From assembly GCF_002943425.1 (NCBI RefSeq), contig NZ_PTRA01000002.1, positions 372,090 to 436,089 of the forward strand: 64,000 nt of DNA, written 5' to 3'. The notes under the pieces are model-generated. The model was not told the DNA's origin, did not search any database, and saw only the letters and a program-made list of their open reading frames with translations. Positions 1-64,000 of the stretch are shown piece by piece (within the stretch, counting starts at the first letter, position 1; each line of letters opens with the position of its first letter). Origin of the DNA: Siphonobacter curvatus. GTDB lineage: Bacteria > Bacteroidota > Bacteroidia > Cytophagales > Spirosomataceae. The translations under genes and the position numbers were made by a program.

Positions 1-218
1 TCGATAAGACGAGGCCCGAGCACGGGATGTTGTACATAGGCCTGAGCCTCCGCCCGGTCCGCAATACCATAGTGCTGGGCCATGTGACTATAACCGAGTC
101 CTTTCAACTGCGGAAAAATGTACCACATCCAATGACTCCGCTTCCGCCCGTTTTTAATTTCAGACAAAGCCTGAGCATACTCTTCTTGTTGAGCTTCTAT
201 AAATCGGTTGAGGTCCAT
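1..218 (-). CDS. DUF1810 family protein, N-terminal part (runs off the left edge)
   Basis: Reading the minus strand from the ATG at 216-218 gives 72 uninterrupted codons that leave the window. Residues 24-37 read GRKRSHWMWYIFPQ, followed by LKGLGYS and, near the edge, HPVLGPRL. This pattern is characteristic of the DUF1810 family, small cytoplasmic proteins of about 140 residues with no settled function. About half of the protein is therefore visible. It is transcribed away from the esterase-like gene at 389, leaving a short divergent intergenic region. Family assignment is from recognised motifs; no function is inferred. Confidence 0.85.
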   Translation of the reverse strand, partial: MDLNRFIEAQQEEYAQALSEIKNGRKRSHWMWYIFPQLKGLGYSHMAQHYGIADRAEAQAYVQHPVLGPRLI

Positions 219-388
219 CGTAGTAATTTTTGCTCCAACTGGTATAAAAAGAGTTGTGCCTAAACCTTTCAAACCCATTCTATCCTTAATTTCATGCAAC
301 CTCTCCTATCTAAACCGCATCCTCATTTTCAAGACGTTTTTAGACAAAAAACGCTGTTTTTTACCACGCCTATCCTTATCGTCTTGCG

Positions 389-1648
389 ATGAAAGCAGTA
401 CTTTTTACTACCTTTTCGCTTCTTCTGGTCTTACCCTGCTTTAGTCAGGCTATTAAAAAATATGTCACTGAACATACGGTCAATATTGAGCATGTGGAGA
501 CTTCTACTGCCGACTATAGGGACCTAGAACCGATTGGTAAGGCCATTGGTGATGCCCGCGTAGTAATGCTGGGCGAACAGGATCACGGGGACGCAACGAC
601 CTTTCTTGCCAAAACCCGTTTAATCAAATACCTGCACGAACAGAAGGGTTTTAATGTACTTGCCTTTGAAAGTGACTTTTATGGCTTAACGAAAGGCTGG
701 GATGAAGTAGCGAAACGCTCCGAAACCCTTATCCCTTTTTTCAGAGAAAACATTTTTCCCATCTGGACGCGTAGTGATGCCTGTCAGTACCTCTTCGAAA
801 ACTATATCCCGCACACCTTCCAAACTCAGCAACCCTTGCAGGTTACGGGTTTTGATTCCCAGCTTTTTCAAGCGTACAGCTTTCAGCACCTGAAAGAAGA
901 CCTGGATCGACACCTGGTTGAAACCCATGTAAATGCAACATTCGCCACGGCCGCCGCGTACCAAACCTTCCTTGAGGCCGTAGCCGCCTTACTGGCTAAA
1001 CCCCTTAATCCTGAGTTTTTTACGAATGAAATGGTTCAGGTACTGGAAGACGGGTTGCAAACGATACGACAGGCCCAGCTTGCCAATAACGATTCCTCAT
1101 ACTGGCAGATCGTCGTCGAAAACCTGAAGGCCCTCACTAGGAACTCTAATCGGGTACGGGATCAAGCGATGGCGGTGAATCTTAACTATGTCGTGAATGA
1201 AAAATATAAAAACGAAAAGGTGATCGTCTGGGCGGCCAATACGCACGTAATGAAGTATACCGATCACATCAAAAGTAAGGCGAAACAATTCGATCAGGTC
1301 ATTTTTGAAAACATGGGTACTGCGTTTGTCAGAGACGGGGCGACGAAAACCTATGTACTCGGTTTTGCTTCGTACCAGGGAACGGCCGGGCGATTGGGAG
1401 CACCGACGTTTTCCGTTCAGGCCCCGCACAAAAACGGATTCGAGAATTGGATACCAGAGCAGATTCATTACGGCTTTGTGGATTTCTCTTTCTACAACGC
1501 TACCTACAATTACCCACAAGAACCCTTTCTGATGAAATCACCTATGCATTTTACGATTCCAGGCCGCGTCGCGGCCATTCCCTGGAATTTGGCATATGAC
1601 GGTATTTTCTTTATCCGGGAAATGCGGGCGGTGAAAAAAGCGGAGTAA
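389..1648 (+). CDS. Erythromycin esterase-like secreted protein
   Basis: 419 residues. Residues 1-20 form a Sec signal peptide ending CFSQ, so the protein is probably periplasmic or outer-membrane exposed. The family pattern is present: GEQDHGD at 62-68 (E63 and H66 match the catalytic Glu/His of Ere enzymes), AFESDFYG around 92-99, and VWAANTH near residue 290. EreA/EreB hydrolyse the macrolide lactone, but many Bacteroidota homologues have unknown substrates, and the signal peptide differs from cytoplasmic EreA/B. Macrolide resistance cannot be concluded. It is a single-gene unit, divergent from the DUF1810 gene and convergent with the SDR gene downstream. Confidence 0.85.
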   Translation: MKAVLFTTFSLLLVLPCFSQAIKKYVTEHTVNIEHVETSTADYRDLEPIGKAIGDARVVMLGEQDHGDATTFLAKTRLIKYLHEQKGFNVLAFESDFYGLTKGWDEVAKRSETLIPFFRENIFPIWTRSDACQYLFENYIPHTFQTQQPLQVTGFDSQLFQAYSFQHLKEDLDRHLVETHVNATFATAAAYQTFLEAVAALLAKPLNPEFFTNEMVQVLEDGLQTIRQAQLANNDSSYWQIVVENLKALTRNSNRVRDQAMAVNLNYVVNEKYKNEKVIVWAANTHVMKYTDHIKSKAKQFDQVIFENMGTAFVRDGATKTYVLGFASYQGTAGRLGAPTFSVQAPHKNGFENWIPEQIHYGFVDFSFYNATYNYPQEPFLMKSPMHFTIPGRVAAIPWNLAYDGIFFIREMRAVKKAE

Positions 1649-1708
1649 GGGATCATCCGAAGATAAGGAACGCGGGCGGGAGACGCTCTGCATTATTCTT
1701 AAGAGAAG

Positions 1709-1747
1709 AAAACCCCACCAGGAAGTACCTAGTGGTGTTCCGGTTTT
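1709..1747. terminator. Probable bidirectional terminator between convergent genes
   Basis: A stem of CCACCAGG with CCTAGTGG (one mismatch) is flanked by AAAACC on the left and GGTTTT on the right, giving U-tracts in both directions. It lies exactly between the stop codons of the converging esterase-like and SDR genes, overlapping the SDR stop. Confidence 0.5.
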
Positions 1748-2483
1748 ACCAGGGACAGTTAGCCGGCTCCGGAAAGTATTCTTCACTGAAAAATTTACCC
1801 GTTGGTCCATCCGATCCGATCGTTGCGTATTTAACGATCCGTTCGCCGGCCTGGGCTACCGTACTGGTCCCGTGATGATTGGTAAAATCGGTCTGCGTAT
1901 AACCGGGACAAACGGCATTTACCTTGAAGGACGTATGGCGAAGCTCGTACGCCAGATTGATCGTGTACATGTTCAGGGCTGTCTTTGAAGATTGATACGC
2001 CACAAAACGGGTGGGATAGCTCTCCGAAGTCAGGTCGGCGGCCAGCGTAAGGGAAGCCATGCTGGTACTAACATTAACAATTCGCGGCTCGGCGGCTTTC
2101 CTTAACAAATCAATGAATACCTGCGTCACTCGGATTACGCCGAACAGATTGGTATCGTACACGGTTTGAAACTGCTCGATGGGTGACCCGAGGGCCGACT
2201 GTTCAAATCCACCCGAAATACCGGCATTGTTGACCAATATATCCAAAACCTCCGTTTGCTGACCGATACGCTCGCGGGCGGCTTGAACCGAGGCTTCGTC
2301 CGTCACATCCAAAGCGATCGCTTCGACGTTGCTGAATCCTTCTGCCTGAAGTTTTTCTACTGCCTGTACGCCTTTAGCCAGGTCACGGCTTCCGAGATAC
2401 ACCTGAAATCCTTTTTGAGCGATCTGTTTGGCTACTTCCAGCCCAATGCCTTTATTGGCTCCTGTTACTAATGCTACTTTCAT
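1746..2483 (-). CDS. SDR family NAD(P)-dependent oxidoreductase (carbonyl reductase-like)
   Basis: 245 residues, the usual length of a classical short-chain dehydrogenase. The cofactor motif TGANKGIG is at 7-14, NNAG at 85-88, and the catalytic YxxxK is Y163-K167 (YQSSK), with serines in NVSTSMAS just before. The TGANKGIG start and overall pattern resemble NADPH carbonyl reductase-like SDRs, so it probably reduces a small carbonyl compound in the cytoplasm. It lies 70 bp downstream of an AraC regulator on the same strand, suggesting co-transcription or direct control by that regulator. The substrate cannot be told from sequence. Confidence 0.9.
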   Translation of the reverse strand: MKVALVTGANKGIGLEVAKQIAQKGFQVYLGSRDLAKGVQAVEKLQAEGFSNVEAIALDVTDEASVQAARERIGQQTEVLDILVNNAGISGGFEQSALGSPIEQFQTVYDTNLFGVIRVTQVFIDLLRKAAEPRIVNVSTSMASLTLAADLTSESYPTRFVAYQSSKTALNMYTINLAYELRHTSFKVNAVCPGYTQTDFTNHHGTSTVAQAGERIVKYATIGSDGPTGKFFSEEYFPEPANCPW

Positions 2484-2553
2484 TGTTTGAACCGTTTAAA
2501 ACTTACGGGGCGAAAGTAGCGAGCCCCTACCCAGGGCTTCTGGACTAATCGTG

Positions 2554-3432
2554 TTATTTACCGGACAAATCGTGCCCTTCCGTCAAAAAGGAACGGACGC
2601 TTTTGCCGGTTCTTTTTTTGAATACCCTCGAAAAATAATCGGGATCATTGAAACCCAGCTCGTAGGCTAGTTCTTTGACCGAAACGCTGGAATACTGTAG
2701 TTTACGTTGGGCTTCCAGTATTAATCGGCTAGTAATCCATTCTTTGGGCGAAACCCCCGAAAATTCCTTCACTACACTGTACAAGCCGCTCGGGGTCAGG
2801 GACAATTCTTCCGCGATGGTATAGATTTCCGGTTGTTCGGTTAAATGGTTTTCCACTACTTGTTTGAAAGCCGCGTATTTGGCCAGTCTGGGATTTGAAC
2901 GTACCTTCTGCTGGCTTTGCTCGAAGTAGGCACTATTGAATTCCGTTAGCAGGGCGTTTAAATAGGCTAGAAGGATCGGTACATCAGCCCGTCGTTCCGA
3001 GGCATGGAGCAATTGAAATAATACGGACAGCAGAGCCTTGACCCGCTGTTTAGACGCGGGATTGAAAGTAATAGTGGTTAATTGATGCGGATTGAGCAGA
3101 AAGGAATAGGATTGCGGTAATAGGGCCAGCGTGGTTTCATCAAAACCAACCTTAAAATGTTGAGTCCGGGCGTGCGAATACGAATTGGCGAACACCTGAT
3201 TCGGCAACCCCATCAACAATTGGCTGTCCGATAGAATCACGTTTTGCAAATCCGCCATATACGTGGCTGCTCCCTGATCCATAAATACAAAATAGTAGTA
3301 CGACAACTTATGAGGTTGCAGTAGCGTTTGCAAAACTCGTTCTGATGGTGGTTTCGTACAGTTTTCGTTGACGGTCAACACCAGCGTATCGTGATGTCTG
3401 ATCTGTTGGAGTAAGCCTTTTGTATCTTTCAT
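2554..3432 (-). CDS. AraC family transcriptional regulator
   Basis: 292 residues. The N-terminal ~170 residues form an AraC-type ligand-binding region, and the C-terminal ~100 residues hold the double helix-turn-helix: IAEELSLTPSGLYSVVKEF for the first, and VKELAYELGFNDPDYFSRVFK followed by KRTGKSVRSF for the second, the typical AraC/HTH_18 ending. It sits directly upstream of the SDR gene on the same strand, an arrangement in which the regulator commonly controls the oxidoreductase. A 12-bp perfect palindrome, GTAATTAATTAC at 3486-3497, lies about 55 bp upstream of its ATG and could be an operator. The inducer is unknown. Confidence 0.9.
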   Translation of the reverse strand: MKDTKGLLQQIRHHDTLVLTVNENCTKPPSERVLQTLLQPHKLSYYYFVFMDQGAATYMADLQNVILSDSQLLMGLPNQVFANSYSHARTQHFKVGFDETTLALLPQSYSFLLNPHQLTTITFNPASKQRVKALLSVLFQLLHASERRADVPILLAYLNALLTEFNSAYFEQSQQKVRSNPRLAKYAAFKQVVENHLTEQPEIYTIAEELSLTPSGLYSVVKEFSGVSPKEWITSRLILEAQRKLQYSSVSVKELAYELGFNDPDYFSRVFKKRTGKSVRSFLTEGHDLSGK

Positions 3433-3751
3433 AGCCTAGCTTTTATTCGCATTCCTCTATACGAGCGACCTGCCTCGTTTCATACGTAATTAATTACTCG
3501 CGTTGTATACAGACTCCCAGTTTAATCGTGGAGCGTACGGATCCTTTCTCCTACTTGATCGCCATCCCAAGGAATTCAGATTGCTTTCAGAAAGTTTCAT
3601 CTTGCCTGGTTCTTCTCTACATTAAAGCGAGTAGACGATGCACTTTTTCGTGCAAACGTTTCGAGAGAGTATCTTTCATTAAAAGTCAGGTTTGCTATCT
3701 TGGCGGCTCATTCTAGTTTTCATCCTCGTCATCTCACTGAACCGCTAACGC
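3433..3751. other. Intergenic region between divergent AraC and VOC genes
   Basis: 319 bp without a credible gene. It holds the palindrome GTAATTAATTAC (3486-3497), a small TGCAC/GTGCA hairpin near 3637-3652, and a TATCTTGG element around 3697 that approximates the Bacteroidota -7 box for the VOC gene. A 62-codon open frame here has no family resemblance and is disregarded. Confidence 0.5.
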
Positions 3752-4117
3752 ATGGCATCTCCGCTGTTAGGCCTCCGAACCACCATTTACGCCGCTCCTG
3801 ATCTGGAACAGACCAAGGCCTGGTACACCGGTTTTTTGGGTATTGCTCCGTACTTCGATGAGCCTTTTTACGTGGGCTACAATGTCGGCGGTTATGAATT
3901 AGGCTTGGACCCACATCTGGCACCTGCTCTGGGTTCGCCCGTTACGTACTGGGGCGTAGAGCACATCAACGAGGTGTATCAATCGCTGCTGGAAAAGGGA
4001 GCAAAATCGCTGGAAGAACCCCAGGAAGTAGGCGGCGGTATTTTCGTGGCCACGGTACAGGATCCCTTTGGTAATACGCTGGGAATCATCTATAATCCGC
4101 ATTTTCGATTGGAATAA
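3752..4117 (+). CDS. VOC family protein (glyoxalase/bleomycin resistance fold)
   Basis: 121 residues, one vicinal-oxygen-chelate domain. The N-terminal half starts with the LRTTIYAAPDLEQTKAWYT pattern followed by FLGIAPYF. The C-terminal half has VEHINEVYQSLLEKGAK and ends QDPFGNTLGIIYNP, the usual DPFGN signature of the second beta-alpha-beta-beta-beta unit. Such proteins include glyoxalase I, dioxygenases and drug-binding proteins. The canonical metal ligands are not obvious, so the activity remains open. It is a single gene, divergent from the AraC regulator. Confidence 0.85.
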   Translation: MASPLLGLRTTIYAAPDLEQTKAWYTGFLGIAPYFDEPFYVGYNVGGYELGLDPHLAPALGSPVTYWGVEHINEVYQSLLEKGAKSLEEPQEVGGGIFVATVQDPFGNTLGIIYNPHFRLE

Positions 4118-4298
4118 TCTCTTGTAGAATTTCTCAAGGGCTTGCCAACGGGAAATTTCACCGCATGGACTCGTTCTTTCGTTGCTTTTTGTTCGTCCTA
4201 ACGCAACGATTTTCACCTACCCAGGAAAAGAATACGACAAAATGGAATTTTTTCACTCGTGTGTGTGTATATTTACCATACACTAGTAAAATCATTCT

Positions 4299-4796
4299 AT
4301 GCAAGCTGTTTTGCCCGTAACGCATCTGATCCAACAAGCCCGGCAAGGCGTACTACGTGCCCGGGTGGACGAAGTAGCCGCCCTTGCCGGCTTGAGCGAC
4401 AAGGAAATGGCTCACGTACTGAATATGTCCGTCCGGGGTCTGCACGGGAAAACTCCCTCGGAGGTACTTTCCCTGGCCGCCAGCGAGCGTTTGCTCTTAC
4501 TGGAACGCTTACTCCGGCACAGTCTAAACGTTTTCGATGGTCGGTCGGAATTGGTTAGTCGCTGGTTGCATACCCCCCTGCCCGAATTAGCCTACGCCGA
4601 GCGTACCGAGGAACCCGGGCCTACACCACCGCTACGAAGTATGGGATCGTTTGAAGCCCCGGTTGCCGAAGCGTACAGCAGCCCCGCCACCAGCGAACAG
4701 GAAGCCCAGTCGCCGCTTGCCGTACTGGATACCGTTTCAGGCTTTGCCTTAGCCGAAGACGTACTCGGTCGGATTGAATGGGGAATCATTAGTTAA
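4299..4796 (+). CDS. Antitoxin of a RES-Xre type II toxin-antitoxin pair (MbcA/ParS/Xre)
   Basis: 165 residues. The N-terminal part (about 20-85) is the Xre-like region, with LSDKEMAHVLNMSVRGLHG as helix-turn-helix. The C-terminal toxin-binding DUF2384 motif is recognisable but split: WLHTPLPEL at about 87-95, then some 45 low-complexity residues rich in E, P, S and A, then SPLAVLDTVSG and the LGRIEWGIIS ending. In ordinary family members WL..P...L and P..LLDT are almost adjacent, so the insertion is unusual. It lies 4 bp before the RES toxin start. By family knowledge the antitoxin neutralises the RES enzyme and autorepresses the operon; a TATATTTA box near 4267-4274 may be the promoter. Confidence 0.85.
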   Translation: MQAVLPVTHLIQQARQGVLRARVDEVAALAGLSDKEMAHVLNMSVRGLHGKTPSEVLSLAASERLLLLERLLRHSLNVFDGRSELVSRWLHTPLPELAYAERTEEPGPTPPLRSMGSFEAPVAEAYSSPATSEQEAQSPLAVLDTVSGFALAEDVLGRIEWGIIS

Positions 4797-4800
4797 GTAC

Positions 4801-5277
4801 ATGGACGTATTTCGTATCAACAAAGAACCTTACCACACGGACCCCTTGTCGACGGTGGGAAGTTATAAATACGGGGGTCGCTGGAACCCCAAAGGCATCG
4901 GTATTCTCTACACCAGCCGAACGCCGGAACTGGCCCTGCTGGAAACGCTGGTCCACCTGCCGCCCCTGCTCACGAGCGAGCTGCCCCGTTTGTGGCTCAG
5001 TACACTCCGCCTACCCGAAGATCCGCAAACCGTTTTCTGGCTGAATCCCAGTCATTTGCCCGCATACTGGAACGCTCCCTCCCTCTTCGCCAGCCAGACG
5101 ATTTTGAAAGAATGGCTGAAAGATCCCTTTTGTCTGGCCGTAGGCGTACCCTCGGTCATCATGCCTGAATCGTACAACCTTTTGTTACATCCGCGTCACC
5201 CGGCCTATATCGACGTTCAGCTGATTCACCAGCGAGTATTACCGCTGGACACGCGGCTACGAAGTGGTACGGCTTAA
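4801..5277 (+). CDS. RES domain toxin (NAD+ phosphorylase/glycohydrolase family)
   Basis: 158 residues from ATG 4801, chosen because it lies 4 bp after the antitoxin stop; a TTG nine codons upstream inside the antitoxin gene is a less likely start. The RES fold residues are visible: R27 in YGGRWNPKG, Y37 in ILYTS, E48 in LALLETLVH, and S118 in VPSVIMP, followed by LLLHPRHP. Characterised RES toxins (MbcT, PP_2433-type Res) deplete NAD+ and arrest growth. The complete active site suggests a functional toxin paired with the adjacent antitoxin. The catalytic set is read directly; NAD+ depletion is family knowledge. Confidence 0.88.
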   Translation: MDVFRINKEPYHTDPLSTVGSYKYGGRWNPKGIGILYTSRTPELALLETLVHLPPLLTSELPRLWLSTLRLPEDPQTVFWLNPSHLPAYWNAPSLFASQTILKEWLKDPFCLAVGVPSVIMPESYNLLLHPRHPAYIDVQLIHQRVLPLDTRLRSGTA

Positions 5278-5322
5278 GTGAAAGGACATAGGGTCTCCTC
5301 CCAAAAGATTATTATTTTTCTT

Positions 5323-5351
5323 AATTAATTATTGTTTTACGATAATTAATT
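5323..5351. promoter_or_regulatory. 10-bp inverted repeat upstream of the DUF2975/HTH pair
   Basis: AATTAATTAT at 5323-5332 and ATAATTAATT at 5342-5351 are perfect inverted repeats separated by 9 bp, about 30 bp before the ATG of the membrane protein. The position suits an operator for the HTH protein encoded two genes on. This is inference from position and symmetry only. Confidence 0.4.
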
Positions 5352-5382
5352 GTTGCTTTGTAAGGTCTAACGATTCTTACCG

Positions 5383-5895
5383 ATGGCAACCGTTCGTTTT
5401 ATCTCCCGCATCCTGTTTGTCCTGACCCGCCTGGCGGCCCTGGGCTATGGACTTTCCTTTGTACTTTCTGCCCTGGCTTTTGCCACGGGCTGGTCATTAC
5501 ATGTAAATGAGCAGCAAAGCCGATTTGAAATTTATTATCCCTTCACGACGAAGCCGTACCTACTGGGAGAATACAATCCCGGCTATCTGTGTATGTTTCT
5601 GTTATTACTGGGCATGTATACGCTATTCTTTTATCTGGTGAGCCGGGTTTTTACGGTTTTTACCCAAACCCGACTGTTTACCCCCTACGGCATCCGGCAA
5701 TTGCAGTGGTTTTACCGGGGGAATCTGCTATTACCCACCCTGGTAACCGTGCTGATCTCGCTGGTTTATCCCCTTGGTTCGCCGGTAGAGGTACTTATCA
5801 GCCTGCATTTCCTGCTCGGGGTATTTACGTATTTTCTAGCTGTTATTTTTCAACAGGGGCTTACGCTTCAAAATGAACAGGACTTAATTATTTAG
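5383..5895 (+). CDS. DUF2975 family membrane protein
   Basis: 170 residues with four predicted membrane helices (about 8-35, 65-90, 108-130 and 136-160). The tail QGLTLQNEQDLII matches the conserved E-D-L-I ending of DUF2975 proteins. The start codon of a YozG-like Cro/CI regulator lies 1 bp after its stop, the standard partnership for this family, so the two form one transcript. By analogy with membrane protein/regulator pairs it may sense a membrane signal and pass it to the regulator, but no function has been fixed. Confidence 0.85.
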   Translation: MATVRFISRILFVLTRLAALGYGLSFVLSALAFATGWSLHVNEQQSRFEIYYPFTTKPYLLGEYNPGYLCMFLLLLGMYTLFFYLVSRVFTVFTQTRLFTPYGIRQLQWFYRGNLLLPTLVTVLISLVYPLGSPVEVLISLHFLLGVFTYFLAVIFQQGLTLQNEQDLII

Positions 5896-5896
5896 T

Positions 5897-6106
5897 ATGC
5901 CCATCATTGTCAACGTGGATGTCATGCTCGCCCGCCGGAAAATGCAGAGTAAAGAACTAGCCGAGCGACTGGGCATTACACCAGCCAACTTGTCTATCCT
6001 CAAAACAGGCAAAGCTAAGGGCATTCGTTTCGATACGCTGGAAGCACTGTGTCAGATTCTGGACTGTCAACCCGGCGATATTCTTGAATACGTAGCCGAG
6101 CCCTAA
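5897..6106 (+). CDS. Cro/CI family transcriptional regulator (YozG-like)
   Basis: 69 residues, nearly all a single helix-turn-helix domain: MQSKELAERLGITPANLSIL is the recognition unit and FDTLEALCQILDCQPGDILEY the closing helices typical of YozG-like regulators. It starts 1 bp after the stop of the DUF2975 gene. Very small Cro/CI proteins of this kind often repress their own operon; the inverted repeat at 5323-5351 is the candidate site. It could also act on the ABC transporter genes that follow. Confidence 0.88.
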   Translation: MPIIVNVDVMLARRKMQSKELAERLGITPANLSILKTGKAKGIRFDTLEALCQILDCQPGDILEYVAEP

Positions 6107-6135
6107 GCCCTTTTTCCCTTCCTCTTTTCTTGTAC

Positions 6136-6158
6136 TCCCGCTTTCAGCGAGAGCGGGA
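6136..6158. other. GC-rich hairpin between the HTH gene and the ABC transporter
   Basis: TCCCGCTTTC and GAGAGCGGGA pair over 10 bp (one G-U) around a 3-nt loop, 20 bp before the ABC ATPase ATG. There is no U-tract, so it is not a standard terminator. It may attenuate read-through or affect translation of the ATPase. Confidence 0.4.
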
Positions 6159-6178
6159 ATCGCTATGTCATTTCAACT

Positions 6179-7051
6179 ATGCAATACTTACGCATTCAAC
6201 ACCTTAGCAAAACGTACGCCAATGGCGTGAAAGCCCTCAACGATGTTTCGCTCGATCTCGGTCCGGGTATGTTTGGCTTACTGGGACCCAACGGAGCCGG
6301 TAAATCGTCACTCATGAAAACGCTGGCGGGCCTGCAAACCGCCGATCAGGGGGAAATCCACTGGAATGACCTCGACGTTCGGCAACAGCCCCGGCTCTTC
6401 AAACAACACTTGGGCTTTCTACCCCAGGGCTTTGGCGTCTACCCCAAGGTATCGGCCTACGAATTACTCCAACATCTAGCCATTCTGAAAGGTCTTACCC
6501 ACCGGGCATCCCGAACGGAACAGGTGCTGGCCTTACTCGAAAAAACGAACCTTTATGCCGTACGGCATCAGGAAGCTCATCGGTTTTCGGGAGGTATGCT
6601 ACAGCGATTCGGGATTGCCCAAGCCTTACTCGGGGACCCCAAAGTACTGATTGTGGACGAACCTACGGCGGGCCTCGACCCCGAAGAACGCCTGCGATTC
6701 AATAATCTGCTCAGTGAAATCAGTGAAGAACGAATCGTCATCCTGTCTACGCACCTGGTCGAAGATGTGCGGCACTTGTGTACCGATATGGCCATTATGA
6801 ATCGGGGTCAACTCATCGCTCGCGGCAAACCCGAAGCTTTCATTCAAAATCTGGAAGGTAAGCTCTGGCAGCGACGCGTCGCTAAAACAGAACTCGCTGC
6901 CTCCCAACCGGGTCTGCTTTCGATGCAGTTGGTCGGCGGTACGCACGTGGCCCACTACTACGCACCTAGCTGTCCCGGGCCCGATTATCAGCCCTTAGCG
7001 GCTAGTCTGGAAGACGTTTATTTTCATACCCTCAATCAACCTGCGTTATGA
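6179..7051 (+). CDS. ABC transporter ATP-binding protein
   Basis: 290 residues. Walker A GPNGAGKSS is at 36-44, the Q-loop in FLPQGFGVYP, the signature FSGGMLQR, Walker B VLIVDEPTAG, and a switch histidine in STHLVEDV. It is the DrrA/CcmA-like ATPase type used by ABC-2 exporters and has a C-terminal extension of about 80 residues. The stop codon overlaps the start of the permease-peptidase gene (ATGA), so both are translated together and surely form one complex at the inner membrane. The substrate is unknown. Confidence 0.92.
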   Translation: MQYLRIQHLSKTYANGVKALNDVSLDLGPGMFGLLGPNGAGKSSLMKTLAGLQTADQGEIHWNDLDVRQQPRLFKQHLGFLPQGFGVYPKVSAYELLQHLAILKGLTHRASRTEQVLALLEKTNLYAVRHQEAHRFSGGMLQRFGIAQALLGDPKVLIVDEPTAGLDPEERLRFNNLLSEISEERIVILSTHLVEDVRHLCTDMAIMNRGQLIARGKPEAFIQNLEGKLWQRRVAKTELAASQPGLLSMQLVGGTHVAHYYAPSCPGPDYQPLAASLEDVYFHTLNQPAL

Positions 7052-10000
7052 AAGCGACGTTTACCTTCGAACTCCACTCGTACTTCCGCAAACCCGGTTT
7101 TTATCTAAGTCTGGCACTCGCATTGTTTATCGGCTATTTCATTGGCTCACAGCTTACGTTTAGTCCCAGTAGAGAACTGACCCGGTACGGCAGCTACGCT
7201 CTTACGCACCTTACGGGTTTATTCAATCTGGCCGGCATCTTTATTACCGCTTTCTTTTCGGCTCAGGTATTCTTTCGGGAAAAAGACGCCAACCTGGAGA
7301 CGGTTCTGTACGCCCTGCCGCTAAAGAAGGTTCCCTTTCTGATGGGACGGTTTACGGCGGTTTTCCTGCTGAGTGCTTTGCTCATGCTGAGTCTCAGCAC
7401 GGGCGTACTGCTTTCCCAATTCACGCAGACCGAATACAATGGCACTTTTCAATGCACGTATTACGCCCAGCCTTTTTTCCTGTTCAGCGTACCGAACCTT
7501 TTCCTGTACGTGGCTCTGCTGAGCGGCGTAGCCTGGTTCAGCTCCCGAAAATTGCTCGTGTACATAGTCGCCCTGCTGTTGTACATGGCTTATCTGGTCG
7601 TGATGTTGTATGCGGGCTCGCCGCTCATGTCTGCCGCTTTACCTGCGTCGGAACAAGCTCAGTTTTTAACTGCCTTGCTAGATCCGTTGGGATTGTCTGC
7701 CTTTTATCAGCAGACGAATCACTGGAACGTAGTACAGAAAAACAGTCAACTCCTACAACTTAGCGGTGTATTGCTCCTCAACCGATGCGGGTATCTATTA
7801 TTTTCCGGACTGGTCATCGGTTTCAGTTTACTTCGCTATCGGTTTCAGATCCCTACGAAAAGTCGTCGTTCGCCTAAATCCTTAGCTCATTCCTTTCAGG
7901 GGCAATACCGACCTCTGACGGGTTTTGCTCAGGGAATTGCTTACCATTATTCCGTCCTCATCAGCGAAGTTCGCCTTAGTCTGCTCTGGATCATCCGAAG
8001 CATTCCTTTTGCGGTGCTGGTCTTGAGTCTCGTGTTTTATATGGCCATGGAATACTACGGCACGCTGGATCAGGGCATTCGTCTGCCCGAACGCTACGCG
8101 ACTACGGCCGTTTTTGTCAACCGGATTCTGGCCAACTTACCGGGCTTGCAGGTCTGCATCGTACTATTCTATAGCCATGAACTCTTTTATCGGAGCCGCA
8201 ACGAAGGTTTTAGCCTGTTGGAATGTTCCACGCCCGCCGAGCAGGTGACGCAATTAGTAGCCCAGTGGCTCAGCCTAAGCCTACTTCACGTGCTGATGCT
8301 TACGCTGGTGATTGGGGTGGCTCTGGTCTTTCAGTGGGTGTATCAGTACCCCACCGTTGACTGGTCAGCTTACGCAGCTCTGTATGCGTTCATTGGTTTG
8401 CCGGTGAGCATCAGTAGTGGACTAGCCTTATGCCTATACTGGCTCATTCCCCAAAAAGGAATGAGCCTGCTGGTGGCGACCGTCGTGGTGCTACTCGTTT
8501 CCACGTCCCTGGGTAAATTTCTGGGACTCACGCATCCACTGATTCGCCTGGCCGCACCGTACAGCGGGCGTTACAGCGAAATGAATGGTTGGGACGCGTA
8601 CGTGGAAAGCTTTAGCTGGCGACTGGCCTACGGGTGGAGCGTTGTGTTGCTCCTGCTCACGTTTACGGTACAGCGAAAAAGTCCCCACCTGCGGAGTATA
8701 CCAATTCTGGTATTATTCCTCGTTGGAAGTCTTACGCTGGGCCTGACCATTCACGCCAAAGTTCCCAAACGTAGCGATCGGCTCGCGGAGCAGCAGTGGT
8801 ATGAACAGCAGTTTCGTCGATTCCGCGATCAGCCGAAGCCGCGGGTAACGGACATTCGAACGCAGGTCGATTTATTTCCGGAGCAACACAGGTACCGGGT
8901 ACGGGGTACGTATCAGCTCGTTAACCAATCATCCCAGACCCTTGATCAGGTTTTGTGGACCCTCCCCGAAGGAATCGAACTGGATTCGCTGGTATGGGTA
9001 CGTGGGCAACTGCGTAAAGTTCTGTCGCATCAGACACAGCTTATGCGTTTGGAAAAACCCTTGCAGCCCGGCGATACGGCTCAGTTGCATTTCGCCTTTC
9101 ATTCGGGTTGGGACGGTTTTTCGGGCCATGAATCCTTTAATGCCATCGTGCAAAATGGAACGTTTCTCCGTCTCAGTAATTATTTTCCGCTAATTGGCTA
9201 TCAGACCGATGTAGAAATTAGCTCGCCGGAAGAGCGGCGAAACAGAGGATTAGGCCCCGCCAGTCCTTTACGACCGCTGGAAGCTCCCCGCAGTCCGACG
9301 GATTTTATTCGACTGGATATGCTCGTTTCGACGCCCGCCGCTCAGACCGTTGTAGGCGTTGGATCACTGGTCGAGCAGTGGACGCAGCAGGATCGCCGGT
9401 ATTTTCATTTTCAGACGCCCACTCCGGTCCCGTTTCGTTTTGCTCTTTCCTCGGCTCACTATCAGCTTCGTCGGGTGAACCATCGGGGTACGGGTATCGA
9501 GGTGTATTACGACCCGAAACATTCGGAAAATGTGAATCATTTGATCCAACGGACGCAGCGGGCACTCGATTACTGCCAGCGGGAATTTGGGCCGTATCCC
9601 TTTGCGGTCATTCGTTTTGCTGAAGTTTCCTCCTTTACCTCGGGCTTTGCGGGCACGGCGTATCCAGCCAGTATTTTCATGACGGAAGACCTTCTCTTTC
9701 ACGCCAATCTGGCCGGAGATCGGCAGCAGGACGTGATCAACGAACTAGCCGCCCACGAGCTTTCGCACCAGTGGTGGGGGGCTAATCAATTGGTGCCGGA
9801 CGAACGCGAAGGTAGTAAGTTACTAACCGAAACACTGGCCATGTATACCGAGCTAATGCTGGTCAAGCATACGCTGGGATACGAAAAGGCCTTGGAACAC
9901 GTCGCCCTACACCGGGGGATTTACGAGCAGGAACGGGGATTCACCACGGAAGAACCCTTGTATCGGGTCAAACCCGAAAACGATCACCTGCATTACTCGA

Positions 10001-10200
10001 AAGGGCTGGTAGCGATGTATCAACTGAGCGAGTTAATCGGTGAAAAACGCGTCAATCAGGCCCTGCGACGGCTGCTGGCGGCCCACGCCTATCCGAATGC
10101 GTCACCGGTTTCGACGGATTTGCTGGACGAACTGTACCGCGTCAGTCCGCCGTCCGTCCACGCAAAAATCGATGTTCTCTTTAAACAGGTCCAACGTTAA
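7048..10200 (+). CDS. ABC-2 type permease fused to an M1 family metallopeptidase
   Basis: 1050 residues. The first ~580 residues contain about twelve hydrophobic segments in two ABC-2 permease-like halves. From about 590 the protein becomes soluble and ends in an M1 gluzincin domain with zinc motif HELSH (H903, E904, H907) followed by QWWG, and a third ligand in LLTETLAMYTE 18 residues later. A GAMEN exopeptidase motif is not seen; GFAGTAYPAS occupies that place, so substrate recognition probably differs from classical aminopeptidase N. Fusions of this type occur in other Bacteroidota. The layout suggests a peptidase domain on the far side of the inner membrane coupled to transport. The partner ATPase overlaps it by 4 bp. 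Confidence 0.9.
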   Translation: MKATFTFELHSYFRKPGFYLSLALALFIGYFIGSQLTFSPSRELTRYGSYALTHLTGLFNLAGIFITAFFSAQVFFREKDANLETVLYALPLKKVPFLMGRFTAVFLLSALLMLSLSTGVLLSQFTQTEYNGTFQCTYYAQPFFLFSVPNLFLYVALLSGVAWFSSRKLLVYIVALLLYMAYLVVMLYAGSPLMSAALPASEQAQFLTALLDPLGLSAFYQQTNHWNVVQKNSQLLQLSGVLLLNRCGYLLFSGLVIGFSLLRYRFQIPTKSRRSPKSLAHSFQGQYRPLTGFAQGIAYHYSVLISEVRLSLLWIIRSIPFAVLVLSLVFYMAMEYYGTLDQGIRLPERYATTAVFVNRILANLPGLQVCIVLFYSHELFYRSRNEGFSLLECSTPAEQVTQLVAQWLSLSLLHVLMLTLVIGVALVFQWVYQYPTVDWSAYAALYAFIGLPVSISSGLALCLYWLIPQKGMSLLVATVVVLLVSTSLGKFLGLTHPLIRLAAPYSGRYSEMNGWDAYVESFSWRLAYGWSVVLLLLTFTVQRKSPHLRSIPILVLFLVGSLTLGLTIHAKVPKRSDRLAEQQWYEQQFRRFRDQPKPRVTDIRTQVDLFPEQHRYRVRGTYQLVNQSSQTLDQVLWTLPEGIELDSLVWVRGQLRKVLSHQTQLMRLEKPLQPGDTAQLHFAFHSGWDGFSGHESFNAIVQNGTFLRLSNYFPLIGYQTDVEISSPEERRNRGLGPASPLRPLEAPRSPTDFIRLDMLVSTPAAQTVVGVGSLVEQWTQQDRRYFHFQTPTPVPFRFALSSAHYQLRRVNHRGTGIEVYYDPKHSENVNHLIQRTQRALDYCQREFGPYPFAVIRFAEVSSFTSGFAGTAYPASIFMTEDLLFHANLAGDRQQDVINELAAHELSHQWWGANQLVPDEREGSKLLTETLAMYTELMLVKHTLGYEKALEHVALHRGIYEQERGFTTEEPLYRVKPENDHLHYSKGLVAMYQLSELIGEKRVNQALRRLLAAHAYPNASPVSTDLLDELYRVSPPSVHAKIDVLFKQVQR

Positions 10201-10283
10201 CGCATGGAAAATTTTCAGGAATTGTTGAATCCGAGCGTGGTGCCTCCGATCTTCGTTACTTTTTGCATGCTAAATCTATTGTA

Positions 10284-11162
10284 ATGTTGAAACGTATTGT
10301 CTTTGCCTGCCTGCTGGGTTGGTTATCCATCACTGGATCACACGCTCAAGTGCTGACGGACTCTTTACTAATTGAAGGAAATTACCGTGTCTTCCATTTT
10401 CATAAACCCGCCATAGGTCAGCAACCCCAAAGTCTGGCCTTCGTCATGCACGGATCGGGCGGCGATGGCAAAGGCATGATGCGGGGCACCGAAAAAGCGG
10501 AACAGGAGGCTCAGGCCACCCGCACGCTGCTGGTATACCCCGATGGCTATAAACGGTACTGGAATGAATGTCGGAAAGCTTCGCCCGCCCTGGCGAACAA
10601 GGAGGACGTCAACGAGCAGGCTTTCTTTGCGGGCATGATCGAATACTTTGAGCGGCATTACGGTATTCAGCCGGAGCAGGTTTTTGCTGTGGGCACCTCC
10701 GGGGGTGGTCACATGGCGTATAAACTGGCCCTGACGATGCCAGATCGATTCCGGGCCGTAACGGCCATCATCGCCAATCTGCCCGATACTGATAATCTGG
10801 ACTGTACGCCCGCGGGCAAACCCGTACCCATGCTGATCATCAACGGTACGGAAGATAACGTAAACCCGTATCAGGGCGGTGTTGTTGATCTGGGGCCGAA
10901 CATGAATATGGGCCGTGTACGGTCCACCGACCGCACCTTTGCCTACTGGGCCGAGCTGGCGGGATATCGGGGTAAACCAACGATGGAAAAACTCCCGGAT
11001 ACAGACCCCAGCGATGGCCGTACTGTAGAACGACATACGTACCTAGCCAAAGGGAAGCCCGAAGTAGTCCTGTTGAAAGTCATTGGTGGCAAGCACGATT
11101 ACCCAAAGGATATCGACGTACACGTAGAAGCGTTGCGTTTTTTCCAACGCCAGCTTCGCTAG
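10284..11162 (+). CDS. Secreted alpha/beta hydrolase, PHB depolymerase/LpqC-like esterase
   Basis: 292 residues from ATG 10284, chosen because it opens a clean signal peptide (cleavage near SHAQ, residue 22); a TTG seven codons upstream is unlikely. The oxyanion region HGSGGDGK, the nucleophile in GTSGGG (S139), a probable acid in NGTEDNVNPY and a histidine in GGKHDYP define a serine esterase of the poly(3-hydroxybutyrate) depolymerase / feruloyl esterase (CE1-like) superfamily. It acts outside the cytoplasm, probably on ester-linked polymers or acylated sugars. It lies 83 bp after the transporter gene with no terminator between. Confidence 0.88.
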   Translation: MLKRIVFACLLGWLSITGSHAQVLTDSLLIEGNYRVFHFHKPAIGQQPQSLAFVMHGSGGDGKGMMRGTEKAEQEAQATRTLLVYPDGYKRYWNECRKASPALANKEDVNEQAFFAGMIEYFERHYGIQPEQVFAVGTSGGGHMAYKLALTMPDRFRAVTAIIANLPDTDNLDCTPAGKPVPMLIINGTEDNVNPYQGGVVDLGPNMNMGRVRSTDRTFAYWAELAGYRGKPTMEKLPDTDPSDGRTVERHTYLAKGKPEVVLLKVIGGKHDYPKDIDVHVEALRFFQRQLR

Positions 11163-11184
11163 ACGGCGAATCGCTGTATTTTTT

Positions 11185-11222
11185 CAAGCCTCTGGGTATT
11201 CCCGTACCTGGAGGCTTGATTG
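11185..11222 (+). terminator. Weak hairpin terminator after the esterase gene
   Basis: CAAGCCTC at 11185-11192 pairs with GAGGCTTG at 11211-11218, with further partial pairing inside. There are T-rich bases on both sides but no clean U-tract. It lies 22 bp after the stop codon. Confidence 0.4.
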
Positions 11223-11308
11223 GTTCGCGTCATTTTAGCTCCTGAGGTGAGTAGCTGAGCAGCTTACAACAGGAATTCTTCTCCGTATCCAGTACCCTAA
11301 CAGCCTGT

Positions 11309-12367
11309 ATGCTGACCTCTTCTGTACCGACCAAACCTCATTTTCAAGTGCTCGATGGCTTGCGGGGCATTGCTGCCGTAGCCGTGGTTATTTTCCACTT
11401 TATGGAGTTCATCACTCCGGACTACCACGACAGTTTCATTGCCCACGCGTACCTAGCCGTCGATTTTTTCTTCTGCTTATCGGGTTTTGTCATCGCCTAC
11501 GCGTACGATGATAAATTAGGATCGATGGGCGTACGTACCTTTCTAAAAAGACGGCTGATTCGCTTGCATCCGCTAGTAGTAATCGGTTCGGTCATTGGAT
11601 TACTGACCTTCGTTTTTGATCCGTTTAGCAAACTCTATTCAGTATACGCCAGTCAGACGCTGGGCCTGTTTCTTACCTCCTGTCTGATGATTCCCTTTCC
11701 GCTGGTCCGCGAACGGTACTTCAATCTGTTTCACCTCAATCCGCCCACCTGGACGCTGTTTTGGGAGTACCTGGCTAATGTGCTCTATGCTTTAGTACTG
11801 GTCAAACTACCCACCAGAGTTCTGGCAATCTTAACCCTGATTGCCGCGGGTACGCTGTTCTACGAAGCTCACCGATCCACGTACCTAGCCGTGGGATTTG
11901 GCGGGGATAACTTTTGGGGCGGCGGAAGCCGGGTTTTCTATTCGTTTCTGGCGGGTATGCTCGTGTACCGGAGCCACTTGATCATTCGTACGCGACTGGG
12001 TTTTGGTGTAGTGGGTCTTTTACTACTCCTGACGTTTTTAGTCCCTTTTTCAAAAGCGATAAACTGGTTGGTCGATCCGCTGCTCGTGGTGTTCTATTTT
12101 CCTTTACTGATTGCCTTGGGAGCGGGTACGCCGGTCGAGCCCGCGTTACAACGGATTTGTAAATTTTCGGGTGATATTTCCTATCCGCTGTACATGACGC
12201 ACTATCCTTTTTTGTGGATTGTCCTGAGTTACATCGAGGCAAAAAAGCCGCCCGTGAGTGAATTAGTTGTCATTATGATCGCCGGGGTTGTCTTACTAAT
12301 CCTGTTTGCGTATTTCGTCCTGAAAGTTTTGGATGAGCCGATTCGCACTTACCTCAAACGGATGTAA
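11309..12367 (+). CDS. Acyltransferase 3 family membrane protein
   Basis: 352 residues with about ten membrane helices. The N-terminal signature LDGLRGIAAVAVVIFH, with the catalytic-type histidine, and VDFFFCLSGFVIAYAY are standard for the acyltransferase 3 (OafA/NodX) family. These enzymes move acyl groups, often acetyl, onto extracytoplasmic sugars, exopolysaccharide, O-antigen or peptidoglycan. No glycan biosynthesis genes are adjacent, so the acceptor is unknown. It is a single-gene unit closed by a strong terminator. Confidence 0.92.
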   Translation: MLTSSVPTKPHFQVLDGLRGIAAVAVVIFHFMEFITPDYHDSFIAHAYLAVDFFFCLSGFVIAYAYDDKLGSMGVRTFLKRRLIRLHPLVVIGSVIGLLTFVFDPFSKLYSVYASQTLGLFLTSCLMIPFPLVRERYFNLFHLNPPTWTLFWEYLANVLYALVLVKLPTRVLAILTLIAAGTLFYEAHRSTYLAVGFGGDNFWGGGSRVFYSFLAGMLVYRSHLIIRTRLGFGVVGLLLLLTFLVPFSKAINWLVDPLLVVFYFPLLIALGAGTPVEPALQRICKFSGDISYPLYMTHYPFLWIVLSYIEAKKPPVSELVVIMIAGVVLLILFAYFVLKVLDEPIRTYLKRM

Positions 12368-12402
12368 ATACCTATAATTCAGTAAATTATCTTTTTACAG
12401 CA

Positions 12403-12441
12403 CAGCAAAAAGGTTCGGTAGTTTACCGAACCTTTTTGCTG
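12403..12441. terminator. Strong bidirectional terminator
   Basis: CAGCAAAAAGGTTCGGTA pairs perfectly with TACCGAACCTTTTTGCTG around a 3-nt loop. The A-rich and T-rich arms give U-tracts on both strands. It separates the converging acyltransferase and Rid genes. Confidence 0.9.
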
Positions 12442-12457
12442 ATCAGAAGTATCCTGT

Positions 12458-12850
12458 TTACTTCACTACAGTCGCTTCCAGCTCAATCGTTAGCCCCTGA
12501 AAAAGGCCTTTCACTTCCAGTAAGCTAGTGGCCTGTTTGATACCGTGTTGGACGATCCAGGACTGGTACAAATCCCCACAGGTTGTAAAAAATTCCGTTG
12601 TGGAGGTTGTATATACATTCAGCCGCACGATGCCCTGACAACTGTAACCGGCCTCCGTGATGAGTTGCTCTAGGTTATCAAAGGTTTGTTGTAACTGGGT
12701 TCGCATGTCGGCCGTACTGGGCTGGCCATAAGCATCGATGGCGGCCTGCCCGGAACAATAGAGCGTGCCAGTAGGCTGTTTGATTTCAACGGCTTGTACG
12801 GAATTGGTGTACTCTCCCCATTTCCAGGGATCAATGGTTCGCTTTTCCAT
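12458..12850 (-). CDS. Rid family protein (YjgF/RidA fold), probably not a classical RidA
   Basis: 130 residues from ATG 12848-12850; an in-frame start 12 codons upstream is possible but adds no family sequence. The fold pattern is clear: GTLYCSGQAAID near the start, LQQTFDNLEQLITEAGYS in the middle, VRLNVYTTS, and a C-terminal TIELEATVV. In RidA the carboxylate-binding arginine lies in a P-A-R-S segment; here the corresponding stretch reads QATSLLEV, so that arginine is missing. By family knowledge, members without it do not deaminate 2-aminoacrylate efficiently. It is divergent from the Crp-like regulator. Confidence 0.85.
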   Translation of the reverse strand: MEKRTIDPWKWGEYTNSVQAVEIKQPTGTLYCSGQAAIDAYGQPSTADMRTQLQQTFDNLEQLITEAGYSCQGIVRLNVYTTSTTEFFTTCGDLYQSWIVQHGIKQATSLLEVKGLFQGLTIELEATVVK

Positions 12851-13061
12851 GCGGGTAACGATGTTATAATTGATTTGACCGTACAAAAATCGCTGCCTCG
12901 AGCGACAGCCTTATGTCATACCTTTTTTGGAACGCGTAAAATAATTTGCAATCCTAGGACAAATCAGCCGTGCGGATTGTAGTACAAGACATACATCCAA
13001 GCTTTTTTGTGTAGTATCTTCGTAAGAGCAACGGCACGCTATCCATTCCCTCTAGTAAGAG

Positions 13062-13652
13062 ATGTTAGCCATTTTTGAAAATTATATAAAAAACCAAAAC
13101 CTCGCTTTGTCTGAGGAAGAAATCGCCATGATTACGGCGGCGGCGGTGGAGCGGACGGTTTCCAAAAAACAGATCTTATTACAGGCCGGGGAAATCTGCC
13201 GGCATAAAATCTTCATCACCAGGGGCTTCTTGCGAACCTACCGGATTGGAGCGGATGGTACGGAACACATCATGCAGTTTTCACCGGAACTGAACTGGAC
13301 CACCGATGGCGAAAGTTACACCCACCGTACGCCTTCGTCCTACATCATTGAAGCCTTGGAAGACAGTCAGCTGATGATCTGGAACCGCGATCGGTTTGAT
13401 ACGTTACTTCAAACGATCCCCAACCTTAGAACCTATTCCGAACAACTGATTTCCCGGCATCTGCATCTCAGTCGCAATCGCCTCTACCAAACCTTCAGTG
13501 CCACGCCCGCCGAGAAGTACGAGGATTTTCTTCAAGCCTATCCTGGTATTCTCTCCCGCGTACCTTTGCGGATGGTAGCTTCTTACCTCGGCGTTTCTTT
13601 GAAAACGCTGACGCGGATCCGACAGGCTCAGCTCAGGCAACCGGTAAAATAG
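13062..13652 (+). CDS. Crp/Fnr family transcriptional regulator
   Basis: 196 residues. The N-terminal ~120 residues form a cyclic-nucleotide-binding-like beta roll (ILLQAGEICRHKIFITRGFLR, then ADGTEHIMQF). The C-terminal part has a winged HTH ending in VASYLGVSLKTLTRIR. The Fnr-type N-terminal cysteine cluster is absent, so an iron-sulfur oxygen sensor is unlikely. Bacteroidota carry many such regulators of unknown ligand. A TATCTTCG box near 13015 approximates a -7 element. It lies divergent from the Rid gene and 109 bp upstream of the SDR epimerase it may control. Confidence 0.9.
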   Translation: MLAIFENYIKNQNLALSEEEIAMITAAAVERTVSKKQILLQAGEICRHKIFITRGFLRTYRIGADGTEHIMQFSPELNWTTDGESYTHRTPSSYIIEALEDSQLMIWNRDRFDTLLQTIPNLRTYSEQLISRHLHLSRNRLYQTFSATPAEKYEDFLQAYPGILSRVPLRMVASYLGVSLKTLTRIRQAQLRQPVK

Positions 13653-13761
13653 GGACAAATGTCCTCTTTTTGCCTGTCCTGATTGTTCAATTTTGCCTTG
13701 TAATCACAGGCGAGTGAGCAAGCCGTTCGTTCGAACACTCGCCTCACAAACATACACGATC

Positions 13762-14643
13762 ATGCGAGTATTTGTAACGGGAGCCTCGGGCTTTGTAGGC
13801 TCCGCCATTGTACAGGAATTGCTAGCGGCAGGGCATCAGGTGTTGGGCCTGGCCCGTTCCGACGCCTCCGCTCAGTCCCTGCAGGAGATTGGTGTGGACG
13901 TACTCAGGGGTAGCCTGGAAGATGCGGAAGCATTGAAAGAGGGAGCCTCGGCAGCGGATGGCGTCATCCATACGGCCTTTATTCACGACTTTTCGCAGTA
14001 TGCGGCGGCGGCGGCAACGGACAAACGGGCCATTGAAGCCCTCGGTTCCGCCCTGGTCGGTACCGATCGTCCGTTGATCGTAACCGGAGGAATTCTAATT
14101 GTGCCTAGCGATGGAGGCATTATTACGGAAGCGGACGCGGCTCCGGCCACGCACCGGGCTTCCGAAGCTACGGCTATGGCCTTGGCTGAGGCGGGCGTAC
14201 GGGCTTCGGTGATCCGGCTTCCGCCTTCCGTCCATGATCAGGGCGATGGCGGTTTTGTACCGTTCCTGATTGATTTGGCCCGGAAGAAGGGCGTTTCGGC
14301 GTACGTGGGAGACGGCAGCAATCGCTGGCCCGCTGTACACCGATTAGATGCAGCCCGCTTATACCGACTGGCTCTGGAAAAAGCCGCAACGGGTCAGCGA
14401 TACAATGCCATTGGGGACGAAGGCATTCCGGTTCGGGAAATTGCGGAATTAATCGGACAGGAGCTGCAAGTACCCGTGGTCTCCGTATCGCCCGAAGAGG
14501 CCAGTAATCATTTTGACTGGATGAGTCGGTTTATCACCTTCGATAGTCCGGCAACGGCAATTCAGACGCGGGAAATTCTGGGTTGGGAACCCGTTCATAT
14601 CGGTTTGCTTGAGGATCTGCGGCTGGGCCATTATTTTGGTTAA
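13762..14643 (+). CDS. Extended SDR family NAD-dependent epimerase/dehydratase
   Basis: 293 residues from ATG 13762. A longer open frame starts 23 codons upstream, but those residues show no family sequence, and the cofactor motif GASGFVGS sits correctly at 7-14 only with this start. The body resembles atypical extended SDRs (NmrA/epimerase group) with GLARSDASAQSL after the second strand, where NADP-binding arginines are usual. The substrate is unknown. It lies downstream of a Crp-like regulator in the same direction. Confidence 0.88.
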   Translation: MRVFVTGASGFVGSAIVQELLAAGHQVLGLARSDASAQSLQEIGVDVLRGSLEDAEALKEGASAADGVIHTAFIHDFSQYAAAAATDKRAIEALGSALVGTDRPLIVTGGILIVPSDGGIITEADAAPATHRASEATAMALAEAGVRASVIRLPPSVHDQGDGGFVPFLIDLARKKGVSAYVGDGSNRWPAVHRLDAARLYRLALEKAATGQRYNAIGDEGIPVREIAELIGQELQVPVVSVSPEEASNHFDWMSRFITFDSPATAIQTREILGWEPVHIGLLEDLRLGHYFG

Positions 14644-15139
14644 AGGTTGAGAAAGTACCTTTTTTGTCTAGCCGAAGCTGCTGGTATTTTAATCGGTTGG
14701 ATTCCAAACGGCTACCTACTAATTACCAGTAACGACTAACTCCTTTTTCGTCCTGATAAGACAGCTGATCATTAGTTCGGATTACGAAAACTGCTCACTT
14801 TCTCTGGCTCGCGGCTATCGCAGGGTGAAGGAAATGGGCGGTTTTCGCAATAGGGACAAGATTCGGATTTATATCGTTTATACAGGTATTTGAATATAAG
14901 CTAACTACCAACAATCATCAATTACCTGTGAGATGATAAAAACCTCTCCCACTTATCAGCCGTACCTAGAGAACGAAACTCAGTCTGTCAAATTTGTAAA
15001 GTCAACGGGTCGCTTGATCTTTTCTTAAACTAAACTTTCAAAAAGCTCCCTATCCCTTCTAGCTATTTTAAAATAATATCGCATTTTTGATTCAAAATGA
15101 AATAATATTTCACCATATGTAACTAAAACTGAATTTTAT
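14644..15139. other. Long intergenic region upstream of sigma/anti-sigma/SusCD locus 1
   Basis: 496 bp with no credible gene. It contains an imperfect 16-bp inverted repeat (14781-14796 with 14836-14851) and then becomes strongly AT-rich towards the sigma factor start, consistent with its promoter. No clear TAnnTTTG box stands out. Confidence 0.5.
14781..14851. repeat. Imperfect inverted repeat able to form a long hairpin
   Basis: ATTACGAAAACTGCTC (14781-14796) pairs with GGGCGGTTTTCGCAAT (14836-14851) with one mismatch and two G-U pairs if transcribed. A 39-nt loop lies between. It is not next to a stop codon and has no U-tract. Confidence 0.4.
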
Positions 15140-15694
15140 ATGTCAAAATCCAGTTTTGGCGATAATATTTTATTTACCAGACTTTCGCAGGGAGACGAGC
15201 AAGCTTTGGAAAGTCTGTTGAACAAATATTATAAGCTAGTCACCCGGACCCTATCTCAGTATTCCGAAGATCCTGAGCAGATTAAAGACTGGACTCAGGA
15301 AATTTTCATTATGGTTTGGGAGAAGCGAGCCCATTTTGAGCATTATGAAATTGCCAATCCGCGTGCGTACTTTCTCATGCTTGCCCGAAATTTTGTAGTG
15401 CGTGACCTCAGCCGAAAGAAAAAAATTACTGTCGCTCCTTTTCCACTGTACGAACAGATTCCCGGATTAGATGGGCCGGAGGATCTTCTTTTTCACCAGC
15501 AATTACACCAGGCTTACGATCAGGCCCTGGAGCGATTACCCAATCGTATTCGGGAAGTGTATCAGTATAATCGTGAAGAAGGATTGAGCTATTCCAAAAT
15601 TGCCGAGAAACTCAGTATTTCCGTGAAGACCGTAGAATCTCAAATTTCGCGGGCTTTATTCTTGTTACGCCGGGAATTGATGAATTATCTCTAA
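15140..15694 (+). CDS. ECF RNA polymerase sigma-70 factor (FecI-like), locus 1
   Basis: 184 residues. Region 2 (ALESLLNKYYKLVTRTL, then DWTQEIFIMVWEKR) and region 4 (LPNRIREVYQYNREEGLSY, SKIAEKLSISVKTVESQISR) are complete. The family of Bacteroidota RNA polymerase sigma-70 factors near FecR is a clear match. It is followed at 218 bp by a FecR anti-sigma gene, then SusC and SusD, so it should direct transcription of this uptake locus when the receptor binds substrate. A-rich sequence including an A10 run (15771-15780) lies between it and the anti-sigma gene. Confidence 0.92.
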   Translation: MSKSSFGDNILFTRLSQGDEQALESLLNKYYKLVTRTLSQYSEDPEQIKDWTQEIFIMVWEKRAHFEHYEIANPRAYFLMLARNFVVRDLSRKKKITVAPFPLYEQIPGLDGPEDLLFHQQLHQAYDQALERLPNRIREVYQYNREEGLSYSKIAEKLSISVKTVESQISRALFLLRRELMNYL

Positions 15695-15912
15695 GACACT
15701 TTTCCTCAGATACTTAAAATATCCATTTCAGTAGATTAAGCATTAAATTAACTACGACAAAAAAGCTTACAAAAAAAAAACACAGCAAGACTCAGGGAGT
15801 TTTTCCTAAAATTGTCTCTCTATTCTTGAACAAGCTTTCCGCGTACCTGTACGCAGCTTAGATTACCTAACGTTTTCCAACGACGCAACCCACCTCCTGA
15901 ACGTATCAATGA

Positions 15913-16902
15913 ATGACCAGCCACCGCCGAAAAACAGAAGTTATTAATTATTTCCTGGGAAGATGTAGTCGGGAGGATCAGGAAAAACTGGAAAACTGGC
16001 TTCGTCAGGATCCAGGAAATGTAGAGTTAGCCGAAGTCATTATTCAGGAAGCGATTCGAAACCATGCCTTATGGTCAGCCCTAGAACAGGATAAATCGCT
16101 GGTTAGACAGAAGGTAATGGCAGGAATTGGGAAAAAGCAAAACATCCCCGGGGGGGGGGCACGAAACCGTTTACTCGGAAAAATCGCGGCTATTATAGTC
16201 AGTATGGGCTTATTGAGCAGTATTTGGTACCATTATGCAGATCAGTGGATTACGTTACAAACGAACTATGGTGAAGTAAAAACCTTTGTATTGCCTGACG
16301 AGTCTAAGGTCAGACTGAACGCTAATACCCAACTTCGGTACCGGAGTGATTGGCAAGACGGTCTCCGGGAACTCTGGCTGGAAGGGGAAGGATTCTTCAC
16401 CGTTAAACATACACTAACCAATCAGGGCTTTCTGGTTCATGTACCATCGGGAGCCAGCATTGAAGTAGTAGGGACGGAATTTAATGTGTTTTCGCGAAGG
16501 AATATCCTTCAAACCGTTCTCAAAAGCGGGAAAATCGCTTTTAAAGCCGCAGGGAAAATACAATCAGCCCCCATTACGCTGAAACCGGGATCAGTTGTTG
16601 AACAGATTAACCAAGAAAAAATAAACATCCAGTTTAATGCAGACCCAGAGAAGTATTACGCCTGGACGCAGGGGAAGTGGATTCTGGACGATGAGTCGCT
16701 GGGCGACATTCTCCGGAAAATCAGGGATAGCTATGGCCTGCAGGTCCAACTGACCAACCCCGCCCTAGCTCTCCGTTCGGCGTATGGTTCCATCCCTCTA
16801 CCGCATCAGGGACAATCGCCGGAAACGTTACTGGAAAACGTCGCTGATTTATACGATTTAACCATTATCCGCAACAAGGGACACTATTATCTAAAAGGAT
16901 AA
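15913..16902 (+). CDS. FecR family anti-sigma factor with G10 tract, locus 1
   Basis: 329 residues. The cytoplasmic N-terminal anti-sigma domain covers about 1-80, one membrane helix follows at about 90-110, then the FecR periplasmic domain (LPDESKVRLNANTQLRYR, VPSGASIEVVGTEFNVFSR) and a C-terminal DUF4974/STN-like domain (LGDILRKIRDSYGLQVQL). The start at 15913 is used; an ATG 4 bp earlier is out of frame and stops at once. Codons 80-83 contain ten consecutive G residues (16150-16159), exactly between the sigma-binding domain and the membrane helix. A one-base slip would leave a soluble N-terminal fragment. The protein should hold the sigma factor until the SusC STN domain signals. Confidence 0.9.
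   Translation: MTSHRRKTEVINYFLGRCSREDQEKLENWLRQDPGNVELAEVIIQEAIRNHALWSALEQDKSLVRQKVMAGIGKKQNIPGGGARNRLLGKIAAIIVSMGLLSSIWYHYADQWITLQTNYGEVKTFVLPDESKVRLNANTQLRYRSDWQDGLRELWLEGEGFFTVKHTLTNQGFLVHVPSGASIEVVGTEFNVFSRRNILQTVLKSGKIAFKAAGKIQSAPITLKPGSVVEQINQEKINIQFNADPEKYYAWTQGKWILDDESLGDILRKIRDSYGLQVQLTNPALALRSAYGSIPLPHQGQSPETLLENVADLYDLTIIRNKGHYYLKG
16150..16159 (+). repeat. Homopolymeric G10 tract inside the anti-sigma gene
   Basis: Ten consecutive G follow CCCC, and in the current frame they encode P-G-G-G-A. It is the longest G run noticed in the window. Tracts of this length inside coding sequences are a known substrate for slipped-strand mispairing. Confidence 0.9.
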
Positions 16903-17119
16903 CACATTTAACGTATATACAAATTCGTTAGCGATCTCAGATACTAGTTAACATAGCCTGAGATTTAGGCCGCAGCTACATCGAATGGAACATGTACAGT
17001 ACTCGATTTTCGGAAATATGAAGATCGAATAGGTCATTTTTGGTCAGGAAAATCGTAAGACCCCAAACGCGACTTCCTGCATCAGAATGTAGTCGCATGT
17101 AAAATCCATAGCCTGTTTC

Positions 17120-20100
17120 ATGATGCCTTTTTACTACCCGAATGTTCGTCGGATTCTCCTGTTATCCTGGAGCCTGGGAAGTCCCCTGGTCGTGGCCCAG
17201 AACGTGTCCCCTGCCTTGTATGCCTCTGCCCGGACGCATGCAAACGATCCCCATCAGAAAAAAGAAATCTATCTAAAAGACTACCTCAAAGAGTTGGAAA
17301 AAAAGTATCAGGTTTCTATTGCTTTTCGTTCCGGAATCCTGAATGAAATGAAAATTAACGCCAACTTTAAGCCCAAAGGTCTCTCGCTGGAGCAAGATCT
17401 CGAAGAACTCCTGCAAGGCAAGCAGGTGAAATACCGGGAGGCGAAAAGGAACTTCTACATCCTCTACCGGGAAGAAACTTCCGAAGAAATTCCCGTACCT
17501 ACACCCACTCGGGAAAAAGAAAAAACGGACCCTTCTTCTGCTCAATTCATGGACATTGCCATTCGTGGTAAAGTGAGTGATGAAAATGGGGAAGGCTTGC
17601 CCGGCGTAAACGTTGTGATCAAAGGAACTACCACGGGTACAACGACCGATGTTACGGGAAATTACACCATTCGCGTCCCGAATGAATCCAGCACGCTGGT
17701 TTTTTCCTTTTTAGGGTATCAAACGCAGGAGATGGTCGTGACTGGACGGACCATTATTGACGTGAAGATGTCGGCCTCGGATAGTCAGTTGAACGAAATA
17801 GTCGTAACGGCTCTGGGCTTTAAGGAAGAAAAGGATCGGCTAGGATCAACGCTTTCGACCATTAAACCGGAAGACATTAAACGTTCGGGCGAAACTGGCG
17901 TTATCAACGGCTTAGCTGGTAAAGCTGCTGGGGTACAGATCAACCGATCGACGGGTGATCCCGGAGCGGGCTCCAACATTCAGATTCGCGGGCAGAATAC
18001 CATTACGGGTTCCAATCAGCCCCTAATCATTATCGATGGCGTGCCCATGAGTAACACCACACAGGGGGATTCACGGGGCGGGGTGGCCCAGCAATCCCGT
18101 CTGAACGACATCAACCCGGAAGACATTGCTTCCATGCAGGTGCTGAAAGGAGCTTCGGCGGCGGGTTTGTGGGGTTCACGAGCGGCCAATGGCGTAATCG
18201 TGATTACTACTAAACGGGGAGCCAATGATAACAAACTCAACGTTAGTTACAGTTCGACGGCTTCTTTTGATAAAGTCAATGTACTTCACCCCCTGCAGAC
18301 GACCTACGGGCAGGGTTCCAATGGCGTCTACAGCCCTACTACACAGTTTTCCTGGGGGGATAAAATTTCCAGCCGTTCGGGTGCCGCCGATGAATTGAAC
18401 ATGAACGGGGCTCGTTTCGAGGCTTACAACGGCAAAACGTTCTATCCCATTGTTAAGAAAAATTCCCAGGAAATTTATAACGATGCCCGCCGCGATGCCG
18501 TCTTCCGGACGGGCACCTATTTCGACAATAACATCAGCCTCAGCGGCGGAAATGATAAAGGCAATTTTTACCTAAGCTTAGGTAACCTGAATCAGAAAGG
18601 CATTTTTGCGGGTCAGAGCGATTACAAACGCAATTCCGTTCGCTTCAATACCACCCGGCAGTTCAATGATGTGATCCGGGCTTCGGCTAATGCAAACTTC
18701 GTCCGGACGGTTTCCAACCGCATTCAGAAGGGTGATAATACCAGTGGTCTGTACATTGGAATGCTGCGGTCTGCCCCCGATTTTGACAGTCGCTACTGGA
18801 AAGGAAGTTATTATGCTTCGCCCACGGCTTCCGCTATTCCCAACCGCCAACGCTCGTACCGCAATTACCTCGGTGCATCAGCCAACCCCAGCTACAATGA
18901 TCCGCTGTGGTCGATTCATGAGTTGACGAACTTGAGCGAAGTAGATCGCCTGATTATGAATTCGGAAGTGGTGATTACCCCTACGAGTTGGTTCAGCTTA
19001 ACGGGTCGCGGGGGTATCGATACTTACAATGATCGCCGGGTTACGAACCATCCCGTTAATTCCGTCGTCAACGCCGGAGCTGGTCAGTACGAACAGCAGA
19101 TTATGAAAGAAACGGAGTTGAATATGGACGTCATTGGCCGGGCCAGTCACGATTTTAGTGAAAAAGTAAATGGAACGCTAGTCGTCGGGTTTAACATCAA
19201 TGACCGCAAGTATAATAGCCTGGGAGGATTGATGAATAATTTCATCTTGGAAGAAGCTCCAATGAATTTTGCTAACTCCACGGCCGCCAATAATTATCCC
19301 TACAACAGTGAAACGCACCGTCGGACGGCTCGCTTGTATTCCACGGTTAATTTCGGTTTTTACAACCAAGTATTCGTAAACGGTTCCGTAGCGAGTGAAT
19401 CCGGTTCGACGTTTGGCACGCAGTCCAAATCCACCTTTTACTATCCGTCGACGGATATAGCCTGGCAGTTCAGTCAGTTACCGGTATTTCAGGGCAGTGT
19501 ATTGTCGTTTGGCAAAGTACGGGCTTCCTATGGTATTGTGGGTATTCAGCCCGACCCGTACCGCAATACAACTCCTTACATCAATGCCTCCTTTGGCAGT
19601 TGGGCTACGAACCTGACGGGTTCGGGTTATGGTGGCGGTGCTTTCGTGGAAAGTTCAATTCAGGGGGATCCCAACCTAAAACCCGAACGCAAGTCGGAAT
19701 GGGAAATCGGTACAGATCTACGTTTTTTCAAAAACCGCCTAAGTCTGGGATATACGTACTATCAAAACGAAATTCATGACCTTCTGCTGCAGGTTTCCTC
19801 AGCGGGTTCAACGGGGTACAGTCAGCGTTATACCAACGCAGGAAGCATGGAAAACAAAGGGATGGAAGTGGATTTCAACCTGAATCTTTTACAGAAGAAA
19901 GACTTTCGCTGGAACATTTTTGCTAACTGGAGCCGAAACCGAAACCGGGTAACGGATCTGGGGGGTACCGAAAACGTGACCTTTACGGGTGGTGCCCTGA
20001 GTACCGTAGCCAACGTGGGCCATGCGTTGTCGTCCTTTTACGGCGGCGTCTACCAACGCACCGCTACGGGAGCTTTGGATTTGACCGAACGCGGCTTTCC

Positions 20101-20707
20101 TAAATTAGGTACAGTTTTAGGCATCGTAGGCGATCCGAATCCCGACTGGCGGGGTGGCTTCGGAACGAACCTATCCTATAAAAATCTTTCCCTCCATGTA
20201 CTTTTCGAAACATTCCAGGGAGGCGACTTCTACGAAGGCACCCGTGCCACGCTACTCAACTTCGGTACGTATGCCGACGTAGGAAAAGAAGTCACGCTTA
20301 GCCAGGATATGTATAACTATGCCGGAACTCTATACCCGGCCGGAACAACGCTTCGGGGGAATGTGGCCGATTATGGGGCCGGGCCAGTGCTGCTCGACCA
20401 GTCTTTCTACACGACCATTGGTGGGCATTCGGGCCAGTTGGCCGAACAATTCGTCCGCGATGGAAGCTGGACCCGTATTCGGGAGATTACGCTGGGGTAT
20501 CAGTTAAGTTCTTCCGGTTTCCGCAAAAAAACCAAACTCGAGTCCATCAACTTCGCCGTTACTGCCCGAAATCCGGTCTTATGGACGAAGGTGGTTGGCA
20601 TCGATCCTGAAACGAATGTGTCTGGTGTCGGAAACGCCCGGGGGGTCGATTACTTTAACAACCCCAGTACGAAATCACTCGTGTTCAGTCTGCGAATTAA
20701 TTACTAA
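17120..20707 (+). CDS. SusC/RagA TonB-linked outer membrane receptor with STN domain, locus 1
   Basis: 1195 residues. A signal peptide covers 1-27 (ending VVAQ). The STN signalling domain is at about 50-115 (LKDYLKELEKKYQVSIAF). A carboxypeptidase-regulatory-like domain begins near 146 (IRGKVSDENGEGLPGVNVVI), followed by the plug (LAGKAAGVQINRSTGDPG, then IIIDGVPMSN near 300) and a 22-strand barrel. The STN domain contacts the FecR C-terminus, so the receptor both imports and signals. It is the partner of the SusD-like lipoprotein 12 bp downstream. The substrate is likely an acylated or peptide-like molecule, judging from the hydrolases further down; that is inference. Confidence 0.93.
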   Translation: MMPFYYPNVRRILLLSWSLGSPLVVAQNVSPALYASARTHANDPHQKKEIYLKDYLKELEKKYQVSIAFRSGILNEMKINANFKPKGLSLEQDLEELLQGKQVKYREAKRNFYILYREETSEEIPVPTPTREKEKTDPSSAQFMDIAIRGKVSDENGEGLPGVNVVIKGTTTGTTTDVTGNYTIRVPNESSTLVFSFLGYQTQEMVVTGRTIIDVKMSASDSQLNEIVVTALGFKEEKDRLGSTLSTIKPEDIKRSGETGVINGLAGKAAGVQINRSTGDPGAGSNIQIRGQNTITGSNQPLIIIDGVPMSNTTQGDSRGGVAQQSRLNDINPEDIASMQVLKGASAAGLWGSRAANGVIVITTKRGANDNKLNVSYSSTASFDKVNVLHPLQTTYGQGSNGVYSPTTQFSWGDKISSRSGAADELNMNGARFEAYNGKTFYPIVKKNSQEIYNDARRDAVFRTGTYFDNNISLSGGNDKGNFYLSLGNLNQKGIFAGQSDYKRNSVRFNTTRQFNDVIRASANANFVRTVSNRIQKGDNTSGLYIGMLRSAPDFDSRYWKGSYYASPTASAIPNRQRSYRNYLGASANPSYNDPLWSIHELTNLSEVDRLIMNSEVVITPTSWFSLTGRGGIDTYNDRRVTNHPVNSVVNAGAGQYEQQIMKETELNMDVIGRASHDFSEKVNGTLVVGFNINDRKYNSLGGLMNNFILEEAPMNFANSTAANNYPYNSETHRRTARLYSTVNFGFYNQVFVNGSVASESGSTFGTQSKSTFYYPSTDIAWQFSQLPVFQGSVLSFGKVRASYGIVGIQPDPYRNTTPYINASFGSWATNLTGSGYGGGAFVESSIQGDPNLKPERKSEWEIGTDLRFFKNRLSLGYTYYQNEIHDLLLQVSSAGSTGYSQRYTNAGSMENKGMEVDFNLNLLQKKDFRWNIFANWSRNRNRVTDLGGTENVTFTGGALSTVANVGHALSSFYGGVYQRTATGALDLTERGFPKLGTVLGIVGDPNPDWRGGFGTNLSYKNLSLHVLFETFQGGDFYEGTRATLLNFGTYADVGKEVTLSQDMYNYAGTLYPAGTTLRGNVADYGAGPVLLDQSFYTTIGGHSGQLAEQFVRDGSWTRIREITLGYQLSSSGFRKKTKLESINFAVTARNPVLWTKVVGIDPETNVSGVGNARGVDYFNNPSTKSLVFSLRINY

Positions 20708-20719
20708 TCTAAGAGCCCC

Positions 20720-22168
20720 ATGAACGTTCGCTATAAATCGCTTTGGACAGGTCTGCTGAGTCTGACGTTGCTTTCCTGCGAGTCACTGGTTTCGGACATG
20801 AACCAGGATTTAAATAACCCCACCGATGCCTCGGCTGAATTCGTTTTTACCGGTACTCAGATTGCTCACATGGCGGCTCAGGAAGGCATGGCCAGCCGCC
20901 TGACGATTGTCTGGAGCGGTTACGGGACCGGAGCTTTTCAGCAATTTGGTACCTTCGGTCAATACCAGATTACGGCCAGCAATTTTGATGATGACTGGAA
21001 CCTCTTCTACACGGGCGTCAATAAAAATGCAGTTATTACCATCAATAAAGCCAACGCACTGGGCAACCGGGTTATGGCGGGGATCACCAAAATCATTCAG
21101 GCACAGAACATTGGTACGGCTACGGAGCTTTGGGGGGATGCTCCCTTTTCGGAGGCCAGTAATAGTGCGGAATACAAAAATCCGAAATTCGAGAGCCAAC
21201 AGGAATTGATTCCAAAACTCATCACACTGCTCAATGAAGGCATTGCGGACGTAGAATCGGGCATTGGAACGGTTGGCACCCGCGATATTTTCTTTGGAGG
21301 TGATCTGACAAAGTGGAAACAGGTAGCCTACACCCTCAAGGCTCGTTTACATCTAGATTTGAAGCAATACGCTGAAGCCTATACGGCAGCTACTTCTGGG
21401 GTGAATGGGTTTAGCAATTCCATGTACGGACTGCACGGAACAACTGCCAGTGTGAATGAAAACGCGAATTATAGCTTCATGACCAACATTCGGGCAGGCA
21501 GTATTACAGCAGAAACGGCGTATAACGCGAATCTATTGAATCCCGCCAAGACGGCTACGTATCGGGGGAATGCCAAAACCAACGAGACTGCCCGTTTCCG
21601 GTTTTACTATCTGGAGAACGGGGTCAATGCTCCGGGTATTATTGAACCGAATACCTTGACGACAGCCTCCGCCCGCGGCTTTTTTGCCCGTGATGCCAGT
21701 TTTCCATTAGTCACCTATCAGGAAAACATTTTGACGCTGGCCGAAATGGCCTTACGTTCGGGCAAAGGCTTTGAGGTTGCTTTAGGGCATCTGAATGCGT
21801 ATCGCAATTTTCTCAATAGTGGCGGGTACCTGCACGCCACGTACAAAGTAGCCGGCACCTACCGATATGATCCGTACGTTACAGCAGATTTTGCTCCGGG
21901 AGGTATGGAAAATACGGATGGATTAACGGCGGAAAATGCTCTGCTTCGTGAAATTCTGGAAGAACGTTACGTTTCTTTCTACGGTCAGCACATCGGCTGG
22001 AACGACGAACGTCGCACGCGGAAGGAATCGGTGGGTATTAAACTTAAACCGAATATCGGCAGCCAGTTGCCCGGTCGGTTTATCTATTCCCAGAACGAGC
22101 TTAATTCCAATGCGAATAGCCCTTCGCCCGCCCCAAGTCTGTTCGATGCCATTTCCATTTATCAGTAG
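20720..22168 (+). CDS. SusD/RagB-like outer membrane lipoprotein (SusD-2 group), locus 1
   Basis: 482 residues. The lipoprotein signal ends LTLLSC with C20 as the lipidated residue. The sequence (MNQDLNNPTDASAEFVFTG, TATELWGDAPFSEA, a late GWNDERRTRK) fits the SusD-like 2 group rather than classical SusD. It forms the lid of the SusC channel and binds substrate at the cell surface. The gene follows susC after 12 bp. A terminator comes right after it, so the acylase genes may be a separate or read-through unit. Confidence 0.9.
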   Translation: MNVRYKSLWTGLLSLTLLSCESLVSDMNQDLNNPTDASAEFVFTGTQIAHMAAQEGMASRLTIVWSGYGTGAFQQFGTFGQYQITASNFDDDWNLFYTGVNKNAVITINKANALGNRVMAGITKIIQAQNIGTATELWGDAPFSEASNSAEYKNPKFESQQELIPKLITLLNEGIADVESGIGTVGTRDIFFGGDLTKWKQVAYTLKARLHLDLKQYAEAYTAATSGVNGFSNSMYGLHGTTASVNENANYSFMTNIRAGSITAETAYNANLLNPAKTATYRGNAKTNETARFRFYYLENGVNAPGIIEPNTLTTASARGFFARDASFPLVTYQENILTLAEMALRSGKGFEVALGHLNAYRNFLNSGGYLHATYKVAGTYRYDPYVTADFAPGGMENTDGLTAENALLREILEERYVSFYGQHIGWNDERRTRKESVGIKLKPNIGSQLPGRFIYSQNELNSNANSPSPAPSLFDAISIYQ

Positions 22169-22174
22169 GAATTG

Positions 22175-22222
22175 ACGACGGATGAGCCACTTGAAAAACA
22201 GCTCATCCGTCGTTTGTTTTTC
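22175..22222 (+). terminator. Intrinsic terminator after SusD, locus 1
   Basis: ACGACGGATGAGC (22175-22187) pairs perfectly with GCTCATCCGTCGT (22201-22213), followed by TTGTTTTTCC. Confidence 0.85.
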
Positions 22223-22354
22223 CTGAAAAACTGATTTGATATAATTAATTGACCATAGAATATTCCAATAATATGAAGTATTACAAAATAGTAAGTTAGA
22301 AAACCGGGCTTTTGCCTTAGTAATCTTATTTTACCCGTCTGTTTTGTTGAACCA

Positions 22355-24559
22355 ATGGTTGTAAAAATGCTTTCGAAGATTTCTCTTCTCTCGATTGGAC
22401 TGGGGCTGTGTATAAGTCCGGTCCTGGCTCAGAGCTCATTTTCGCCCCAAGAAGTGAAGGCCATGCGTACGCAGGCCAAACGCATCGAAATTATCAAGGA
22501 TACATACGGGGTGCCCCACGTGTACGCGAAGACCGACGCTGATGCCGTATTTGGCATGATGTACGTACAGTGTGAAGAGTTCTTCGATAAAGTAGAAAAT
22601 TCTCTCATCACTCGAACGGGGCGACTGGCAGAAGTAGAAGGCGAAGCGGCCCTACTCCGCGACCTTTGGTCTAATCTGTTTATTGACTCGACGCAGGCCA
22701 AAGCCTACTATCAGCAATCGCCTGAGTGGTTACGAAAGCTTTGCGATGCCCACGCTGCCGGAATTAACTACTACCTGGCCACGCATCCCGCCGTAAAGCC
22801 CAAACTCATTACCCGGGTAGAACCCTGGATGAATCTGATGAATAACGTACCCGCCATGGGGGGCAGTAATGTTTCAGAAGCGGATTTCAAGGCGTTTTAC
22901 CTGAACGATACGCACACCATTCCGGGTCGGAGTTTCACGGCCGAACCGCCCAAAAACGACGGCTCCAATGGCTGGGTGTTAGGTCCTTCCCGAACGAAAA
23001 ATAAAAAGCCTATTCTACTGATCAATCCCCACTCTGAGTACTACGGTCGGATTGAGATACAGGTGGTCAGTGAGGAAGGGCTCAATTCGTACGGGGCTCC
23101 TTTCCTGGGCCAATTCCCCATTTTTCAGGGCTTTAATGAATACTGCGGCTGGATGCATCCGGTTTCGCTTTCCGATGCCAAAGATCTGTACGCCGAAGAA
23201 GTGCAACGGAAAAATGGAAGACTCATGTACCGCTACGAGGGTACCTGGAAAAACGTCGACAGCACCGTTCACGAAATTCGCTACAAAAAAGCGGATGGGA
23301 TAGCAACCCGCAAAGTGGTCACGTACCGGACACACCACGGCCCCATTGTCTACGCGACAGCAACCCGCTGGATTGCTCTGAAAACGCACGAACCAAACAT
23401 CGACCTGCTGGCCATGCACTGGCTGAAGATGAAGGCGAAAAACATAAGAGAATTTACCGAAGCCCTGAATAAACGGGCCATGGTGGGAAGTAACGTACTC
23501 TACGCCGATAAAGACGGGAACATTGCGTATTGGCACGGCAACTTCGTACCCCGAAAGAACCCGCTCCTCGACTGGAAACGTCCGGTAGATGGTACCACGG
23601 CGGCTACGGAATGGCAGGGTACGCACGAACTCTCGGAAATTCCTCACTACCTCAACCCGGCCAACGGCTGGCTGCAAAACTGCAATTCGACGCCCTTGTA
23701 CGGAGCCGGTGAATTATCGCAGGAGATTCTGAAACTTCCCGCCTACATGCACCCCGATGGGCATACCCCGCGGGCGGTTCACGCCGTAAAAGTACTGACA
23801 CCCCTCAAAGAAGCCACGATGGATGATGTCGTTCGGGCCTCCTACGATGCCTATTTGCCCAGCGGCGAGCGTTACGTACCCAGTTTGATCGCCGCTTACC
23901 AGTCCCTGACTTCAGATTCCCTGAAAATTATCGTCAAAGGTCCAATTGAGGTACTGAAACAATGGAACTTTAAGACGGATACGCAATCGGTGGCAACTAC
24001 CCTGACGGTGCACTGGCTGGAAAAAATCATCCAGCTGGACATGGCCCGACTGCCCCGCCCCCTGACGACGGAGGAGCAGTATTCTTTGACTAACGGGGCT
24101 GCCCTGACTACTGAATTTCTTTCCGCGAGAGAGCAGGTACTGGCACTGGCTCAGGTGGTCAGTGAGTTGAAAAAGGACTACGGCTCCTGGGAAGTACCCT
24201 GGGGTACGGCAAATCGTTTTCAACGCACCGAAGGCGAGCCGAGTGACCAAAAACCAAGCTGGGCCGTTCCCGCCACGCCCGGATTCATGGGTTCGCTCAA
24301 TGCCTATGTGAGTCGCAAAGCACCCCAAACGCACAAACGTTACGGGGTTACGGGCAATACGTTTGTCGCCGCCGTTGAGTTTGGGGATCGACTACGGGCC
24401 AAAACGATTCTGACGGGCGGGGCCAGCAGCGATCCGAAGTCCCCCCATTATACCGATCAGGTTCGGGGCTATATCGACGGAACGTACAAGGAGATTTACT
24501 TTTACAAAGAAGATGTCCTGAAACATATGGAGAAGAAATACCACCCCGGCGATCAATAA
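22355..24559 (+). CDS. Penicillin acylase family Ntn-hydrolase, AHL/aculeacin acylase-like (acylase A)
   Basis: 734 residues. A signal peptide ends near LAQ (26). The alpha chain carries IIKDTYGVPHVYAKT. The self-processing site is GSNGWVLG with S204 as the nucleophile at the N-terminus of the beta chain, followed by LLINPHSEY. A short alpha chain (about 180 residues after signal removal) and the NPH motif resemble PvdQ/AHL and aculeacin acylases more than penicillin G acylase. It should be periplasmic and remove an acyl chain from an amide. A second ATG at 22367 is also possible. It stands behind SusCD and is closed by its own terminator. The true substrate (acyl-homoserine lactone, lipopeptide, beta-lactam) cannot be read. 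Confidence 0.9.
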   Translation: MVVKMLSKISLLSIGLGLCISPVLAQSSFSPQEVKAMRTQAKRIEIIKDTYGVPHVYAKTDADAVFGMMYVQCEEFFDKVENSLITRTGRLAEVEGEAALLRDLWSNLFIDSTQAKAYYQQSPEWLRKLCDAHAAGINYYLATHPAVKPKLITRVEPWMNLMNNVPAMGGSNVSEADFKAFYLNDTHTIPGRSFTAEPPKNDGSNGWVLGPSRTKNKKPILLINPHSEYYGRIEIQVVSEEGLNSYGAPFLGQFPIFQGFNEYCGWMHPVSLSDAKDLYAEEVQRKNGRLMYRYEGTWKNVDSTVHEIRYKKADGIATRKVVTYRTHHGPIVYATATRWIALKTHEPNIDLLAMHWLKMKAKNIREFTEALNKRAMVGSNVLYADKDGNIAYWHGNFVPRKNPLLDWKRPVDGTTAATEWQGTHELSEIPHYLNPANGWLQNCNSTPLYGAGELSQEILKLPAYMHPDGHTPRAVHAVKVLTPLKEATMDDVVRASYDAYLPSGERYVPSLIAAYQSLTSDSLKIIVKGPIEVLKQWNFKTDTQSVATTLTVHWLEKIIQLDMARLPRPLTTEEQYSLTNGAALTTEFLSAREQVLALAQVVSELKKDYGSWEVPWGTANRFQRTEGEPSDQKPSWAVPATPGFMGSLNAYVSRKAPQTHKRYGVTGNTFVAAVEFGDRLRAKTILTGGASSDPKSPHYTDQVRGYIDGTYKEIYFYKEDVLKHMEKKYHPGDQ

Positions 24560-24564
24560 ACAAG

Positions 24565-24605
24565 CGGCTTGTCTGGCTACGATCCGGGCAAGCCGTAGTT
24601 TTTTT
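24565..24605 (+). terminator. Intrinsic terminator after acylase A
   Basis: CGGCTTGTCTGG (24565-24576) pairs with CCGGGCAAGCCG (24584-24595) over 12 bp with two G-U pairs. It is followed by TAG and seven T. Confidence 0.85.
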
Positions 24606-24802
24606 GGAACTATACCTACGCGGTGTTATTGTAATCTCCTTAGGTAAGGGGCCGTATTGGATTTACAAGGCCCCACTTAAGCGGGCTAAATCGTTTTTAC
24701 TAACCCAGGAAATCTTTGTATCAGAGCTAGAAAAGCGTTTCGACAGCTGATATCATACCCCTTGGGTACTATTTAAAACCACTTAACAACTCTCTACGAT
24801 TG

Positions 24803-25891
24803 ATGAAAAAATTTACTGGAATCGCTCTGGCCTGTTTAGTCAGCTCCCTGGCCTTGGGCCAAAGTAAAACACCCGCCAGCCCCGAAGCCCAGATTGCGGC
24901 TTTACAAAAGCAATTATCCAATCTCCAGCACAGCTTCGATGCTCTGGATAAAGGCATTGATGATCTCAGCTGGGAGCAGAAAGTGGGCGATGTAGCGATG
25001 GTTGATAAGGTAATCATTACGGGCCCACCGCCAGCTGTCATTAAAAATCCCACGGGACAGGGAGCCAAAAATCCCGTTCGCTTTTCGGCGTACGTTTTTA
25101 TTCCCAGGAAACTCGATCCGAGCAAAAAGTATCCCTTACTGGTGCTCCCGCACGGCGGCGTCCATAGCAATTTCAACACGGCGTATGCCCATATTGTCAA
25201 GGAATTAACGGCTCAGGAATACGTAGTCATTGCCCCCGATTACCGGGGTAGTACGGGTTACGGCCGAGGCTTTTACGAATTGATTGATTACGGTGGACTG
25301 GAAGTGGATGACACCAAAAGTTGCCGGGACTACATGCTCGACAACTACGATTTTATTGACAAAAGTCGGGTGGGCATCCTCGGCTGGAGTCACGGCGGAA
25401 TGATTACCTTACTGAATCTCTTCAATTACCCCAAAGAATATGCTGTCGGTTACGCGGGTGTTCCCGTAAGTGACCTGATTGCCCGGATGGGTTACAAAAG
25501 TCAGGGCTACCGGGATGCCTATTCAGCGGATTTTCACTTAGGGAAATCAGCGGATGAAAACGTGGAAGAATACCGCAAACGCTCGCCCGCCTGGAACACG
25601 CACAAACTCCAAACCCCGCTTCTGATTCACACCAATACCAACGATGAGGACGTGAACGTACTGGAAGTCGAGCACCTGATCAAAGCCCTCAAAGCCGATG
25701 GGAAGAAATTCGAATACGAAATCTACAAAGACGCTCCCGGTGGACATACCTTCAACCGCATCGATTCCTACGGGGCCAAGGAAAGTCGCATGAAGATTTA
25801 CGACTTTCTGGCCCAGTACCTTAAACCCAACAAAAAATTCAAAAACGTAAAGGAACTGATCGAGGTCAGTTATTTCCCGAAAACTAAATAA
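24803..25891 (+). CDS. Secreted alpha/beta hydrolase, S9 prolyl-oligopeptidase-like
   Basis: 362 residues from ATG 24803; a TTG immediately before it is disregarded. A signal peptide ends near LALGQ. A short coiled stretch (AQIAALQKQLSNLQHSFDAL) precedes the catalytic domain, which has the oxyanion region LPHGGVHSNF, DYRGSTGYG, nucleophile serine in GWSHGG, acid in NTNDEDVN and histidine in GGHTFNR, the S9 dipeptidyl-peptidase pattern without its beta-propeller. It probably cleaves peptides or amides in the periplasm. Lying between the two acylases, it may act on the de-acylated product. Confidence 0.88.
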   Translation: MKKFTGIALACLVSSLALGQSKTPASPEAQIAALQKQLSNLQHSFDALDKGIDDLSWEQKVGDVAMVDKVIITGPPPAVIKNPTGQGAKNPVRFSAYVFIPRKLDPSKKYPLLVLPHGGVHSNFNTAYAHIVKELTAQEYVVIAPDYRGSTGYGRGFYELIDYGGLEVDDTKSCRDYMLDNYDFIDKSRVGILGWSHGGMITLLNLFNYPKEYAVGYAGVPVSDLIARMGYKSQGYRDAYSADFHLGKSADENVEEYRKRSPAWNTHKLQTPLLIHTNTNDEDVNVLEVEHLIKALKADGKKFEYEIYKDAPGGHTFNRIDSYGAKESRMKIYDFLAQYLKPNKKFKNVKELIEVSYFPKTK

Positions 25892-25903
25892 ATTACCCAT
25901 TTG

Positions 25904-25940
25904 GAAGAGAGGGGCATTCCCGGCCTCTCTTCTATTCTTC
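25904..25940 (+). terminator. Hairpin between S9-like hydrolase and acylase B
   Basis: GAAGAGAGG (25904-25912) pairs with CCTCTCTTC (25924-25932). A moderately T-rich stretch follows, so this is a weak terminator or attenuator. Confidence 0.5.
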
Positions 25941-25960
25941 CGCTGTAATCCTTCCTGCGT

Positions 25961-28357
25961 ATGCATTGTAAACGTTTACTATTGGGCGTCATCTGGATAA
26001 TCGGCACGCTACAGGCCATGGGCCAGTCGGCAACCCAGACGCTGAAAATGCCCGGTCTACAACAACCCGTGGAGATCATTCGGGACCAATGGGGGGTATC
26101 GCACATTTACGCTAAAAATGAGCATGATCTCTTTTTTGCTCAGGGCTACGTCGCCGCTACGGACCGCATGTTTCAGCTGGAGCTTTGGCGGAGGCAGGCC
26201 ACGGGTACCGTCGCCGAGTGGCTGGGACCTTCGGAGTTGAAGCGGGATCTGGGTACGCGATTGTTTAAATTTCGTCAGAACCTCGACCAGGAATTCGCTC
26301 ATTATCATCCCAGGGGTAAACTCATCATTACCGCCTACACTGCGGGTGTAAACGCCCGGGTAGCCGAGGTTCGGAAGGATACGAGCAAGCTTTCCTTCGA
26401 GTTTAAATTACTGAAAAGCATACCTGGCTTCTGGACACCGGAAGTCGTCATCAGTCGCCATCAAGGCCTGATTGCCAACCTGACGAGTGAGTTGAGTTTT
26501 GGGCGGCAGGTTCACGTCATGGGGGAAGAAAAAACCCGGGAGCTCAACTGGTTTCACCCGACACGCACGCCCGCGTCCGAACCGAAACTTACGCTGGAAA
26601 AGGGGGTAGACGGTGCCGCCCTAATGCAGGATATTCTGGGCCTGTACAATGCCTTCCGGGCTCCCTTACGCTTTAAAAAGCCGGGCTCTGATGTAGGAAA
26701 GACCTTTGACTTTCTGGACTGGTACGAAACGGAAAAAGAATACGTGGGGTCGAACAATTGGACGCTGAGCGGCGAAAAGTCGCAAAGTCATTTCCCGATG
26801 TTAGCCAATGATCCACACCGTACACAGTCTACGCCTTCCCTGCGGTACTGGATTCACCTCAACGCTCCGGGCTGGAATGTCGTAGGAGCCGGCGAACCGA
26901 CATTACCCGGTGTATCCATCGGTCATAATGACTACGGAGCCTGGGGACTGACCATCTCGGGATCGGATTGCGAGGATCTGTACGTGTATGATCTCAACCC
27001 GCAAAACCCGAATCAATATCAATACAAAGGGCAATGGGTGGCGATGAAAATCGTGACGGATACGATCCCCGTTAAAGGTCAGCAACCGCAGGTGGTACAG
27101 TTGAAATACACCCGTCACGGTCCGGTGGTGTTCGAAGACGCAAAAACCAATAAAGCTTACGCCGTGCGAGCGGGCTGGATGGACGTGGGTTGTGCCCCTT
27201 ATCTGGCAAGTCTTCGTATGAATCAGTCGAAAAGCTGGGACGAGTTTCGCGAGGCTTGCTCCTTCGCCCGGCTTCCGTCGCTCAACATGATCTGGGCCGA
27301 TCGTAAAGGGCATATCGGCTGGCAGGTTTCAACGTTAGCACCCATTCGCCCCAACTGGTCCGGATTGGTACCCGTCCCCGGCGACGGACGATTTGAATGG
27401 GCGGGTTATCTGCCCATCCAGCAGTTACCGCACCTGAGCGACCCCGCCAAAGGCTTCATTGCCTCGGCCAATAGTAACCTTACCTCGCCCGATTACCAAC
27501 CCCGTACGGCCCTCGGTTGGGAATGGTCAACTCCGTACCGAACCGATCGGCTGGAAGAAGTGCTGGGCAGTAGTAAACGCTTCAATCTGAGTGATTTTTC
27601 GCAGTTACAGAATGACGTTCTGTCCATTCCGGCCCGCACACTGGTACCTCTACTGAAATTTGCTCTTCCTTCGAACGAAGAATCGGTTCAGAAAGCCGTA
27701 AGCCTGCTACAAAACTGGGATTTCCGGTTGAACCCGGAATCAATAGAAGCGGCCATCTACGGCGAATGGGAAAACCAACTGCGGGACTACGTGTACGAAA
27801 AAGCGGTACCCAAAGCCGCTCAGGCTCATTTTCGGCGGCTTTCTACGAAGGTTCTAATCGACTATCTGCTCTCACCACCGCCGGAGGTTTTTGGCTCTAC
27901 GCCCCTCGAAACCCGGAATCAGGTATTAACTACAGCCTTGCAGGAAGCCCTAAAGGTATTAACCAAACGGCTGGGGAAAGATTCTAAAAACTGGAACTAC
28001 GGACAGGTAAACAACAAACACATTACAATCACGCACGCCTTTAGTGACTGGGTAAGTCCCGCCATGCAACAAAAAATCAACCTGGGTCCAATTGCCCGGG
28101 GTGGCAATGCGGAAACGATCAACAATTCGGGCAATACGTTGAATCAGACCCACGGAGCTTCGTTCCGAATTCTGGTAGATACTGAAAACTGGGATAAGAC
28201 GCTGGGCGTAAATAGTCCGGGGCAATCCGAAAATCCGGACGATCCGCACTACCGGGATTTGTTCGACAAATGGAATCGGGGGGAGTACTTCCCGGTGTAT
28301 TTCAGCAAAGAAAAAATCAAAAACGTAGCCGATCGAACGACCTTACTTACGCCTTAA
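25961..28357 (+). CDS. Penicillin acylase family Ntn-hydrolase (acylase B)
   Basis: 798 residues. A signal peptide is present up to about 22 (QAMGQS). The alpha-chain motif IIRDQWGVSHIYAKNEHDLFFAQGY, broken here as IIRDQWGVSHIYAK and FFAQGY, and a later DRMFQLELWRR are those of penicillin G acylase-type enzymes. The processing serine is S264 in GSNNWTLS, followed by LANDPH. The C-terminus carries GNTLNQTHGASFR and a late PGQSENPDDPHYRD, the usual penicillin acylase ending. It is longer than and clearly different from acylase A, so the two are not a recent duplication and may have different acyl specificities. The next gene starts 13 bp after its stop. Confidence 0.92.
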   Translation: MHCKRLLLGVIWIIGTLQAMGQSATQTLKMPGLQQPVEIIRDQWGVSHIYAKNEHDLFFAQGYVAATDRMFQLELWRRQATGTVAEWLGPSELKRDLGTRLFKFRQNLDQEFAHYHPRGKLIITAYTAGVNARVAEVRKDTSKLSFEFKLLKSIPGFWTPEVVISRHQGLIANLTSELSFGRQVHVMGEEKTRELNWFHPTRTPASEPKLTLEKGVDGAALMQDILGLYNAFRAPLRFKKPGSDVGKTFDFLDWYETEKEYVGSNNWTLSGEKSQSHFPMLANDPHRTQSTPSLRYWIHLNAPGWNVVGAGEPTLPGVSIGHNDYGAWGLTISGSDCEDLYVYDLNPQNPNQYQYKGQWVAMKIVTDTIPVKGQQPQVVQLKYTRHGPVVFEDAKTNKAYAVRAGWMDVGCAPYLASLRMNQSKSWDEFREACSFARLPSLNMIWADRKGHIGWQVSTLAPIRPNWSGLVPVPGDGRFEWAGYLPIQQLPHLSDPAKGFIASANSNLTSPDYQPRTALGWEWSTPYRTDRLEEVLGSSKRFNLSDFSQLQNDVLSIPARTLVPLLKFALPSNEESVQKAVSLLQNWDFRLNPESIEAAIYGEWENQLRDYVYEKAVPKAAQAHFRRLSTKVLIDYLLSPPPEVFGSTPLETRNQVLTTALQEALKVLTKRLGKDSKNWNYGQVNNKHITITHAFSDWVSPAMQQKINLGPIARGGNAETINNSGNTLNQTHGASFRILVDTENWDKTLGVNSPGQSENPDDPHYRDLFDKWNRGEYFPVYFSKEKIKNVADRTTLLTP

Positions 28358-28370
28358 TCCTACCTGACAG

Positions 28371-29540
28371 ATGTTTAAAATGTATTCTTTTCTCCTGTTG
28401 AGTTTTTGCAGTCTTCTGATCAGCGTACCCGCATCGGCTCAGTGGACACGTTCGTCCAACGAATCCCAGGAAGAAACGGCTCGTATTCGTAACTTTCTCC
28501 AACGAGTGGCGAATGAAAGTGGTGCTCCTGGGGTATCTGCCGCCGTGATGATTCAGGGCCGGATGGCTTTTTCGGGCGGGGTAGGCTTTGCCGACCTGGA
28601 CAATCAGGTGCGGCAGACGGGAAAAACGGTACATAATATTGGTTCGATTTCTAAAGCCGTTGCCGTTCTGGCGATCATGCAATTAGAAGAGCAGGGCCTG
28701 CTCAGGCTGGACGATGAAATTCAGAAATACCTTCCCTATTTTCCCCGCAAGGAAAAACCCATTACCATCCGGCATATACTAACGCATACTTCGGGCATCC
28801 GTCACTACAATCAGCGGGATAGCGAAGATCAGGGGGTAAAACGAATGCGTCATTACGAGGATTTTGAAGAGGCGACCAAGCTTTTTCGCGATGACCCACT
28901 GCTGTTTATGCCGGGAGACTACTATAATTACTCCTCCTTTTCGAGTAATCTCATGCATGGTATTGTCGAAAAAGTATCCGGCATGCCCTTTGAAGCGTAC
29001 CTGAAAAAGAACATCTGGGAGCCCGCGGGTATGCTGGCGACTTCTTTCGATGTTCCTTCCCGCATTGTGGCTCATCGCGGGAAGGGTTACGTTCGGGATG
29101 AAAAGGGCGTGCTCATCAATGCTCCGTATGAGGATGTGAGTTATAAATACGCCGGAGGCGGTATTGTTTCCACGCCGGAAGATATGCTGTATTTGGTAAA
29201 GGCTCTTAACAAGGGTCACTTATTGAGAAATTCGACCCTTGATAAATTGTACTTTAAACACTTTAACATCCGGGAGAAGCAGTGGGGGGCGAAAAAAACC
29301 GACAACCCACCTCCCGTTTGGCAGGGACTTATTTGGCAGATCGGCAACGATGTGAAGGATCGAACCTGGTATGGCCACAGTGGCACCGTAAAAGGAACGC
29401 GTTCGTACCTGCTTAATTTCCCTGACGATGGAGTGATCATCGCCCTGCAAGCAAACATTGGCTCCATTCCCATTGACGAATATGCTCATTCGCTCGCCCA
29501 AATGGTTTTAGCCGAGGTTTCACCCAAAAAGTTAAAATAA
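28371..29540 (+). CDS. Serine hydrolase, class C beta-lactamase/DD-peptidase-like
   Basis: 389 residues with a signal peptide (1-24, ending ASAQ). The SxxK motif is S92-I-S-K95, the second motif region is YYNYSSFSSN (a YSS rather than YSN, as in some LACTB-like proteins), and the third is GHSGTVKG (an HxG triad). These place it in the beta-lactamase-related serine hydrolase family (Pfam Beta-lactamase), which includes esterases, D-aminopeptidases and LACTB-like proteases. It starts 13 bp after acylase B and ends the locus with a strong terminator. Resistance to beta-lactams cannot be inferred. Confidence 0.9.
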   Translation: MFKMYSFLLLSFCSLLISVPASAQWTRSSNESQEETARIRNFLQRVANESGAPGVSAAVMIQGRMAFSGGVGFADLDNQVRQTGKTVHNIGSISKAVAVLAIMQLEEQGLLRLDDEIQKYLPYFPRKEKPITIRHILTHTSGIRHYNQRDSEDQGVKRMRHYEDFEEATKLFRDDPLLFMPGDYYNYSSFSSNLMHGIVEKVSGMPFEAYLKKNIWEPAGMLATSFDVPSRIVAHRGKGYVRDEKGVLINAPYEDVSYKYAGGGIVSTPEDMLYLVKALNKGHLLRNSTLDKLYFKHFNIREKQWGAKKTDNPPPVWQGLIWQIGNDVKDRTWYGHSGTVKGTRSYLLNFPDDGVIIALQANIGSIPIDEYAHSLAQMVLAEVSPKKLK

Positions 29541-29925
29541 GAATACTTCTAAAATCCGGACTCATTAGCTTAGTCCGGATTTTTTTTGCCAGACTTTACC
29601 ATTCATTAAACAAACGACTTGGTTTTTGAAGGATGCGTTTCTTTCAGAAAATTCCTGAGTTTCCCTTTTCTGTTTCCAGTAGCTCTCTACCACATTCTTA
29701 TTGATTGTTTATTCTATTCCCCAGTTCTGACCGGGTTATGCGTAAAAGGATACACTCTTTTCACGCAGTAACACCCGCCTGTACAGTTTTTTATCGCTTG
29801 ACTTAAACCAGCAAAAATCTTTTTTGGAAAATTGTTCGCTTTCAAAAGTGGGATCTGGATGAAAAGCGTTCGGTTACCAATCACCCACCCTTCCTACTCC
29901 GACGGCATTGCTTGTTTTCGTAATT
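29541..29925. other. Intergenic region between locus 1 and the histidine kinase
   Basis: 385 bp. It holds the terminator at 29552-29587; the remainder is AT-rich with no recognised gene or repeat. The kinase promoter should be in the last 150 bp but no consensus -7 box stands out. Confidence 0.5.
29552..29587 (+). terminator. Intrinsic terminator closing locus 1
   Basis: ATCCGGACT (29554-29562) pairs with AGTCCGGAT (29572-29580), followed by eight T. Confidence 0.9.
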
Positions 29926-32460
29926 ATGACCTTACCCCGCGTCTACACTGATTCGTTTCCCTTTTTACAAGGAGGTGGAGAAATGGGTCAACTTACCCGG
30001 CAGTTCGACTGGTCGAAGACCTCGCTTGGAACCCCGGATACCTGGCCAGCCAGCTTGTGTATCAGTCTGGGTATTTTACTGAACTCCAAGTTTCCCATGT
30101 TTCTTTACTGGGGACCCGACTATATCTGTTTTTACAACGATGCCTACCGCCCCAGTTTGGGCATTACGGGTAAACACCCAGCGGTACTGGGCAGCCGGGG
30201 CGAAGACATTTGGCCGGAAGTGTGGGCGTTTAATCGTCCCCGGCTCAATGCCATCATGGCGGGTGGCGAGGCAACCTGGGAGGAAGATCAGCTTCTACCC
30301 ATCTATCGGAACGGAAAAATGGAACCCGTTTACTGGACCTACAGCTACAGTCCCGTTAAAGACGAAAAGGGGTTTATACGAGGCGTATTTGTGGCGTGCA
30401 CGGAGACTACACAGAAAGTGCTGACGGTTCAGCAACTTGCCGTTTCTGAGCAACGTTTTCAAAATCTGATTCGCCAGGCTACGGCGGGTATCATTGTTCT
30501 AATCGGGGAGTCGCTGCAGGTAGCGATTGTCAATGAAGCCTACGCCCGATTGGTGAACCGTACGGTTGAGGAGCTTCTGCATCATCCTTTATTTGAGATT
30601 ATTCCCGAAGCGGCTGACCCTTTTCAGACTATAATACAGGGGGTTATGCAATCCGGCGACCCCTTGTATCTCTACGAGCAACCGTATCAGATTCAGGTTG
30701 AAAGCGGGAGCATGCAGGGCTTTCTAAATCTGATTTATCAGCCATATCGCGAGCAGGACGGTACGATTACGGGTGTGATTGTCTTTTGTCAGGACGTCAC
30801 TTCGCAGGTTCAGGCCCAGCAGGAACTATTGAATAAAAGCCGTGATCTAGAGCTGGCCCTGACCATTGGAAACCTAGGTAGCTTCAAGGTAGACTTAGTC
30901 AGTCGCCTATCGATTCATTCCCAACCCATTGTGGATTGGTTTGAGCTGCCTAGCCAGACATACCTACTCGACGAAGTTTTTCAGCTCATCCATGAGCAAG
31001 ATCGTGCAAGGACGATCCAGGCCATTGAAGATTCCATCGCGGGTAAGCAGGGTGGTTATCACGATGTCACCTACCGGGTCATCAGTCGCCAGAATGGCCA
31101 CTTGCGTTATTTGCATTCCATGGGGCAGGTCCTGACGGAAAAAGGGAAACCCATTTCGATTTCGGGTATCATCCAGGATGTTACGCCAACGGTTGTTAGC
31201 CGCCAGGCACTCGAAGAAAGTGAAGCGGCTTTGCGGGATGCCATTGAACTGGCGGAATTGACTACGTGGACTATTGATCTTACGAATGGTCAGATGTACA
31301 CCTCTGAGAAATACGCCCGTAAGTTTGGTCTATCTCATACGGAAATTTCCCTGGAAGAAGCCTGGTCCATGGTACATCCCGATGATCGGGGTCATCTCAC
31401 CCGGTTATGGGAACAGTCCTTAAGCCCGGAATCCAACGGACGGTTTGAGGCCGAGTATCGAATCCTGAACGCTGAGACGAGTCAGCCCTTGGCCATTCAA
31501 GTTATCGGTCAGCACTACAGGAATGCAAAAGGCGAGGCCCATCTTTTTTTAGGTACAGCCCGTGACATTACCCTCGAACGGGAGTTACAAACCACGCTGG
31601 AAAACGAAGTCCAAAAACGCACCGAGGAATTAGCTGCCATGAATGAAGAATTGCAGGCCAGTAGCGAGGAAGTGGTGAAAAGCAATGAAATCTTATCGAC
31701 GCATCTGGAGGAAATGACGCAGTTGAATCGACTACTGCATCTTTCCAATGATCGTTTAAAGCAGTTTGCGTACGTAGCCAGTCACGATTTACAGGAACCG
31801 TTGCGAAAAATTCAGGCCTTCAGTACACTCATTGAAAAGAAATACGCGGACCGACTTGATGAACAGGGTCTGACCATCCTGTCAAAAATCACTAAATCGG
31901 GCGAACAAATGTCCACCCTGATTCAGGACCTACTGGCCTTTTCACGACTGGCCGTTGATCAGGATGAAAAAATGATTGTATCGTTACAGCGAGTACTGGC
32001 CCGCGTACTGGAGTCACTGGAAATACGCCTCCAAGAAACGAAAGCGGACTTACAGATTGATCCGTTACCGGCTTTACTCGGGGATGAGAGTCAGCTTCGG
32101 CAATTGTTCCAGAACCTATTGTCCAATGCCTTGAAGTTTGTCAAAGCCGGAGAGATGCCGCGTATTCACGTGTACTCGCAGCTGATTACATCCGCTGATT
32201 TACCCCCTGAACTCCAAACCGTGTTGAAGGCTCCGCGGTATTATCGCATCAGCGTAGCCGACCAGGGTATTGGTTTTGAACCGCAGTACGCTGAGCGTTT
32301 GTTCGAAGTTTTTCAGCGACTGCATACCCGACAGCAGTACAAGGGAACGGGCATTGGACTGGCCATTTGTCAGCGAGTCATGGAAAATCATCAGGGAGCC
32401 ATTACTGCCGAAAGTGAACCCGGACAAGGGGCAACCTTCCACGTTTTTTTTCCGACCTGA
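29926..32460 (+). CDS. PAS domain sensor histidine kinase
   Basis: 844 residues from ATG 29926; a TTG six codons upstream is unlikely. There is no membrane segment, so it is a soluble multi-PAS sensor. The N-terminal PAS-like domain has FPMFLYWGPDYICFYNDAY and is followed by three further PAS/PAC units (about 155-275, 280-400 and 410-540). A coiled coil runs to about 610, then the H-box ASHDLQEPLRKI with H620, N-box NLLSNALKF, G1 VADQGIGFE and G2 GTGIGLAIC. No receiver domain is present and no response regulator is adjacent, so its partner is elsewhere. It belongs to the phytochrome-like/PAS kinase type common in Bacteroidota. Confidence 0.92.
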   Translation: MTLPRVYTDSFPFLQGGGEMGQLTRQFDWSKTSLGTPDTWPASLCISLGILLNSKFPMFLYWGPDYICFYNDAYRPSLGITGKHPAVLGSRGEDIWPEVWAFNRPRLNAIMAGGEATWEEDQLLPIYRNGKMEPVYWTYSYSPVKDEKGFIRGVFVACTETTQKVLTVQQLAVSEQRFQNLIRQATAGIIVLIGESLQVAIVNEAYARLVNRTVEELLHHPLFEIIPEAADPFQTIIQGVMQSGDPLYLYEQPYQIQVESGSMQGFLNLIYQPYREQDGTITGVIVFCQDVTSQVQAQQELLNKSRDLELALTIGNLGSFKVDLVSRLSIHSQPIVDWFELPSQTYLLDEVFQLIHEQDRARTIQAIEDSIAGKQGGYHDVTYRVISRQNGHLRYLHSMGQVLTEKGKPISISGIIQDVTPTVVSRQALEESEAALRDAIELAELTTWTIDLTNGQMYTSEKYARKFGLSHTEISLEEAWSMVHPDDRGHLTRLWEQSLSPESNGRFEAEYRILNAETSQPLAIQVIGQHYRNAKGEAHLFLGTARDITLERELQTTLENEVQKRTEELAAMNEELQASSEEVVKSNEILSTHLEEMTQLNRLLHLSNDRLKQFAYVASHDLQEPLRKIQAFSTLIEKKYADRLDEQGLTILSKITKSGEQMSTLIQDLLAFSRLAVDQDEKMIVSLQRVLARVLESLEIRLQETKADLQIDPLPALLGDESQLRQLFQNLLSNALKFVKAGEMPRIHVYSQLITSADLPPELQTVLKAPRYYRISVADQGIGFEPQYAERLFEVFQRLHTRQQYKGTGIGLAICQRVMENHQGAITAESEPGQGATFHVFFPT

Positions 32461-32491
32461 TGAAAGGCTTACTAAGTAGGCTACGAAACGG

Positions 32492-32535
32492 AAACAGGGG
32501 CTAGCAAAACTGATGTTCCTAACCCCTGTTTTTTT
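32492..32535. terminator. Terminator between the kinase and locus 2
   Basis: AAACAGGGG (32492-32500) pairs with CCCCTGTTT (32523-32531), followed by a T-tract. It lies between the kinase gene and the converging oxidoreductase gene, and works best for the plus strand. Confidence 0.8.
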
Positions 32536-32630
32536 AAGTAAAGCACCGGGATTCACTACTTACTTGTCCCATAAAAGTACCTTACAGATCAACGGTTAAA
32601 GCTTATTTTCATGGCCTGACTAATCTTTTC

Positions 32631-33791
32631 TCACTGTACCGCTTCGTAAATGCCCGTGTTCTGCCAGCTTCGGGTAGCCGCTGAATCCAGTACAGCCTGA
32701 CATACCCGTTGTGTTTGCAGAGCATCGAGAAAGGTAGGATGACAGGGTTCATCGGTTTCCAGACTTTTTAGAAAATCGGCGACCTGATGCACGAAGCTGT
32801 GTTCGTAGCCTAGCCCCAGACCGGGTACCCACCACTGACTCAGGTAGGGATGTTCGCCATCCGTAACGTGAATGGATCGCCAGCCCCGCAAGGCCGATGC
32901 ATCGCGGTGATCAAAGTATTCCAGTCGGTTCAAATCATGCAGATCCCAGCGGATGGACGCGTGTTCGCCGTTGATTTCAAAGGTATACAACGCTTTGTGG
33001 CCCCGGGCGTATCGCGTGGATTCGAACAAACCGAGCGAACCGTTTTCAAAATGACAGTGAAACAGGCAGGCATCGTCAATACCGACGGCCGTGAGTTCTC
33101 CGGTTTGTTCATGAACCCGCTCTTTGATGAACGTTTCGGTTACCGCTGATACGTCCCGAATCGACCCGTTCAGCCACAAAGCCGTATCAATGCAGTGGGC
33201 GAGTAAATCACCCGTAACCCCCGATCCCGCCGAGGCAACGTCCATTCGCCAGTTTCCTCCCCCCTGTGATAGATTAGCATTTATGGTCCAGTCCTGCAAA
33301 AAATTGGCTCGGTAATGAAAGATACGGCCCAACTGCCCCGAATCGATGATTTGCTTGGCCAGCGTAACCGCGGGCAGGCGGCGGTAATTGTACCAGACCG
33401 TATTGCGAACCCCGGCTTTTTCTACCGCCGCTACCATCGCTTCGGCTTCGGGTAAGGTTCGGGCCAGGGGCTTTTCACACAGAATCATTTTTCCGGCTGC
33501 CGCTGCTGCTAGTGCTATTTCCGCGTGCCACTCGTTGGGTGTACAGATGTCGATGGCATCGATGTCGTCCCGGGCAATCAGGGCCTGCCAGTCCGTTTCG
33601 ACCGAGGCGTAGCCCCATTGCTGAGCAAAATCCGTTACCTTTTCGAGGTTTCGCGAACAGACGGCCTGCAGAACCGGACGATAGGCCAGCTTCGGAAAAA
33701 AATCACCAACCCGTTTATAACCGTTTGAATGCGTACGGCCCATAAAGCCCGTACCAATTAAACCAATGCGGAGTTCTTTGGATGCGTTCAT
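32631..33791 (-). CDS. Gfo/Idh/MocA family oxidoreductase (last gene of locus 2)
   Basis: 386 residues from ATG 33789-33791; a longer frame adds 16 residues without family match. The Rossmann motif [12 protein letters not shown] is at the N-terminus, CEKPLA (EKP motif) is in the middle, and [14 protein letters not shown] carries the catalytic Asp/His pair. No signal peptide is present, so it is cytoplasmic. Family members oxidise or reduce sugar hydroxyls with NAD(P), frequently at C3. As the final gene of a SusCD locus with DUF1080, it probably handles a 3-keto sugar intermediate or reduces it to the free sugar; that is inference from context. Confidence 0.92.
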
Positions 33792-33810
33792 GTGTGTAGG
33801 TAGGAAAAAG

Positions 33811-34839
33811 TTAAGCTTCTGACCAGCCGTGAGCTTCACGTACCTGAATCATCACCGCCAGAATGTCGTTCCAGGTTTGCTGCCGTTGCATTACTTCGTT
33901 GGGAAACATACAGCCATCCCAGCAAATGTGGCGGAAGGCTTTGGTGAGCTGCCCCTTTTCATCCCGCAGCCAGTAGCCCGCATCGTGTACAATGTCGAGT
34001 TTACCCGCGGGGTCCGTGGGTAAACAATGCCGTCCGGTTTTATCGTGCGAGCCCGTTCCGTACACGGTTCCATCGTTTTGGGCCACGTGAAAATCGACCG
34101 TCCAAGGCCGTAGGGTTGCCGTTAGCGTTTGAAGGGCCTCTTGCAGGGTATCGCGGTCACTCCAGTCGAAATCGGGCGGTAAGATGCGATCTTCGGGCCG
34201 GTTCGTTCCCAGCAGATACAGAAGCGTATGCGACATATCCGCCTGAAAACCCAGGTTAGGTCGATCGACGGCTTCCAGCGTTTCGAGCATGGTTTTCCAG
34301 CTGTGCATTCCCCCCCAGCAGACTTCCCCCTCCGCCGCCAGCGTTTCTCCGTATTCGGCGGCAATGTCGCAGGCCCGGCGAAAGGTATCGGCAATTTTTT
34401 GCGTATTCCCTTGCGGGTCCGTGGCCCACTGCTCCGGCGAGCTGGCCGAGTCAATGCGAATGACGCCGCCAGGACGAATCCCGATCTGCCGTAACTTCTG
34501 TCCAAATCGACAGGATTTACGAACCTGTTCCAGAAAAAAGGCTTGCTCCGATGCAGAACCCAGGGCCGGGCCGCCCCAGATGGGAGCCACCAGACTACCG
34601 ACCTCCAGACCAAAGCCGCTAATTTTGTCAGCGAGTGCCTGAATCTCCTGATCGTCGGCATCCAGATTGACGTGCTGCTCGAAGAGACCCAGATCTACGC
34701 CATCGAAGGTAATGCCGTTGACTTCGGCCCCGGCCGTCAGTTCAAGCATGGTATCAAGGGAAAGAATGGGTTCCGAGTCAGGCCCCTTGCCGACAATGCC
34801 GGGCCAGGTAGCGTTATGAAGTTTAGGGAATGTATGCAT
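33811..34839 (-). CDS. Sugar phosphate isomerase/epimerase family TIM-barrel protein, locus 2
   Basis: 342 residues without a signal peptide. It has the xylose-isomerase-like TIM-barrel layout, with an [11 protein letters not shown] strand carrying a metal-binding Glu, [13 protein letters not shown] for the Asp-x-x-His pair, and [15 protein letters not shown] for a late His. These are the acidic/His ligands of the family. Members include epimerases, dehydratases and 3-keto-glycoside lyases/hydrolases. It lies 19 bp before the Gfo/Idh gene. In this setting a 3-keto-sugar epimerase or lyase role is plausible but unproven. Confidence 0.85.
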
Positions 34840-34872
34840 CGTAAATAGGTTCAGAGGATTCGTGAGAAAAAA

Positions 34873-36090
34873 CTAATCAAGTACCAGATCGGGATTGTTG
34901 GGACCGAAGTGTTTGAGCATCACCAGCGGCTCCGTGGCGGAAGCATTGGTAATTACAACACCCGCAAGAGCTGCATTTTCGCTGACAAAAAATTCATCGC
35001 TGGTCAGCTGCCCGTAGCGAATCAGGCTGGGCGTTTCGATGTTCCAGACCCCCAGTTTCCCGTGCCCTTGCATGAGAATGAGTCCATATGCCGCCCCATC
35101 CTGAATGGTTACGGTCTGGCCAGGCAGGACGGTCAATTCTTTAGCACTGAAGGCTTCGGATTTATAGCACACCCAGCTTTCCTGGTAACCTTGCATCGCT
35201 TCCGAATCGCGTACAGCTTTAGGAGCCATGAATCGGTTTTGCATCATCTCCGGGTCCAGATTCAGGTCCCAGTCGATCACTTCCAGGAGCTGTTCTACAT
35301 CCCCGCGACGTTCGGGTGGTGTTCCATTCCAGAGTAGTTCTTCCGGAATAATCGCTTCATTGACCAGGGACTGGTACATGGCGAAAACGTCCGAGGCCTT
35401 TTGCGGTTCGTACGTACACAGGCTACCGGGAGCGTGCAGTAAGCCGGGCGGCACGTCCCAGCCGGTACCGGGTTCGAGCCGGTATGCCTGCGAAAGATTG
35501 GTGATTTTGTTATCGCCTTTGGTAAAATTTTCCAGGCATTGGCGGACCTGCGAATGCGTGGTCCCCGGCGTCAGTCCAAAGAACGTATAGGGAAAGTCTC
35601 CGCCGTGGTTGTTAAGTTGTGGTGGAAAGTAATAAGCCTCTGGTTTACCCAACTGACCGATGAGCCGGGCGTGTTCGTCGTTATGGTGGATGTGATGCGG
35701 CAAGGGTCCCATGTTGTCGAAAAACTTGGAATACATCGGCCAGCTCTGGTATTCATTCCAAAGTCGATCGCCGATTAACGCTCCCTTCAACTCCGCTACG
35801 GCATCCTTCAAAAGAAACTGATGACAGGTTCCGTCTGCTTCGAACACAATCTGACTGAGGCCTTCGTCCTGGCCCGTTAAGGGTCCGTTTTTGGCAGGTG
35901 TCGTCGAAGCCAGCCAGCGTTCATCGATACCACCCCGCTCGCCCCCGAGTACGTAGTAGTCATCGGGATGCAGTTTGATTCGCCGACCCGGTACGCAAAA
36001 AGAGCGGGGCACCCAGGTAGGAGCCAGTCGTAGAATGCCTTGTCCCTGCTCTAAGGCCCGGGCGGCCATGCTTGCTGATGTCATTGTCAT
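34873..36090 (-). CDS. Class I mannose-6-phosphate isomerase-like cupin protein, locus 2
   Basis: 405 residues from ATG 36088-36090; upstream in-frame codons lie inside the neighbouring gene and lack family sequence. A metal-binding cluster PHHIHHNDEHA near residue 130 and GWDVPPGLLHAPG around 230 resemble phosphomannose isomerase-type cupins. The C-terminal ~90 residues form a second jelly roll (LTVLPGQTVTIQDGAAYGLI). It lacks an obvious phosphate-binding signature, so an unphosphorylated sugar may be the substrate. It sits between the DUF4432 and TIM-barrel genes with only 8 bp to the former, as part of one operon. Confidence 0.75.
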   Translation of the reverse strand: MTMTSASMAARALEQGQGILRLAPTWVPRSFCVPGRRIKLHPDDYYVLGGERGGIDERWLASTTPAKNGPLTGQDEGLSQIVFEADGTCHQFLLKDAVAELKGALIGDRLWNEYQSWPMYSKFFDNMGPLPHHIHHNDEHARLIGQLGKPEAYYFPPQLNNHGGDFPYTFFGLTPGTTHSQVRQCLENFTKGDNKITNLSQAYRLEPGTGWDVPPGLLHAPGSLCTYEPQKASDVFAMYQSLVNEAIIPEELLWNGTPPERRGDVEQLLEVIDWDLNLDPEMMQNRFMAPKAVRDSEAMQGYQESWVCYKSEAFSAKELTVLPGQTVTIQDGAAYGLILMQGHGKLGVWNIETPSLIRYGQLTSDEFFVSENAALAGVVITNASATEPLVMLKHFGPNNPDLVLD

Positions 36091-36098
36091 AATAAGGT

Positions 36099-37160
36099 TT
36101 AGTGGTATGGCATGAAAAGCGTTTCCAGAGCCCGCGGATCCGTCAGAACCTCTATTTCCAGTTCGTACCAACGACGTTCACCGGGTTCGAGCCAAATCAG
36201 TTGCCGGGTTGCTCGGGCCTGGTTCTGACCCACTGGTGGGTGAGTTCCGGGTTCAAGGCCCGTCACGTACTCGCCCTTTCCCCAATGTTGCCAGTTGGTC
36301 AACCAGGGAAGCTGTTGTTTATAAAAGCGAATGACGAGTGCCAATCCTAACGCTTTGTTATATACGCCGCATTGACATTGCCCTGCGTCATCCGCTTCCA
36401 GATTAATAAAGGCTACTTCCTCCCCCGCCCCGGCGTGGGCGTCCAGGGGGGCGGGACAGGTACGAAAATCGTGCTCGGGCCGAAACAGCTGCGGGTGACC
36501 TGAACCCGCCTCCCAGGAACCCCGCCAAAGGAGGCGGGCACCCTCGTCGATGAGCGGCCAGCCCAGATTGATATGGTACAGCAGCATGTGCGGAGCCGTA
36601 GTGTTACCCCGATTGACTATTTCGTCCCGCAAGCGAAGACTGGCTTTTCCCAACGTTGACGAAAGGGTACGGCTTAGTTCCAACCGTGTACCTAAGGCCT
36701 GACTTTGACGAATCCGCCCGCGTACGCTCATAACCAGCTGACCCGTGAATGGATCGGGTTGCGTGATACATTCGAGTTCTGCGGGTGTATTGCTGAATGT
36801 ATCGTGCAGACCGCGTTCCCCCCATTCGTCGCTTTCCGGACCACCTACGTGCGTCAATCCACAGGTAGTCAGCAGGCCGCCCCCGAAGGTTCGCAGCCAG
36901 CCCAAACCCCGGTTAGAAAAGGGCTGCGGCGTGGTAACGCCCCCGTGACTCAGCCAGGCCAGACTGTGTTGCTGGTAAAAAGCCTCGGCAATATCCATTC
37001 CCCGATCCAGTACTACTTTGTACCGCAGTCCCGCTCCGGTATTCACCCAGGCGATTCGATTCCCCCGTCCGGGTCCGTTATCCAGTACGGACGTTTCGAT
37101 GCCACCCAGTTGGGCGGGATTGGAAATTTTGTCCCGGCTCCGCTGATCGATTCCTGCCAT
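36099..37160 (-). CDS. DUF4432 family protein (aldose 1-epimerase-like), locus 2
   Basis: 353 residues, cytoplasmic. The features LDRGMDIAEAFYQ, LAWLSHGGV, GGLLTTCGLTHVGG and MLLYHINLGWPL are the usual DUF4432 pattern. The family has the beta-sandwich fold of galactose mutarotase. It may interconvert anomers of the imported sugar or of its keto derivative. It begins 3 bp after the DUF1080 stop, showing tight translational linkage. Confidence 0.9.
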   Translation of the reverse strand: MAGIDQRSRDKISNPAQLGGIETSVLDNGPGRGNRIAWVNTGAGLRYKVVLDRGMDIAEAFYQQHSLAWLSHGGVTTPQPFSNRGLGWLRTFGGGLLTTCGLTHVGGPESDEWGERGLHDTFSNTPAELECITQPDPFTGQLVMSVRGRIRQSQALGTRLELSRTLSSTLGKASLRLRDEIVNRGNTTAPHMLLYHINLGWPLIDEGARLLWRGSWEAGSGHPQLFRPEHDFRTCPAPLDAHAGAGEEVAFINLEADDAGQCQCGVYNKALGLALVIRFYKQQLPWLTNWQHWGKGEYVTGLEPGTHPPVGQNQARATRQLIWLEPGERRWYELEIEVLTDPRALETLFMPYH

Positions 37161-37163
37161 GGT

Positions 37164-37913
37164 TTACAAGGTTTTTAGCCGGAGATTCCGATATTCGACT
37201 TTCATGGGCGGACCTACGTGTACCTGCACCCCTAGTAAACCCGCTTTTTTGCCATTTACCGTATCCAGGTCGGTCACGTCACTCATCAATACTCCATTGA
37301 TAAAATGTTGCAGGCGATTCCCTTTCACAATCAGGTGAAATTCATTCCAATCCTCGGTTTTGATACGGCTTTGCAGAGCTTCCGCTTCCCCCAGCGATTT
37401 CTCAACCGTCAGCATTGTCCAGGCATTGTTTTTAACCAGTTCGCGGACGTTTCCCTGCGTAAAGGGCTGAATGCGAGTTTGCTGGCCCCGGTACGCGAGC
37501 GTCGTGCGGCCTCGTTCCTCGTAATTCTGCCCCGTGTATTTGTTTTGGCCATCGATATCTGCCTGATAGCCTTTCAGGGCGTAGGGTACTTCCGGGACGC
37601 GTTCACTGCGGTAATTGATGCCCGAATTCCCATCCTTGGTAATCCGAAAGATGCCCTTCAATTCAAAATCCGCCGGTTGCTGTTGCTGCCAGATCAGGAA
37701 AGTATTAGTTTTCAGAAGAGTAGTAGGCGTTACCTCGCCCACCAGCGTACCGTTTTCGATCCGCCAGTAGGTGGGATCACCTTCCCAGCCTTCCAGCGAT
37801 GATCCGTTCAACAGGGGTACAAAACCGGATTCGGTGGTCTGGGCCCAGCCTTCGGGGCTACCGATCCAAAGTCCGAAGAAGAGTAGGAGCGTAATTCGTG
37901 CGTGTCGTTTCAT
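37164..37913 (-). CDS. DUF1080 (3-keto-disaccharide hydrolase family) secreted protein, locus 2
   Basis: 249 residues with a signal peptide (1-25, ending GWAQ). The concanavalin-like DUF1080 domain follows: LLNGSSLEGWEGDPTYW, then FRITKDGNSGINYRS, which is the signature GNSGI-YR of the family, and ALKGYQADIDG. Some DUF1080 enzymes of Bacteroides cleave 3-keto-glycosides. Its export places it in the periplasm with the CxxCH dehydrogenase-like protein, 7 bp upstream, which could supply the keto substrate. This pair is the basis for the oxidative-cleavage proposal. Confidence 0.88.
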   Translation of the reverse strand: MKRHARITLLLFFGLWIGSPEGWAQTTESGFVPLLNGSSLEGWEGDPTYWRIENGTLVGEVTPTTLLKTNTFLIWQQQQPADFELKGIFRITKDGNSGINYRSERVPEVPYALKGYQADIDGQNKYTGQNYEERGRTTLAYRGQQTRIQPFTQGNVRELVKNNAWTMLTVEKSLGEAEALQSRIKTEDWNEFHLIVKGNRLQHFINGVLMSDVTDLDTVNGKKAGLLGVQVHVGPPMKVEYRNLRLKTL

Positions 37914-37920
37914 AGGTCGA

Positions 37921-40626
37921 TTATTCGTTACCCCCCGCCGTTTTGGGTTGATATACTTCGTGTTGTGGATTGCCGGACGACTTTAAAAACGCCATCAGAT
38001 CCTTGAGTTCTTCCGCATTGAGTCCATTGATCAAGCCCGGAAGCATCATCGACACTGAGGAATATTTGGTAGATGTAACGTTCTTCTTGGGAATCTTCTG
38101 AACCTGCTCCGGAGCAAAGGGATTCTGCGAGATGGTATAGCTGGTCTTATCTTCGTTCACCAGCCGTCCCACCAGCGACTTGCCATTTTTCAGGGAAAAG
38201 ATGGTCGAAGCGTACTGATCGGAAACGGTTTTGTCCGGGTCAATGATGGCTTCTAAAATATCTTTGTTGGAAAAGCGAGTGCCCAGCTGAGTTAAATCCG
38301 GACCAATGTCACCGCCTTCGCCCCGCAGGGTATGGCACCGACTGCACAGAATGGCCGAGTAGAGGTTTTTACCCCGATCGAAATTGCGAAGGTTCAGGCC
38401 ACTATCCACTACCGCCAGGGCGTCGCTCGTCTTCCAGTTTCGACCTGGTCCCTGTAAGGTATAATTGCTGGCCAGTTCATTCCCCGACCGACCGATCAGT
38501 CCTTCCCCCGAAAGTTTGTTGTAGCGATCAAACTGCTCTTTGGGTACTTGGGATAGGGCCATTTTCCGGGCCTTATCAATGAAACCAATGTAACTGCGAC
38601 CACCCTGGTACTGAAACGCCTGGGCAAACCATTTGAAGTACTGCGACCGTAGTTCCGATGTCCAGCCCGTTTGCTGGCGACTGAGCATTACGGCATAAAA
38701 AGTCTGCTGGGCGGGGGGTATTTTTTCCAGCATCTTGGCAATGTCCAGTCCATATTGCGGATTACGCAAAATCAGATCGGAAGAACTGGTAGCGGCAATA
38801 CCGCCCAGGGTCTGACTGCCGGGTTCTTCTTTCTGACGCATCAGGGCCAGCGTTTTGGGGGCCGCCTGCGGGGATTCCAGGGCGATCAGTAGCTTGCTCA
38901 AGCCCCGGTTGAGTACAGCACTGCGGGCGGGATACAGTGGTTCTAGAATAGACAGTAAGCGAGTTTTTTCCGGAGCCGTTGGCGTGCCCAGGCGTAGCAG
39001 TACCAATTCATGCACCCGAAGCCAGTCTACCTGCTGAGCTTCATTAAGCCGCTCGAATTTGATTTTTGCCAGAGCTTCGAGTACCTGACTCTTCAGGTTA
39101 GCCGGGGCCTGTCGGGTCAGGGCCAGCAGGGCCTGAAGCGAACGTTGCGGATCGGATTCCTGCAAGGCTTTTTCCTGCCATTGGGCTACGGGCTGATGCT
39201 CCAGAGCCAGACGGGCCGCGTACCGGACAAATCGATCCGAGTGGTTAAGATGGGGCCAGGCTACATCTACGGCCTGCGGCTGAGCCTTTTCGTGAAAGGC
39301 CTCCAGCTGGCGGCGAAGCTGCTGTTCAGAGGTTAGCGAAGCGGTTACGGCTTTAGGTTCCTCCACAGCCCCCTGATAGGAGACCCGGTACAGATCAGAT
39401 TCGAGCCGACGTCCGCCCGTTAGGAAATACAGAGCACCATCCGGCCCAATAAGTCCATCCGTCAGGGGCAGAGCCGGTCCGGAAATAAATTCTTCCAGTT
39501 GGGCTTCGTAGCTGGCTCCTTTTGGCTTAAGCTGTACGGCGTAGATGATGCCGAAACTCCAGTCGAAAGCAAATAAAGCGTTCCGGTATTTTTCGGGAAA
39601 ACGGGCGGAGCCTCCGTGGATGAGGTTCGTAGGTGAGCCTTGTCCAACATTTACGACGGGCGGTAAATTATCCGGATACGCCGGCAGCCATTTGCCATTA
39701 CCCGTTCGCCAGCCAAACTCCGCCCCACTCGTTACGTGGCAGATGCGGGTGGGCCGGTACCAGGGCAGTCCGAAATCCCATTCCATATCCGAGTCGTACG
39801 TGAACAGTTCGCCCGCTTCGTTGAAGGCCAGATCGAAGGGGTTCCGAAAACCCGCCGCGACGAGTTCCCAGTTCGAACCCAGCGAGTCGATGTGGGCAAT
39901 CCACCCCCCCGGTGCCATCCGGTCTACGGCGTGTCCTCTCGGATCTTTGATCGTGGGCAGCAGGTTATCTTCCTGCCAATTTTTGGGTAGTCGATAGCTG
40001 TTCATTTCGGGTACGTCCGTATGATTTCCCGCGATGACGTAGATGGACTGCTTGTCTGGAGCCAATACCAGGCTATGCGGACCGTGTTCACCTTCCCCTT
40101 TCAGGGATTTCAGCAAAGTAATTTTATCAAACTGATCATCACCATTGGTATCCTGAAGCCGATACAGGCCGCTGCCTTTGTCGAAGTTCTTGTCACTCTC
40201 GTGGTTTACCATGACATACAGGCTGTTAAAAGCCCAGAGTAAACCCTGAGCGTAGCCCATTCGAACTTTCGTTTTGACTGAATCGGGTACGTTGGCATCC
40301 GGTAATTGAATCGGCAGGGGCTCCACCCTTGGTTTCGCATCCGGTACTCCCAGCGGCGGAATTTCCAGGCGATAGAGGTAGCCATACTGATCGGCAGTAA
40401 TGAGTCGGCCTTTTCCATCAAAGGTCATCGCCACCCACGAACCCTGCTTCTGCTCCGAGGGGCTGTAGAGGTGTTCCGCTTTGAATCCGGCGGGTAGTTT
40501 GAGTTTTTTGACTTTCGGATGTTCAGGCTCCGGGGCCTGAACGATCCAGGCAGTCGAGCCCAGGATCCCCAACAGCAGCAGTCCATACATGAGCGTCTGC
40601 CTGGTAAAAAAAGAGGGTAAAGCCAT
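37921..40626 (-). CDS. PVC-type heme-binding CxxCH protein, sorbosone/glucose dehydrogenase-like with cytochrome c domain
   Basis: 901 residues. A hydrophobic export signal spans 14-33. The N-terminal ~410 residues are a six-bladed propeller like L-sorbosone/glucose dehydrogenases (VAMTFDGKGRLITADQYGY, GWIAHIDSLGSNWELVAAG, GFRNPFDLAFNEAGELF). The middle is helical and HEAT-like. The C-terminus is a class I cytochrome c with C761-S-R-C-H765 and a probable Met ligand at 860/861 in SMMLPG. It likely oxidises a sugar hydroxyl in the periplasm and passes electrons through its own heme to the respiratory chain. It is placed between SusD and DUF1080 in the same operon. Confidence 0.9.
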   Translation of the reverse strand: MALPSFFTRQTLMYGLLLLGILGSTAWIVQAPEPEHPKVKKLKLPAGFKAEHLYSPSEQKQGSWVAMTFDGKGRLITADQYGYLYRLEIPPLGVPDAKPRVEPLPIQLPDANVPDSVKTKVRMGYAQGLLWAFNSLYVMVNHESDKNFDKGSGLYRLQDTNGDDQFDKITLLKSLKGEGEHGPHSLVLAPDKQSIYVIAGNHTDVPEMNSYRLPKNWQEDNLLPTIKDPRGHAVDRMAPGGWIAHIDSLGSNWELVAAGFRNPFDLAFNEAGELFTYDSDMEWDFGLPWYRPTRICHVTSGAEFGWRTGNGKWLPAYPDNLPPVVNVGQGSPTNLIHGGSARFPEKYRNALFAFDWSFGIIYAVQLKPKGASYEAQLEEFISGPALPLTDGLIGPDGALYFLTGGRRLESDLYRVSYQGAVEEPKAVTASLTSEQQLRRQLEAFHEKAQPQAVDVAWPHLNHSDRFVRYAARLALEHQPVAQWQEKALQESDPQRSLQALLALTRQAPANLKSQVLEALAKIKFERLNEAQQVDWLRVHELVLLRLGTPTAPEKTRLLSILEPLYPARSAVLNRGLSKLLIALESPQAAPKTLALMRQKEEPGSQTLGGIAATSSSDLILRNPQYGLDIAKMLEKIPPAQQTFYAVMLSRQQTGWTSELRSQYFKWFAQAFQYQGGRSYIGFIDKARKMALSQVPKEQFDRYNKLSGEGLIGRSGNELASNYTLQGPGRNWKTSDALAVVDSGLNLRNFDRGKNLYSAILCSRCHTLRGEGGDIGPDLTQLGTRFSNKDILEAIIDPDKTVSDQYASTIFSLKNGKSLVGRLVNEDKTSYTISQNPFAPEQVQKIPKKNVTSTKYSSVSMMLPGLINGLNAEELKDLMAFLKSSGNPQHEVYQPKTAGGNE

Positions 40627-40645
40627 GACGGTTTCGGAAGATTAG

Positions 40646-40691
40646 GGCAAGGTCTCCCTCCCTTTCCATAGGTCGGAAAGGAGGCCTTGCC
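40646..40691 (-). terminator. Hairpin between SusD and the CxxCH gene (partial terminator/processing site)
   Basis: GGCAAGG...CTTTCC (40646-40667) pairs with GGAAAGG...CCTTGCC (40674-40691), with a few bulged bases. It sits between susD and the downstream enzyme genes, where SusCD operons often reduce downstream expression. No U-tract is evident. Confidence 0.5.
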
Positions 40692-40709
40692 TGCGTAACA
40701 TCAAATGAA

Positions 40710-42182
40710 TTACCAGCCCGGATTCTGCTCAAAACCATTGAGCCGGATTTCCCGCTGGGGAATCGGATATAGCAGCATGTAATCCTGCACATTGAAGGCA
40801 GCCGCACTCAGGCGGGGTAGTCGCTTTTTCTCCTCGACACCGTGAGCATTCATTACCGTCTGTGCCCGTCCGGTTCGCAGGAGGTCAAACCAGCGGTGGT
40901 TTTCAAAAGCCACCTCTACCCGTTGCTCGTGATACACTGCTTCACGAAAGGCCGTCTGACTCAGACCCGCCAGCGGAGCCAGCCCCGCCCGTTGACGAAC
41001 GGGATTCAGGTACTGGTACGCCGCAGCCGTTTGTCCCGTTTCATTCAGAGCTTCCGCCAGCATGAGCATCACATGACTATAGCGATATACGGGCCAGTTG
41101 TCGTCCGTTCGGCCCTGTAGCTTGAAGGGTGGATGAAAGAATTTTTTGATGTAAGGCAGCGAATCCTGGCCAAACGCTTCCGAATACTTGTCATTACCGG
41201 CATCAATGTAGTACCCAATGGAAGCGTCCCGCCGTTTGTCTCCTTTTTCGTAGGCCTGAAAAATATTCCGCGTGGGAATGTTCATACCACCCAGATTGCC
41301 CTGAAAAGTCGTGAGTGGCACACCGGCGTTATACGGTCCAAAGGAGTAGATAAAGTTGCTGCTCTCCCCTTCCATATCGGCGTTGTACTGCACTTCAAAG
41401 ACTGATTCGGAATGGTTCTTATTTGTCGTCGCAAATACACTGGCGTAATCGCTGACCAGTGTATAGCCCTTGACCTGTTCGAAGGAGGCGATGGCTTTCG
41501 CGTAATCTTTCCGCGTCAGGTACACGTGTCCCAGTAAGGTATGAGCGGCCCCCTTCGTAGCCCGACCGACGTTTTGGCCCGTATACGTTTGCGGCAATTG
41601 GTTCGCCGCATCCTGCACGTCGCTGATAATTTGCTGGTAAATGTTGTCGACGCTGGCTTTTTCCGCCGTAAAGGCCTGTTCAGGTCCGGCAATTTCCTTC
41701 GTAATCAGCGGAACGGAGCCGAATAAACGTACCAGATAAAAGTAGTGCACCGCCCGCAGGAATTTAGCCTCGCCCACGTACTGGGCCTTGAGGCTTTCGT
41801 CCTTAAATGGAACCGCATCTATCCGGCTCAGGATGACATTGGACTGCATGACGCCCTTGTACAAGGCAGCCCAGACATTCTGCACGTAATTGTTGGAAGA
41901 ATTAATCAGGAACTCGTCAATTTCCTCCCGTTGCTGGACCCCGCGATCACTTTCGTTGAACTGGTACGTGGTGTTATCCGATCGCATTTCAGCCATCGCG
42001 TACAGATCTCCCGTGTATAAACCCTGGAGCTGCCCGTAGGCTCCGTTGACGGCTTTTAACACCTGATCTTCCGTGCTATAGTACTTGTCACCACTCGTAA
42101 AGCTGTGCGGATTGACATCGAGTGCTTGCTGGCAGGCCGTCAGGCTCAACAACAGGGCTGCGAACAAAAGGTATGTTTTCAT
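40710..42182 (-). CDS. SusD/RagB family outer membrane lipoprotein, locus 2
   Basis: 490 residues. The lipoprotein signal ends LSLTAC with C17. The TPR-rich SusD body includes AKFLRAVHYFYLVRLFGSVPLI and ends with QREIRLNGFEQNPGW, classical for the family. It is the substrate-binding lid for the SusC upstream (20 bp gap). Together with the enzymes of the operon it should capture a carbohydrate or glycoside. Confidence 0.95.
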   Translation of the reverse strand: MKTYLLFAALLLSLTACQQALDVNPHSFTSGDKYYSTEDQVLKAVNGAYGQLQGLYTGDLYAMAEMRSDNTTYQFNESDRGVQQREEIDEFLINSSNNYVQNVWAALYKGVMQSNVILSRIDAVPFKDESLKAQYVGEAKFLRAVHYFYLVRLFGSVPLITKEIAGPEQAFTAEKASVDNIYQQIISDVQDAANQLPQTYTGQNVGRATKGAAHTLLGHVYLTRKDYAKAIASFEQVKGYTLVSDYASVFATTNKNHSESVFEVQYNADMEGESSNFIYSFGPYNAGVPLTTFQGNLGGMNIPTRNIFQAYEKGDKRRDASIGYYIDAGNDKYSEAFGQDSLPYIKKFFHPPFKLQGRTDDNWPVYRYSHVMLMLAEALNETGQTAAAYQYLNPVRQRAGLAPLAGLSQTAFREAVYHEQRVEVAFENHRWFDLLRTGRAQTVMNAHGVEEKKRLPRLSAAAFNVQDYMLLYPIPQREIRLNGFEQNPGW

Positions 42183-42202
42183 CGGTTTAGAGCGTCAGAT
42201 CG

Positions 42203-45200
42203 TTAAAAACTAAGATTCGTACCTACGGTGAAAATGCGGGGAACGGGATAGCTGGAGTAGTCTACGCCGGGTACCAGGGTGCCAGATTTACTACCCGAAT
42301 TACCATAGTTCTGCACTTCGGGGTTGCCCGTATAATTGGTAATCAGGATGGCGTTCTGGGCCGATACGTAAAAGCGAGCACTGCGAATGACTTTCCCGAT
42401 GCCTTTGCTCAGGTTATAACCCAGGGTGATATTTTTTATCCAGGCGTAATCATTGTCTTCCACCCACAACGAGCTGACATCCCGGAACATCACCCGGCCC
42501 CGTCCTGAGCCATTGGTCGTCGGAATACGACCATTGCCGGGCTGTTCGGGCGATCGCCAGCGGTCTTTAATGTCGCGGGTGACGTTAAAGACGCCATCAA
42601 TGTTGTGCAGGTATTCATAGGCCGTATGCAGCCGTTGCCCGCCCACGGAACCGGTGACGAGGACGCGTAGATCAAAGTTTCGGTAATTGAGCGTATTGGT
42701 CAGACCCCAGGTAAACTTGGGATAGGGATTGCCAATAACATCGAAATCATCCACCGGCGTAATGACGCCATCACCGTTGACATCTTTTACCCGCATGTTG
42801 CCGGGTACGGCACCGGGAAAGGCTGGTCCCGCGTTGATTTCTTCCTGACTCTGGTACAGGCCATCAAATACGTAGCCATAGAAAAGTCCCAGCGGTCGGC
42901 CCAGCATAGTGATGTTGGTCGGATTGCCCTCACCACTTACGCCGGACAGAATCGGACGGTCGCTACGACCCAGAGCGAGTACTTTATTGCGGTTGAAGGC
43001 AATGTTGAAATTCGTCGTCCAGCCAAAAGAACCCCGCGAAATGTTTCGGGACGTAATAGCCAGCTCGACGCCCTTGTTCTGTACGTTGCCCCGGTTTTCC
43101 ATTACCGAGCCAAACCCCGAGGACTGCGGAATCTCTACATTCAGTAACAGGTCTTCCGTATTGCGGCGGTAAAAATCCGCCGTGATGTAAAAACGATCAC
43201 TCAGCAAGCCGAAATCGAAGCCGACGTTCAGCTCATGCATCCGTTCCCAGCCCAGTCGGGGATTTCCCAGCGTTTCCATTTGACGACCACCCACCAGCGT
43301 TCCGCCCAACACGTAGTTATTGGAAATCATCTGGCTCAAGTAGGTGTAATTACCGATTTCGAAATTTCCCGAAACGCCGTAGGAGGCCCGCAGTTTCAGG
43401 TCACTAATCCAGTTGACGGGTTTTAAAAATTCCTCCTGCGAAATTCGCCAGCCCAGAGCCGCCGATGGGAAAATACCCCAGCGGTTGTCCTGCCCAAAGC
43501 GGGAGGAGCCGTCTCGCCGGAGGGTGGCCGTCAGCAGGTACTTGTCGCGATAGGCGTAATTCAGGCGGGCGAGATAGGAAAGTAACGACCAGTCTTCCTG
43601 ACCCGTACTGCCCGTAATGCGAGCGGCGGCGTTAAAGGTTTTTACGTCGTCATCGGGGAAATTTTCACCGTTAAACGAGGCTCCTTTATTGGTCTGCTGC
43701 TGAATGGTGAAACCCAGCAGAGCCGTCAGGGAGTGGACTTCGCTGAAGGTGGTCTGGTACGTCAGCGTATTTTCGTTAAGCCAGTTCTGGTACGAATTGC
43801 GGTTATAGCGGGCTGTAGGAATGGTGGGCGGATTCTGGTTGAGGTATCCAATCGTGGAGGGGTGGAAGTATTCGGCCCGTCCGTCCTGCCAATCCGTATT
43901 GAACGTCGTTTTGAACTTCAGATTTTTCACGGGTTCGTATTCGGCGTAGGCGTTGATGAGCACCCGCGTACTATTTGAGTAATCATCCACTTCGTTAAGT
44001 ACCATCACCGGATTTGGGTAATTGAAGGTTCCATCGCTCTGAATCATGGGATTGTAGGAACCATCCGACAGGTACACGGGTGGCAAGGGACTGGCCACCA
44101 AGCCTTCACCGAAACCCTGTTCCCCCCGTCCCGCACCGCCGAAAATACCGCGTTGCCGACGGGTAAACGTGGGAGCCAGATTCACCCCGACCCGCAGTTT
44201 ATCGCTTAGCCGACCATCAATGTTGGCTCGCAGGGAAAACCGCTGAAAGCTCGTCCCCGTCACGACACCGTCCTGCTGAAAAAAGCCAGCCGATACGTAG
44301 GTATTCAGGTTTTCGTTACCGCCACTCAAACTTAGGTTCACGTCCGTCATCGGTGCTACGCGAGTCATGGCTTCAAACCAGTTGGTACCCTTGCCTAACC
44401 GCTCCGGATTACGGTACTGCTCTGGAATGTCCGCATCCGTAGCTTCCCGGTTTTGTTCCGCCCGAATCCGATCCGAAATGGCTTCCTTACGAAACTGAGC
44501 GAATTCCTGAGCGTTCATCAAATCCGGCTTTCCTTTATTGGGAATTTGCTGTAAGCCCGTGTATACGCCCACTTGTACGTTGGTTTTTCCGGTCTTTCCC
44601 CGTTTGGTCGTAATCAAAATGACGCCATTGGCTCCCCGGGAACCGTAGATGGCCGTAGCCGAGGCATCTTTCAGTACGGTGATGGATTCAATATCCTGCG
44701 GGGGAATGTCATTGATGGGATTGGACGTTTGATTGGAGGTCGTAGAAAGGGGAAACCCATCGACCACGTACAGTGGCTGACTGCCCCCTCCAACGGCTCC
44801 GATGCCGCGTACCTGAATCTGTGGTCCACCCCCCGGCACCCCGTTGGAAGAGCTGATCTGTACCCCGGCGATTTGTCCGGACAGGGATTGATCCAGGCCC
44901 GCTACGGGCATTTCCTTGACGTTTTTCATGGAAATAGACGCCACAGAACCCGTTACATCCTGAGCCCGCTGAGTACCGTACCCCACGACCACCACTTCAT
45001 TGAGAGCACTGGCATCGGCTTTCAGCACGACATTCAGACTGGTACGACTCCCCACCGTAATTTCCTGCGGGGTAAAGCCGACGAAGGAAAAGACCAACAC
45101 GGCGTTTTCATCCGGGACGCGGAGGCGATACTGCCCCTTCACGTCCGTAGCGACACCCCGCTGGGTGCCTTTGACCAGAATATTTACGCCGGGCAGGGGT

Positions 45201-45595
45201 TCGCCTTTTTCATCCGTTACCGTTCCGGAAACCTCCGTATCCACGGCCGTACGGGGAGCCGAAGGCGACTGCCGGATTAGAATAATTTGTTGAGCTTCCA
45301 CCTTATACTCTACTTGTAGCGGGCGAAGCAATTGGTCGAGTACTCTGGACAAAGGCAGGTTTTGAGCCTGTACGGAGACTTTTGGCGTGGAGCCGAACAA
45401 AGAGGATTGGTAGGTAAACCGTACTTCGGCCAGTTTGCTCAGCTGTTGCAGTACTACTTTTACATCCTGATTCACGAGATTGAGTGAAATCCTGCGTTGC
45501 AGTACTTCCTGATCGGCCGAGTCATTCGCGTACGCTCCGCAATAGCTGGCGAATACCCACAAGACAATACAGGTAGAAGTAAGCCATTTTTTCAT
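42203..45595 (-). CDS. SusC/RagA TonB-linked outer membrane receptor with STN domain, locus 2
   Basis: 1130 residues from ATG 45593-45595; the longer frame adds 16 residues that would spoil the signal peptide (cleavage near AYA-ND, 24). The STN domain is at about 30-100 (ISLNLVNQDVKVVLQQLSKL). The carboxypeptidase-regulatory-like domain is at about 118-195 (VSGTVTDEKGEPLPGVNIL). A TonB-box-like VVVGYGTQ follows, then the plug (LYVVDGFPLS) and the barrel. The STN domain indicates signalling to the FecR protein upstream. It forms a transport pair with the SusD gene 20 bp downstream. Confidence 0.95.
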   Translation of the reverse strand: MKKWLTSTCIVLWVFASYCGAYANDSADQEVLQRRISLNLVNQDVKVVLQQLSKLAEVRFTYQSSLFGSTPKVSVQAQNLPLSRVLDQLLRPLQVEYKVEAQQIILIRQSPSAPRTAVDTEVSGTVTDEKGEPLPGVNILVKGTQRGVATDVKGQYRLRVPDENAVLVFSFVGFTPQEITVGSRTSLNVVLKADASALNEVVVVGYGTQRAQDVTGSVASISMKNVKEMPVAGLDQSLSGQIAGVQISSSNGVPGGGPQIQVRGIGAVGGGSQPLYVVDGFPLSTTSNQTSNPINDIPPQDIESITVLKDASATAIYGSRGANGVILITTKRGKTGKTNVQVGVYTGLQQIPNKGKPDLMNAQEFAQFRKEAISDRIRAEQNREATDADIPEQYRNPERLGKGTNWFEAMTRVAPMTDVNLSLSGGNENLNTYVSAGFFQQDGVVTGTSFQRFSLRANIDGRLSDKLRVGVNLAPTFTRRQRGIFGGAGRGEQGFGEGLVASPLPPVYLSDGSYNPMIQSDGTFNYPNPVMVLNEVDDYSNSTRVLINAYAEYEPVKNLKFKTTFNTDWQDGRAEYFHPSTIGYLNQNPPTIPTARYNRNSYQNWLNENTLTYQTTFSEVHSLTALLGFTIQQQTNKGASFNGENFPDDDVKTFNAAARITGSTGQEDWSLLSYLARLNYAYRDKYLLTATLRRDGSSRFGQDNRWGIFPSAALGWRISQEEFLKPVNWISDLKLRASYGVSGNFEIGNYTYLSQMISNNYVLGGTLVGGRQMETLGNPRLGWERMHELNVGFDFGLLSDRFYITADFYRRNTEDLLLNVEIPQSSGFGSVMENRGNVQNKGVELAITSRNISRGSFGWTTNFNIAFNRNKVLALGRSDRPILSGVSGEGNPTNITMLGRPLGLFYGYVFDGLYQSQEEINAGPAFPGAVPGNMRVKDVNGDGVITPVDDFDVIGNPYPKFTWGLTNTLNYRNFDLRVLVTGSVGGQRLHTAYEYLHNIDGVFNVTRDIKDRWRSPEQPGNGRIPTTNGSGRGRVMFRDVSSLWVEDNDYAWIKNITLGYNLSKGIGKVIRSARFYVSAQNAILITNYTGNPEVQNYGNSGSKSGTLVPGVDYSSYPVPRIFTVGTNLSF

Positions 45596-45718
45596 AATAG
45601 GTACTGTTTTACGGTTTAGAGTAGATACAATACTTCCCTGCATCCCGGCAAGGGATGTACTAGAGACGAAAAATGAACTGAAGCTGGGTTCGAGGTCTAT
45701 CGTGGATTTTAGCCCGCA

Positions 45719-46741
45719 CTACGGTGTACAGCCGTCGCTCTGGATAAATACCTGTCCTCCTTTCACCTGGTAAGTGGCCCCGATGGCCTGACAAATGGCA
45801 CTTAAACGTTCCTGAAGATTTTCTTCTTTAAAAGAGGTATTGATGGAACAGTTGCGAAGCTGTTCGGCATTGTAATTGATTTTGACACCAAACTGACGTT
45901 GCAGTTCTGCCAGTACCCGGGGCACCGGAGCGTTGTCAAACGTCTGTTCCCGGAACACGGCTCGTTTTTTAACCAGCGTGATTTTATCCAGACGGTCCAG
46001 CCGTTTGTCGTACGTAAGCTGTTCCTGCGGATTCAGAATCGTCGGTACAGCGGTACTCGTTCGTACCCGTACCCCGACCCGGCCACTGCGTACCTGAACC
46101 ACCGTTTTCTGGGTTTGGGGCCGGGCGTAAATCCAGAAACTCGTACCTAACACTTTTGTACTCAATTCAGATGTGTACACGACGAACGGATGATTCGGGT
46201 CTTTAGTAATGTCAAAGAAAGCATCGCCGTAGAGCTGTACTGCCCGTTTATCCTTCGGAAACTGCACCGGATACCACAAACGACTATTCTTTTCCAAGGT
46301 TACTACACTGCCGTCCGGTAACAGTACCGTGACGGGTTCTTTTCCTGGATTGGTTTTCAAGGCCCAATGCAGGGAAGCAGGTTCGGGCGTCACGGGTTTT
46401 TCCGGCCAGATCCACCACCCCAGTCCCGCCACAATCAGCAGCACCGCCGCCCACCGGACCCAGGTAAACACTCGCAATCGACGCAGGGGTTGTACTACCA
46501 CGCGTTCCCTCAGCTTTTCCAGTTCCAGCTGTACCTCAGCCTGCGGAACGGGTTCGGCGTAATGGGCGTAAATTTCCTCCAGAAACAGGCGGGCCTGACG
46601 AATCACGTACTCCTGTTCCGGATGCATCGTAAGGTACTCTTGCCAGAACAAAGCCTGTGACCCGGCCGGATCACGTACCCAGTGACGAAAGGATTCGTCC
46701 TGAATAAAATCACGGGCTTCAAAATTCTGGTATTTTTTCAT
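45719..46741 (-). CDS. FecR family anti-sigma factor, locus 2
   Basis: 340 residues from ATG 46739-46741, nine codons inside the longest frame. An N-terminal cytoplasmic domain of ~100 residues is followed by a membrane helix (WAAVLLIVAGLGWWIW), the FecR domain (VLLPDGSVVTLEKNSRLWYP, VLGTSFWIYARP) and a DUF4974 tail (VPRVLAELQRQFGVKINYN, ending QVFIQSDGC). There is no homopolymer tract here, unlike its counterpart in locus 1. It controls the sigma factor encoded 83 bp upstream and senses the STN domain of SusC. Confidence 0.92.
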   Translation of the reverse strand: MKKYQNFEARDFIQDESFRHWVRDPAGSQALFWQEYLTMHPEQEYVIRQARLFLEEIYAHYAEPVPQAEVQLELEKLRERVVVQPLRRLRVFTWVRWAAVLLIVAGLGWWIWPEKPVTPEPASLHWALKTNPGKEPVTVLLPDGSVVTLEKNSRLWYPVQFPKDKRAVQLYGDAFFDITKDPNHPFVVYTSELSTKVLGTSFWIYARPQTQKTVVQVRSGRVGVRVRTSTAVPTILNPQEQLTYDKRLDRLDKITLVKKRAVFREQTFDNAPVPRVLAELQRQFGVKINYNAEQLRNCSINTSFKEENLQERLSAICQAIGATYQVKGGQVFIQSDGCTP

Positions 46742-46824
46742 GAAAAAATAAAACAGTGCACGTTTCAATAGTAGAGTGTGCGGTAGCCGCAGAACCTAAC
46801 CAAAAACGATGAAAATTTTTTGAA

Positions 46825-47436
46825 TTAATTTTCGGGGAAAGGAAAACTCAACGCATTCGCTACCCAAAGAACACCTCCCACGACCCAAGCATTGCGGAGT
46901 TCCTTGAGCGAACGGGACAGCAGATTATAGACGCTCTGGTGGTTGAGTTGCATGATCTCCGCAATCTGATCGTGCGAGAGACCTTCGTAATAATGTAGAA
47001 AAATAATTTCCCGCTGCCGGGGAGACAGCGATTCCAGAGCTTTGGTCAGACGCAGATGATATTCTTCCTGGGTTTCCTGATGGATGAGCAGCGATTCTAC
47101 CCCCAGCTCCTCACTACCTAAGGATTCCGGATACGCTTCGTGCGAATACCCCGATTGCTGCCGGTAAGATCGGTAGATTTTGTTTCGCAGGATGGCAAAC
47201 AGGTAGGCTTTAATATCCTCGGGTTTCGGCAATGACTCGCGTCGGGTCCAGAGTTCTAGGAAAAGCTCCTGTAGTAAATCTTTGACGAGCTCCCGATCAC
47301 GTTCCAGCTTTAGCCCGTAATTCAGCAGAGCCGCATAATACCACTCCGCTACCTGATTTAAGGCAGCCGAATCCCCCTGGCAAAGCTGTAGCCATACGTG
47401 CTGGGCCTCTAAGGAGTGGGGATGCTGGGAAATCAA
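46825..47436 (-). CDS. ECF RNA polymerase sigma factor, locus 2 (TTG start)
   Basis: 203 residues. Region 2 (LVKDLLQELFLELWTRRESL, followed by KAYLFAILRNKIY) and region 4 (SLSPRQREIIFLHYYEGLSH, DQIAEIMQLNHQSVYNLLSR) are complete. The reading frame has no ATG before the sigma domain: it opens with TTG at 47434-47436 and a stop lies two codons upstream, so a TTG start is required. A hydrophobic C-terminal tail (AWVVGGVLWVANALSF) is unusual but occurs in some Bacteroidota homologues. It leads locus 2. Confidence 0.9.
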   Translation of the reverse strand: MISQHPHSLEAQHVWLQLCQGDSAALNQVAEWYYAALLNYGLKLERDRELVKDLLQELFLELWTRRESLPKPEDIKAYLFAILRNKIYRSYRQQSGYSHEAYPESLGSEELGVESLLIHQETQEEYHLRLTKALESLSPRQREIIFLHYYEGLSHDQIAEIMQLNHQSVYNLLSRSLKELRNAWVVGGVLWVANALSFPFPEN

Positions 47437-47603
47437 TGCTTAAACAGGGTTATGATTTCGCGGCAAGTTACTATAATTAACAAAAAAACACCATAAAGTG
47501 CAATTTATATCCAGTACTAAATTTTCTTGATTTTCTGTAAAAGACGTTCTCCTCTCCTTTAGTCCTCACACGTTCAGAGGGGTGTTGGGCGTTTCTTCCC
47601 AGC

Positions 47604-47639
47604 ATTGACAAAATCAATTTTTCGATTAAAACTATCAAT
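47604..47639 (+). promoter_or_regulatory. Two tandem LysR-type boxes upstream of catalase (candidate OxyR operator)
   Basis: ATTGA-N5-TCAAT at 47604-47618 and ATTAA-N5-TCAAT at 47625-47639 are two near-identical dyads spaced exactly 21 bp apart, that is two helical turns. This is the geometry of an OxyR tetramer site. A CACTTTTG box at 47663-47670 could be the -7 element of the catalase gene (ATG 47704). Confidence 0.6.
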
Positions 47640-47703
47640 TTTTCTTAACCATCGGGCGTGGTCACTTTTGTTCGGAAAACCAATTTAACCCCTTGTTTTA
47701 CGC

Positions 47704-49182
47704 ATGGAAAACCAGAACAAATTAACTACGGCTACGGGAACGCCCGTTCCGGACAATCAAAATGTACTGACGGCGGGGCCGCGGGGCCCGCTCTTGCTAC
47801 AGGACTTTTGGTTTCTGGAAAAAATGGCTCACTTCGACCGTGAAGTTATTCCCGAGCGTCGCATGCACGCCAAGGGCTCGGGAGCGTACGGCACTTTTAC
47901 CGTCACACACGACATTACGGCCTATACTAAAGCCGATCTCTTTTCCGAAATTGGGAAGAAAACTGAGCTGTTTATTCGCTTTTCGACCGTGGCTGGCGAA
48001 CGGGGAGCCGCCGATGCCGAACGCGACATTCGGGGTTTTGCCCTGAAATTCTATACCCAGCAGGGAAACTGGGACCTGGTCGGAAACAATACGCCCGTCT
48101 TCTTTTTCCGCGACCCGATGAAGTTTGCCGACCTGAATCACGTGGTTAAGCGTGATCCGCGAACGAATATGCACAATGCCGACAGTAACTGGGATTTCTG
48201 GACGCTGCTGCCCGAGGCTCTGCATCAGGTAACGATTGTGATGAGTGATCGGGGCATTCCCCGCACGTACCGGCACATGCACGGCTTCGGCAGTCACACC
48301 TACAGCTTCATCAATCACCAGAACGAGCGTTTCTGGGTGAAGTTTCATTTCAGAAGTCAGCAGGGCATTGAAAACCTGACGAACGAACAGGCGGCTGAAC
48401 TCATTGGTCAGGACCGGGAATCGCACCAACGCGACCTGTACGACAACATCGAGCAGGGGAACTATCCCAAATGGCAGTTCCTGGTACAGATCATGCCGGA
48501 AGCCGAGGCCCACACGTACGCCATTCATCCCTTCGATCTCACCAAAGTCTGGCCGCATGCCGATTATCCGCTGATTCCCGTCGGTGCGTTTGAATTGAAC
48601 CGGAATCCCGCTAATTACTTCGCGGAAGTAGAACAGGTTGCCTTTAATCCGGCCAACATTGTCCCCGGCATTGGCTATTCGCCCGATAAGATGTTGCAGG
48701 GGCGGTTGTTCTCGTACGGCGATGCTCAACGGTACCGTCTGGGCGTGAATCATGCCCATATTCCGGTCAATGCCCCGAAGTGTCCGTTCCACGCTTTCCA
48801 CCGCGACGGGGCCATGCGTACCGACGGTAACCACGGGTCAACAATTGCGTACCAACCCAATAGTTTTGGCCAGTGGCAGGAACAATCCGAATTTAAGGAG
48901 CCACCCCTGAAACTGAACGGCGACGCGGATGCGTACGAGTTTAGGGAAGACGATACGGATTACTTCTCCCAGCCCGGCAATCTGTTCAGAAAGATGACTG
49001 AAGCCCAGAAACAGGTACTCTTCAGCAATACGGCAGCCGCTGTGGGTAAAGCCCAGCAATTCATTCAGGTACGCCACATCCGCAATTGTTACCAGGCCGA
49101 CCCGGCTTACGGTACGGGCGTAGCTCAGGCCCTGGGGCTGGCGATGGAGGAGGTTAACCAGTTTACGCATCCTCAGTTATAA
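47704..49182 (+). CDS. katA: Heme catalase (monofunctional, small-subunit clade)
   Basis: 492 residues, the length of small-subunit (clade 3) catalases. The distal histidine is H55 in [10 protein letters not shown], the distal asparagine is in [12 protein letters not shown], and the proximal tyrosine is Y338 in [20 protein letters not shown]-type small catalase ending ([13 protein letters not shown]) is present. It converts hydrogen peroxide to water and oxygen in the cytoplasm. It converges with an oxyR-like gene downstream, and its promoter region carries tandem LysR-type boxes, so peroxide induction is probable. Confidence 0.96.
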
Positions 49183-49183
49183 A

Positions 49184-49215
49184 AAAAAGCCAGTCGCAGC
49201 TACGACTGGCTTTTT
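49184..49215. terminator. Bidirectional terminator between katA and oxyR
   Basis: AAAAAGCCAGTCG (49184-49196) pairs perfectly with CGACTGGCTTTTT (49203-49215) around a 6-nt loop, with U-tracts in both directions. Confidence 0.92.
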
Positions 49216-49234
49216 GTAATCCTATCACAAGTGA

Positions 49235-50143
49235 TTAAAGTTTGGCTTGAATAGCCGTCTCATACACCTCTACTATTTCCTGTTTTAGTGACTCGATCAT
49301 TCGTCGCTTCACAAACGTTTTGGGCGTGATGATTCCGATCGAGCGGGTAGGTTCCGGGGCTTTGAAGGGTCGGATTTTCCGTTGTTGTTCTTTATTCAAC
49401 TGGGTCAGAGCCAGCTCGGGAAGAATGGTAGCTCCGCCGTTTTCATCCACCAGTCGCCGTAAGGTTTCCAGACTGCCCGTATGAAATGCATAGGTGGGCT
49501 CCTCAGGCTGTTCCCTCTTTTTTTGGCACATCCGCAGTACTTCATCCCGCAAGCAGTGGCCTTCGTTGAGTACCCAGATTTCAGCCGGATCAATGTCTTC
49601 CGGTTTCAATGTTTTCTTCTGGGCCAATGGACTGGTAATGTCCACGTACGCTACTAACTTTTCCGTAAATAGCGGATGTTCCAGCAACTGGCTTTCGTTA
49701 AGCGGCGTGGAGACAATCCCGCAGTCAATCACACCCTGTTTGATTTTATGAATGATCTGGGCCGTGGTTTCTTCCCAAATTATGAGTTTAACTCCCGGAT
49801 GTTTATTGCGAAACCGACTCATCAGGCCAGGAATCAGGTACGGAGCCAGCGTCGTGATGACACCGATGTGCAACTCGCCAGCTAAGGCCCGTTGTTCCTG
49901 CTGAGCCACTTCCCTGATCCGATAGTAATCGTCCAGCAGCAAACGTGCTTTTTCGATGATTTCCGTACCTATTTTGGTTGGCACCACGGGATTTCTTTCA
50001 AAAAGCTTTACGCCCAGTACGTCTTCCAGCTTTTGAAGCTGAAGACTGAGCGTCGGTTGCGTTACAAAACAATGGGTAGCGGCTTTATTGAAACTCCGGT
50101 AGGTATCTACGGCCACCAGGTATTCGAGCTGTACGATTGTCAT
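49235..50143 (-). CDS. oxyR: Hydrogen-peroxide sensing LysR regulator OxyR
   Basis: 302 residues from ATG 50141-50143; the longer frame adds 52 residues not seen in LysR proteins. The N-terminal HTH is MTIVQLEYLVAVDTYRSF followed by TQPTLSLQLQKLE. The redox site is GHCLRDEVLRMC with C197 and C206, the same spacing as C199/C208 of E. coli OxyR, and the HCLRD motif is identical. Oxidation to a disulfide by peroxide should activate it. It converges with katA, its expected target. The gene follows yggS on the same strand after a 177-bp gap. Confidence 0.95.
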   Translation of the reverse strand: MTIVQLEYLVAVDTYRSFNKAATHCFVTQPTLSLQLQKLEDVLGVKLFERNPVVPTKIGTEIIEKARLLLDDYYRIREVAQQEQRALAGELHIGVITTLAPYLIPGLMSRFRNKHPGVKLIIWEETTAQIIHKIKQGVIDCGIVSTPLNESQLLEHPLFTEKLVAYVDITSPLAQKKTLKPEDIDPAEIWVLNEGHCLRDEVLRMCQKKREQPEEPTYAFHTGSLETLRRLVDENGGATILPELALTQLNKEQQRKIRPFKAPEPTRSIGIITPKTFVKRRMIESLKQEIVEVYETAIQAKL

Positions 50144-50320
50144 GGGAGTAAACGACTTGAGTATGAATGGGTATTTCGCCGAAAATGAAAGGAACGGTAG
50201 CAACGGAGGAGTCGTAAATAAGCTGGAGGACCGGACTACACCTGAGAAATGACAGATTGGGTAGGCTTCAAAAGCAAGCGGTACGTTACTACCGTTCATT
50301 GAACGGATGTCATGCCCCTC

Positions 50321-51040
50321 TCACTCCTTCCAGATTTCCTTACCCAGAAAACGATTCCCAAACACGGCCGTACCGATGCGTACCAGGTTGGAGCCTTCGG
50401 CGATAGCTAATTCCAGATCCTGACTCATGCCCATGGAAAGTTCCAGGGACGAAATCCCATCCAACCCTTCCGCCAGGAGTTGATCTCTGGTCTGGCGAAG
50501 TAAGGCCAGGGAAGGACGCATCTTTTCCTTTTCAACATCCAGCAGTCCAATGGTCATTAAACCTTTGATCCGGAGCGTATCGAGGGGTCGGATCGCTTTG
50601 ATAAAGTTCAGAACCTCCGCGGGATTTAGTCCGTATTTGCTGGTTTCGTAGGAAGTGTTGACCTGAATGTACACCTCCAGCGATTTACCCAGTTTTTGCA
50701 GCTGCTGGTCGAGTTGTTGAGCGACGGCCAGCCGATCTAATGACTGGATGCAGGAGACGTACTTAAGCACCTCTTTGATTTTGTTGGTTTGTAAGTGACC
50801 GATGAAATGCCGCTCGATGGGAAGATGCTCTAGCTCTGCCTGTTTGTCGCGTAATTCCTGGACTTTGTTTTCACCGATAAGCGTTTCACCCGCTTCAATC
50901 GCCAATCGAATTTGATCGGCGGGTACTGTTTTGGTGGCCAGCAAGAGGCGTACTTCAGCTACGGTCCGGCCCGACTCCTGACAGGCTTTCTGGATTCGCT
51001 GACGAACCGTTTGCAGGTTTTCGACAATGGACGTATGCAT
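50321..51040 (-). CDS. yggS: YggS family PLP-binding homeostasis protein
   Basis: 239 residues, the usual PLPBP length. The PLP-binding lysine is K37 in LLLATKTVP; GENKVQEL, HFIGHLQTNK and the C-terminal LSMGMSQDLELAIAEGSNLVRIG with GTAVFG are the hallmark motifs of the fold-type III YggS/PROSC family. It buffers pyridoxal phosphate and affects amino/keto acid balance; it has no known enzymatic activity. It is divergent from a MocR/PdxR-type regulator that also uses PLP, which suggests a shared vitamin B6 link. Confidence 0.95.
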   Translation of the reverse strand: MHTSIVENLQTVRQRIQKACQESGRTVAEVRLLLATKTVPADQIRLAIEAGETLIGENKVQELRDKQAELEHLPIERHFIGHLQTNKIKEVLKYVSCIQSLDRLAVAQQLDQQLQKLGKSLEVYIQVNTSYETSKYGLNPAEVLNFIKAIRPLDTLRIKGLMTIGLLDVEKEKMRPSLALLRQTRDQLLAEGLDGISSLELSMGMSQDLELAIAEGSNLVRIGTAVFGNRFLGKEIWKE

Positions 51041-51169
51041 AGTTATAGAATTCTTCGAGATAGGATCAAATGCGTATAAACCTTCACCTGACTACCCGCA
51101 CTGAAACCACTGGTTTAGCCTTTACGGGTGGTAACGCCTTCTACCAATAGCTTAAAAGGTTAATCTTTC

Positions 51170-51267
51170 GATGAATAAGCAAGTAGTACCCAGCGGTATA
51201 GCAAGGAGGATGCTGAGCCGCCACTCGATCCTTTACGTTTCTGCGGGCCTACTTGCTGGTATTCATC
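51170..51267. repeat. 98-bp element with terminal inverted repeats
   Basis: GATGAATAAGCAAGTAG (51170-51186) is complementary to CTACTTGCTGGTATTCATC (51249-51267), all 17 bases pairing with a 2-nt bulge on the right. The interior is 62 nt and partly self-complementary (AAGGAGGAT with ATCCTTT). It codes for nothing recognisable and may be a miniature inverted-repeat element or a structured leader. Confidence 0.5.
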
Positions 51268-51334
51268 CATGGGTTCACTAGCATGGCAATTCTTCACTAT
51301 TGATAATATGCGTTGGAGCAGGTCTTTTTACTAC

Positions 51335-51358
51335 CGCAACAAAGGTTGCGTATATTTG
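51335..51358 (+). promoter_or_regulatory. Promoter and dyad operator of the MocR/PdxR-type gene
   Basis: CGCAAC-N4-GTTGCG (51335-51350) is a perfect inverted repeat directly followed by TATATTTG (51351-51358), an exact match to the Bacteroidota -7 consensus TAnnTTTG. The ATG lies 34 bp further. Binding of a regulator, possibly the gene product itself, would block the promoter. Confidence 0.65.
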
Positions 51359-51392
51359 GCCTAGCTATCTCCTCCAGTTTTAACAAATACAC

Positions 51393-52838
51393 ATGGGCCA
51401 GTTAAGACCATGGACACTTGGTTTATCCCTTAATTGGGAGGATTCAAAAGCCATTTACCTACAAATTGCGGATTACCTCAGGCAGGAAATTCAGAAAGGC
51501 CGACTACTCCCCAACACGGCTTTGCCGGGCAGTCGTAGTCTGGCGGAGCAACTTCAGGTCAATCGCAAAACCGTAGTCGAAGCCTACGAACAGCTCCTAG
51601 CCGAGGGCTGGCTGGAAAGTCGGCATAAAAGCGGCACGTTCGTTTCTCCACAACTCCCGCAAAAACTGGCGGATCAGGGTCGGGTTACCCAGAAGCCTTC
51701 GGCCAATCGTTCTTCGGGACCGGCGACCACCCTCTCCCCGAAAGTTCCCGTAATCGCGGTGTCCGATGGCATTCCGGATGTTCGACTGGCTCCGCTGGAT
51801 GAGTTATCGAGGGCTTATCGGCGTATTTTTAATCAAAAAGCCCGCTGGCGATTGATGGGGTACAGCAGTGAACTGGGCAATGAGCTGCTTCGGGAAAACA
51901 TCGCTCACATGCTTTCGCAGTACCGGGGCATTCCGGTACAAGCGGATGAAATTCTCATTACCCGGGGAAGCCAGATGGCCCTGTACCTAACCGCCTTGTC
52001 TCTGATTCAGCCGGGCGATGTGGTACTGATTGAAAACCCCGGTTACGCCCCCGCTTGGCAGGTTTTGCGACAGGCGGGGGCACAACTGATCCCGATTCCA
52101 GTGGATGACGAAGGGATTCAGATTGAAGCCGTAGAAAGCGTCTGTCGGCGTACCCCCGTCAAAGCCCTGCTGACGACACCCCAGCACCAGTTTCCCACGA
52201 CCGTTACCCTCAAAGCGGATCGGCGAATGGCCCTGCTGGAGTTGTCGCATCAGTATGGTTTCACCATTATTGAGGATGATTACGACCATGAGTTCCATTA
52301 CGGGACCAAGGTTCCTTTGCCGCTGGCGAGTTATGCTCATGGCGGACCTATCATTTACATCAGTTCGCTGAGTAAACTCATTGCTCCGGCCGTTCGCATT
52401 GGTTTTGTGACGGGGCCACCGGCTTTTATTCAGGCCGCCGCCGCCCTTCGTTCCATTATTGACCGCCAGGGAGACAATGTACTGGAACAGGCGGTGGCAG
52501 AGTTGATGCAAGCGGGAGAAATTCAGAAACACGCCCGCCGGGCCCTGAATGTGTACCGCCAAAGGCACGCTCAAACCCACCAGTTTTTGCAACAGTATCT
52601 GGCCGATGTCCTTACTTATCGGGTACCCGAAGGGGGACTCGCCTACTGGATTCGTTTCAATGACAACCGAAATATTCCTGAACTGACCAAACAGCTACAA
52701 CAGCAGGGCGTCAGCGTCATTAATACCGATGCGTTTTCGTACGAGGGTACGGGCCTGAATGCCCTCCGCATCGGCTTTGCTTCGCTGACCAGTCCGGAAA
52801 TGGAACAGGTGCTACAGGTGTTACAAAAAACGCTCTAA
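51393..52838 (+). CDS. MocR family GntR/aminotransferase-type transcriptional regulator (PdxR-like)
   Basis: 481 residues. The N-terminal GntR winged HTH (IYLQIADYLRQEIQKGRL, LPGSRSLAEQLQVNRKTV) is joined to a fold-type I aminotransferase domain with NPGYAP, EDDYDHEF and the PLP lysine K328 in SSLSKLIAP. These are diagnostic of MocR proteins, of which PdxR controls PLP synthesis. No pdxS/pdxT genes are adjacent, but yggS is divergent, so control of B6 homeostasis is likely. Assignment as PdxR proper is tentative. It carries a promoter with an operator-like dyad. Confidence 0.9.
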   Translation: MGQLRPWTLGLSLNWEDSKAIYLQIADYLRQEIQKGRLLPNTALPGSRSLAEQLQVNRKTVVEAYEQLLAEGWLESRHKSGTFVSPQLPQKLADQGRVTQKPSANRSSGPATTLSPKVPVIAVSDGIPDVRLAPLDELSRAYRRIFNQKARWRLMGYSSELGNELLRENIAHMLSQYRGIPVQADEILITRGSQMALYLTALSLIQPGDVVLIENPGYAPAWQVLRQAGAQLIPIPVDDEGIQIEAVESVCRRTPVKALLTTPQHQFPTTVTLKADRRMALLELSHQYGFTIIEDDYDHEFHYGTKVPLPLASYAHGGPIIYISSLSKLIAPAVRIGFVTGPPAFIQAAAALRSIIDRQGDNVLEQAVAELMQAGEIQKHARRALNVYRQRHAQTHQFLQQYLADVLTYRVPEGGLAYWIRFNDNRNIPELTKQLQQQGVSVINTDAFSYEGTGLNALRIGFASLTSPEMEQVLQVLQKTL

Positions 52839-53063
52839 GCTATTGGGATTTAGCCGGCATGGTATCCGTCTCGTTACAAACGGAACCGATTGTCCGACGG
52901 CTTTCCGCGGATCATATCCAGCAAGTACAGTTACTAGGATATAAAACGGTAGCAGTACGAATAGCATCCATTTTGTATAGAGCATGAGGGGAACTAGAAA
53001 GGAAGCCCTGGAAAGTCGTACAATCGCTTCCAGATCGCCCGTAATGTTGGGTATACTTTTCAT
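52821..53063 (-). CDS. Possible small membrane protein, doubtful
   Basis: An 80-codon frame starting with MKSIPNITGDLEAIVRL, with one strongly hydrophobic segment (about 22-47, ending TVLAGY). It overlaps the tail of the MocR gene by 18 bp tail-to-tail. No family is recognised. The C-terminal third is basic and irregular, with no protein-like pattern. It may be a genuine small gene, a decayed one, or chance. Confidence 0.22.
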   Translation of the reverse strand: MKSIPNITGDLEAIVRLSRASFLVPLMLYTKWMLFVLLPFYILVTVLAGYDPRKAVGQSVPFVTRRIPCRLNPNSLERFL

Positions 53064-53258
53064 GGCTTTACGGGAAAATGGTGGTTTATTTTATAGAGTA
53101 TGATGTCGATTGTACTAGGGCTGTTTTTTGTCCTGCTACGAAGGCTGGTCAGCAGCCTTTGCCCATTTCTTGGAAGAACATCTGCTTAGTTTTACTCTTA
53201 CAGGGTTTCGTTATTCACCTAGACTGGGTTTGGCTCCGTTGGCAAGGCTGGCTTGTAG

Positions 53259-53341
53259 CCCCTGAGCCTCTCCACGACTAACGACAGCCCGCTTTAGTCC
53301 ACCGCGTTGCGGCTGTCGTAGGTCGTTCCGTTGCTCAGGGG
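53259..53341. repeat. 83-nt composite inverted repeat
   Basis: Three nested perfect arms pair in register: CCCCTGAGC (53259-53267) with GCTCAGGGG (53333-53341), ACGAC (53274-53278) with GTCGT (53322-53326), and ACGACAGCC (53281-53289) with GGCTGTCGT (53311-53319). The result is one long hairpin with small internal loops. It is GC-rich relative to its surroundings and not next to a stop codon, resembling REP/MITE-like elements or a structured RNA. Confidence 0.55.
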
Positions 53342-53504
53342 CGGGAGAGGTTTTCTTCTTCTGAAAGCTGATAAATATTTGACTAATTGTCAGAAGTTGA
53401 TGGTTGTTAAATTTCAATCAAAACTCTTCATGGACGGCAAACTGATCTATTTGTGTATACATCGAACCTCATACTCTGATAAAACAAACCTCCTATTATT
53501 CTAT

Positions 53505-53541
53505 ATAAAACGCAGCGTCAGGTTAGCCCTGACGCTGCGTT
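53505..53541 (-). terminator. Intrinsic terminator of the DapA-like/cupin operon
   Basis: AACGCAGCGTCAGG (53509-53522) pairs perfectly with CCTGACGCTGCGTT (53528-53541); on the minus strand the stem is followed by TTTTATATAG. It starts 2 bp beyond the stop codon. Confidence 0.9.
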
Positions 53542-53542
53542 C

Positions 53543-54424
53543 CTAGAAACACGTCGCCAGAATGGCATTAAGTTGGGCTTTTTCCTCGATGGTCAGTTTA
53601 GCCAGAGGAGCCCGTAGTTCGCCACCACTTACGCCCTGCAGTTCCAGCCCGGCTTGAATGGCCCGCGGCAGGCCCTTTTGTACGATAAACTGAAGCAGAT
53701 CAAACTGCTGGTAAAAAGCCTGTTGAGCCTGTGTCCATTGCCCTTGCTGAAAGGAGTCGAAAAGTTGAAGGTTCAGCTTTGGTATGAGGTTAGGAGCCGC
53801 CGTACACCAGCCCCGGGCACCCGCCGCCAGGGCTGACAAGGCCAACGGATTAGAACCGTTGAAAAAAGCGACCTCTTCGCCCAGATGCCGACGCAGATAA
53901 TGCATCCGCTGCACATCCCCGGTGCTTTCCTTGATCATGGTCACGTTCGGAATCCGAAGCAGTCGTTTCAACAGAGCCGGCGACATGTCCACCCCTCCCG
54001 TAGCCGGATTATTGTAAGCCATAATAGGAATGGAAAGAGACTGGGCTACGGTGTCGTAGTGGGCCACAATTTCGTCGTCGGTCAGCCGCCAGTAGCTCAT
54101 GGGAATAATCATAACGGCCGTTGCTCCGGCCTTTTCGGCAAACTTGGCGTGGTACACGGTCCGTTCGGTCGTCAGGTTCGAAACACCTACCAGTACCGGA
54201 ACCCGTCCGCCGACCTGCTGGATGGTTGCTTCCGTCAAGGATTCTTTTTCTTCGTCCGTCAAATAGGGTAACACACCCGTGCTTCCCAGCGGAGCGATGC
54301 CGTGAGAGCCATTCACCACCAGTCGTTCCACCAGTGATTTAAATAAGCCCAGATCGACCTTTCCAGCGGTGTCGAAGGGAGTAATTGGATAGGCGATAAC
54401 GCCGTGAAAGGGTACATTCGTCAT
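53543..54424 (-). CDS. Dihydrodipicolinate synthase family (DapA-like) aldolase
   Basis: 293 residues from ATG 54422-54424; the longer frame adds 19 unrelated residues. The class I aldolase TIM barrel has GSTG at about 47-50, Y137 in MAYNNPA and the Schiff-base lysine K165 in MIKESTGD. The family includes DHDPS, N-acetylneuraminate lyase and keto-deoxy sugar aldolases. It is not next to lysine genes, and the residues flanking K165 are of the general type, so it is probably a catabolic aldolase/dehydratase of the family. It is co-transcribed with the cupin gene 46 bp upstream. Confidence 0.88.
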   Translation of the reverse strand: MTNVPFHGVIAYPITPFDTAGKVDLGLFKSLVERLVVNGSHGIAPLGSTGVLPYLTDEEKESLTEATIQQVGGRVPVLVGVSNLTTERTVYHAKFAEKAGATAVMIIPMSYWRLTDDEIVAHYDTVAQSLSIPIMAYNNPATGGVDMSPALLKRLLRIPNVTMIKESTGDVQRMHYLRRHLGEEVAFFNGSNPLALSALAAGARGWCTAAPNLIPKLNLQLFDSFQQGQWTQAQQAFYQQFDLLQFIVQKGLPRAIQAGLELQGVSGGELRAPLAKLTIEEKAQLNAILATCF

Positions 54425-54470
54425 ACGTAGTCTGCTAAGGCCGGGACCGAAACGCCCCGGCCGGGTGGGT

Positions 54471-54986
54471 TTAAAGGTCACGACCTTCTTCTTCGCGTAA
54501 GGCCACGCCTAGATTTTGCAATTGGGGAGCGTTTTCGCAAGCCAGATATCGGGCTGGCTCGGTAGCACTCGTGTTCTGGTGCCGATGCCAGGCCCAGGAA
54601 GGAATGTAAACGGCGTCGCCCGCCTTCCATTCCACGCGTTCGCCTTCCACTTCCGTCCAGCCCTGTCCTTCCAGTACGTAAAGCACCGTTTCGTAGGTGT
54701 GCCGGTGGCGGTTGGTCAGCTGATCGGGTAGCAATCCACCGATGGTCATGCTGACGTTCTGCGTGGGCAGATCGACGAAGAAAACCGGGTGCTTCCGCTC
54801 GGAAGAGAACTGATCATGGGCACCCGCCTGCTCGACATTCCGGTGAATCAATTTTTCGGGACGCCGGAACACGGGACGTGCGTAGGTTTTGTGAAAATCG
54901 TTAGACGTGAATTTTTCGTCTTTGGGTGATGCAGTTTCCATAGGCCTTATTGATTCGTTACTAGTCATCGTTTCGTTGATTGACAT
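54471..54986 (-). CDS. Cupin domain protein
   Basis: 171 residues from ATG 54984-54986, chosen because the longer frame adds only 12 residues of non-family sequence. The jelly roll spans about 70-150: LPDQLTNRHRHTYETVLYVL with metal-binding His/Glu, then GQGWTEVEGERVEWKAGDAV and YIPSWAWHRHQN. The N-terminal ~65 residues are polar. It may be a small-molecule dioxygenase, isomerase or binding protein. It heads an operon with the DapA-like gene, suggesting a shared catabolic pathway of unknown substrate. Confidence 0.85.
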   Translation of the reverse strand: MSINETMTSNESIRPMETASPKDEKFTSNDFHKTYARPVFRRPEKLIHRNVEQAGAHDQFSSERKHPVFFVDLPTQNVSMTIGGLLPDQLTNRHRHTYETVLYVLEGQGWTEVEGERVEWKAGDAVYIPSWAWHRHQNTSATEPARYLACENAPQLQNLGVALREEEGRDL

Positions 54987-55133
54987 CACAAAAGTGCAGG
55001 TGATTTGGACCCCACGAATCATCCAGTTTATACAAATGTTACTGGTCCAGATTAAATCTTGATTATTGAGGATGGCAAGTTCTTCAGGCTGATTAGTAAA
55101 TCACCCTCAGTATTGAGGCGTAGATATGAACCG

Positions 55134-55170
55134 GATAAGAGGAACCCGTCAGAATCCAGTTCCTCTTATC
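55134..55170. other. Orphan hairpin between divergent operons
   Basis: GATAAGAGGAAC (55134-55145) pairs perfectly with GTTCCTCTTATC (55159-55170). It lies between two divergent genes where no transcript should need terminating, and lacks U-tracts. Confidence 0.55.
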
Positions 55171-55343
55171 TGATCCTTACATAACCTAACTGATGCCCTC
55201 GTTTGCTTGCTCCTAAACTGAATCTATATCTTCTGTACACAAGCGGGATCCTATGAATGAGAACGTACCAGAAATACTTCAGTAGTCACGATAGATTTTA
55301 TTAATAGGTCCATTGATAAAAGAAAAATCATCAAAAAGATAAT

Positions 55344-55367
55344 AGTTAGGATTCCTAACTACATTTG
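55344..55367 (+). promoter_or_regulatory. 17-bp palindrome abutting the -7 box of the protoglobin operon
   Basis: AGTTAGGA-T-TCCTAACT (55344-55360) is perfectly symmetric, and its last base starts TACATTTG (55360-55367), an exact TAnnTTTG -7 element. The ATG is 24 bp downstream. A dimeric repressor bound here would prevent initiation; the MarR protein at the end of the operon is the natural candidate. Confidence 0.75.
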
Positions 55368-55390
55368 TCACGAACCTTTTACCAAGCAAC

Positions 55391-55978
55391 ATGAGCGAAT
55401 CACATGCCATTCCTGGATACGCATACGGCAACGTATCCCAAACCACTCCCCTTTCACTGGAGGAACTAGATTTACTCAAACAAACGGTTTTGTTTAGCCC
55501 GGAAGACGAGCGTTTTCTGCACCTGGCGGGTGAAGTGCTGGGCGATCAGACAGAAGCAATACTGGACGTCTGGTACGGGTATGTGGGCAGCCACCCGCAC
55601 CTCCTGCACTACTTCAGTTTACAGGGCCAGCCCGACGGCCATTACCTGTCGGCGGTACGGAAGCGGTTTGGTCAGTGGATCATTGACACCTGCACGCGTC
55701 CCTACGACACTGCCTGGCTGGCCTATCAGCAGGAAATTGCCCTGCGTCATCATACGACCAAGAAGAACCTCACCGATGATGCTAGGGCTGAGCCGATTAT
55801 TCACCTGCGGTACATCCTGGCCTTTATCGTGCCCCTAACCTTGACCATCAAGGATTTTCTGGCGGCCAAGGGACACAATGCCGAAACTGTAGCCGGTATG
55901 CACGCGGCCTGGTTCAAAGCCGTCACCTTGACCGCCGTACTTTGGAGCTATCCTTACGTACACACCAACGAATTTTAA
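55391..55978 (+). CDS. Protoglobin domain protein
   Basis: 195 residues, a single globin domain of the protoglobin/globin-coupled-sensor type without any signalling domain attached. A pre-helix of about 20 residues is followed by LYLE-like helices: LEELDLLKQTVLFSPEDERF, VLGDQTEAILDVWYGYVGSH, and the heme helix LAYQQEIALRHHTTKKN, in which a histidine of RHH is the expected proximal ligand. The C-terminal helix has AWFKAVTLTAVLW. Protoglobins bind O2, CO and NO. It is the first gene of a five-gene operon ending in a MarR regulator, with a palindromic promoter, so regulated expression in response to a gas or redox signal is likely. Confidence 0.9.
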   Translation: MSESHAIPGYAYGNVSQTTPLSLEELDLLKQTVLFSPEDERFLHLAGEVLGDQTEAILDVWYGYVGSHPHLLHYFSLQGQPDGHYLSAVRKRFGQWIIDTCTRPYDTAWLAYQQEIALRHHTTKKNLTDDARAEPIIHLRYILAFIVPLTLTIKDFLAAKGHNAETVAGMHAAWFKAVTLTAVLWSYPYVHTNEF

Positions 55979-56000
55979 TCACTTTATTCCTTTCAAAGCC

Positions 56001-56264
56001 ATGCAAGTTTCTGTTTTTGATACCTACGTCACCCGTACCGATGGTACGCTGATGCACTTCGACATTCTGGTGCCCTCCAACGTAACCTGTACGGATACTA
56101 TCCACCAGTACGGACAAACCTACCTGGCAACCAAAGGCCAGGGCGGGCAACCTCTAACCGCGAAAGAATGTCAGTTCTGTCACATCGAACAGGCCACGGA
56201 AGAAGTACAGACCAGCATCACCAACCAGGGTTTTCACATCATTGAAATGCAGGGTTGCCATTAA
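56001..56264 (+). CDS. DUF2024 family protein
   Basis: 87 residues. The pattern VSVFDTYVTRTDGTLMHFDI at the N-terminus, ECQFCHIEQATEEVQ in the middle and an ending GFHIIEMQGCH define DUF2024, a family of small cytoplasmic proteins with unknown role. The conserved C-x-x-C-H motif and C-terminal Cys-His could hold a metal or a redox centre. It starts 22 bp after the protoglobin stop, so both are made from one transcript. Confidence 0.88.
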   Translation: MQVSVFDTYVTRTDGTLMHFDILVPSNVTCTDTIHQYGQTYLATKGQGGQPLTAKECQFCHIEQATEEVQTSITNQGFHIIEMQGCH

Positions 56265-56305
56265 TAGTCCCCATTGATTCTATCATCCTTTTGACACGAC
56301 CAATC

Positions 56306-57073
56306 ATGAATCGTTCCCTTGTCCTTACATTCACTACGCTTGTTGTTTCTTCGGGACTTGCTCTGGCCCAGACTACGCAGCCCGGAGCCGCGTACAACAA
56401 CGCCGATTTTAAAGTTACTTCGACGCAGGCCGTCTATCAATCAGATCTGGATCTGGTGGTTATGTCGATGAAAGTAAGCGGGCAGGCCGGACGTACCGTG
56501 CCCAAACCATCGGGCAGTATGGCCAATGCCCCCGTGCTTGCCTACGTATTTCCGACTACGCTTCAGCCACAGGACGTCGGCTTTTCGCCCATCGAAGGTA
56601 TCGTAGCACTGGCCCTGACGTCTCACCCCGACATGGATGATACGCCACTGTGGGACGAAAACAACGACGGTAATTTTGATAACGACGGCCTCGTTTGGCA
56701 CCCGCACTGGGTGGTATTACAGGAAGATAAACGCGTACCCGGCGGACTGAGCGTGAAAGCCTTTCGCAAGGATGACAAGACAGTAGTACTGCCCAAAACG
56801 GCCCCAGGCGTACCCATTTATTTTGATTCACCGGGTTACAACGTAGTCACTTCCGGACCCACGATTCGAGTGGCTATCCCGGCGTACCGCATTCATAACC
56901 GTACGGATTTCCGTTTTGATGCGGTAACGTGTTATCTGCAAATGTATCACCCGGTCCACGGCGATACCGCATCGCATCATGAAGCAGAAGATAAACCCCT
57001 GCTGGGCGTGTACGCGGTGTATGGCGTGTTGTCGGAGAAGTTAACCCTGCCGTATACAGTAACAAAGAAGTAA
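56306..57073 (+). CDS. Secreted protein of unknown function
   Basis: 255 residues from ATG 56306; the longer frame would put 17 residues before a clean signal peptide (MNRSLVLTFTTLVVSSG, cleavage near ALAQ). I do not recognise the family. The mature protein is beta-rich, with the calcium-loop-like stretch DENNDGNFDNDG near 120-131 and histidine-rich patches (LVWHPHWVV and TASHHEAED). These could bind a metal. It lies 41 bp after the DUF2024 gene and belongs to the protoglobin operon, so a periplasmic partner function in the same response is likely. Confidence 0.8.
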   Translation: MNRSLVLTFTTLVVSSGLALAQTTQPGAAYNNADFKVTSTQAVYQSDLDLVVMSMKVSGQAGRTVPKPSGSMANAPVLAYVFPTTLQPQDVGFSPIEGIVALALTSHPDMDDTPLWDENNDGNFDNDGLVWHPHWVVLQEDKRVPGGLSVKAFRKDDKTVVLPKTAPGVPIYFDSPGYNVVTSGPTIRVAIPAYRIHNRTDFRFDAVTCYLQMYHPVHGDTASHHEAEDKPLLGVYAVYGVLSEKLTLPYTVTKK

Positions 57074-57153
57074 TAGCGGATATGGGATGGGGCATTGCGA
57101 ACCCATCCCGTACCACCCAAAAAAGGCATCAACTCATCCCTTATTAGCATACG

Positions 57154-57420
57154 ATGGAAACTACCTGCCTTCCCTTCGCGTCCTACTTGGAGGACCTCAT
57201 TCAACAGCGTCAGTACGTGAAAGTCCAGTATTTTAGCGACCTTCACGAACTGATTACGCTTGATGCACTTTTTGTAAAGCTTAGCGATCCGGGAGATGGT
57301 GCGCTTGCCCTTCTTTCTTCGGGTGAGCAAATTGCGGTATCCCAGCTGGCCAGTGCCGGAGGAAGGTTCGCCCCTGCGTATCAGGGTTATGAGCTGTATT
57401 GCGAAACCTGCGATTTTTGA
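57154..57420 (+). CDS. Small protein, possibly Rof-like (Rho-binding antiterminator fold)
   Basis: 88 residues. The layout CLPFASYLEDLIQQRQYVKV, then an SDPGDGALALLSSGEQIAVSQL segment written here as GALALLSSGEQIAV, resembles the small barrel of Rof/YaeO proteins that bind Rho. The similarity is by pattern only and weak. A C-terminal CETC pair is not typical of Rof. The next gene (MarR) starts at the base after its TGA stop, so the two are translationally coupled. It may be a regulator of the operon or an unrelated small protein. Confidence 0.65.
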   Translation: METTCLPFASYLEDLIQQRQYVKVQYFSDLHELITLDALFVKLSDPGDGALALLSSGEQIAVSQLASAGGRFAPAYQGYELYCETCDF

Positions 57421-58026
57421 ATGACGGATTCCATATTCAATTTAGAACAACAAAACAGCTCCGTAGACGCCAAGATTGTAGCGGGGCTGGAACGGGTGGG
57501 GGAAGTATTTCGGGTGTTGCTCTGGCAACAAAGTCGGGATACCGGACTCAGTCCTATTCAGATTCAAGTACTGCTTTTCCTGGCTTTCCACGAACCTACG
57601 CAATGCAAAGTTGGGTATCTGGCGAAGGAATTTAACCTGACCAAGCCCACCATTAGCGATGCCGTAAAAGTATTGGTTCAGAAGGCTCTGGTCGATCGCA
57701 TTACGGACCCTCTGGACAGTCGAAGTCACCATCTAGAACTGACGCCCGCCGGAAAGCAAATGGTCGATCAGACCAGTTCGTTTGCCGACGTTCTGCACGG
57801 ATTAGTGCAGTCATTCGGGCAGGAACAGAAAACGATCCTGTACGAAAGTCTATTCAAGCTCATCTTTGAGCTTACGCAACGCGGCTTAATCCAGGTTCAG
57901 CGTATGTGCAAAACCTGCCGTCACTACCGGTTTGATGGGCAGATTCATTATTGCGGTTTACTACAAATTCCGCTGGAAGCCGGGCTGTTACGGCTGGATT
58001 GCCCCGAGCACGAGCAGGTGCTTTAA
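57421..58026 (+). CDS. MarR family regulator with four-cysteine C-terminal tail
   Basis: 201 residues. The winged HTH occupies about 20-145 (GLSPIQIQVLLFLAFHEP, AKEFNLTKPTISDAVKVL, and the wing DPLDSRSHHLELTPAG). A tail beyond the MarR fold carries C163-x2-C166, C178 and C194 in CKTCRHYR, YCGLL and DCPEHE, a likely zinc or iron-sulfur site or a thiol switch. It is the last gene of the protoglobin operon, immediately after the small protein. Autoregulation through the palindrome at 55344-55360 is the obvious model; no signal is proven. Confidence 0.9.
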   Translation: MTDSIFNLEQQNSSVDAKIVAGLERVGEVFRVLLWQQSRDTGLSPIQIQVLLFLAFHEPTQCKVGYLAKEFNLTKPTISDAVKVLVQKALVDRITDPLDSRSHHLELTPAGKQMVDQTSSFADVLHGLVQSFGQEQKTILYESLFKLIFELTQRGLIQVQRMCKTCRHYRFDGQIHYCGLLQIPLEAGLLRLDCPEHEQVL

Positions 58027-58066
58027 TCCATCCTTTCGTTTCATTAACGCGTATGAAGTCCTGCTT

Positions 58067-59923
58067 TCACTTCGGTAATTGAACCGTGATTTCTCCGTGG
58101 AGCTGATCCCGGCTCGCTTTGAGTTTTTGATCCACCCAGATGCAAAGCTTACTTTGATTACCCGGCGTGGCTGAATCCCAGTCTTTTTTCCAGATGATAT
58201 CCACATCGTGCCCGTGGTAGCGGATATTACCCAGGTAGAAATAGTCCCACTGCTGCTCGGGTACCAAAGGAGACACGGAAAACTGATCTTCATGAAAGGA
58301 GGTAAACCCAATCAGGTCTTCGATGATAATATCCGGAAATGTGGAGTGGAAGTAATCGGACTCGCCGCCGAACGTCTTCCCGTTACTCGGAATGTACCAT
58401 TCGCCAATGTTCAGTTCTTTCGTACCATGCATCCGGGCGAGCTTCTCGATGTAGTCGTACAAGAGTTGTTTCTGGGCGGCCGAACTATTTCCCTGATACG
58501 ATCGCAGGTAGTTGGCGTATCCTTTATACACGACTGAATTTTCAAAAGGCCAGCCCCGGCCGTTCCAGGCATAGGCCTGTTCGTTGTAGTAGGGATGTTG
58601 CTGTTCCGCCGTCGTCATACCCGCCGCATTGTAAAAGCCTTTCTGCGAAGCAAACAGGTCCCAGGCTTTCGCGTAGGTCTGGTAGTTCTGCTTTGGTATC
58701 AACTGAAAATACCAGGGCGTGTATCCCACCGACTCCCGTACCCGGGCCTCAAAATCGCCGACACCAAAGGCATTGTCTCCGGCACTCAGCGTATTGAAAA
58801 ATTGATCCTGCGTGTTCCAGAGCACATTCAGTACCTTTTGTTGAAGGGCCTGAGCTTTGGCTGCATACTTCTCTGCTTTCGTATGCTTGTTTGTATACCG
58901 GACCTGATCCCATCGGTACAGATCAGCCAGCGACTTGAGGTTGCCGTAAGCATAACTATTCACGGAAGGCCGGACCAGATAATAGTCCGGATACCCTTTC
59001 CGGAAAGCCGTAGGATAGTCTTTGGCCTGTTGCGATTGAGCGGCATTACCGGTCGTTTCCCAACCCAGGTAGTATTTCCGCCAGTTGTCTTTTGTATACA
59101 GGCTATACGGCCCCTGACTTTCAATCAGACCCAGAACGGCCGAAAGGCTGAATTCCATGCCATCGTACAGATCGAGTATTTTGTACATGCCCGCCGTTTT
59201 GGCTTGGGGCCTGTGCACCGTAAACAAGGAATCCCAGACCTGCTGATGCTTTTCCATTGCGGGCAATACCGCGTGTAGCCATTGCGGATCGGGATGAATT
59301 TTCTGAAAAGCCTCCACGCCGTTCACCATCCAGCTCGAAAAATGGTGGCTTTCCGGTCGACTCAGATACGTCAGGAAATTTCCGTTCTCCCGCTGCGGTA
59401 GCCGGGAAGCCGAGCCCCGCATGAAATAATCCGCGTAGGACTTGAGAAAGGTATCATCCCGCAGCCAGCGTACGTCATAAAACTGATGCCCGGCGGGACA
59501 GGTAATGGCTCCGCTGAGGGAAGCCCAGGGTTTCACGCCGAAAAACTCGGTCACCACCCAGTATTTTTTGTGGTCTTCGGGATCGTCGTATTCTTTCAGG
59601 TGTTTGCTAATCATCCACCAGCGGTAATTATAAACCTTGGTCAGACTGTCAGCGGAGCTACGAAACAAAGGCACGTTTTCCAGTAAAAACGCTTTATTGT
59701 TACCAGCGTTAAAGGGGCCATCGGACGCCGGACGATTGGCATATTGGTTGAACTCATCCACGTGAGCGGACAAGGTTTGTTTGGAGGCATCTTTTAATCG
59801 CTGTAATTCACGGGTATACAAGGTTGATTTTTGACTGGTACAGGCCGTCAGGAGAAGCCAGCCCAGCCAACAAACCCCGGAGAAATAGCGACGTAGGAAT
59901 GGAAGGAGTCGAGGTTGATTCAT
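58067..59923 (-). CDS. Lipoprotein with MGH1-like (alpha/alpha)6 glycoside hydrolase domain
   Basis: 618 residues. The lipoprotein signal ends WLLLTAC with C28. The body is a six-hairpin toroid of the mannosylglycerate-hydrolase-like / GH63-like kind: YDVRWLRDDTFLKSYADYF, LDLYDGMEFSLSAVLG, NSYAYGNLKSLADLY, and the characteristic AYAWNGRGWPFENSVVYKG region. An Asp in YDGME and a Glu in GWPFENS are possible catalytic acids. It should be a membrane-anchored periplasmic or surface glycosidase. It stands alone, convergent with the MarR gene, and is not linked to a SusCD pair here. Confidence 0.8.
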   Translation of the reverse strand: MNQPRLLPFLRRYFSGVCWLGWLLLTACTSQKSTLYTRELQRLKDASKQTLSAHVDEFNQYANRPASDGPFNAGNNKAFLLENVPLFRSSADSLTKVYNYRWWMISKHLKEYDDPEDHKKYWVVTEFFGVKPWASLSGAITCPAGHQFYDVRWLRDDTFLKSYADYFMRGSASRLPQRENGNFLTYLSRPESHHFSSWMVNGVEAFQKIHPDPQWLHAVLPAMEKHQQVWDSLFTVHRPQAKTAGMYKILDLYDGMEFSLSAVLGLIESQGPYSLYTKDNWRKYYLGWETTGNAAQSQQAKDYPTAFRKGYPDYYLVRPSVNSYAYGNLKSLADLYRWDQVRYTNKHTKAEKYAAKAQALQQKVLNVLWNTQDQFFNTLSAGDNAFGVGDFEARVRESVGYTPWYFQLIPKQNYQTYAKAWDLFASQKGFYNAAGMTTAEQQHPYYNEQAYAWNGRGWPFENSVVYKGYANYLRSYQGNSSAAQKQLLYDYIEKLARMHGTKELNIGEWYIPSNGKTFGGESDYFHSTFPDIIIEDLIGFTSFHEDQFSVSPLVPEQQWDYFYLGNIRYHGHDVDIIWKKDWDSATPGNQSKLCIWVDQKLKASRDQLHGEITVQLPK

Positions 59924-60282
59924 CGTTGGTTTATGAGGTTAGGCCCAAAGGCTGGTCTAAGGTAGTAGCGGAAAACGGAAGGTTTCAACTCTTGAAGCTT
60001 CAAAAAAGGATTTTGACCTTATTTTATCCGGTGAGAAACGCGTATTTCTTGATCTTAGGTAAGGAACGGACCATCATAAAACGGAGTTACCTCTCTAAAG
60101 AATAGTGAGCAGGTAAGGCATGCGGTTGCCCGTTTTCTGGCGGGTCAACAAAGGCTTAAATAGCCCTATTGATCCGAATTAGTGGATTAACCGTTGCCTT
60201 ATTCATGTTTTTTCACGAAGAAACGCTTATATCACGCTACCTTTGCGGGTAAGTACCGAGCTTATATCACAAGACTCCCATC
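59924..60282. other. Divergent intergenic region upstream of purL
   Basis: 359 bp. It contains the purL -7 box (60238-60245) and a weak GTTGCCCG/CGGGTCAAC hairpin near 60131-60155. No riboswitch-like conserved structure and no credible gene is seen. Confidence 0.5.
60238..60245 (+). promoter_or_regulatory. -7 promoter element of purL
   Basis: TACCTTTG is an exact match to the Bacteroidota TAnnTTTG consensus, 38 bp before the purL ATG. A TTG at the -33 position is not evident. Confidence 0.6.
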
Positions 60283-63200
60283 ATGATTTATTTCTTTTCT
60301 GCGGATCGGGTTACTGTTTATGCAGTGGAAACCCAGCAGTCTCTTACGGATTCGGACCTTTCTAAGTTAAGCTGGCTGTTTGGCGATGCCCCCGTCCTTG
60401 CTGAAACCACCCTGAGCCAGGTGTTTACGGGTCCCCGGGCGGCCATGATTACCCCCTGGAGTACCAACGCGGTAGAGATTACCCAGAATATGAATATTCA
60501 GGGCATCAGCCGAATTGAAGAATTTACGCAGGTAGAAGCGGACTTCACGGACTTTGATCCGATGGTTTCGCAAAAATACACGGAGCTGAATCAGGCTATT
60601 TTCACGATTGATATTACGCCTGAACCCATTCTGGAACTCGACGATATTGCCGCCTACAACCAGCAGGAAGGCCTTTCGCTGAATGAAGATGAGGTAGCGT
60701 ACCTGAATGATTTGTCCCAAAAAATCGGTCGCAAGCTTACTGATGCGGAAGTTTTTGGCTTTTCGCAGGTAAACTCCGAGCACTGCCGTCACAAAATCTT
60801 CAATGGTACCTTCGTCATCGACGGTGAAGCTCAGCCGACGTCGCTGTTCAAACTGATTCGCAAAACATCGGAAACGAACCCCAACGGGATCGTTTCTGCG
60901 TATAAAGATAACGTGGCCTTCCTCAAAGGCCCCCGCGTGCAGCAATTTGCTCCCAAGCGGCCCGACGTACCCGAATTTTATCAGGTCAGCGAGTTCGACT
61001 CGGTGATTTCGATCAAAGCGGAGACGCATAACTTCCCTACCACGGTGGAACCCTTCAGTGGAGCCGCAACGGGTTCGGGTGGCGAAATCCGCGACCGTCT
61101 GGCCGGGGGTCAAGGTTCCATTCCGCTGGCGGGTACGGCGGTGTACATGACCGCCCTGTCGCGTCTGGAACAGGATCGCCCCTGGGAAAAAGCCGTGGCC
61201 GAACGCAAGTGGTTGTATCAAACGCCGATGGACATCCTGATCAAAGCGTCCAACGGAGCTACGGATTTCGGTAATAAATTCGGTCAGCCGCTGATCACGG
61301 GTTCGGTCTTAACCTTCGAACACGAGGAAGAAGGCCGCACGCTGGGTTACGACAAAGTCATTATGCAGGCCGGTGGTATCGGCTATGGCAAAGCCGAACA
61401 GGCGAAAAAACACGAACCCAAACCGGGCGACCAGATTGTGGTGATGGGTGGGGATAACTACCGCATCGGATTGGGTGGAGCGGCCGTATCTTCGGCCGAT
61501 ACGGGTAAGTTCGGTTCGGGTATTGAGCTTAACGCCGTACAACGTTCGAACCCCGAAATGCAGAAACGCGTGGCGAACGCCGTGCGTGGCCTGGTGGAAA
61601 GCGATCAGAACCCCATCGTATCGATTCACGATCACGGTGCGGGTGGTCACCTGAACTGTCTGTCCGAACTCATCGAAGAAACCGGAGGATCAATCGACCT
61701 GGATAAACTGCCCGTGGGTGACCCTACCCTTTCGGCCAAGGAAATCATCGGCAACGAATCGCAGGAACGCATGGGTCTGGTCATTGGTACCGAAGACCTG
61801 GAAACACTGCAACGCATTGCTGACCGCGAGCGGGCTCCTATGTACGCCGTGGGCGAAGTAACGGCCGATCATCGCTTTACGATTGCTTCCCACACGACCG
61901 ATTCCAAACCCATGGATCTGGCACTGGCCGATATGTTTGGCAGTGCTCCCAAGACGGTCATGAACGATACCCGTCTGGAACGTACCTACCAGCCCGTCAG
62001 CTATGACGTAAACCAGCTGGAAACGTATTTGGAAGCGGTACTGCAACTGGAAGCCGTCGCTTGTAAAGACTGGCTGACCAACAAGGTCGACCGTTGCGTA
62101 GGTGGCCGCGTAGCCAAGCAACAAAACGTCGGACCACTGCACCTGCCCCTGAATAACGTGGGTGTCATGGCACTGGATTTCCAGGGGAAAGACGGGATTG
62201 CCACTTCCATTGGTCACGCTCCGATTTCCGCTCTGATTGATCCGGCAGCGGGTAGTCGGAATGCCATTGCCGAATCGCTTTCGAATCTCGTCTGGGCACC
62301 GCTCGAAGAAGGATTGAAAAGCGTCTCGCTTTCGGCCAACTGGATGTGGGCCAGCAAAAATCCCGGCGAAGACGCTCGTCTGTATCAAGCCGTGCAGGCC
62401 TGTTCGGATTTTGCAATTAGCCTGGGTATCAATATCCCTACGGGTAAGGATTCCTTGTCGATGAAACAAAAGTATCCCGACAAAGACGTTATTGCCCCCG
62501 GAACGGTCATTATCTCGGCGGCGGGTCCCTGCGATAATGTACGCGGTGTTGTGGAACCCGTATTACAGAAGGACGGTGGATCTATTTACTACATCAACCT
62601 TTCCGGCGATCAGTACAAGCTGGGCGGTTCATCGCTGGCTCAGGTACTCAATCGCATCGGTAACGAAACGCCCGATGTGGTCGACGCCGAAGCCTTCAAA
62701 ACGGCCTTTAATACCATCCAGGAACTGATTAAAGCCGGAAAAATCCAGGCGGGTCACGACGTAGGTAGCGGTGGTTTGATTACGACGCTGCTGGAACTTT
62801 GCTTTGCCGACCGCAACCTCGGAGCCACGCTCGACCTGAGCAGCCTGGGTGAGCAGGATAGCGTAGCGAAGCTGTTTGCCGAAAACATCAGTATTGTCTT
62901 CCAGGCCGATGCTTCCGTAGAAGCCATACTGCAGGAAAAAGGCGTTGCCTTCCATAAACTAGGCGAAGTAATCTCGCAGCCCACGCTGACGATCAAGGAT
63001 CAGCAGGCTACGTATACGCTGGACATTGATCACCTGCGGGACGTCTGGTTCAAGACTTCTTACTTGCTGGATCAGAAACAAAGCGGTCCCAAGCTGGCCA
63101 AGGAGCGGTACGAAAACTACAAAAACCACGTACTCCAGTACAGCTTCCCGACTCATTTTACGGGTCAGAAGCCCGAAGCCGGAGCCTTCCGTCCCAAAGC

Positions 63201-63939
63201 CGCCGTGCTGCGGGAAAAAGGCAGTAACTCCGAGCGGGAACTGGCGAACGCCCTGTACATGGCCGGATTCGATGTTAAAGACGTACACATGACGGATTTG
63301 ATTTCGGGTCGCGAAACTCTCGAAGACATCCAGTTCCTGGGTGCCGTCGGTGGCTTCTCTAACTCGGACGTGCTCGGTTCGGCCAAAGGCTGGGCGGGTG
63401 CCTTCCTGTATAATGAAAAAGCCAAGCAGGCCATCGAACAATTCTTCGGTCGTGAGGATACGCTTTCGGTGGGCATTTGTAACGGTTGTCAGCTTTTCAT
63501 TGAACTGGGCCTGATTAACCCCGAGCACGCCGAGAAGCCCAAAATGCGGCATAATGATTCGCACAAACACGAAAGTTTGTTTACTACGGTAACGATTCAG
63601 GAAAACAACTCCGTAATGCTTTCGTCGCTGGCGGGCAGTACACTGGGTGTGTGGATTTCCCACGGGGAGGGACGTTTTGAAATGCCCTACGCCGAGAGCG
63701 AGTACCACATTGCGGCCAAGTACGCCTACGAAACGTATCCGGCCAGCCCCAACGGATCGTCGTTCCATACGGCCATGATGAGCGACCAAACAGGTCGTCA
63801 CCTGGTGATGATGCCCCACGCCGAGCGTTCGGCTCTGCAATGGCAGTGGCCCTACTACCCGGCGGGCCGCACCGACGAGGTATCGCCCTGGATGGAAGCC
63901 TTCGTCAACGCACGCAACTGGCTTTTGAATCACAAGTAA
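60283..63939 (+). CDS. purL: Phosphoribosylformylglycinamidine synthase, long single-chain form
   Basis: 1218 residues, containing synthetase and glutaminase in one chain as in Gammaproteobacteria and many Bacteroidota. The N-terminal substrate-binding region includes FSQVNSEHCRHKIFNGTF; the ATP-binding part has KAETHNFPTTVEPFSGAATG, broken here as KAETHNFPT and EPFSGAATG. The C-terminal glutaminase has the nucleophile C1069 in VGICNGCQ with HGEGRF near the end. It makes FGAM from FGAR, ATP and glutamine in step four of purine synthesis. It is a single gene followed by a terminator. Confidence 0.97.
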   Translation: MIYFFSADRVTVYAVETQQSLTDSDLSKLSWLFGDAPVLAETTLSQVFTGPRAAMITPWSTNAVEITQNMNIQGISRIEEFTQVEADFTDFDPMVSQKYTELNQAIFTIDITPEPILELDDIAAYNQQEGLSLNEDEVAYLNDLSQKIGRKLTDAEVFGFSQVNSEHCRHKIFNGTFVIDGEAQPTSLFKLIRKTSETNPNGIVSAYKDNVAFLKGPRVQQFAPKRPDVPEFYQVSEFDSVISIKAETHNFPTTVEPFSGAATGSGGEIRDRLAGGQGSIPLAGTAVYMTALSRLEQDRPWEKAVAERKWLYQTPMDILIKASNGATDFGNKFGQPLITGSVLTFEHEEEGRTLGYDKVIMQAGGIGYGKAEQAKKHEPKPGDQIVVMGGDNYRIGLGGAAVSSADTGKFGSGIELNAVQRSNPEMQKRVANAVRGLVESDQNPIVSIHDHGAGGHLNCLSELIEETGGSIDLDKLPVGDPTLSAKEIIGNESQERMGLVIGTEDLETLQRIADRERAPMYAVGEVTADHRFTIASHTTDSKPMDLALADMFGSAPKTVMNDTRLERTYQPVSYDVNQLETYLEAVLQLEAVACKDWLTNKVDRCVGGRVAKQQNVGPLHLPLNNVGVMALDFQGKDGIATSIGHAPISALIDPAAGSRNAIAESLSNLVWAPLEEGLKSVSLSANWMWASKNPGEDARLYQAVQACSDFAISLGINIPTGKDSLSMKQKYPDKDVIAPGTVIISAAGPCDNVRGVVEPVLQKDGGSIYYINLSGDQYKLGGSSLAQVLNRIGNETPDVVDAEAFKTAFNTIQELIKAGKIQAGHDVGSGGLITTLLELCFADRNLGATLDLSSLGEQDSVAKLFAENISIVFQADASVEAILQEKGVAFHKLGEVISQPTLTIKDQQATYTLDIDHLRDVWFKTSYLLDQKQSGPKLAKERYENYKNHVLQYSFPTHFTGQKPEAGAFRPKAAVLREKGSNSERELANALYMAGFDVKDVHMTDLISGRETLEDIQFLGAVGGFSNSDVLGSAKGWAGAFLYNEKAKQAIEQFFGREDTLSVGICNGCQLFIELGLINPEHAEKPKMRHNDSHKHESLFTTVTIQENNSVMLSSLAGSTLGVWISHGEGRFEMPYAESEYHIAAKYAYETYPASPNGSSFHTAMMSDQTGRHLVMMPHAERSALQWQWPYYPAGRTDEVSPWMEAFVNARNWLLNHK

Positions 63940-63948
63940 TAGCATACG

Positions 63949-63978
63949 AAACGGGCTCTGGAAACGGAGTCCGTTTTT
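63949..63978 (+). terminator. Intrinsic terminator after purL
   Basis: AAACGGGCTCTG (63949-63960) pairs with CGGAGTCCGTTT (63965-63976), two mismatches being G-U type. A T-tract follows, 10 bp after the stop codon. Confidence 0.8.
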
Positions 63979-64000
63979 CGTTGAAACCCCCTACTCCCGA

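Follow-up and report, generated by a model that had tools for sequence, protein, structure and literature searches.

A conserved SusCD-linked gene module in Siphonobacter curvatus and its possible role in the oxidative degradation of L-rhamnosides

Gene content of the locus

A stretch of 64,000 nucleotides from Siphonobacter curvatus (hereafter the window) was analyzed, and all ten open reading frames that the initial annotation had placed between positions 32631 and 47436 were recovered on the minus strand. Their description as a same-strand block lacking a classical glycoside hydrolase was confirmed: gaps between genes do not exceed 83 bp, and none of the ten genes (0/10) matched a classical glycoside hydrolase family, or another classical glycan-degrading enzyme, in Pfam and NCBIfam searches (E 0.001). 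Two starts were corrected by comparison with relatives: the cupin gene probably begins at 36090 (start of the reading frame, 36171), and the last gene, encoding a Gfo/Idh/MocA protein (Gfo), probably at 33791 (start of the reading frame, 33839).

The block is headed by genes for an ECF-type sigma-70 factor (46825..47436; 203 aa from a TTG start; TIGR02937, 96.0 bits, cut-off 42.9; PF08281, 61.5 bits) and, after 56 bp, a FecR-type anti-sigma factor (45719..46768; 349 aa; PF04773, 59.8 bits; PF16344, 51.3 bits). A further 75 bp separates the latter from the gene of a SusC-type TonB-dependent transporter (42203..45643; 1146 aa; TIGR04056, 921 bits, cut-off 368), followed at 20 bp by that of a SusD-type surface lipoprotein (40710..42182; 490 aa; PF07980, 130 bits; PF14322, 107.8 bits), a pairing as in SusCD polysaccharide utilisation loci. 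Next come, at 83 bp, the gene of an exported CxxCH protein, a candidate periplasmic sugar oxidase (37921..40626; 901 aa; TIGR02603, 101.4 bits, cut-off 68.15) and, at 7 bp, that of a DUF1080 protein, a candidate periplasmic cleaving enzyme (37164..37913; 249 aa; PF06439, 120.4 bits, cut-off 26.8). The remaining genes encode a DUF4432 protein (3 bp; 36099..37160; 353 aa; PF14486, 319.7 bits), a cupin-like protein (8 bp; 34873..36090; 405 aa), a xylose-isomerase-like TIM barrel (33 bp; 33811..34839; 342 aa; PF01261, 51.6 bits, cut-off 31.1) and Gfo (19 bp; 32631..33791), these last three gaps being computed with the corrected starts. Judged from spacing, the ten genes may be co-transcribed; promoter-like sites (6 versus 10.8 in shuffles) and terminator-like sites (20 versus 18.1) showed no excess over shuffled sequence.

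Family PF06439 now bears the name 3-keto-disaccharide hydrolase, and the DUF1080 protein carries a signal-like stretch at its N-terminus. The genome holds 17 PF06439 matches over the cut-off, and the family alone is therefore not diagnostic of a keto-glycoside pathway. The DUF4432 protein is a candidate mutarotase-like enzyme by the relation of its fold, and the TIM barrel is a candidate lyase/hydratase or epimerase. The cupin is 76–82% identical to 28 relatives, with conserved His and Glu residues (H132, H133, H135, H136, E151 and H219), and is a candidate metal-dependent sugar isomerase. Its earlier likening to mannose-6-phosphate isomerase was not sustained: that enzyme was the nearest named PDB match, at a non-significant E of 0.17 (387-aa truncated form as query), and no Pfam or NCBIfam model matched at E 0.001. 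The structure prediction of the cupin is of low confidence (pLDDT 56.7).

Gfo, a candidate keto-sugar reductase or dehydrogenase, matched PDB entries 4h3v (E 1.9e-98) and 6a3f (E 1.6e-77) and resembles levoglucosan dehydrogenase (NF052479, 324.2 bits; equivalog cut-off of 650 missed); it scored 118 bits to IolG. The Bacteroides keto-glycoside cluster BT2156–BT2159 likewise comprises DUF1080, TIM-barrel and Gfo/Idh proteins; SusCD, the CxxCH protein, DUF4432 and the cupin are additional in S. curvatus, and Gfo falls far below the cut-offs of the BT_2159 (33.1 bits, cut-off 650) and BT_2158 (29.5 bits, cut-off 750) models. BT2157 is named 3-ketotrehalose hydrolase (PMC9007349).

The CxxCH protein as candidate oxidant

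The CxxCH protein consists of a propeller (residues ca. 44–417), helical (HEAT) repeats (ca. 430–700) and a heme c domain (ca. 740–885) with the CxxCH motif at 760–764 (structure model, pLDDT 82.5). It resembles the PVC-type heme-binding CxxCH proteins (TIGR02603/TIGR02604) in its C-terminal heme domain, which scores over the cut-off, and differs from them in its N-terminal part, to which TIGR02604 assigned 66.5 bits, under the cut-off of 122.2. By hhalign (probability 92, E 5.6e-7), the propeller is a homologue of PQQ sugar dehydrogenases, and its predicted model was superimposed on five sugar-dehydrogenase PDB entries with VIA-align Z of 24.2–25.8, rmsd of 2.5–2.9 and 284–299 aligned residues. 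In the alignment of 63 CxxCH sequences, H180, R260 and N261 are each present in 63/63 and match the catalytic His and the Arg-Asn positions of PQQ enzymes, the His pairing being one reading of a gapped alignment.

The soluble PQQ sugar dehydrogenases (3a9g, 2ism, 3das, 7cdy/7cgz and 2g8s) share with the CxxCH protein the propeller fold (Z of 23.5–25.8) and the aligned His and Arg-Asn. The CxxCH protein differs from them in its fused HEAT repeats and heme c domain, and in lying below detection by PF07995 (PQQ sugar dehydrogenase; no match at E 0.001). It differs also in an R-x-R pair near the last propeller blade, presumably a PQQ contact, which is found in 7cdy, 2g8s, 2ism, 3das and 3a9g and in the own-genome entries L145–L147. 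The CxxCH family has P-L-T-D instead (P386 in 59/63 sequences, L387 in 60/63, T388 and D389 in 63/63). Because of this replacement, a plain PQQ sugar dehydrogenase is an unlikely identity for the CxxCH protein. In a search bearing on PQQ synthesis by the host, the pqqC model matched in 0/20 genomes, yet also in 0/14 controls.

The initial annotation regarded a respiratory-linked first oxidation as novel. This novelty shrinks, since periplasmic C3 oxidation coupled to DUF1080 has been published: Caulobacter LacABC is a membrane-bound periplasmic lactose 3-dehydrogenase proposed with genetic data to work with a periplasmic DUF1080 3'-ketolactose hydrolase, a scheme proposed also for Bacteroidetes (PMC9007349). 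An enzyme that dehydrogenates glycosides at C3, with ferricyanide used in its assay, is described as well (PMC10628242). LacABC adjoins DUF1080 in Caulobacter, whereas the S. curvatus locus has the propeller-HEAT-heme c protein in place of a GMC gene; the LacABC substrate is lactose, and rhamnosides are predicted here. The two schemes would share periplasmic oxidation by a membrane-bound enzyme and subsequent DUF1080 cleavage in the same compartment.

The CxxCH protein could also be only an electron acceptor or sensor, with a LacA-type GMC flavoprotein from elsewhere acting as oxidant in what is otherwise a LacABC–DUF1080 pathway. We hold this improbable. It would account for a propeller devoid of PQQ-type arginines, has the LacABC precedent, and finds candidates in the genome, where three PF13618 (Gluconate_2-dh3) matches, small-subunit genes of the type found with LacA, exceed the cut-off and one of these genes lies beside the C-terminal part of a GMC-oxidoreductase-like reading frame recognised by eye. 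However, a Pfam search of the ten genes of the window gave no GMC match, and 75 propeller positions, including H180, R260, N261 and the stretch DSDMEWD, are invariant across classes in the 63 aligned sequences and four more distant ones, a degree of conservation beyond what a passive carrier should require.

Conservation of the module and its rhamnose neighbourhood

The same genes in the same arrangement, which the initial annotation had suggested seeking in other Cytophagales, recur in many genera, beyond what chance would give, and the stretch from SusC to Gfo forms a conserved module. Among 80 CxxCH loci, DUF1080 was found in 55, SusC and SusD in 46 each, the cupin in 38, and DUF4432, TIM and Gfo in 37 each; the CxxCH gene occurred together with DUF4432, cupin, TIM and Gfo in 32 loci, 31 of which also had DUF1080. 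Among 40 cupin loci, DUF4432 and Gfo were each present in 39, TIM in 37 (of the three loci without it, two reflect artefacts of reading-frame picking, as a separate search did detect TIM in those genomes), DUF1080 in 35 and CxxCH in 24. Sigma (6/80) and FecR (8/80) genes rarely accompany CxxCH. The ten genes are thus not one unit, and the core of the module is DUF4432-cupin-TIM-Gfo. An ABC importer (ATPase and permease) with best matches to xylose and ribose systems adjoins this core in 17/40 cupin loci.

In the 16/40 cupin loci where CxxCH is not adjacent, a full-length copy lies elsewhere in the genome (16/16), as it does in 8 further genomes. Across 291 Cytophagales genomes, 64 had both cupin and CxxCH, 1 the cupin only, 9 CxxCH only and 217 neither (Fisher 3e-53; because the genomes are related, this and the Fisher value given below overstate independence). 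Outside the family of S. curvatus, the corresponding numbers were 23, 1, 8 and 213. CxxCH thus accompanies the cupin in 64/65 cupin-positive genomes, even where both genes sit apart.

These distributions bear on the possibility that Gfo is the first oxidant. The glycoside would then be imported whole, undergo NAD-dependent oxidation of its C3 in the cytoplasm and be cleaved there by the TIM barrel as for levoglucosan, while CxxCH and DUF1080 would act in a periplasmic step of their own or on a different substrate. The levoglucosan pathway proceeds by LgdA oxidation, LgdB1 elimination, LgdB2 hydration and LgdC reduction; annotations place LgdB1 and LgdB2 among the sugar phosphate isomerases and LgdC in Gfo/Idh/MocA (PMC7676230). 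Both sides have the same kinds of enzymes (Gfo and TIM-barrel-annotated) and would share the same four reaction types; the levoglucosan pathway differs in its cytoplasmic NAD chemistry and two Gfo-type enzymes, and the passages on it considered here mention neither DUF1080, CxxCH nor SusCD. Gfo being nearest to cytoplasmic NAD dehydrogenases of intact glycosides, CxxCH would be unnecessary as first oxidant; the levoglucosan dehydrogenase and 6a3f matches and the persistence of the core in the 16 loci noted above agree with this. Yet the levoglucosan score is far under the equivalog cut-off, the core has one Gfo gene versus the two needed, the importer linked to it resembles monosaccharide systems, and the co-occurrence of cupin and CxxCH speaks against separate roles. 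Initial oxidation by Gfo is unlikely in our estimation.

As to the substrate, the initial annotation had proposed trehalose, sucrose and C-glycosides; the neighbourhoods point to L-rhamnose instead. A new finding is the placement of the module in relatives, where it lies next to genes of L-rhamnose catabolism or shares one same-strand array with them. G272, G213, G223 and G055 have such an array, in which the gene of rhamnulose-phosphate aldolase comes first, together with SusC-SusD-CxxCH-DUF1080-DUF4432-cupin-TIM-Gfo-ABC. In locus L176, which belongs to another class, DUF1080 and CxxCH flank the aldolase and a partial kinase, all on one strand. The window SusC and SusD are nearest, outside Siphonobacter, to six Chitinophaga loci (60–64% identity, SusC 62–64%; the next among the matches listed at most 43%); among these six, RhaT occurs in L064 and L072, and aldolase and kinase in L074. 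Model scores confirmed the names of the aldolase (TIGR02632, 957 bits, cut-off 568) and RhaT (546 bits against a cut-off of 468); the score of rhamnose isomerase, 506 bits to TIGR02629, lies below the cut-off of 647. Overall, only 10/80 CxxCH loci and 3/40 cupin loci contain any of the rhamnose genes (aldolase, isomerase, kinase, RhaT) at a score of at least 200 bits.

At the genome level, TIGR02632 was present in 67/73 CxxCH-positive versus 43/218 CxxCH-negative Cytophagales genomes (Fisher 4e-29, with the above reservation), and in 25/31 versus 39/214 outside the family of S. curvatus, within which all 46 genomes (46/46) have it. The distance from the aldolase to CxxCH or cupin is at most 20 kb in 13/67 genomes, which is not the case in 54/67. 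No rhamnose isomerase, kinase or aldolase is encoded among the ten genes of the window; the single aldolase match of the genome is on contig C1 and the module on C2, and the substrate in S. curvatus is therefore deduced from its relatives.

Alternatively, the module may serve another sugar, for instance a glycoside of the inositol-like or glucose type, and would have rhamnose genes next to it only because degraders of plant material cluster such loci. TIM, Gfo and cupin would also suit inositol-type pathways, as the IolG score of Gfo illustrates; Dyadobacter-like loci encode a further TIM protein that scores to IolE, the window locus is unlinked to the aldolase, and six CxxCH-positive genomes lack the latter. 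Against this, the rhamnose linkage spans several Cytophagales families, Chitinophaga, Flavobacteriaceae and another class, partly as one same-strand array, and we rate another substrate as distinctly unlikely.

A possible oxidative route for rhamnosides

Combined, these observations lead us to propose, at a little under even chances, that the locus serves uptake and degradation of L-rhamnose-containing glycosides by oxidation and elimination, not by a hydrolase. Such logic, put forward in the initial annotation, fits best because the locus encodes a periplasmic DUF1080 protein, a secreted heme protein with a propeller homologous to sugar dehydrogenases, and cytoplasmic TIM, DUF4432, cupin and Gfo proteins, the last four being kept together from genome to genome; what weakens it is the replaced PQQ arginine pair, and oxidation by the CxxCH protein is the weakest link of the pathway. 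A hydrolase may also release rhamnose in some relatives, as 7/80 CxxCH loci encode the fusion of a sulfatase with an alpha-L-rhamnosidase domain, linked to CxxCH and DUF1080; a linked glycoside hydrolase is what the initial annotation had named as counter-evidence to its pathway. The cupin is present in 0/7 of these loci.

We infer each reaction, the order of steps and the direction of Gfo as follows. SusCD would bring a rhamnose-containing glycoside into the periplasm, where the CxxCH protein would oxidise a ring hydroxyl, by analogy that at C3, its heme c passing electrons to the respiratory chain, and DUF1080 would split the resulting keto-glycoside. The freed keto-sugar would enter the cytoplasm, in many relatives possibly through a monosaccharide ABC importer of the RbsABC kind, whose genes follow directly downstream. 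There, DUF4432, cupin and TIM barrel could anomerise, isomerise or hydrate it, and Gfo would reduce it to L-rhamnose for rhamnose isomerase, kinase and aldolase.

A bolder version is rather unlikely when taken as a whole. In it, the CxxCH protein would be the first of a new class, that of respiratory glycoside dehydrogenases. Its PQQ-type propeller, now lacking the PQQ arginines, would work with another cofactor or a differently bound quinone and be connected through the HEAT repeats to the heme c of the same protein. The enzyme would serve specifically to open L-rhamnosides with no need of a rhamnosidase, and DUF4432-cupin-TIM-Gfo would be a new route from keto-rhamnose to L-rhamnose.

Rhamnose catabolism next to the module provides a genetic read-out, which would make a role of CxxCH proteins in sugar oxidation testable in harmless strains that can be cultivated. 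If the proposal is true, several protein families that so far have no assigned function, namely DUF4432, the highly conserved cupin and the CxxCH propeller-cytochrome, would gain a substrate and a testable pathway, and environmental Bacteroidota would have a second way of opening rhamnosides beside GH78-type rhamnosidases.

Gene content and conservation of the locus

The ten open reading frames that the initial annotation had described at 32631–47436 were confirmed in place, all on the minus strand, with gaps of 3–83 bp. Family scans identified an ECF sigma factor, FecR, SusC, SusD, a CxxCH heme protein, DUF1080, DUF4432, a xylose-isomerase-like TIM barrel (TIM) and a Gfo/Idh/MocA oxidoreductase (Gfo), together with a cupin-like protein without a family. 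Comparison with relatives favored starts for the cupin and Gfo genes downstream of the ORF starts, at 36090 and 33791, respectively. Scanning of the locus for promoters and terminators gave operon signals not above those of shuffled sequence. Divergent from the sigma gene, positions 47704–50299 hold, as judged by eye, genes for a catalase-like protein and a LysR-type regulator. A row encoding two penicillin-amidase family proteins, one prolyl-oligopeptidase-type and one beta-lactamase-type protein lies at 22355–29540. Outside the unit, about 11 kb away past other genes, an (alpha/alpha)6-type glycoside hydrolase (PF22422, PF03633) is encoded at 58067–59923.

Conservation was assessed in the loci of the best 80 of 591 confirmed CxxCH relatives, some of which end at contig ends; the nearest were Siphonobacter loci (98–99% identity in CxxCH). 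Of the other module genes, DUF1080 recurred most often in this sample (55 loci), ahead of SusC and SusD (46 each), the cupin (38) and DUF4432, TIM and Gfo (37 each); few loci had FecR (eight) or sigma (six). CxxCH, DUF4432, cupin, TIM and Gfo were all present in 32 of the 80, among them loci from Spirosoma, Larkinella, Fibrisoma, Chryseolinea, Flavobacterium and Chitinophaga; 31 of these 32 also contained DUF1080, which in Chitinophaga loci is placed at the module end, and 20 contained SusC and SusD. A second sample, of 40 cupin-centered loci taken from 291 Cytophagales genomes, had DUF4432 and Gfo in 39 each, TIM in 37, DUF1080 in 35 and CxxCH in 24. Two of the three TIM misses were artefacts of ORF picking, the gene being found by genome search in genomes G100 and G114. 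By these counts, DUF4432–cupin–TIM–Gfo is the stable core and CxxCH a frequent but movable partner. A DUF1501 cluster occurs in 17 of the 80 CxxCH loci (best 80 of 591) and nine of the 40 cupin loci; often a gene for a PSCyt1/DUF1549/DUF1553 protein and then DUF1501, a pair known from Planctomycetes, stand ahead of the module (e.g. loci L026:750-4568, L155 and L165).

All 16 genomes whose cupin lacks an adjacent CxxCH gene encode a full-length CxxCH protein elsewhere, a count that reached 24 of 24 with eight further genomes tested. With seven weak matches to the cupin set aside (E 1e-5 to 1e-8; G032, G103, G117, G142, G154, G192, G256), the 291 Cytophagales genomes comprised 64 with cupin and CxxCH, one with cupin only, nine with CxxCH only and 217 with neither (Fisher 3e-53), and those outside the organism's own family, Spirosomataceae, 23, one, eight and 213, respectively (Fisher 2e-24); these values are not event counts, because the genomes are kin. 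Among the 65 cupin genomes kept, G082, 75% complete, has its cupin split over three matches, and in G097, the sole cupin-positive genome without CxxCH, the cupin is fragmentary, with stops. TIM (E 1e-100) was detected in 62 genomes, all 62 with both cupin and CxxCH.

The CxxCH and cupin proteins

The exported CxxCH protein (37921–40626; 901 aa) was modeled by AlphaFold2 with pLDDT 82.5 and pTM 0.82 as a propeller (ca. 44–417) followed by helical repeats and a C-terminal heme domain. In VIA-align, sugar dehydrogenases took all of the first five ranks (3a9g, 25.8; 2ism, 25.7; 7cgz, 24.9; 3das, 24.7; 7cdy, 24.2), with rmsd 2.5–2.9 over 284–299 aligned residues; 2g8s (23.5) scored level with a lactonase (23.3), ahead of further propellers at 20–23. 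Profile comparison of the propeller with four PF07995-type proteins of the same genome gave probability 92 and E 5.6e-7, and the heme domain matched the diheme protein Kustd1711 (7zs0; E 7e-16).

Sequences were aligned from the window and 62 of 80 loci for CxxCH, and from 28 of 36 found for the cupin, 24 of 35 for TIM, 24 of 37 for Gfo, 23 of 37 for DUF4432 and 27 of 55 for DUF1080. His180, Arg260 and Asn261 are invariant in the 63 CxxCH sequences and align with conserved sugar-dehydrogenase positions. The R-x-R stretch of 7cdy, 2g8s, 2ism, 3das and 3a9g, whose arginines presumably hold PQQ in the solved dehydrogenases, corresponds to P-L-T-D in CxxCH, with Thr388 and Asp389 present in 63 of 63. 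The divergent homologues of L176 and L177, which belong to another class, keep 80–81 of the 99 invariant propeller residues, and 75 are common to the 63 sequences and four more. We read this as a putative active site under strong selection that is not the standard PQQ site. The fold favors a PQQ enzyme, but with the R-x-R stretch replaced this was not kept as the default reading; a search for pqqC was uninformative, since no control gave a match either.

A main rival explanation is that a GMC enzyme is the oxidant and CxxCH only accepts its electrons, and three possible GMC small-subunit genes lie elsewhere in the genome. Loci lacking CxxCH (L107, L116, L127) contained no known oxidase and no GMC oxidase in its place, their neighbors being FIST, histidine kinase, GH130-like, fasciclin, FG-GAP, esterase-like, TIM, ThuA and alpha/beta hydrolase proteins; the argument that a known oxidase substitutes for CxxCH thus failed. 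In the CxxCH-less loci L116, L126–L128, L130, L131 and L140 there are DUF1080, two extra TIM barrels and, in some, ThuA, with an alpha/beta hydrolase ahead of DUF4432; the hydrolase and one of the TIM barrels recur in L161, L177 and L178.

The cupin is the most conserved protein of the set: 28 relatives are 76–82% identical to it, and they share His and Glu positions with it. Searches of Pfam, NCBIfam and PDB gave no significant match, so that both the label "M6P-isomerase-like" of the initial annotation and "cupin" are descriptive names only. A structure predicted from 29 closely similar sequences was of low quality (pLDDT 56.7). Eight more distant relatives (ca. 220–253 bits) are surrounded by other genes. 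Six of them, from another class of the phylum (L167, L170–L174), had no other module gene of the window by phmmer; they stand in a conserved but different gene row, beside a FAD- or NAD-type set as judged by eye; in L168 and L169 the cupin alone was recognized among the module genes. These surroundings differ from the module and therefore give no clue to cupin function.

Association with rhamnose genes

Genes adjoining the module in relatives matched, in NCBIfam, the bifunctional rhamnulose-1-phosphate aldolase/dehydrogenase TIGR02632 (957 bits, cut-off 568) and RhaT (546 bits, cut-off 468), as well as rhamnose isomerase below cut-off (506 bits, cut-off 647) and, weakly, rhamnulokinase (69 bits, cut-off 528). 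At least one of these four at 200 bits or more was present in 10 of the 80 CxxCH loci (best 80 of 591) and three of the 40 cupin loci. The aldolase was found in 67 of 73 CxxCH-positive versus 43 of 218 CxxCH-negative Cytophagales genomes and, outside Spirosomataceae, in 25 of 31 versus 39 of 214. Its distance from CxxCH or cupin was no more than 20 kb in at least 13 of the 67 genomes and no more than 50 kb in at least 16 (rough binomial 5e-10, on a generous null of roughly uniform placement). Both are lower bounds, because the positions covered were those of CxxCH in 67 genomes and of the cupin in only 30 of 65.

A set of genome stretches was picked for a known nearby aldolase and is illustration, not independent evidence. 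In G272, G213, G223 and G055 a regulator is divergent from a same-strand array of aldolase, in some a kinase or PSCyt1/DUF1501, SusC, SusD, CxxCH, DUF1080, DUF4432, cupin, TIM, Gfo and an ABC importer; in G004 the aldolase leads SusC–SusD–CxxCH–DUF1080, and the core follows some kilobases further. Among the distant loci, L176, from another class, has the aldolase and a partial kinase between DUF1080 and CxxCH, L178 has aldolase and kinase divergent from the module, and the stretches of L177 and L179 contained neither. Several genomes with the module elsewhere, Dyadobacter-like, have a second TIGR02603-like heme protein of ca. 1150 aa no more than about 10 kb from the aldolase (not counted); in G281 the aldolase is at C1:5353304 and the heme-domain match at C1:5362499 (frame 1150 aa).

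Among the best 80 of 591, the SusC/SusD closest to those of the window outside Siphonobacter were those of six Chitinophaga loci (60–64%), two with RhaT (L064, L072) and one with aldolase and kinase (L074). For this family of loci there is good support for a substrate that contains L-rhamnose; for the window's locus we infer one, because the linkage is seen in relatives and the single aldolase match of its own genome is on another contig. That the module serves a different sugar is a main rival here.

A putative oxidative route

SusCD would take a glycoside into the periplasm, where CxxCH would oxidize it and DUF1080 cleave the product; the freed keto-sugar would be imported and worked up to L-rhamnose in the cytoplasm by DUF4432, cupin, TIM and Gfo. 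This route is favored over its rivals, each reaction being predicted from family names. No ABC importer is among the window's ten genes; an ABC ATPase and permease, closest to xylose and ribose systems, lie downstream in 17 of the 40 cupin loci. The G069 locus (L129, G069:C7:427800-447700) is unexplained by the proposed pathway: at 6552–10636 of it CxxCH and cupin are adjacent, followed by an AraC-type regulator; the stretch lacks DUF4432, TIM and Gfo, and searching the genome at the thresholds used gave neither TIM nor aldolase. Seven CxxCH–DUF1080 loci of Flavobacteriia (best 80 of 591), none with a cupin, carry a fused sulfatase-rhamnosidase, so that hydrolysis may coexist with the oxidative route.

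The levoglucosan pathway, in which Gfo- and TIM-type enzymes carry out an oxidation, an elimination, a hydration and a reduction, offers a template for the proposed Gfo/TIM chemistry (PMC7676230). A further main rival makes Gfo the first oxidant, cytoplasmic and NAD-dependent. For a periplasmic form of the route, LacABC–DUF1080 is the template (PMC9007349). Respiratory instead of NAD-based oxidation, initially put forward as novel, is not new in kind. A literature search covering few subscription journals found nothing joining DUF1080 with PVC-type CxxCH proteins, nothing on rhamnose with 3-keto and SusD or on 3-keto-rhamnose, and only unrelated-looking work on DUF4432.

The genome is rich in candidate keto-glycoside enzymes, judging from its family matches: 18 to DUF1080 (17 over cut-off), 15 to PF07995 (14 over cut-off) and three to PF13618. 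The initial observation of a ten-gene SusCD locus stands, and its interpretation as respiratory oxidation-elimination of glycosides is supported in part. The module would be a variant with a concrete substrate prediction, an L-rhamnose-containing compound, and CxxCH its candidate oxidant.
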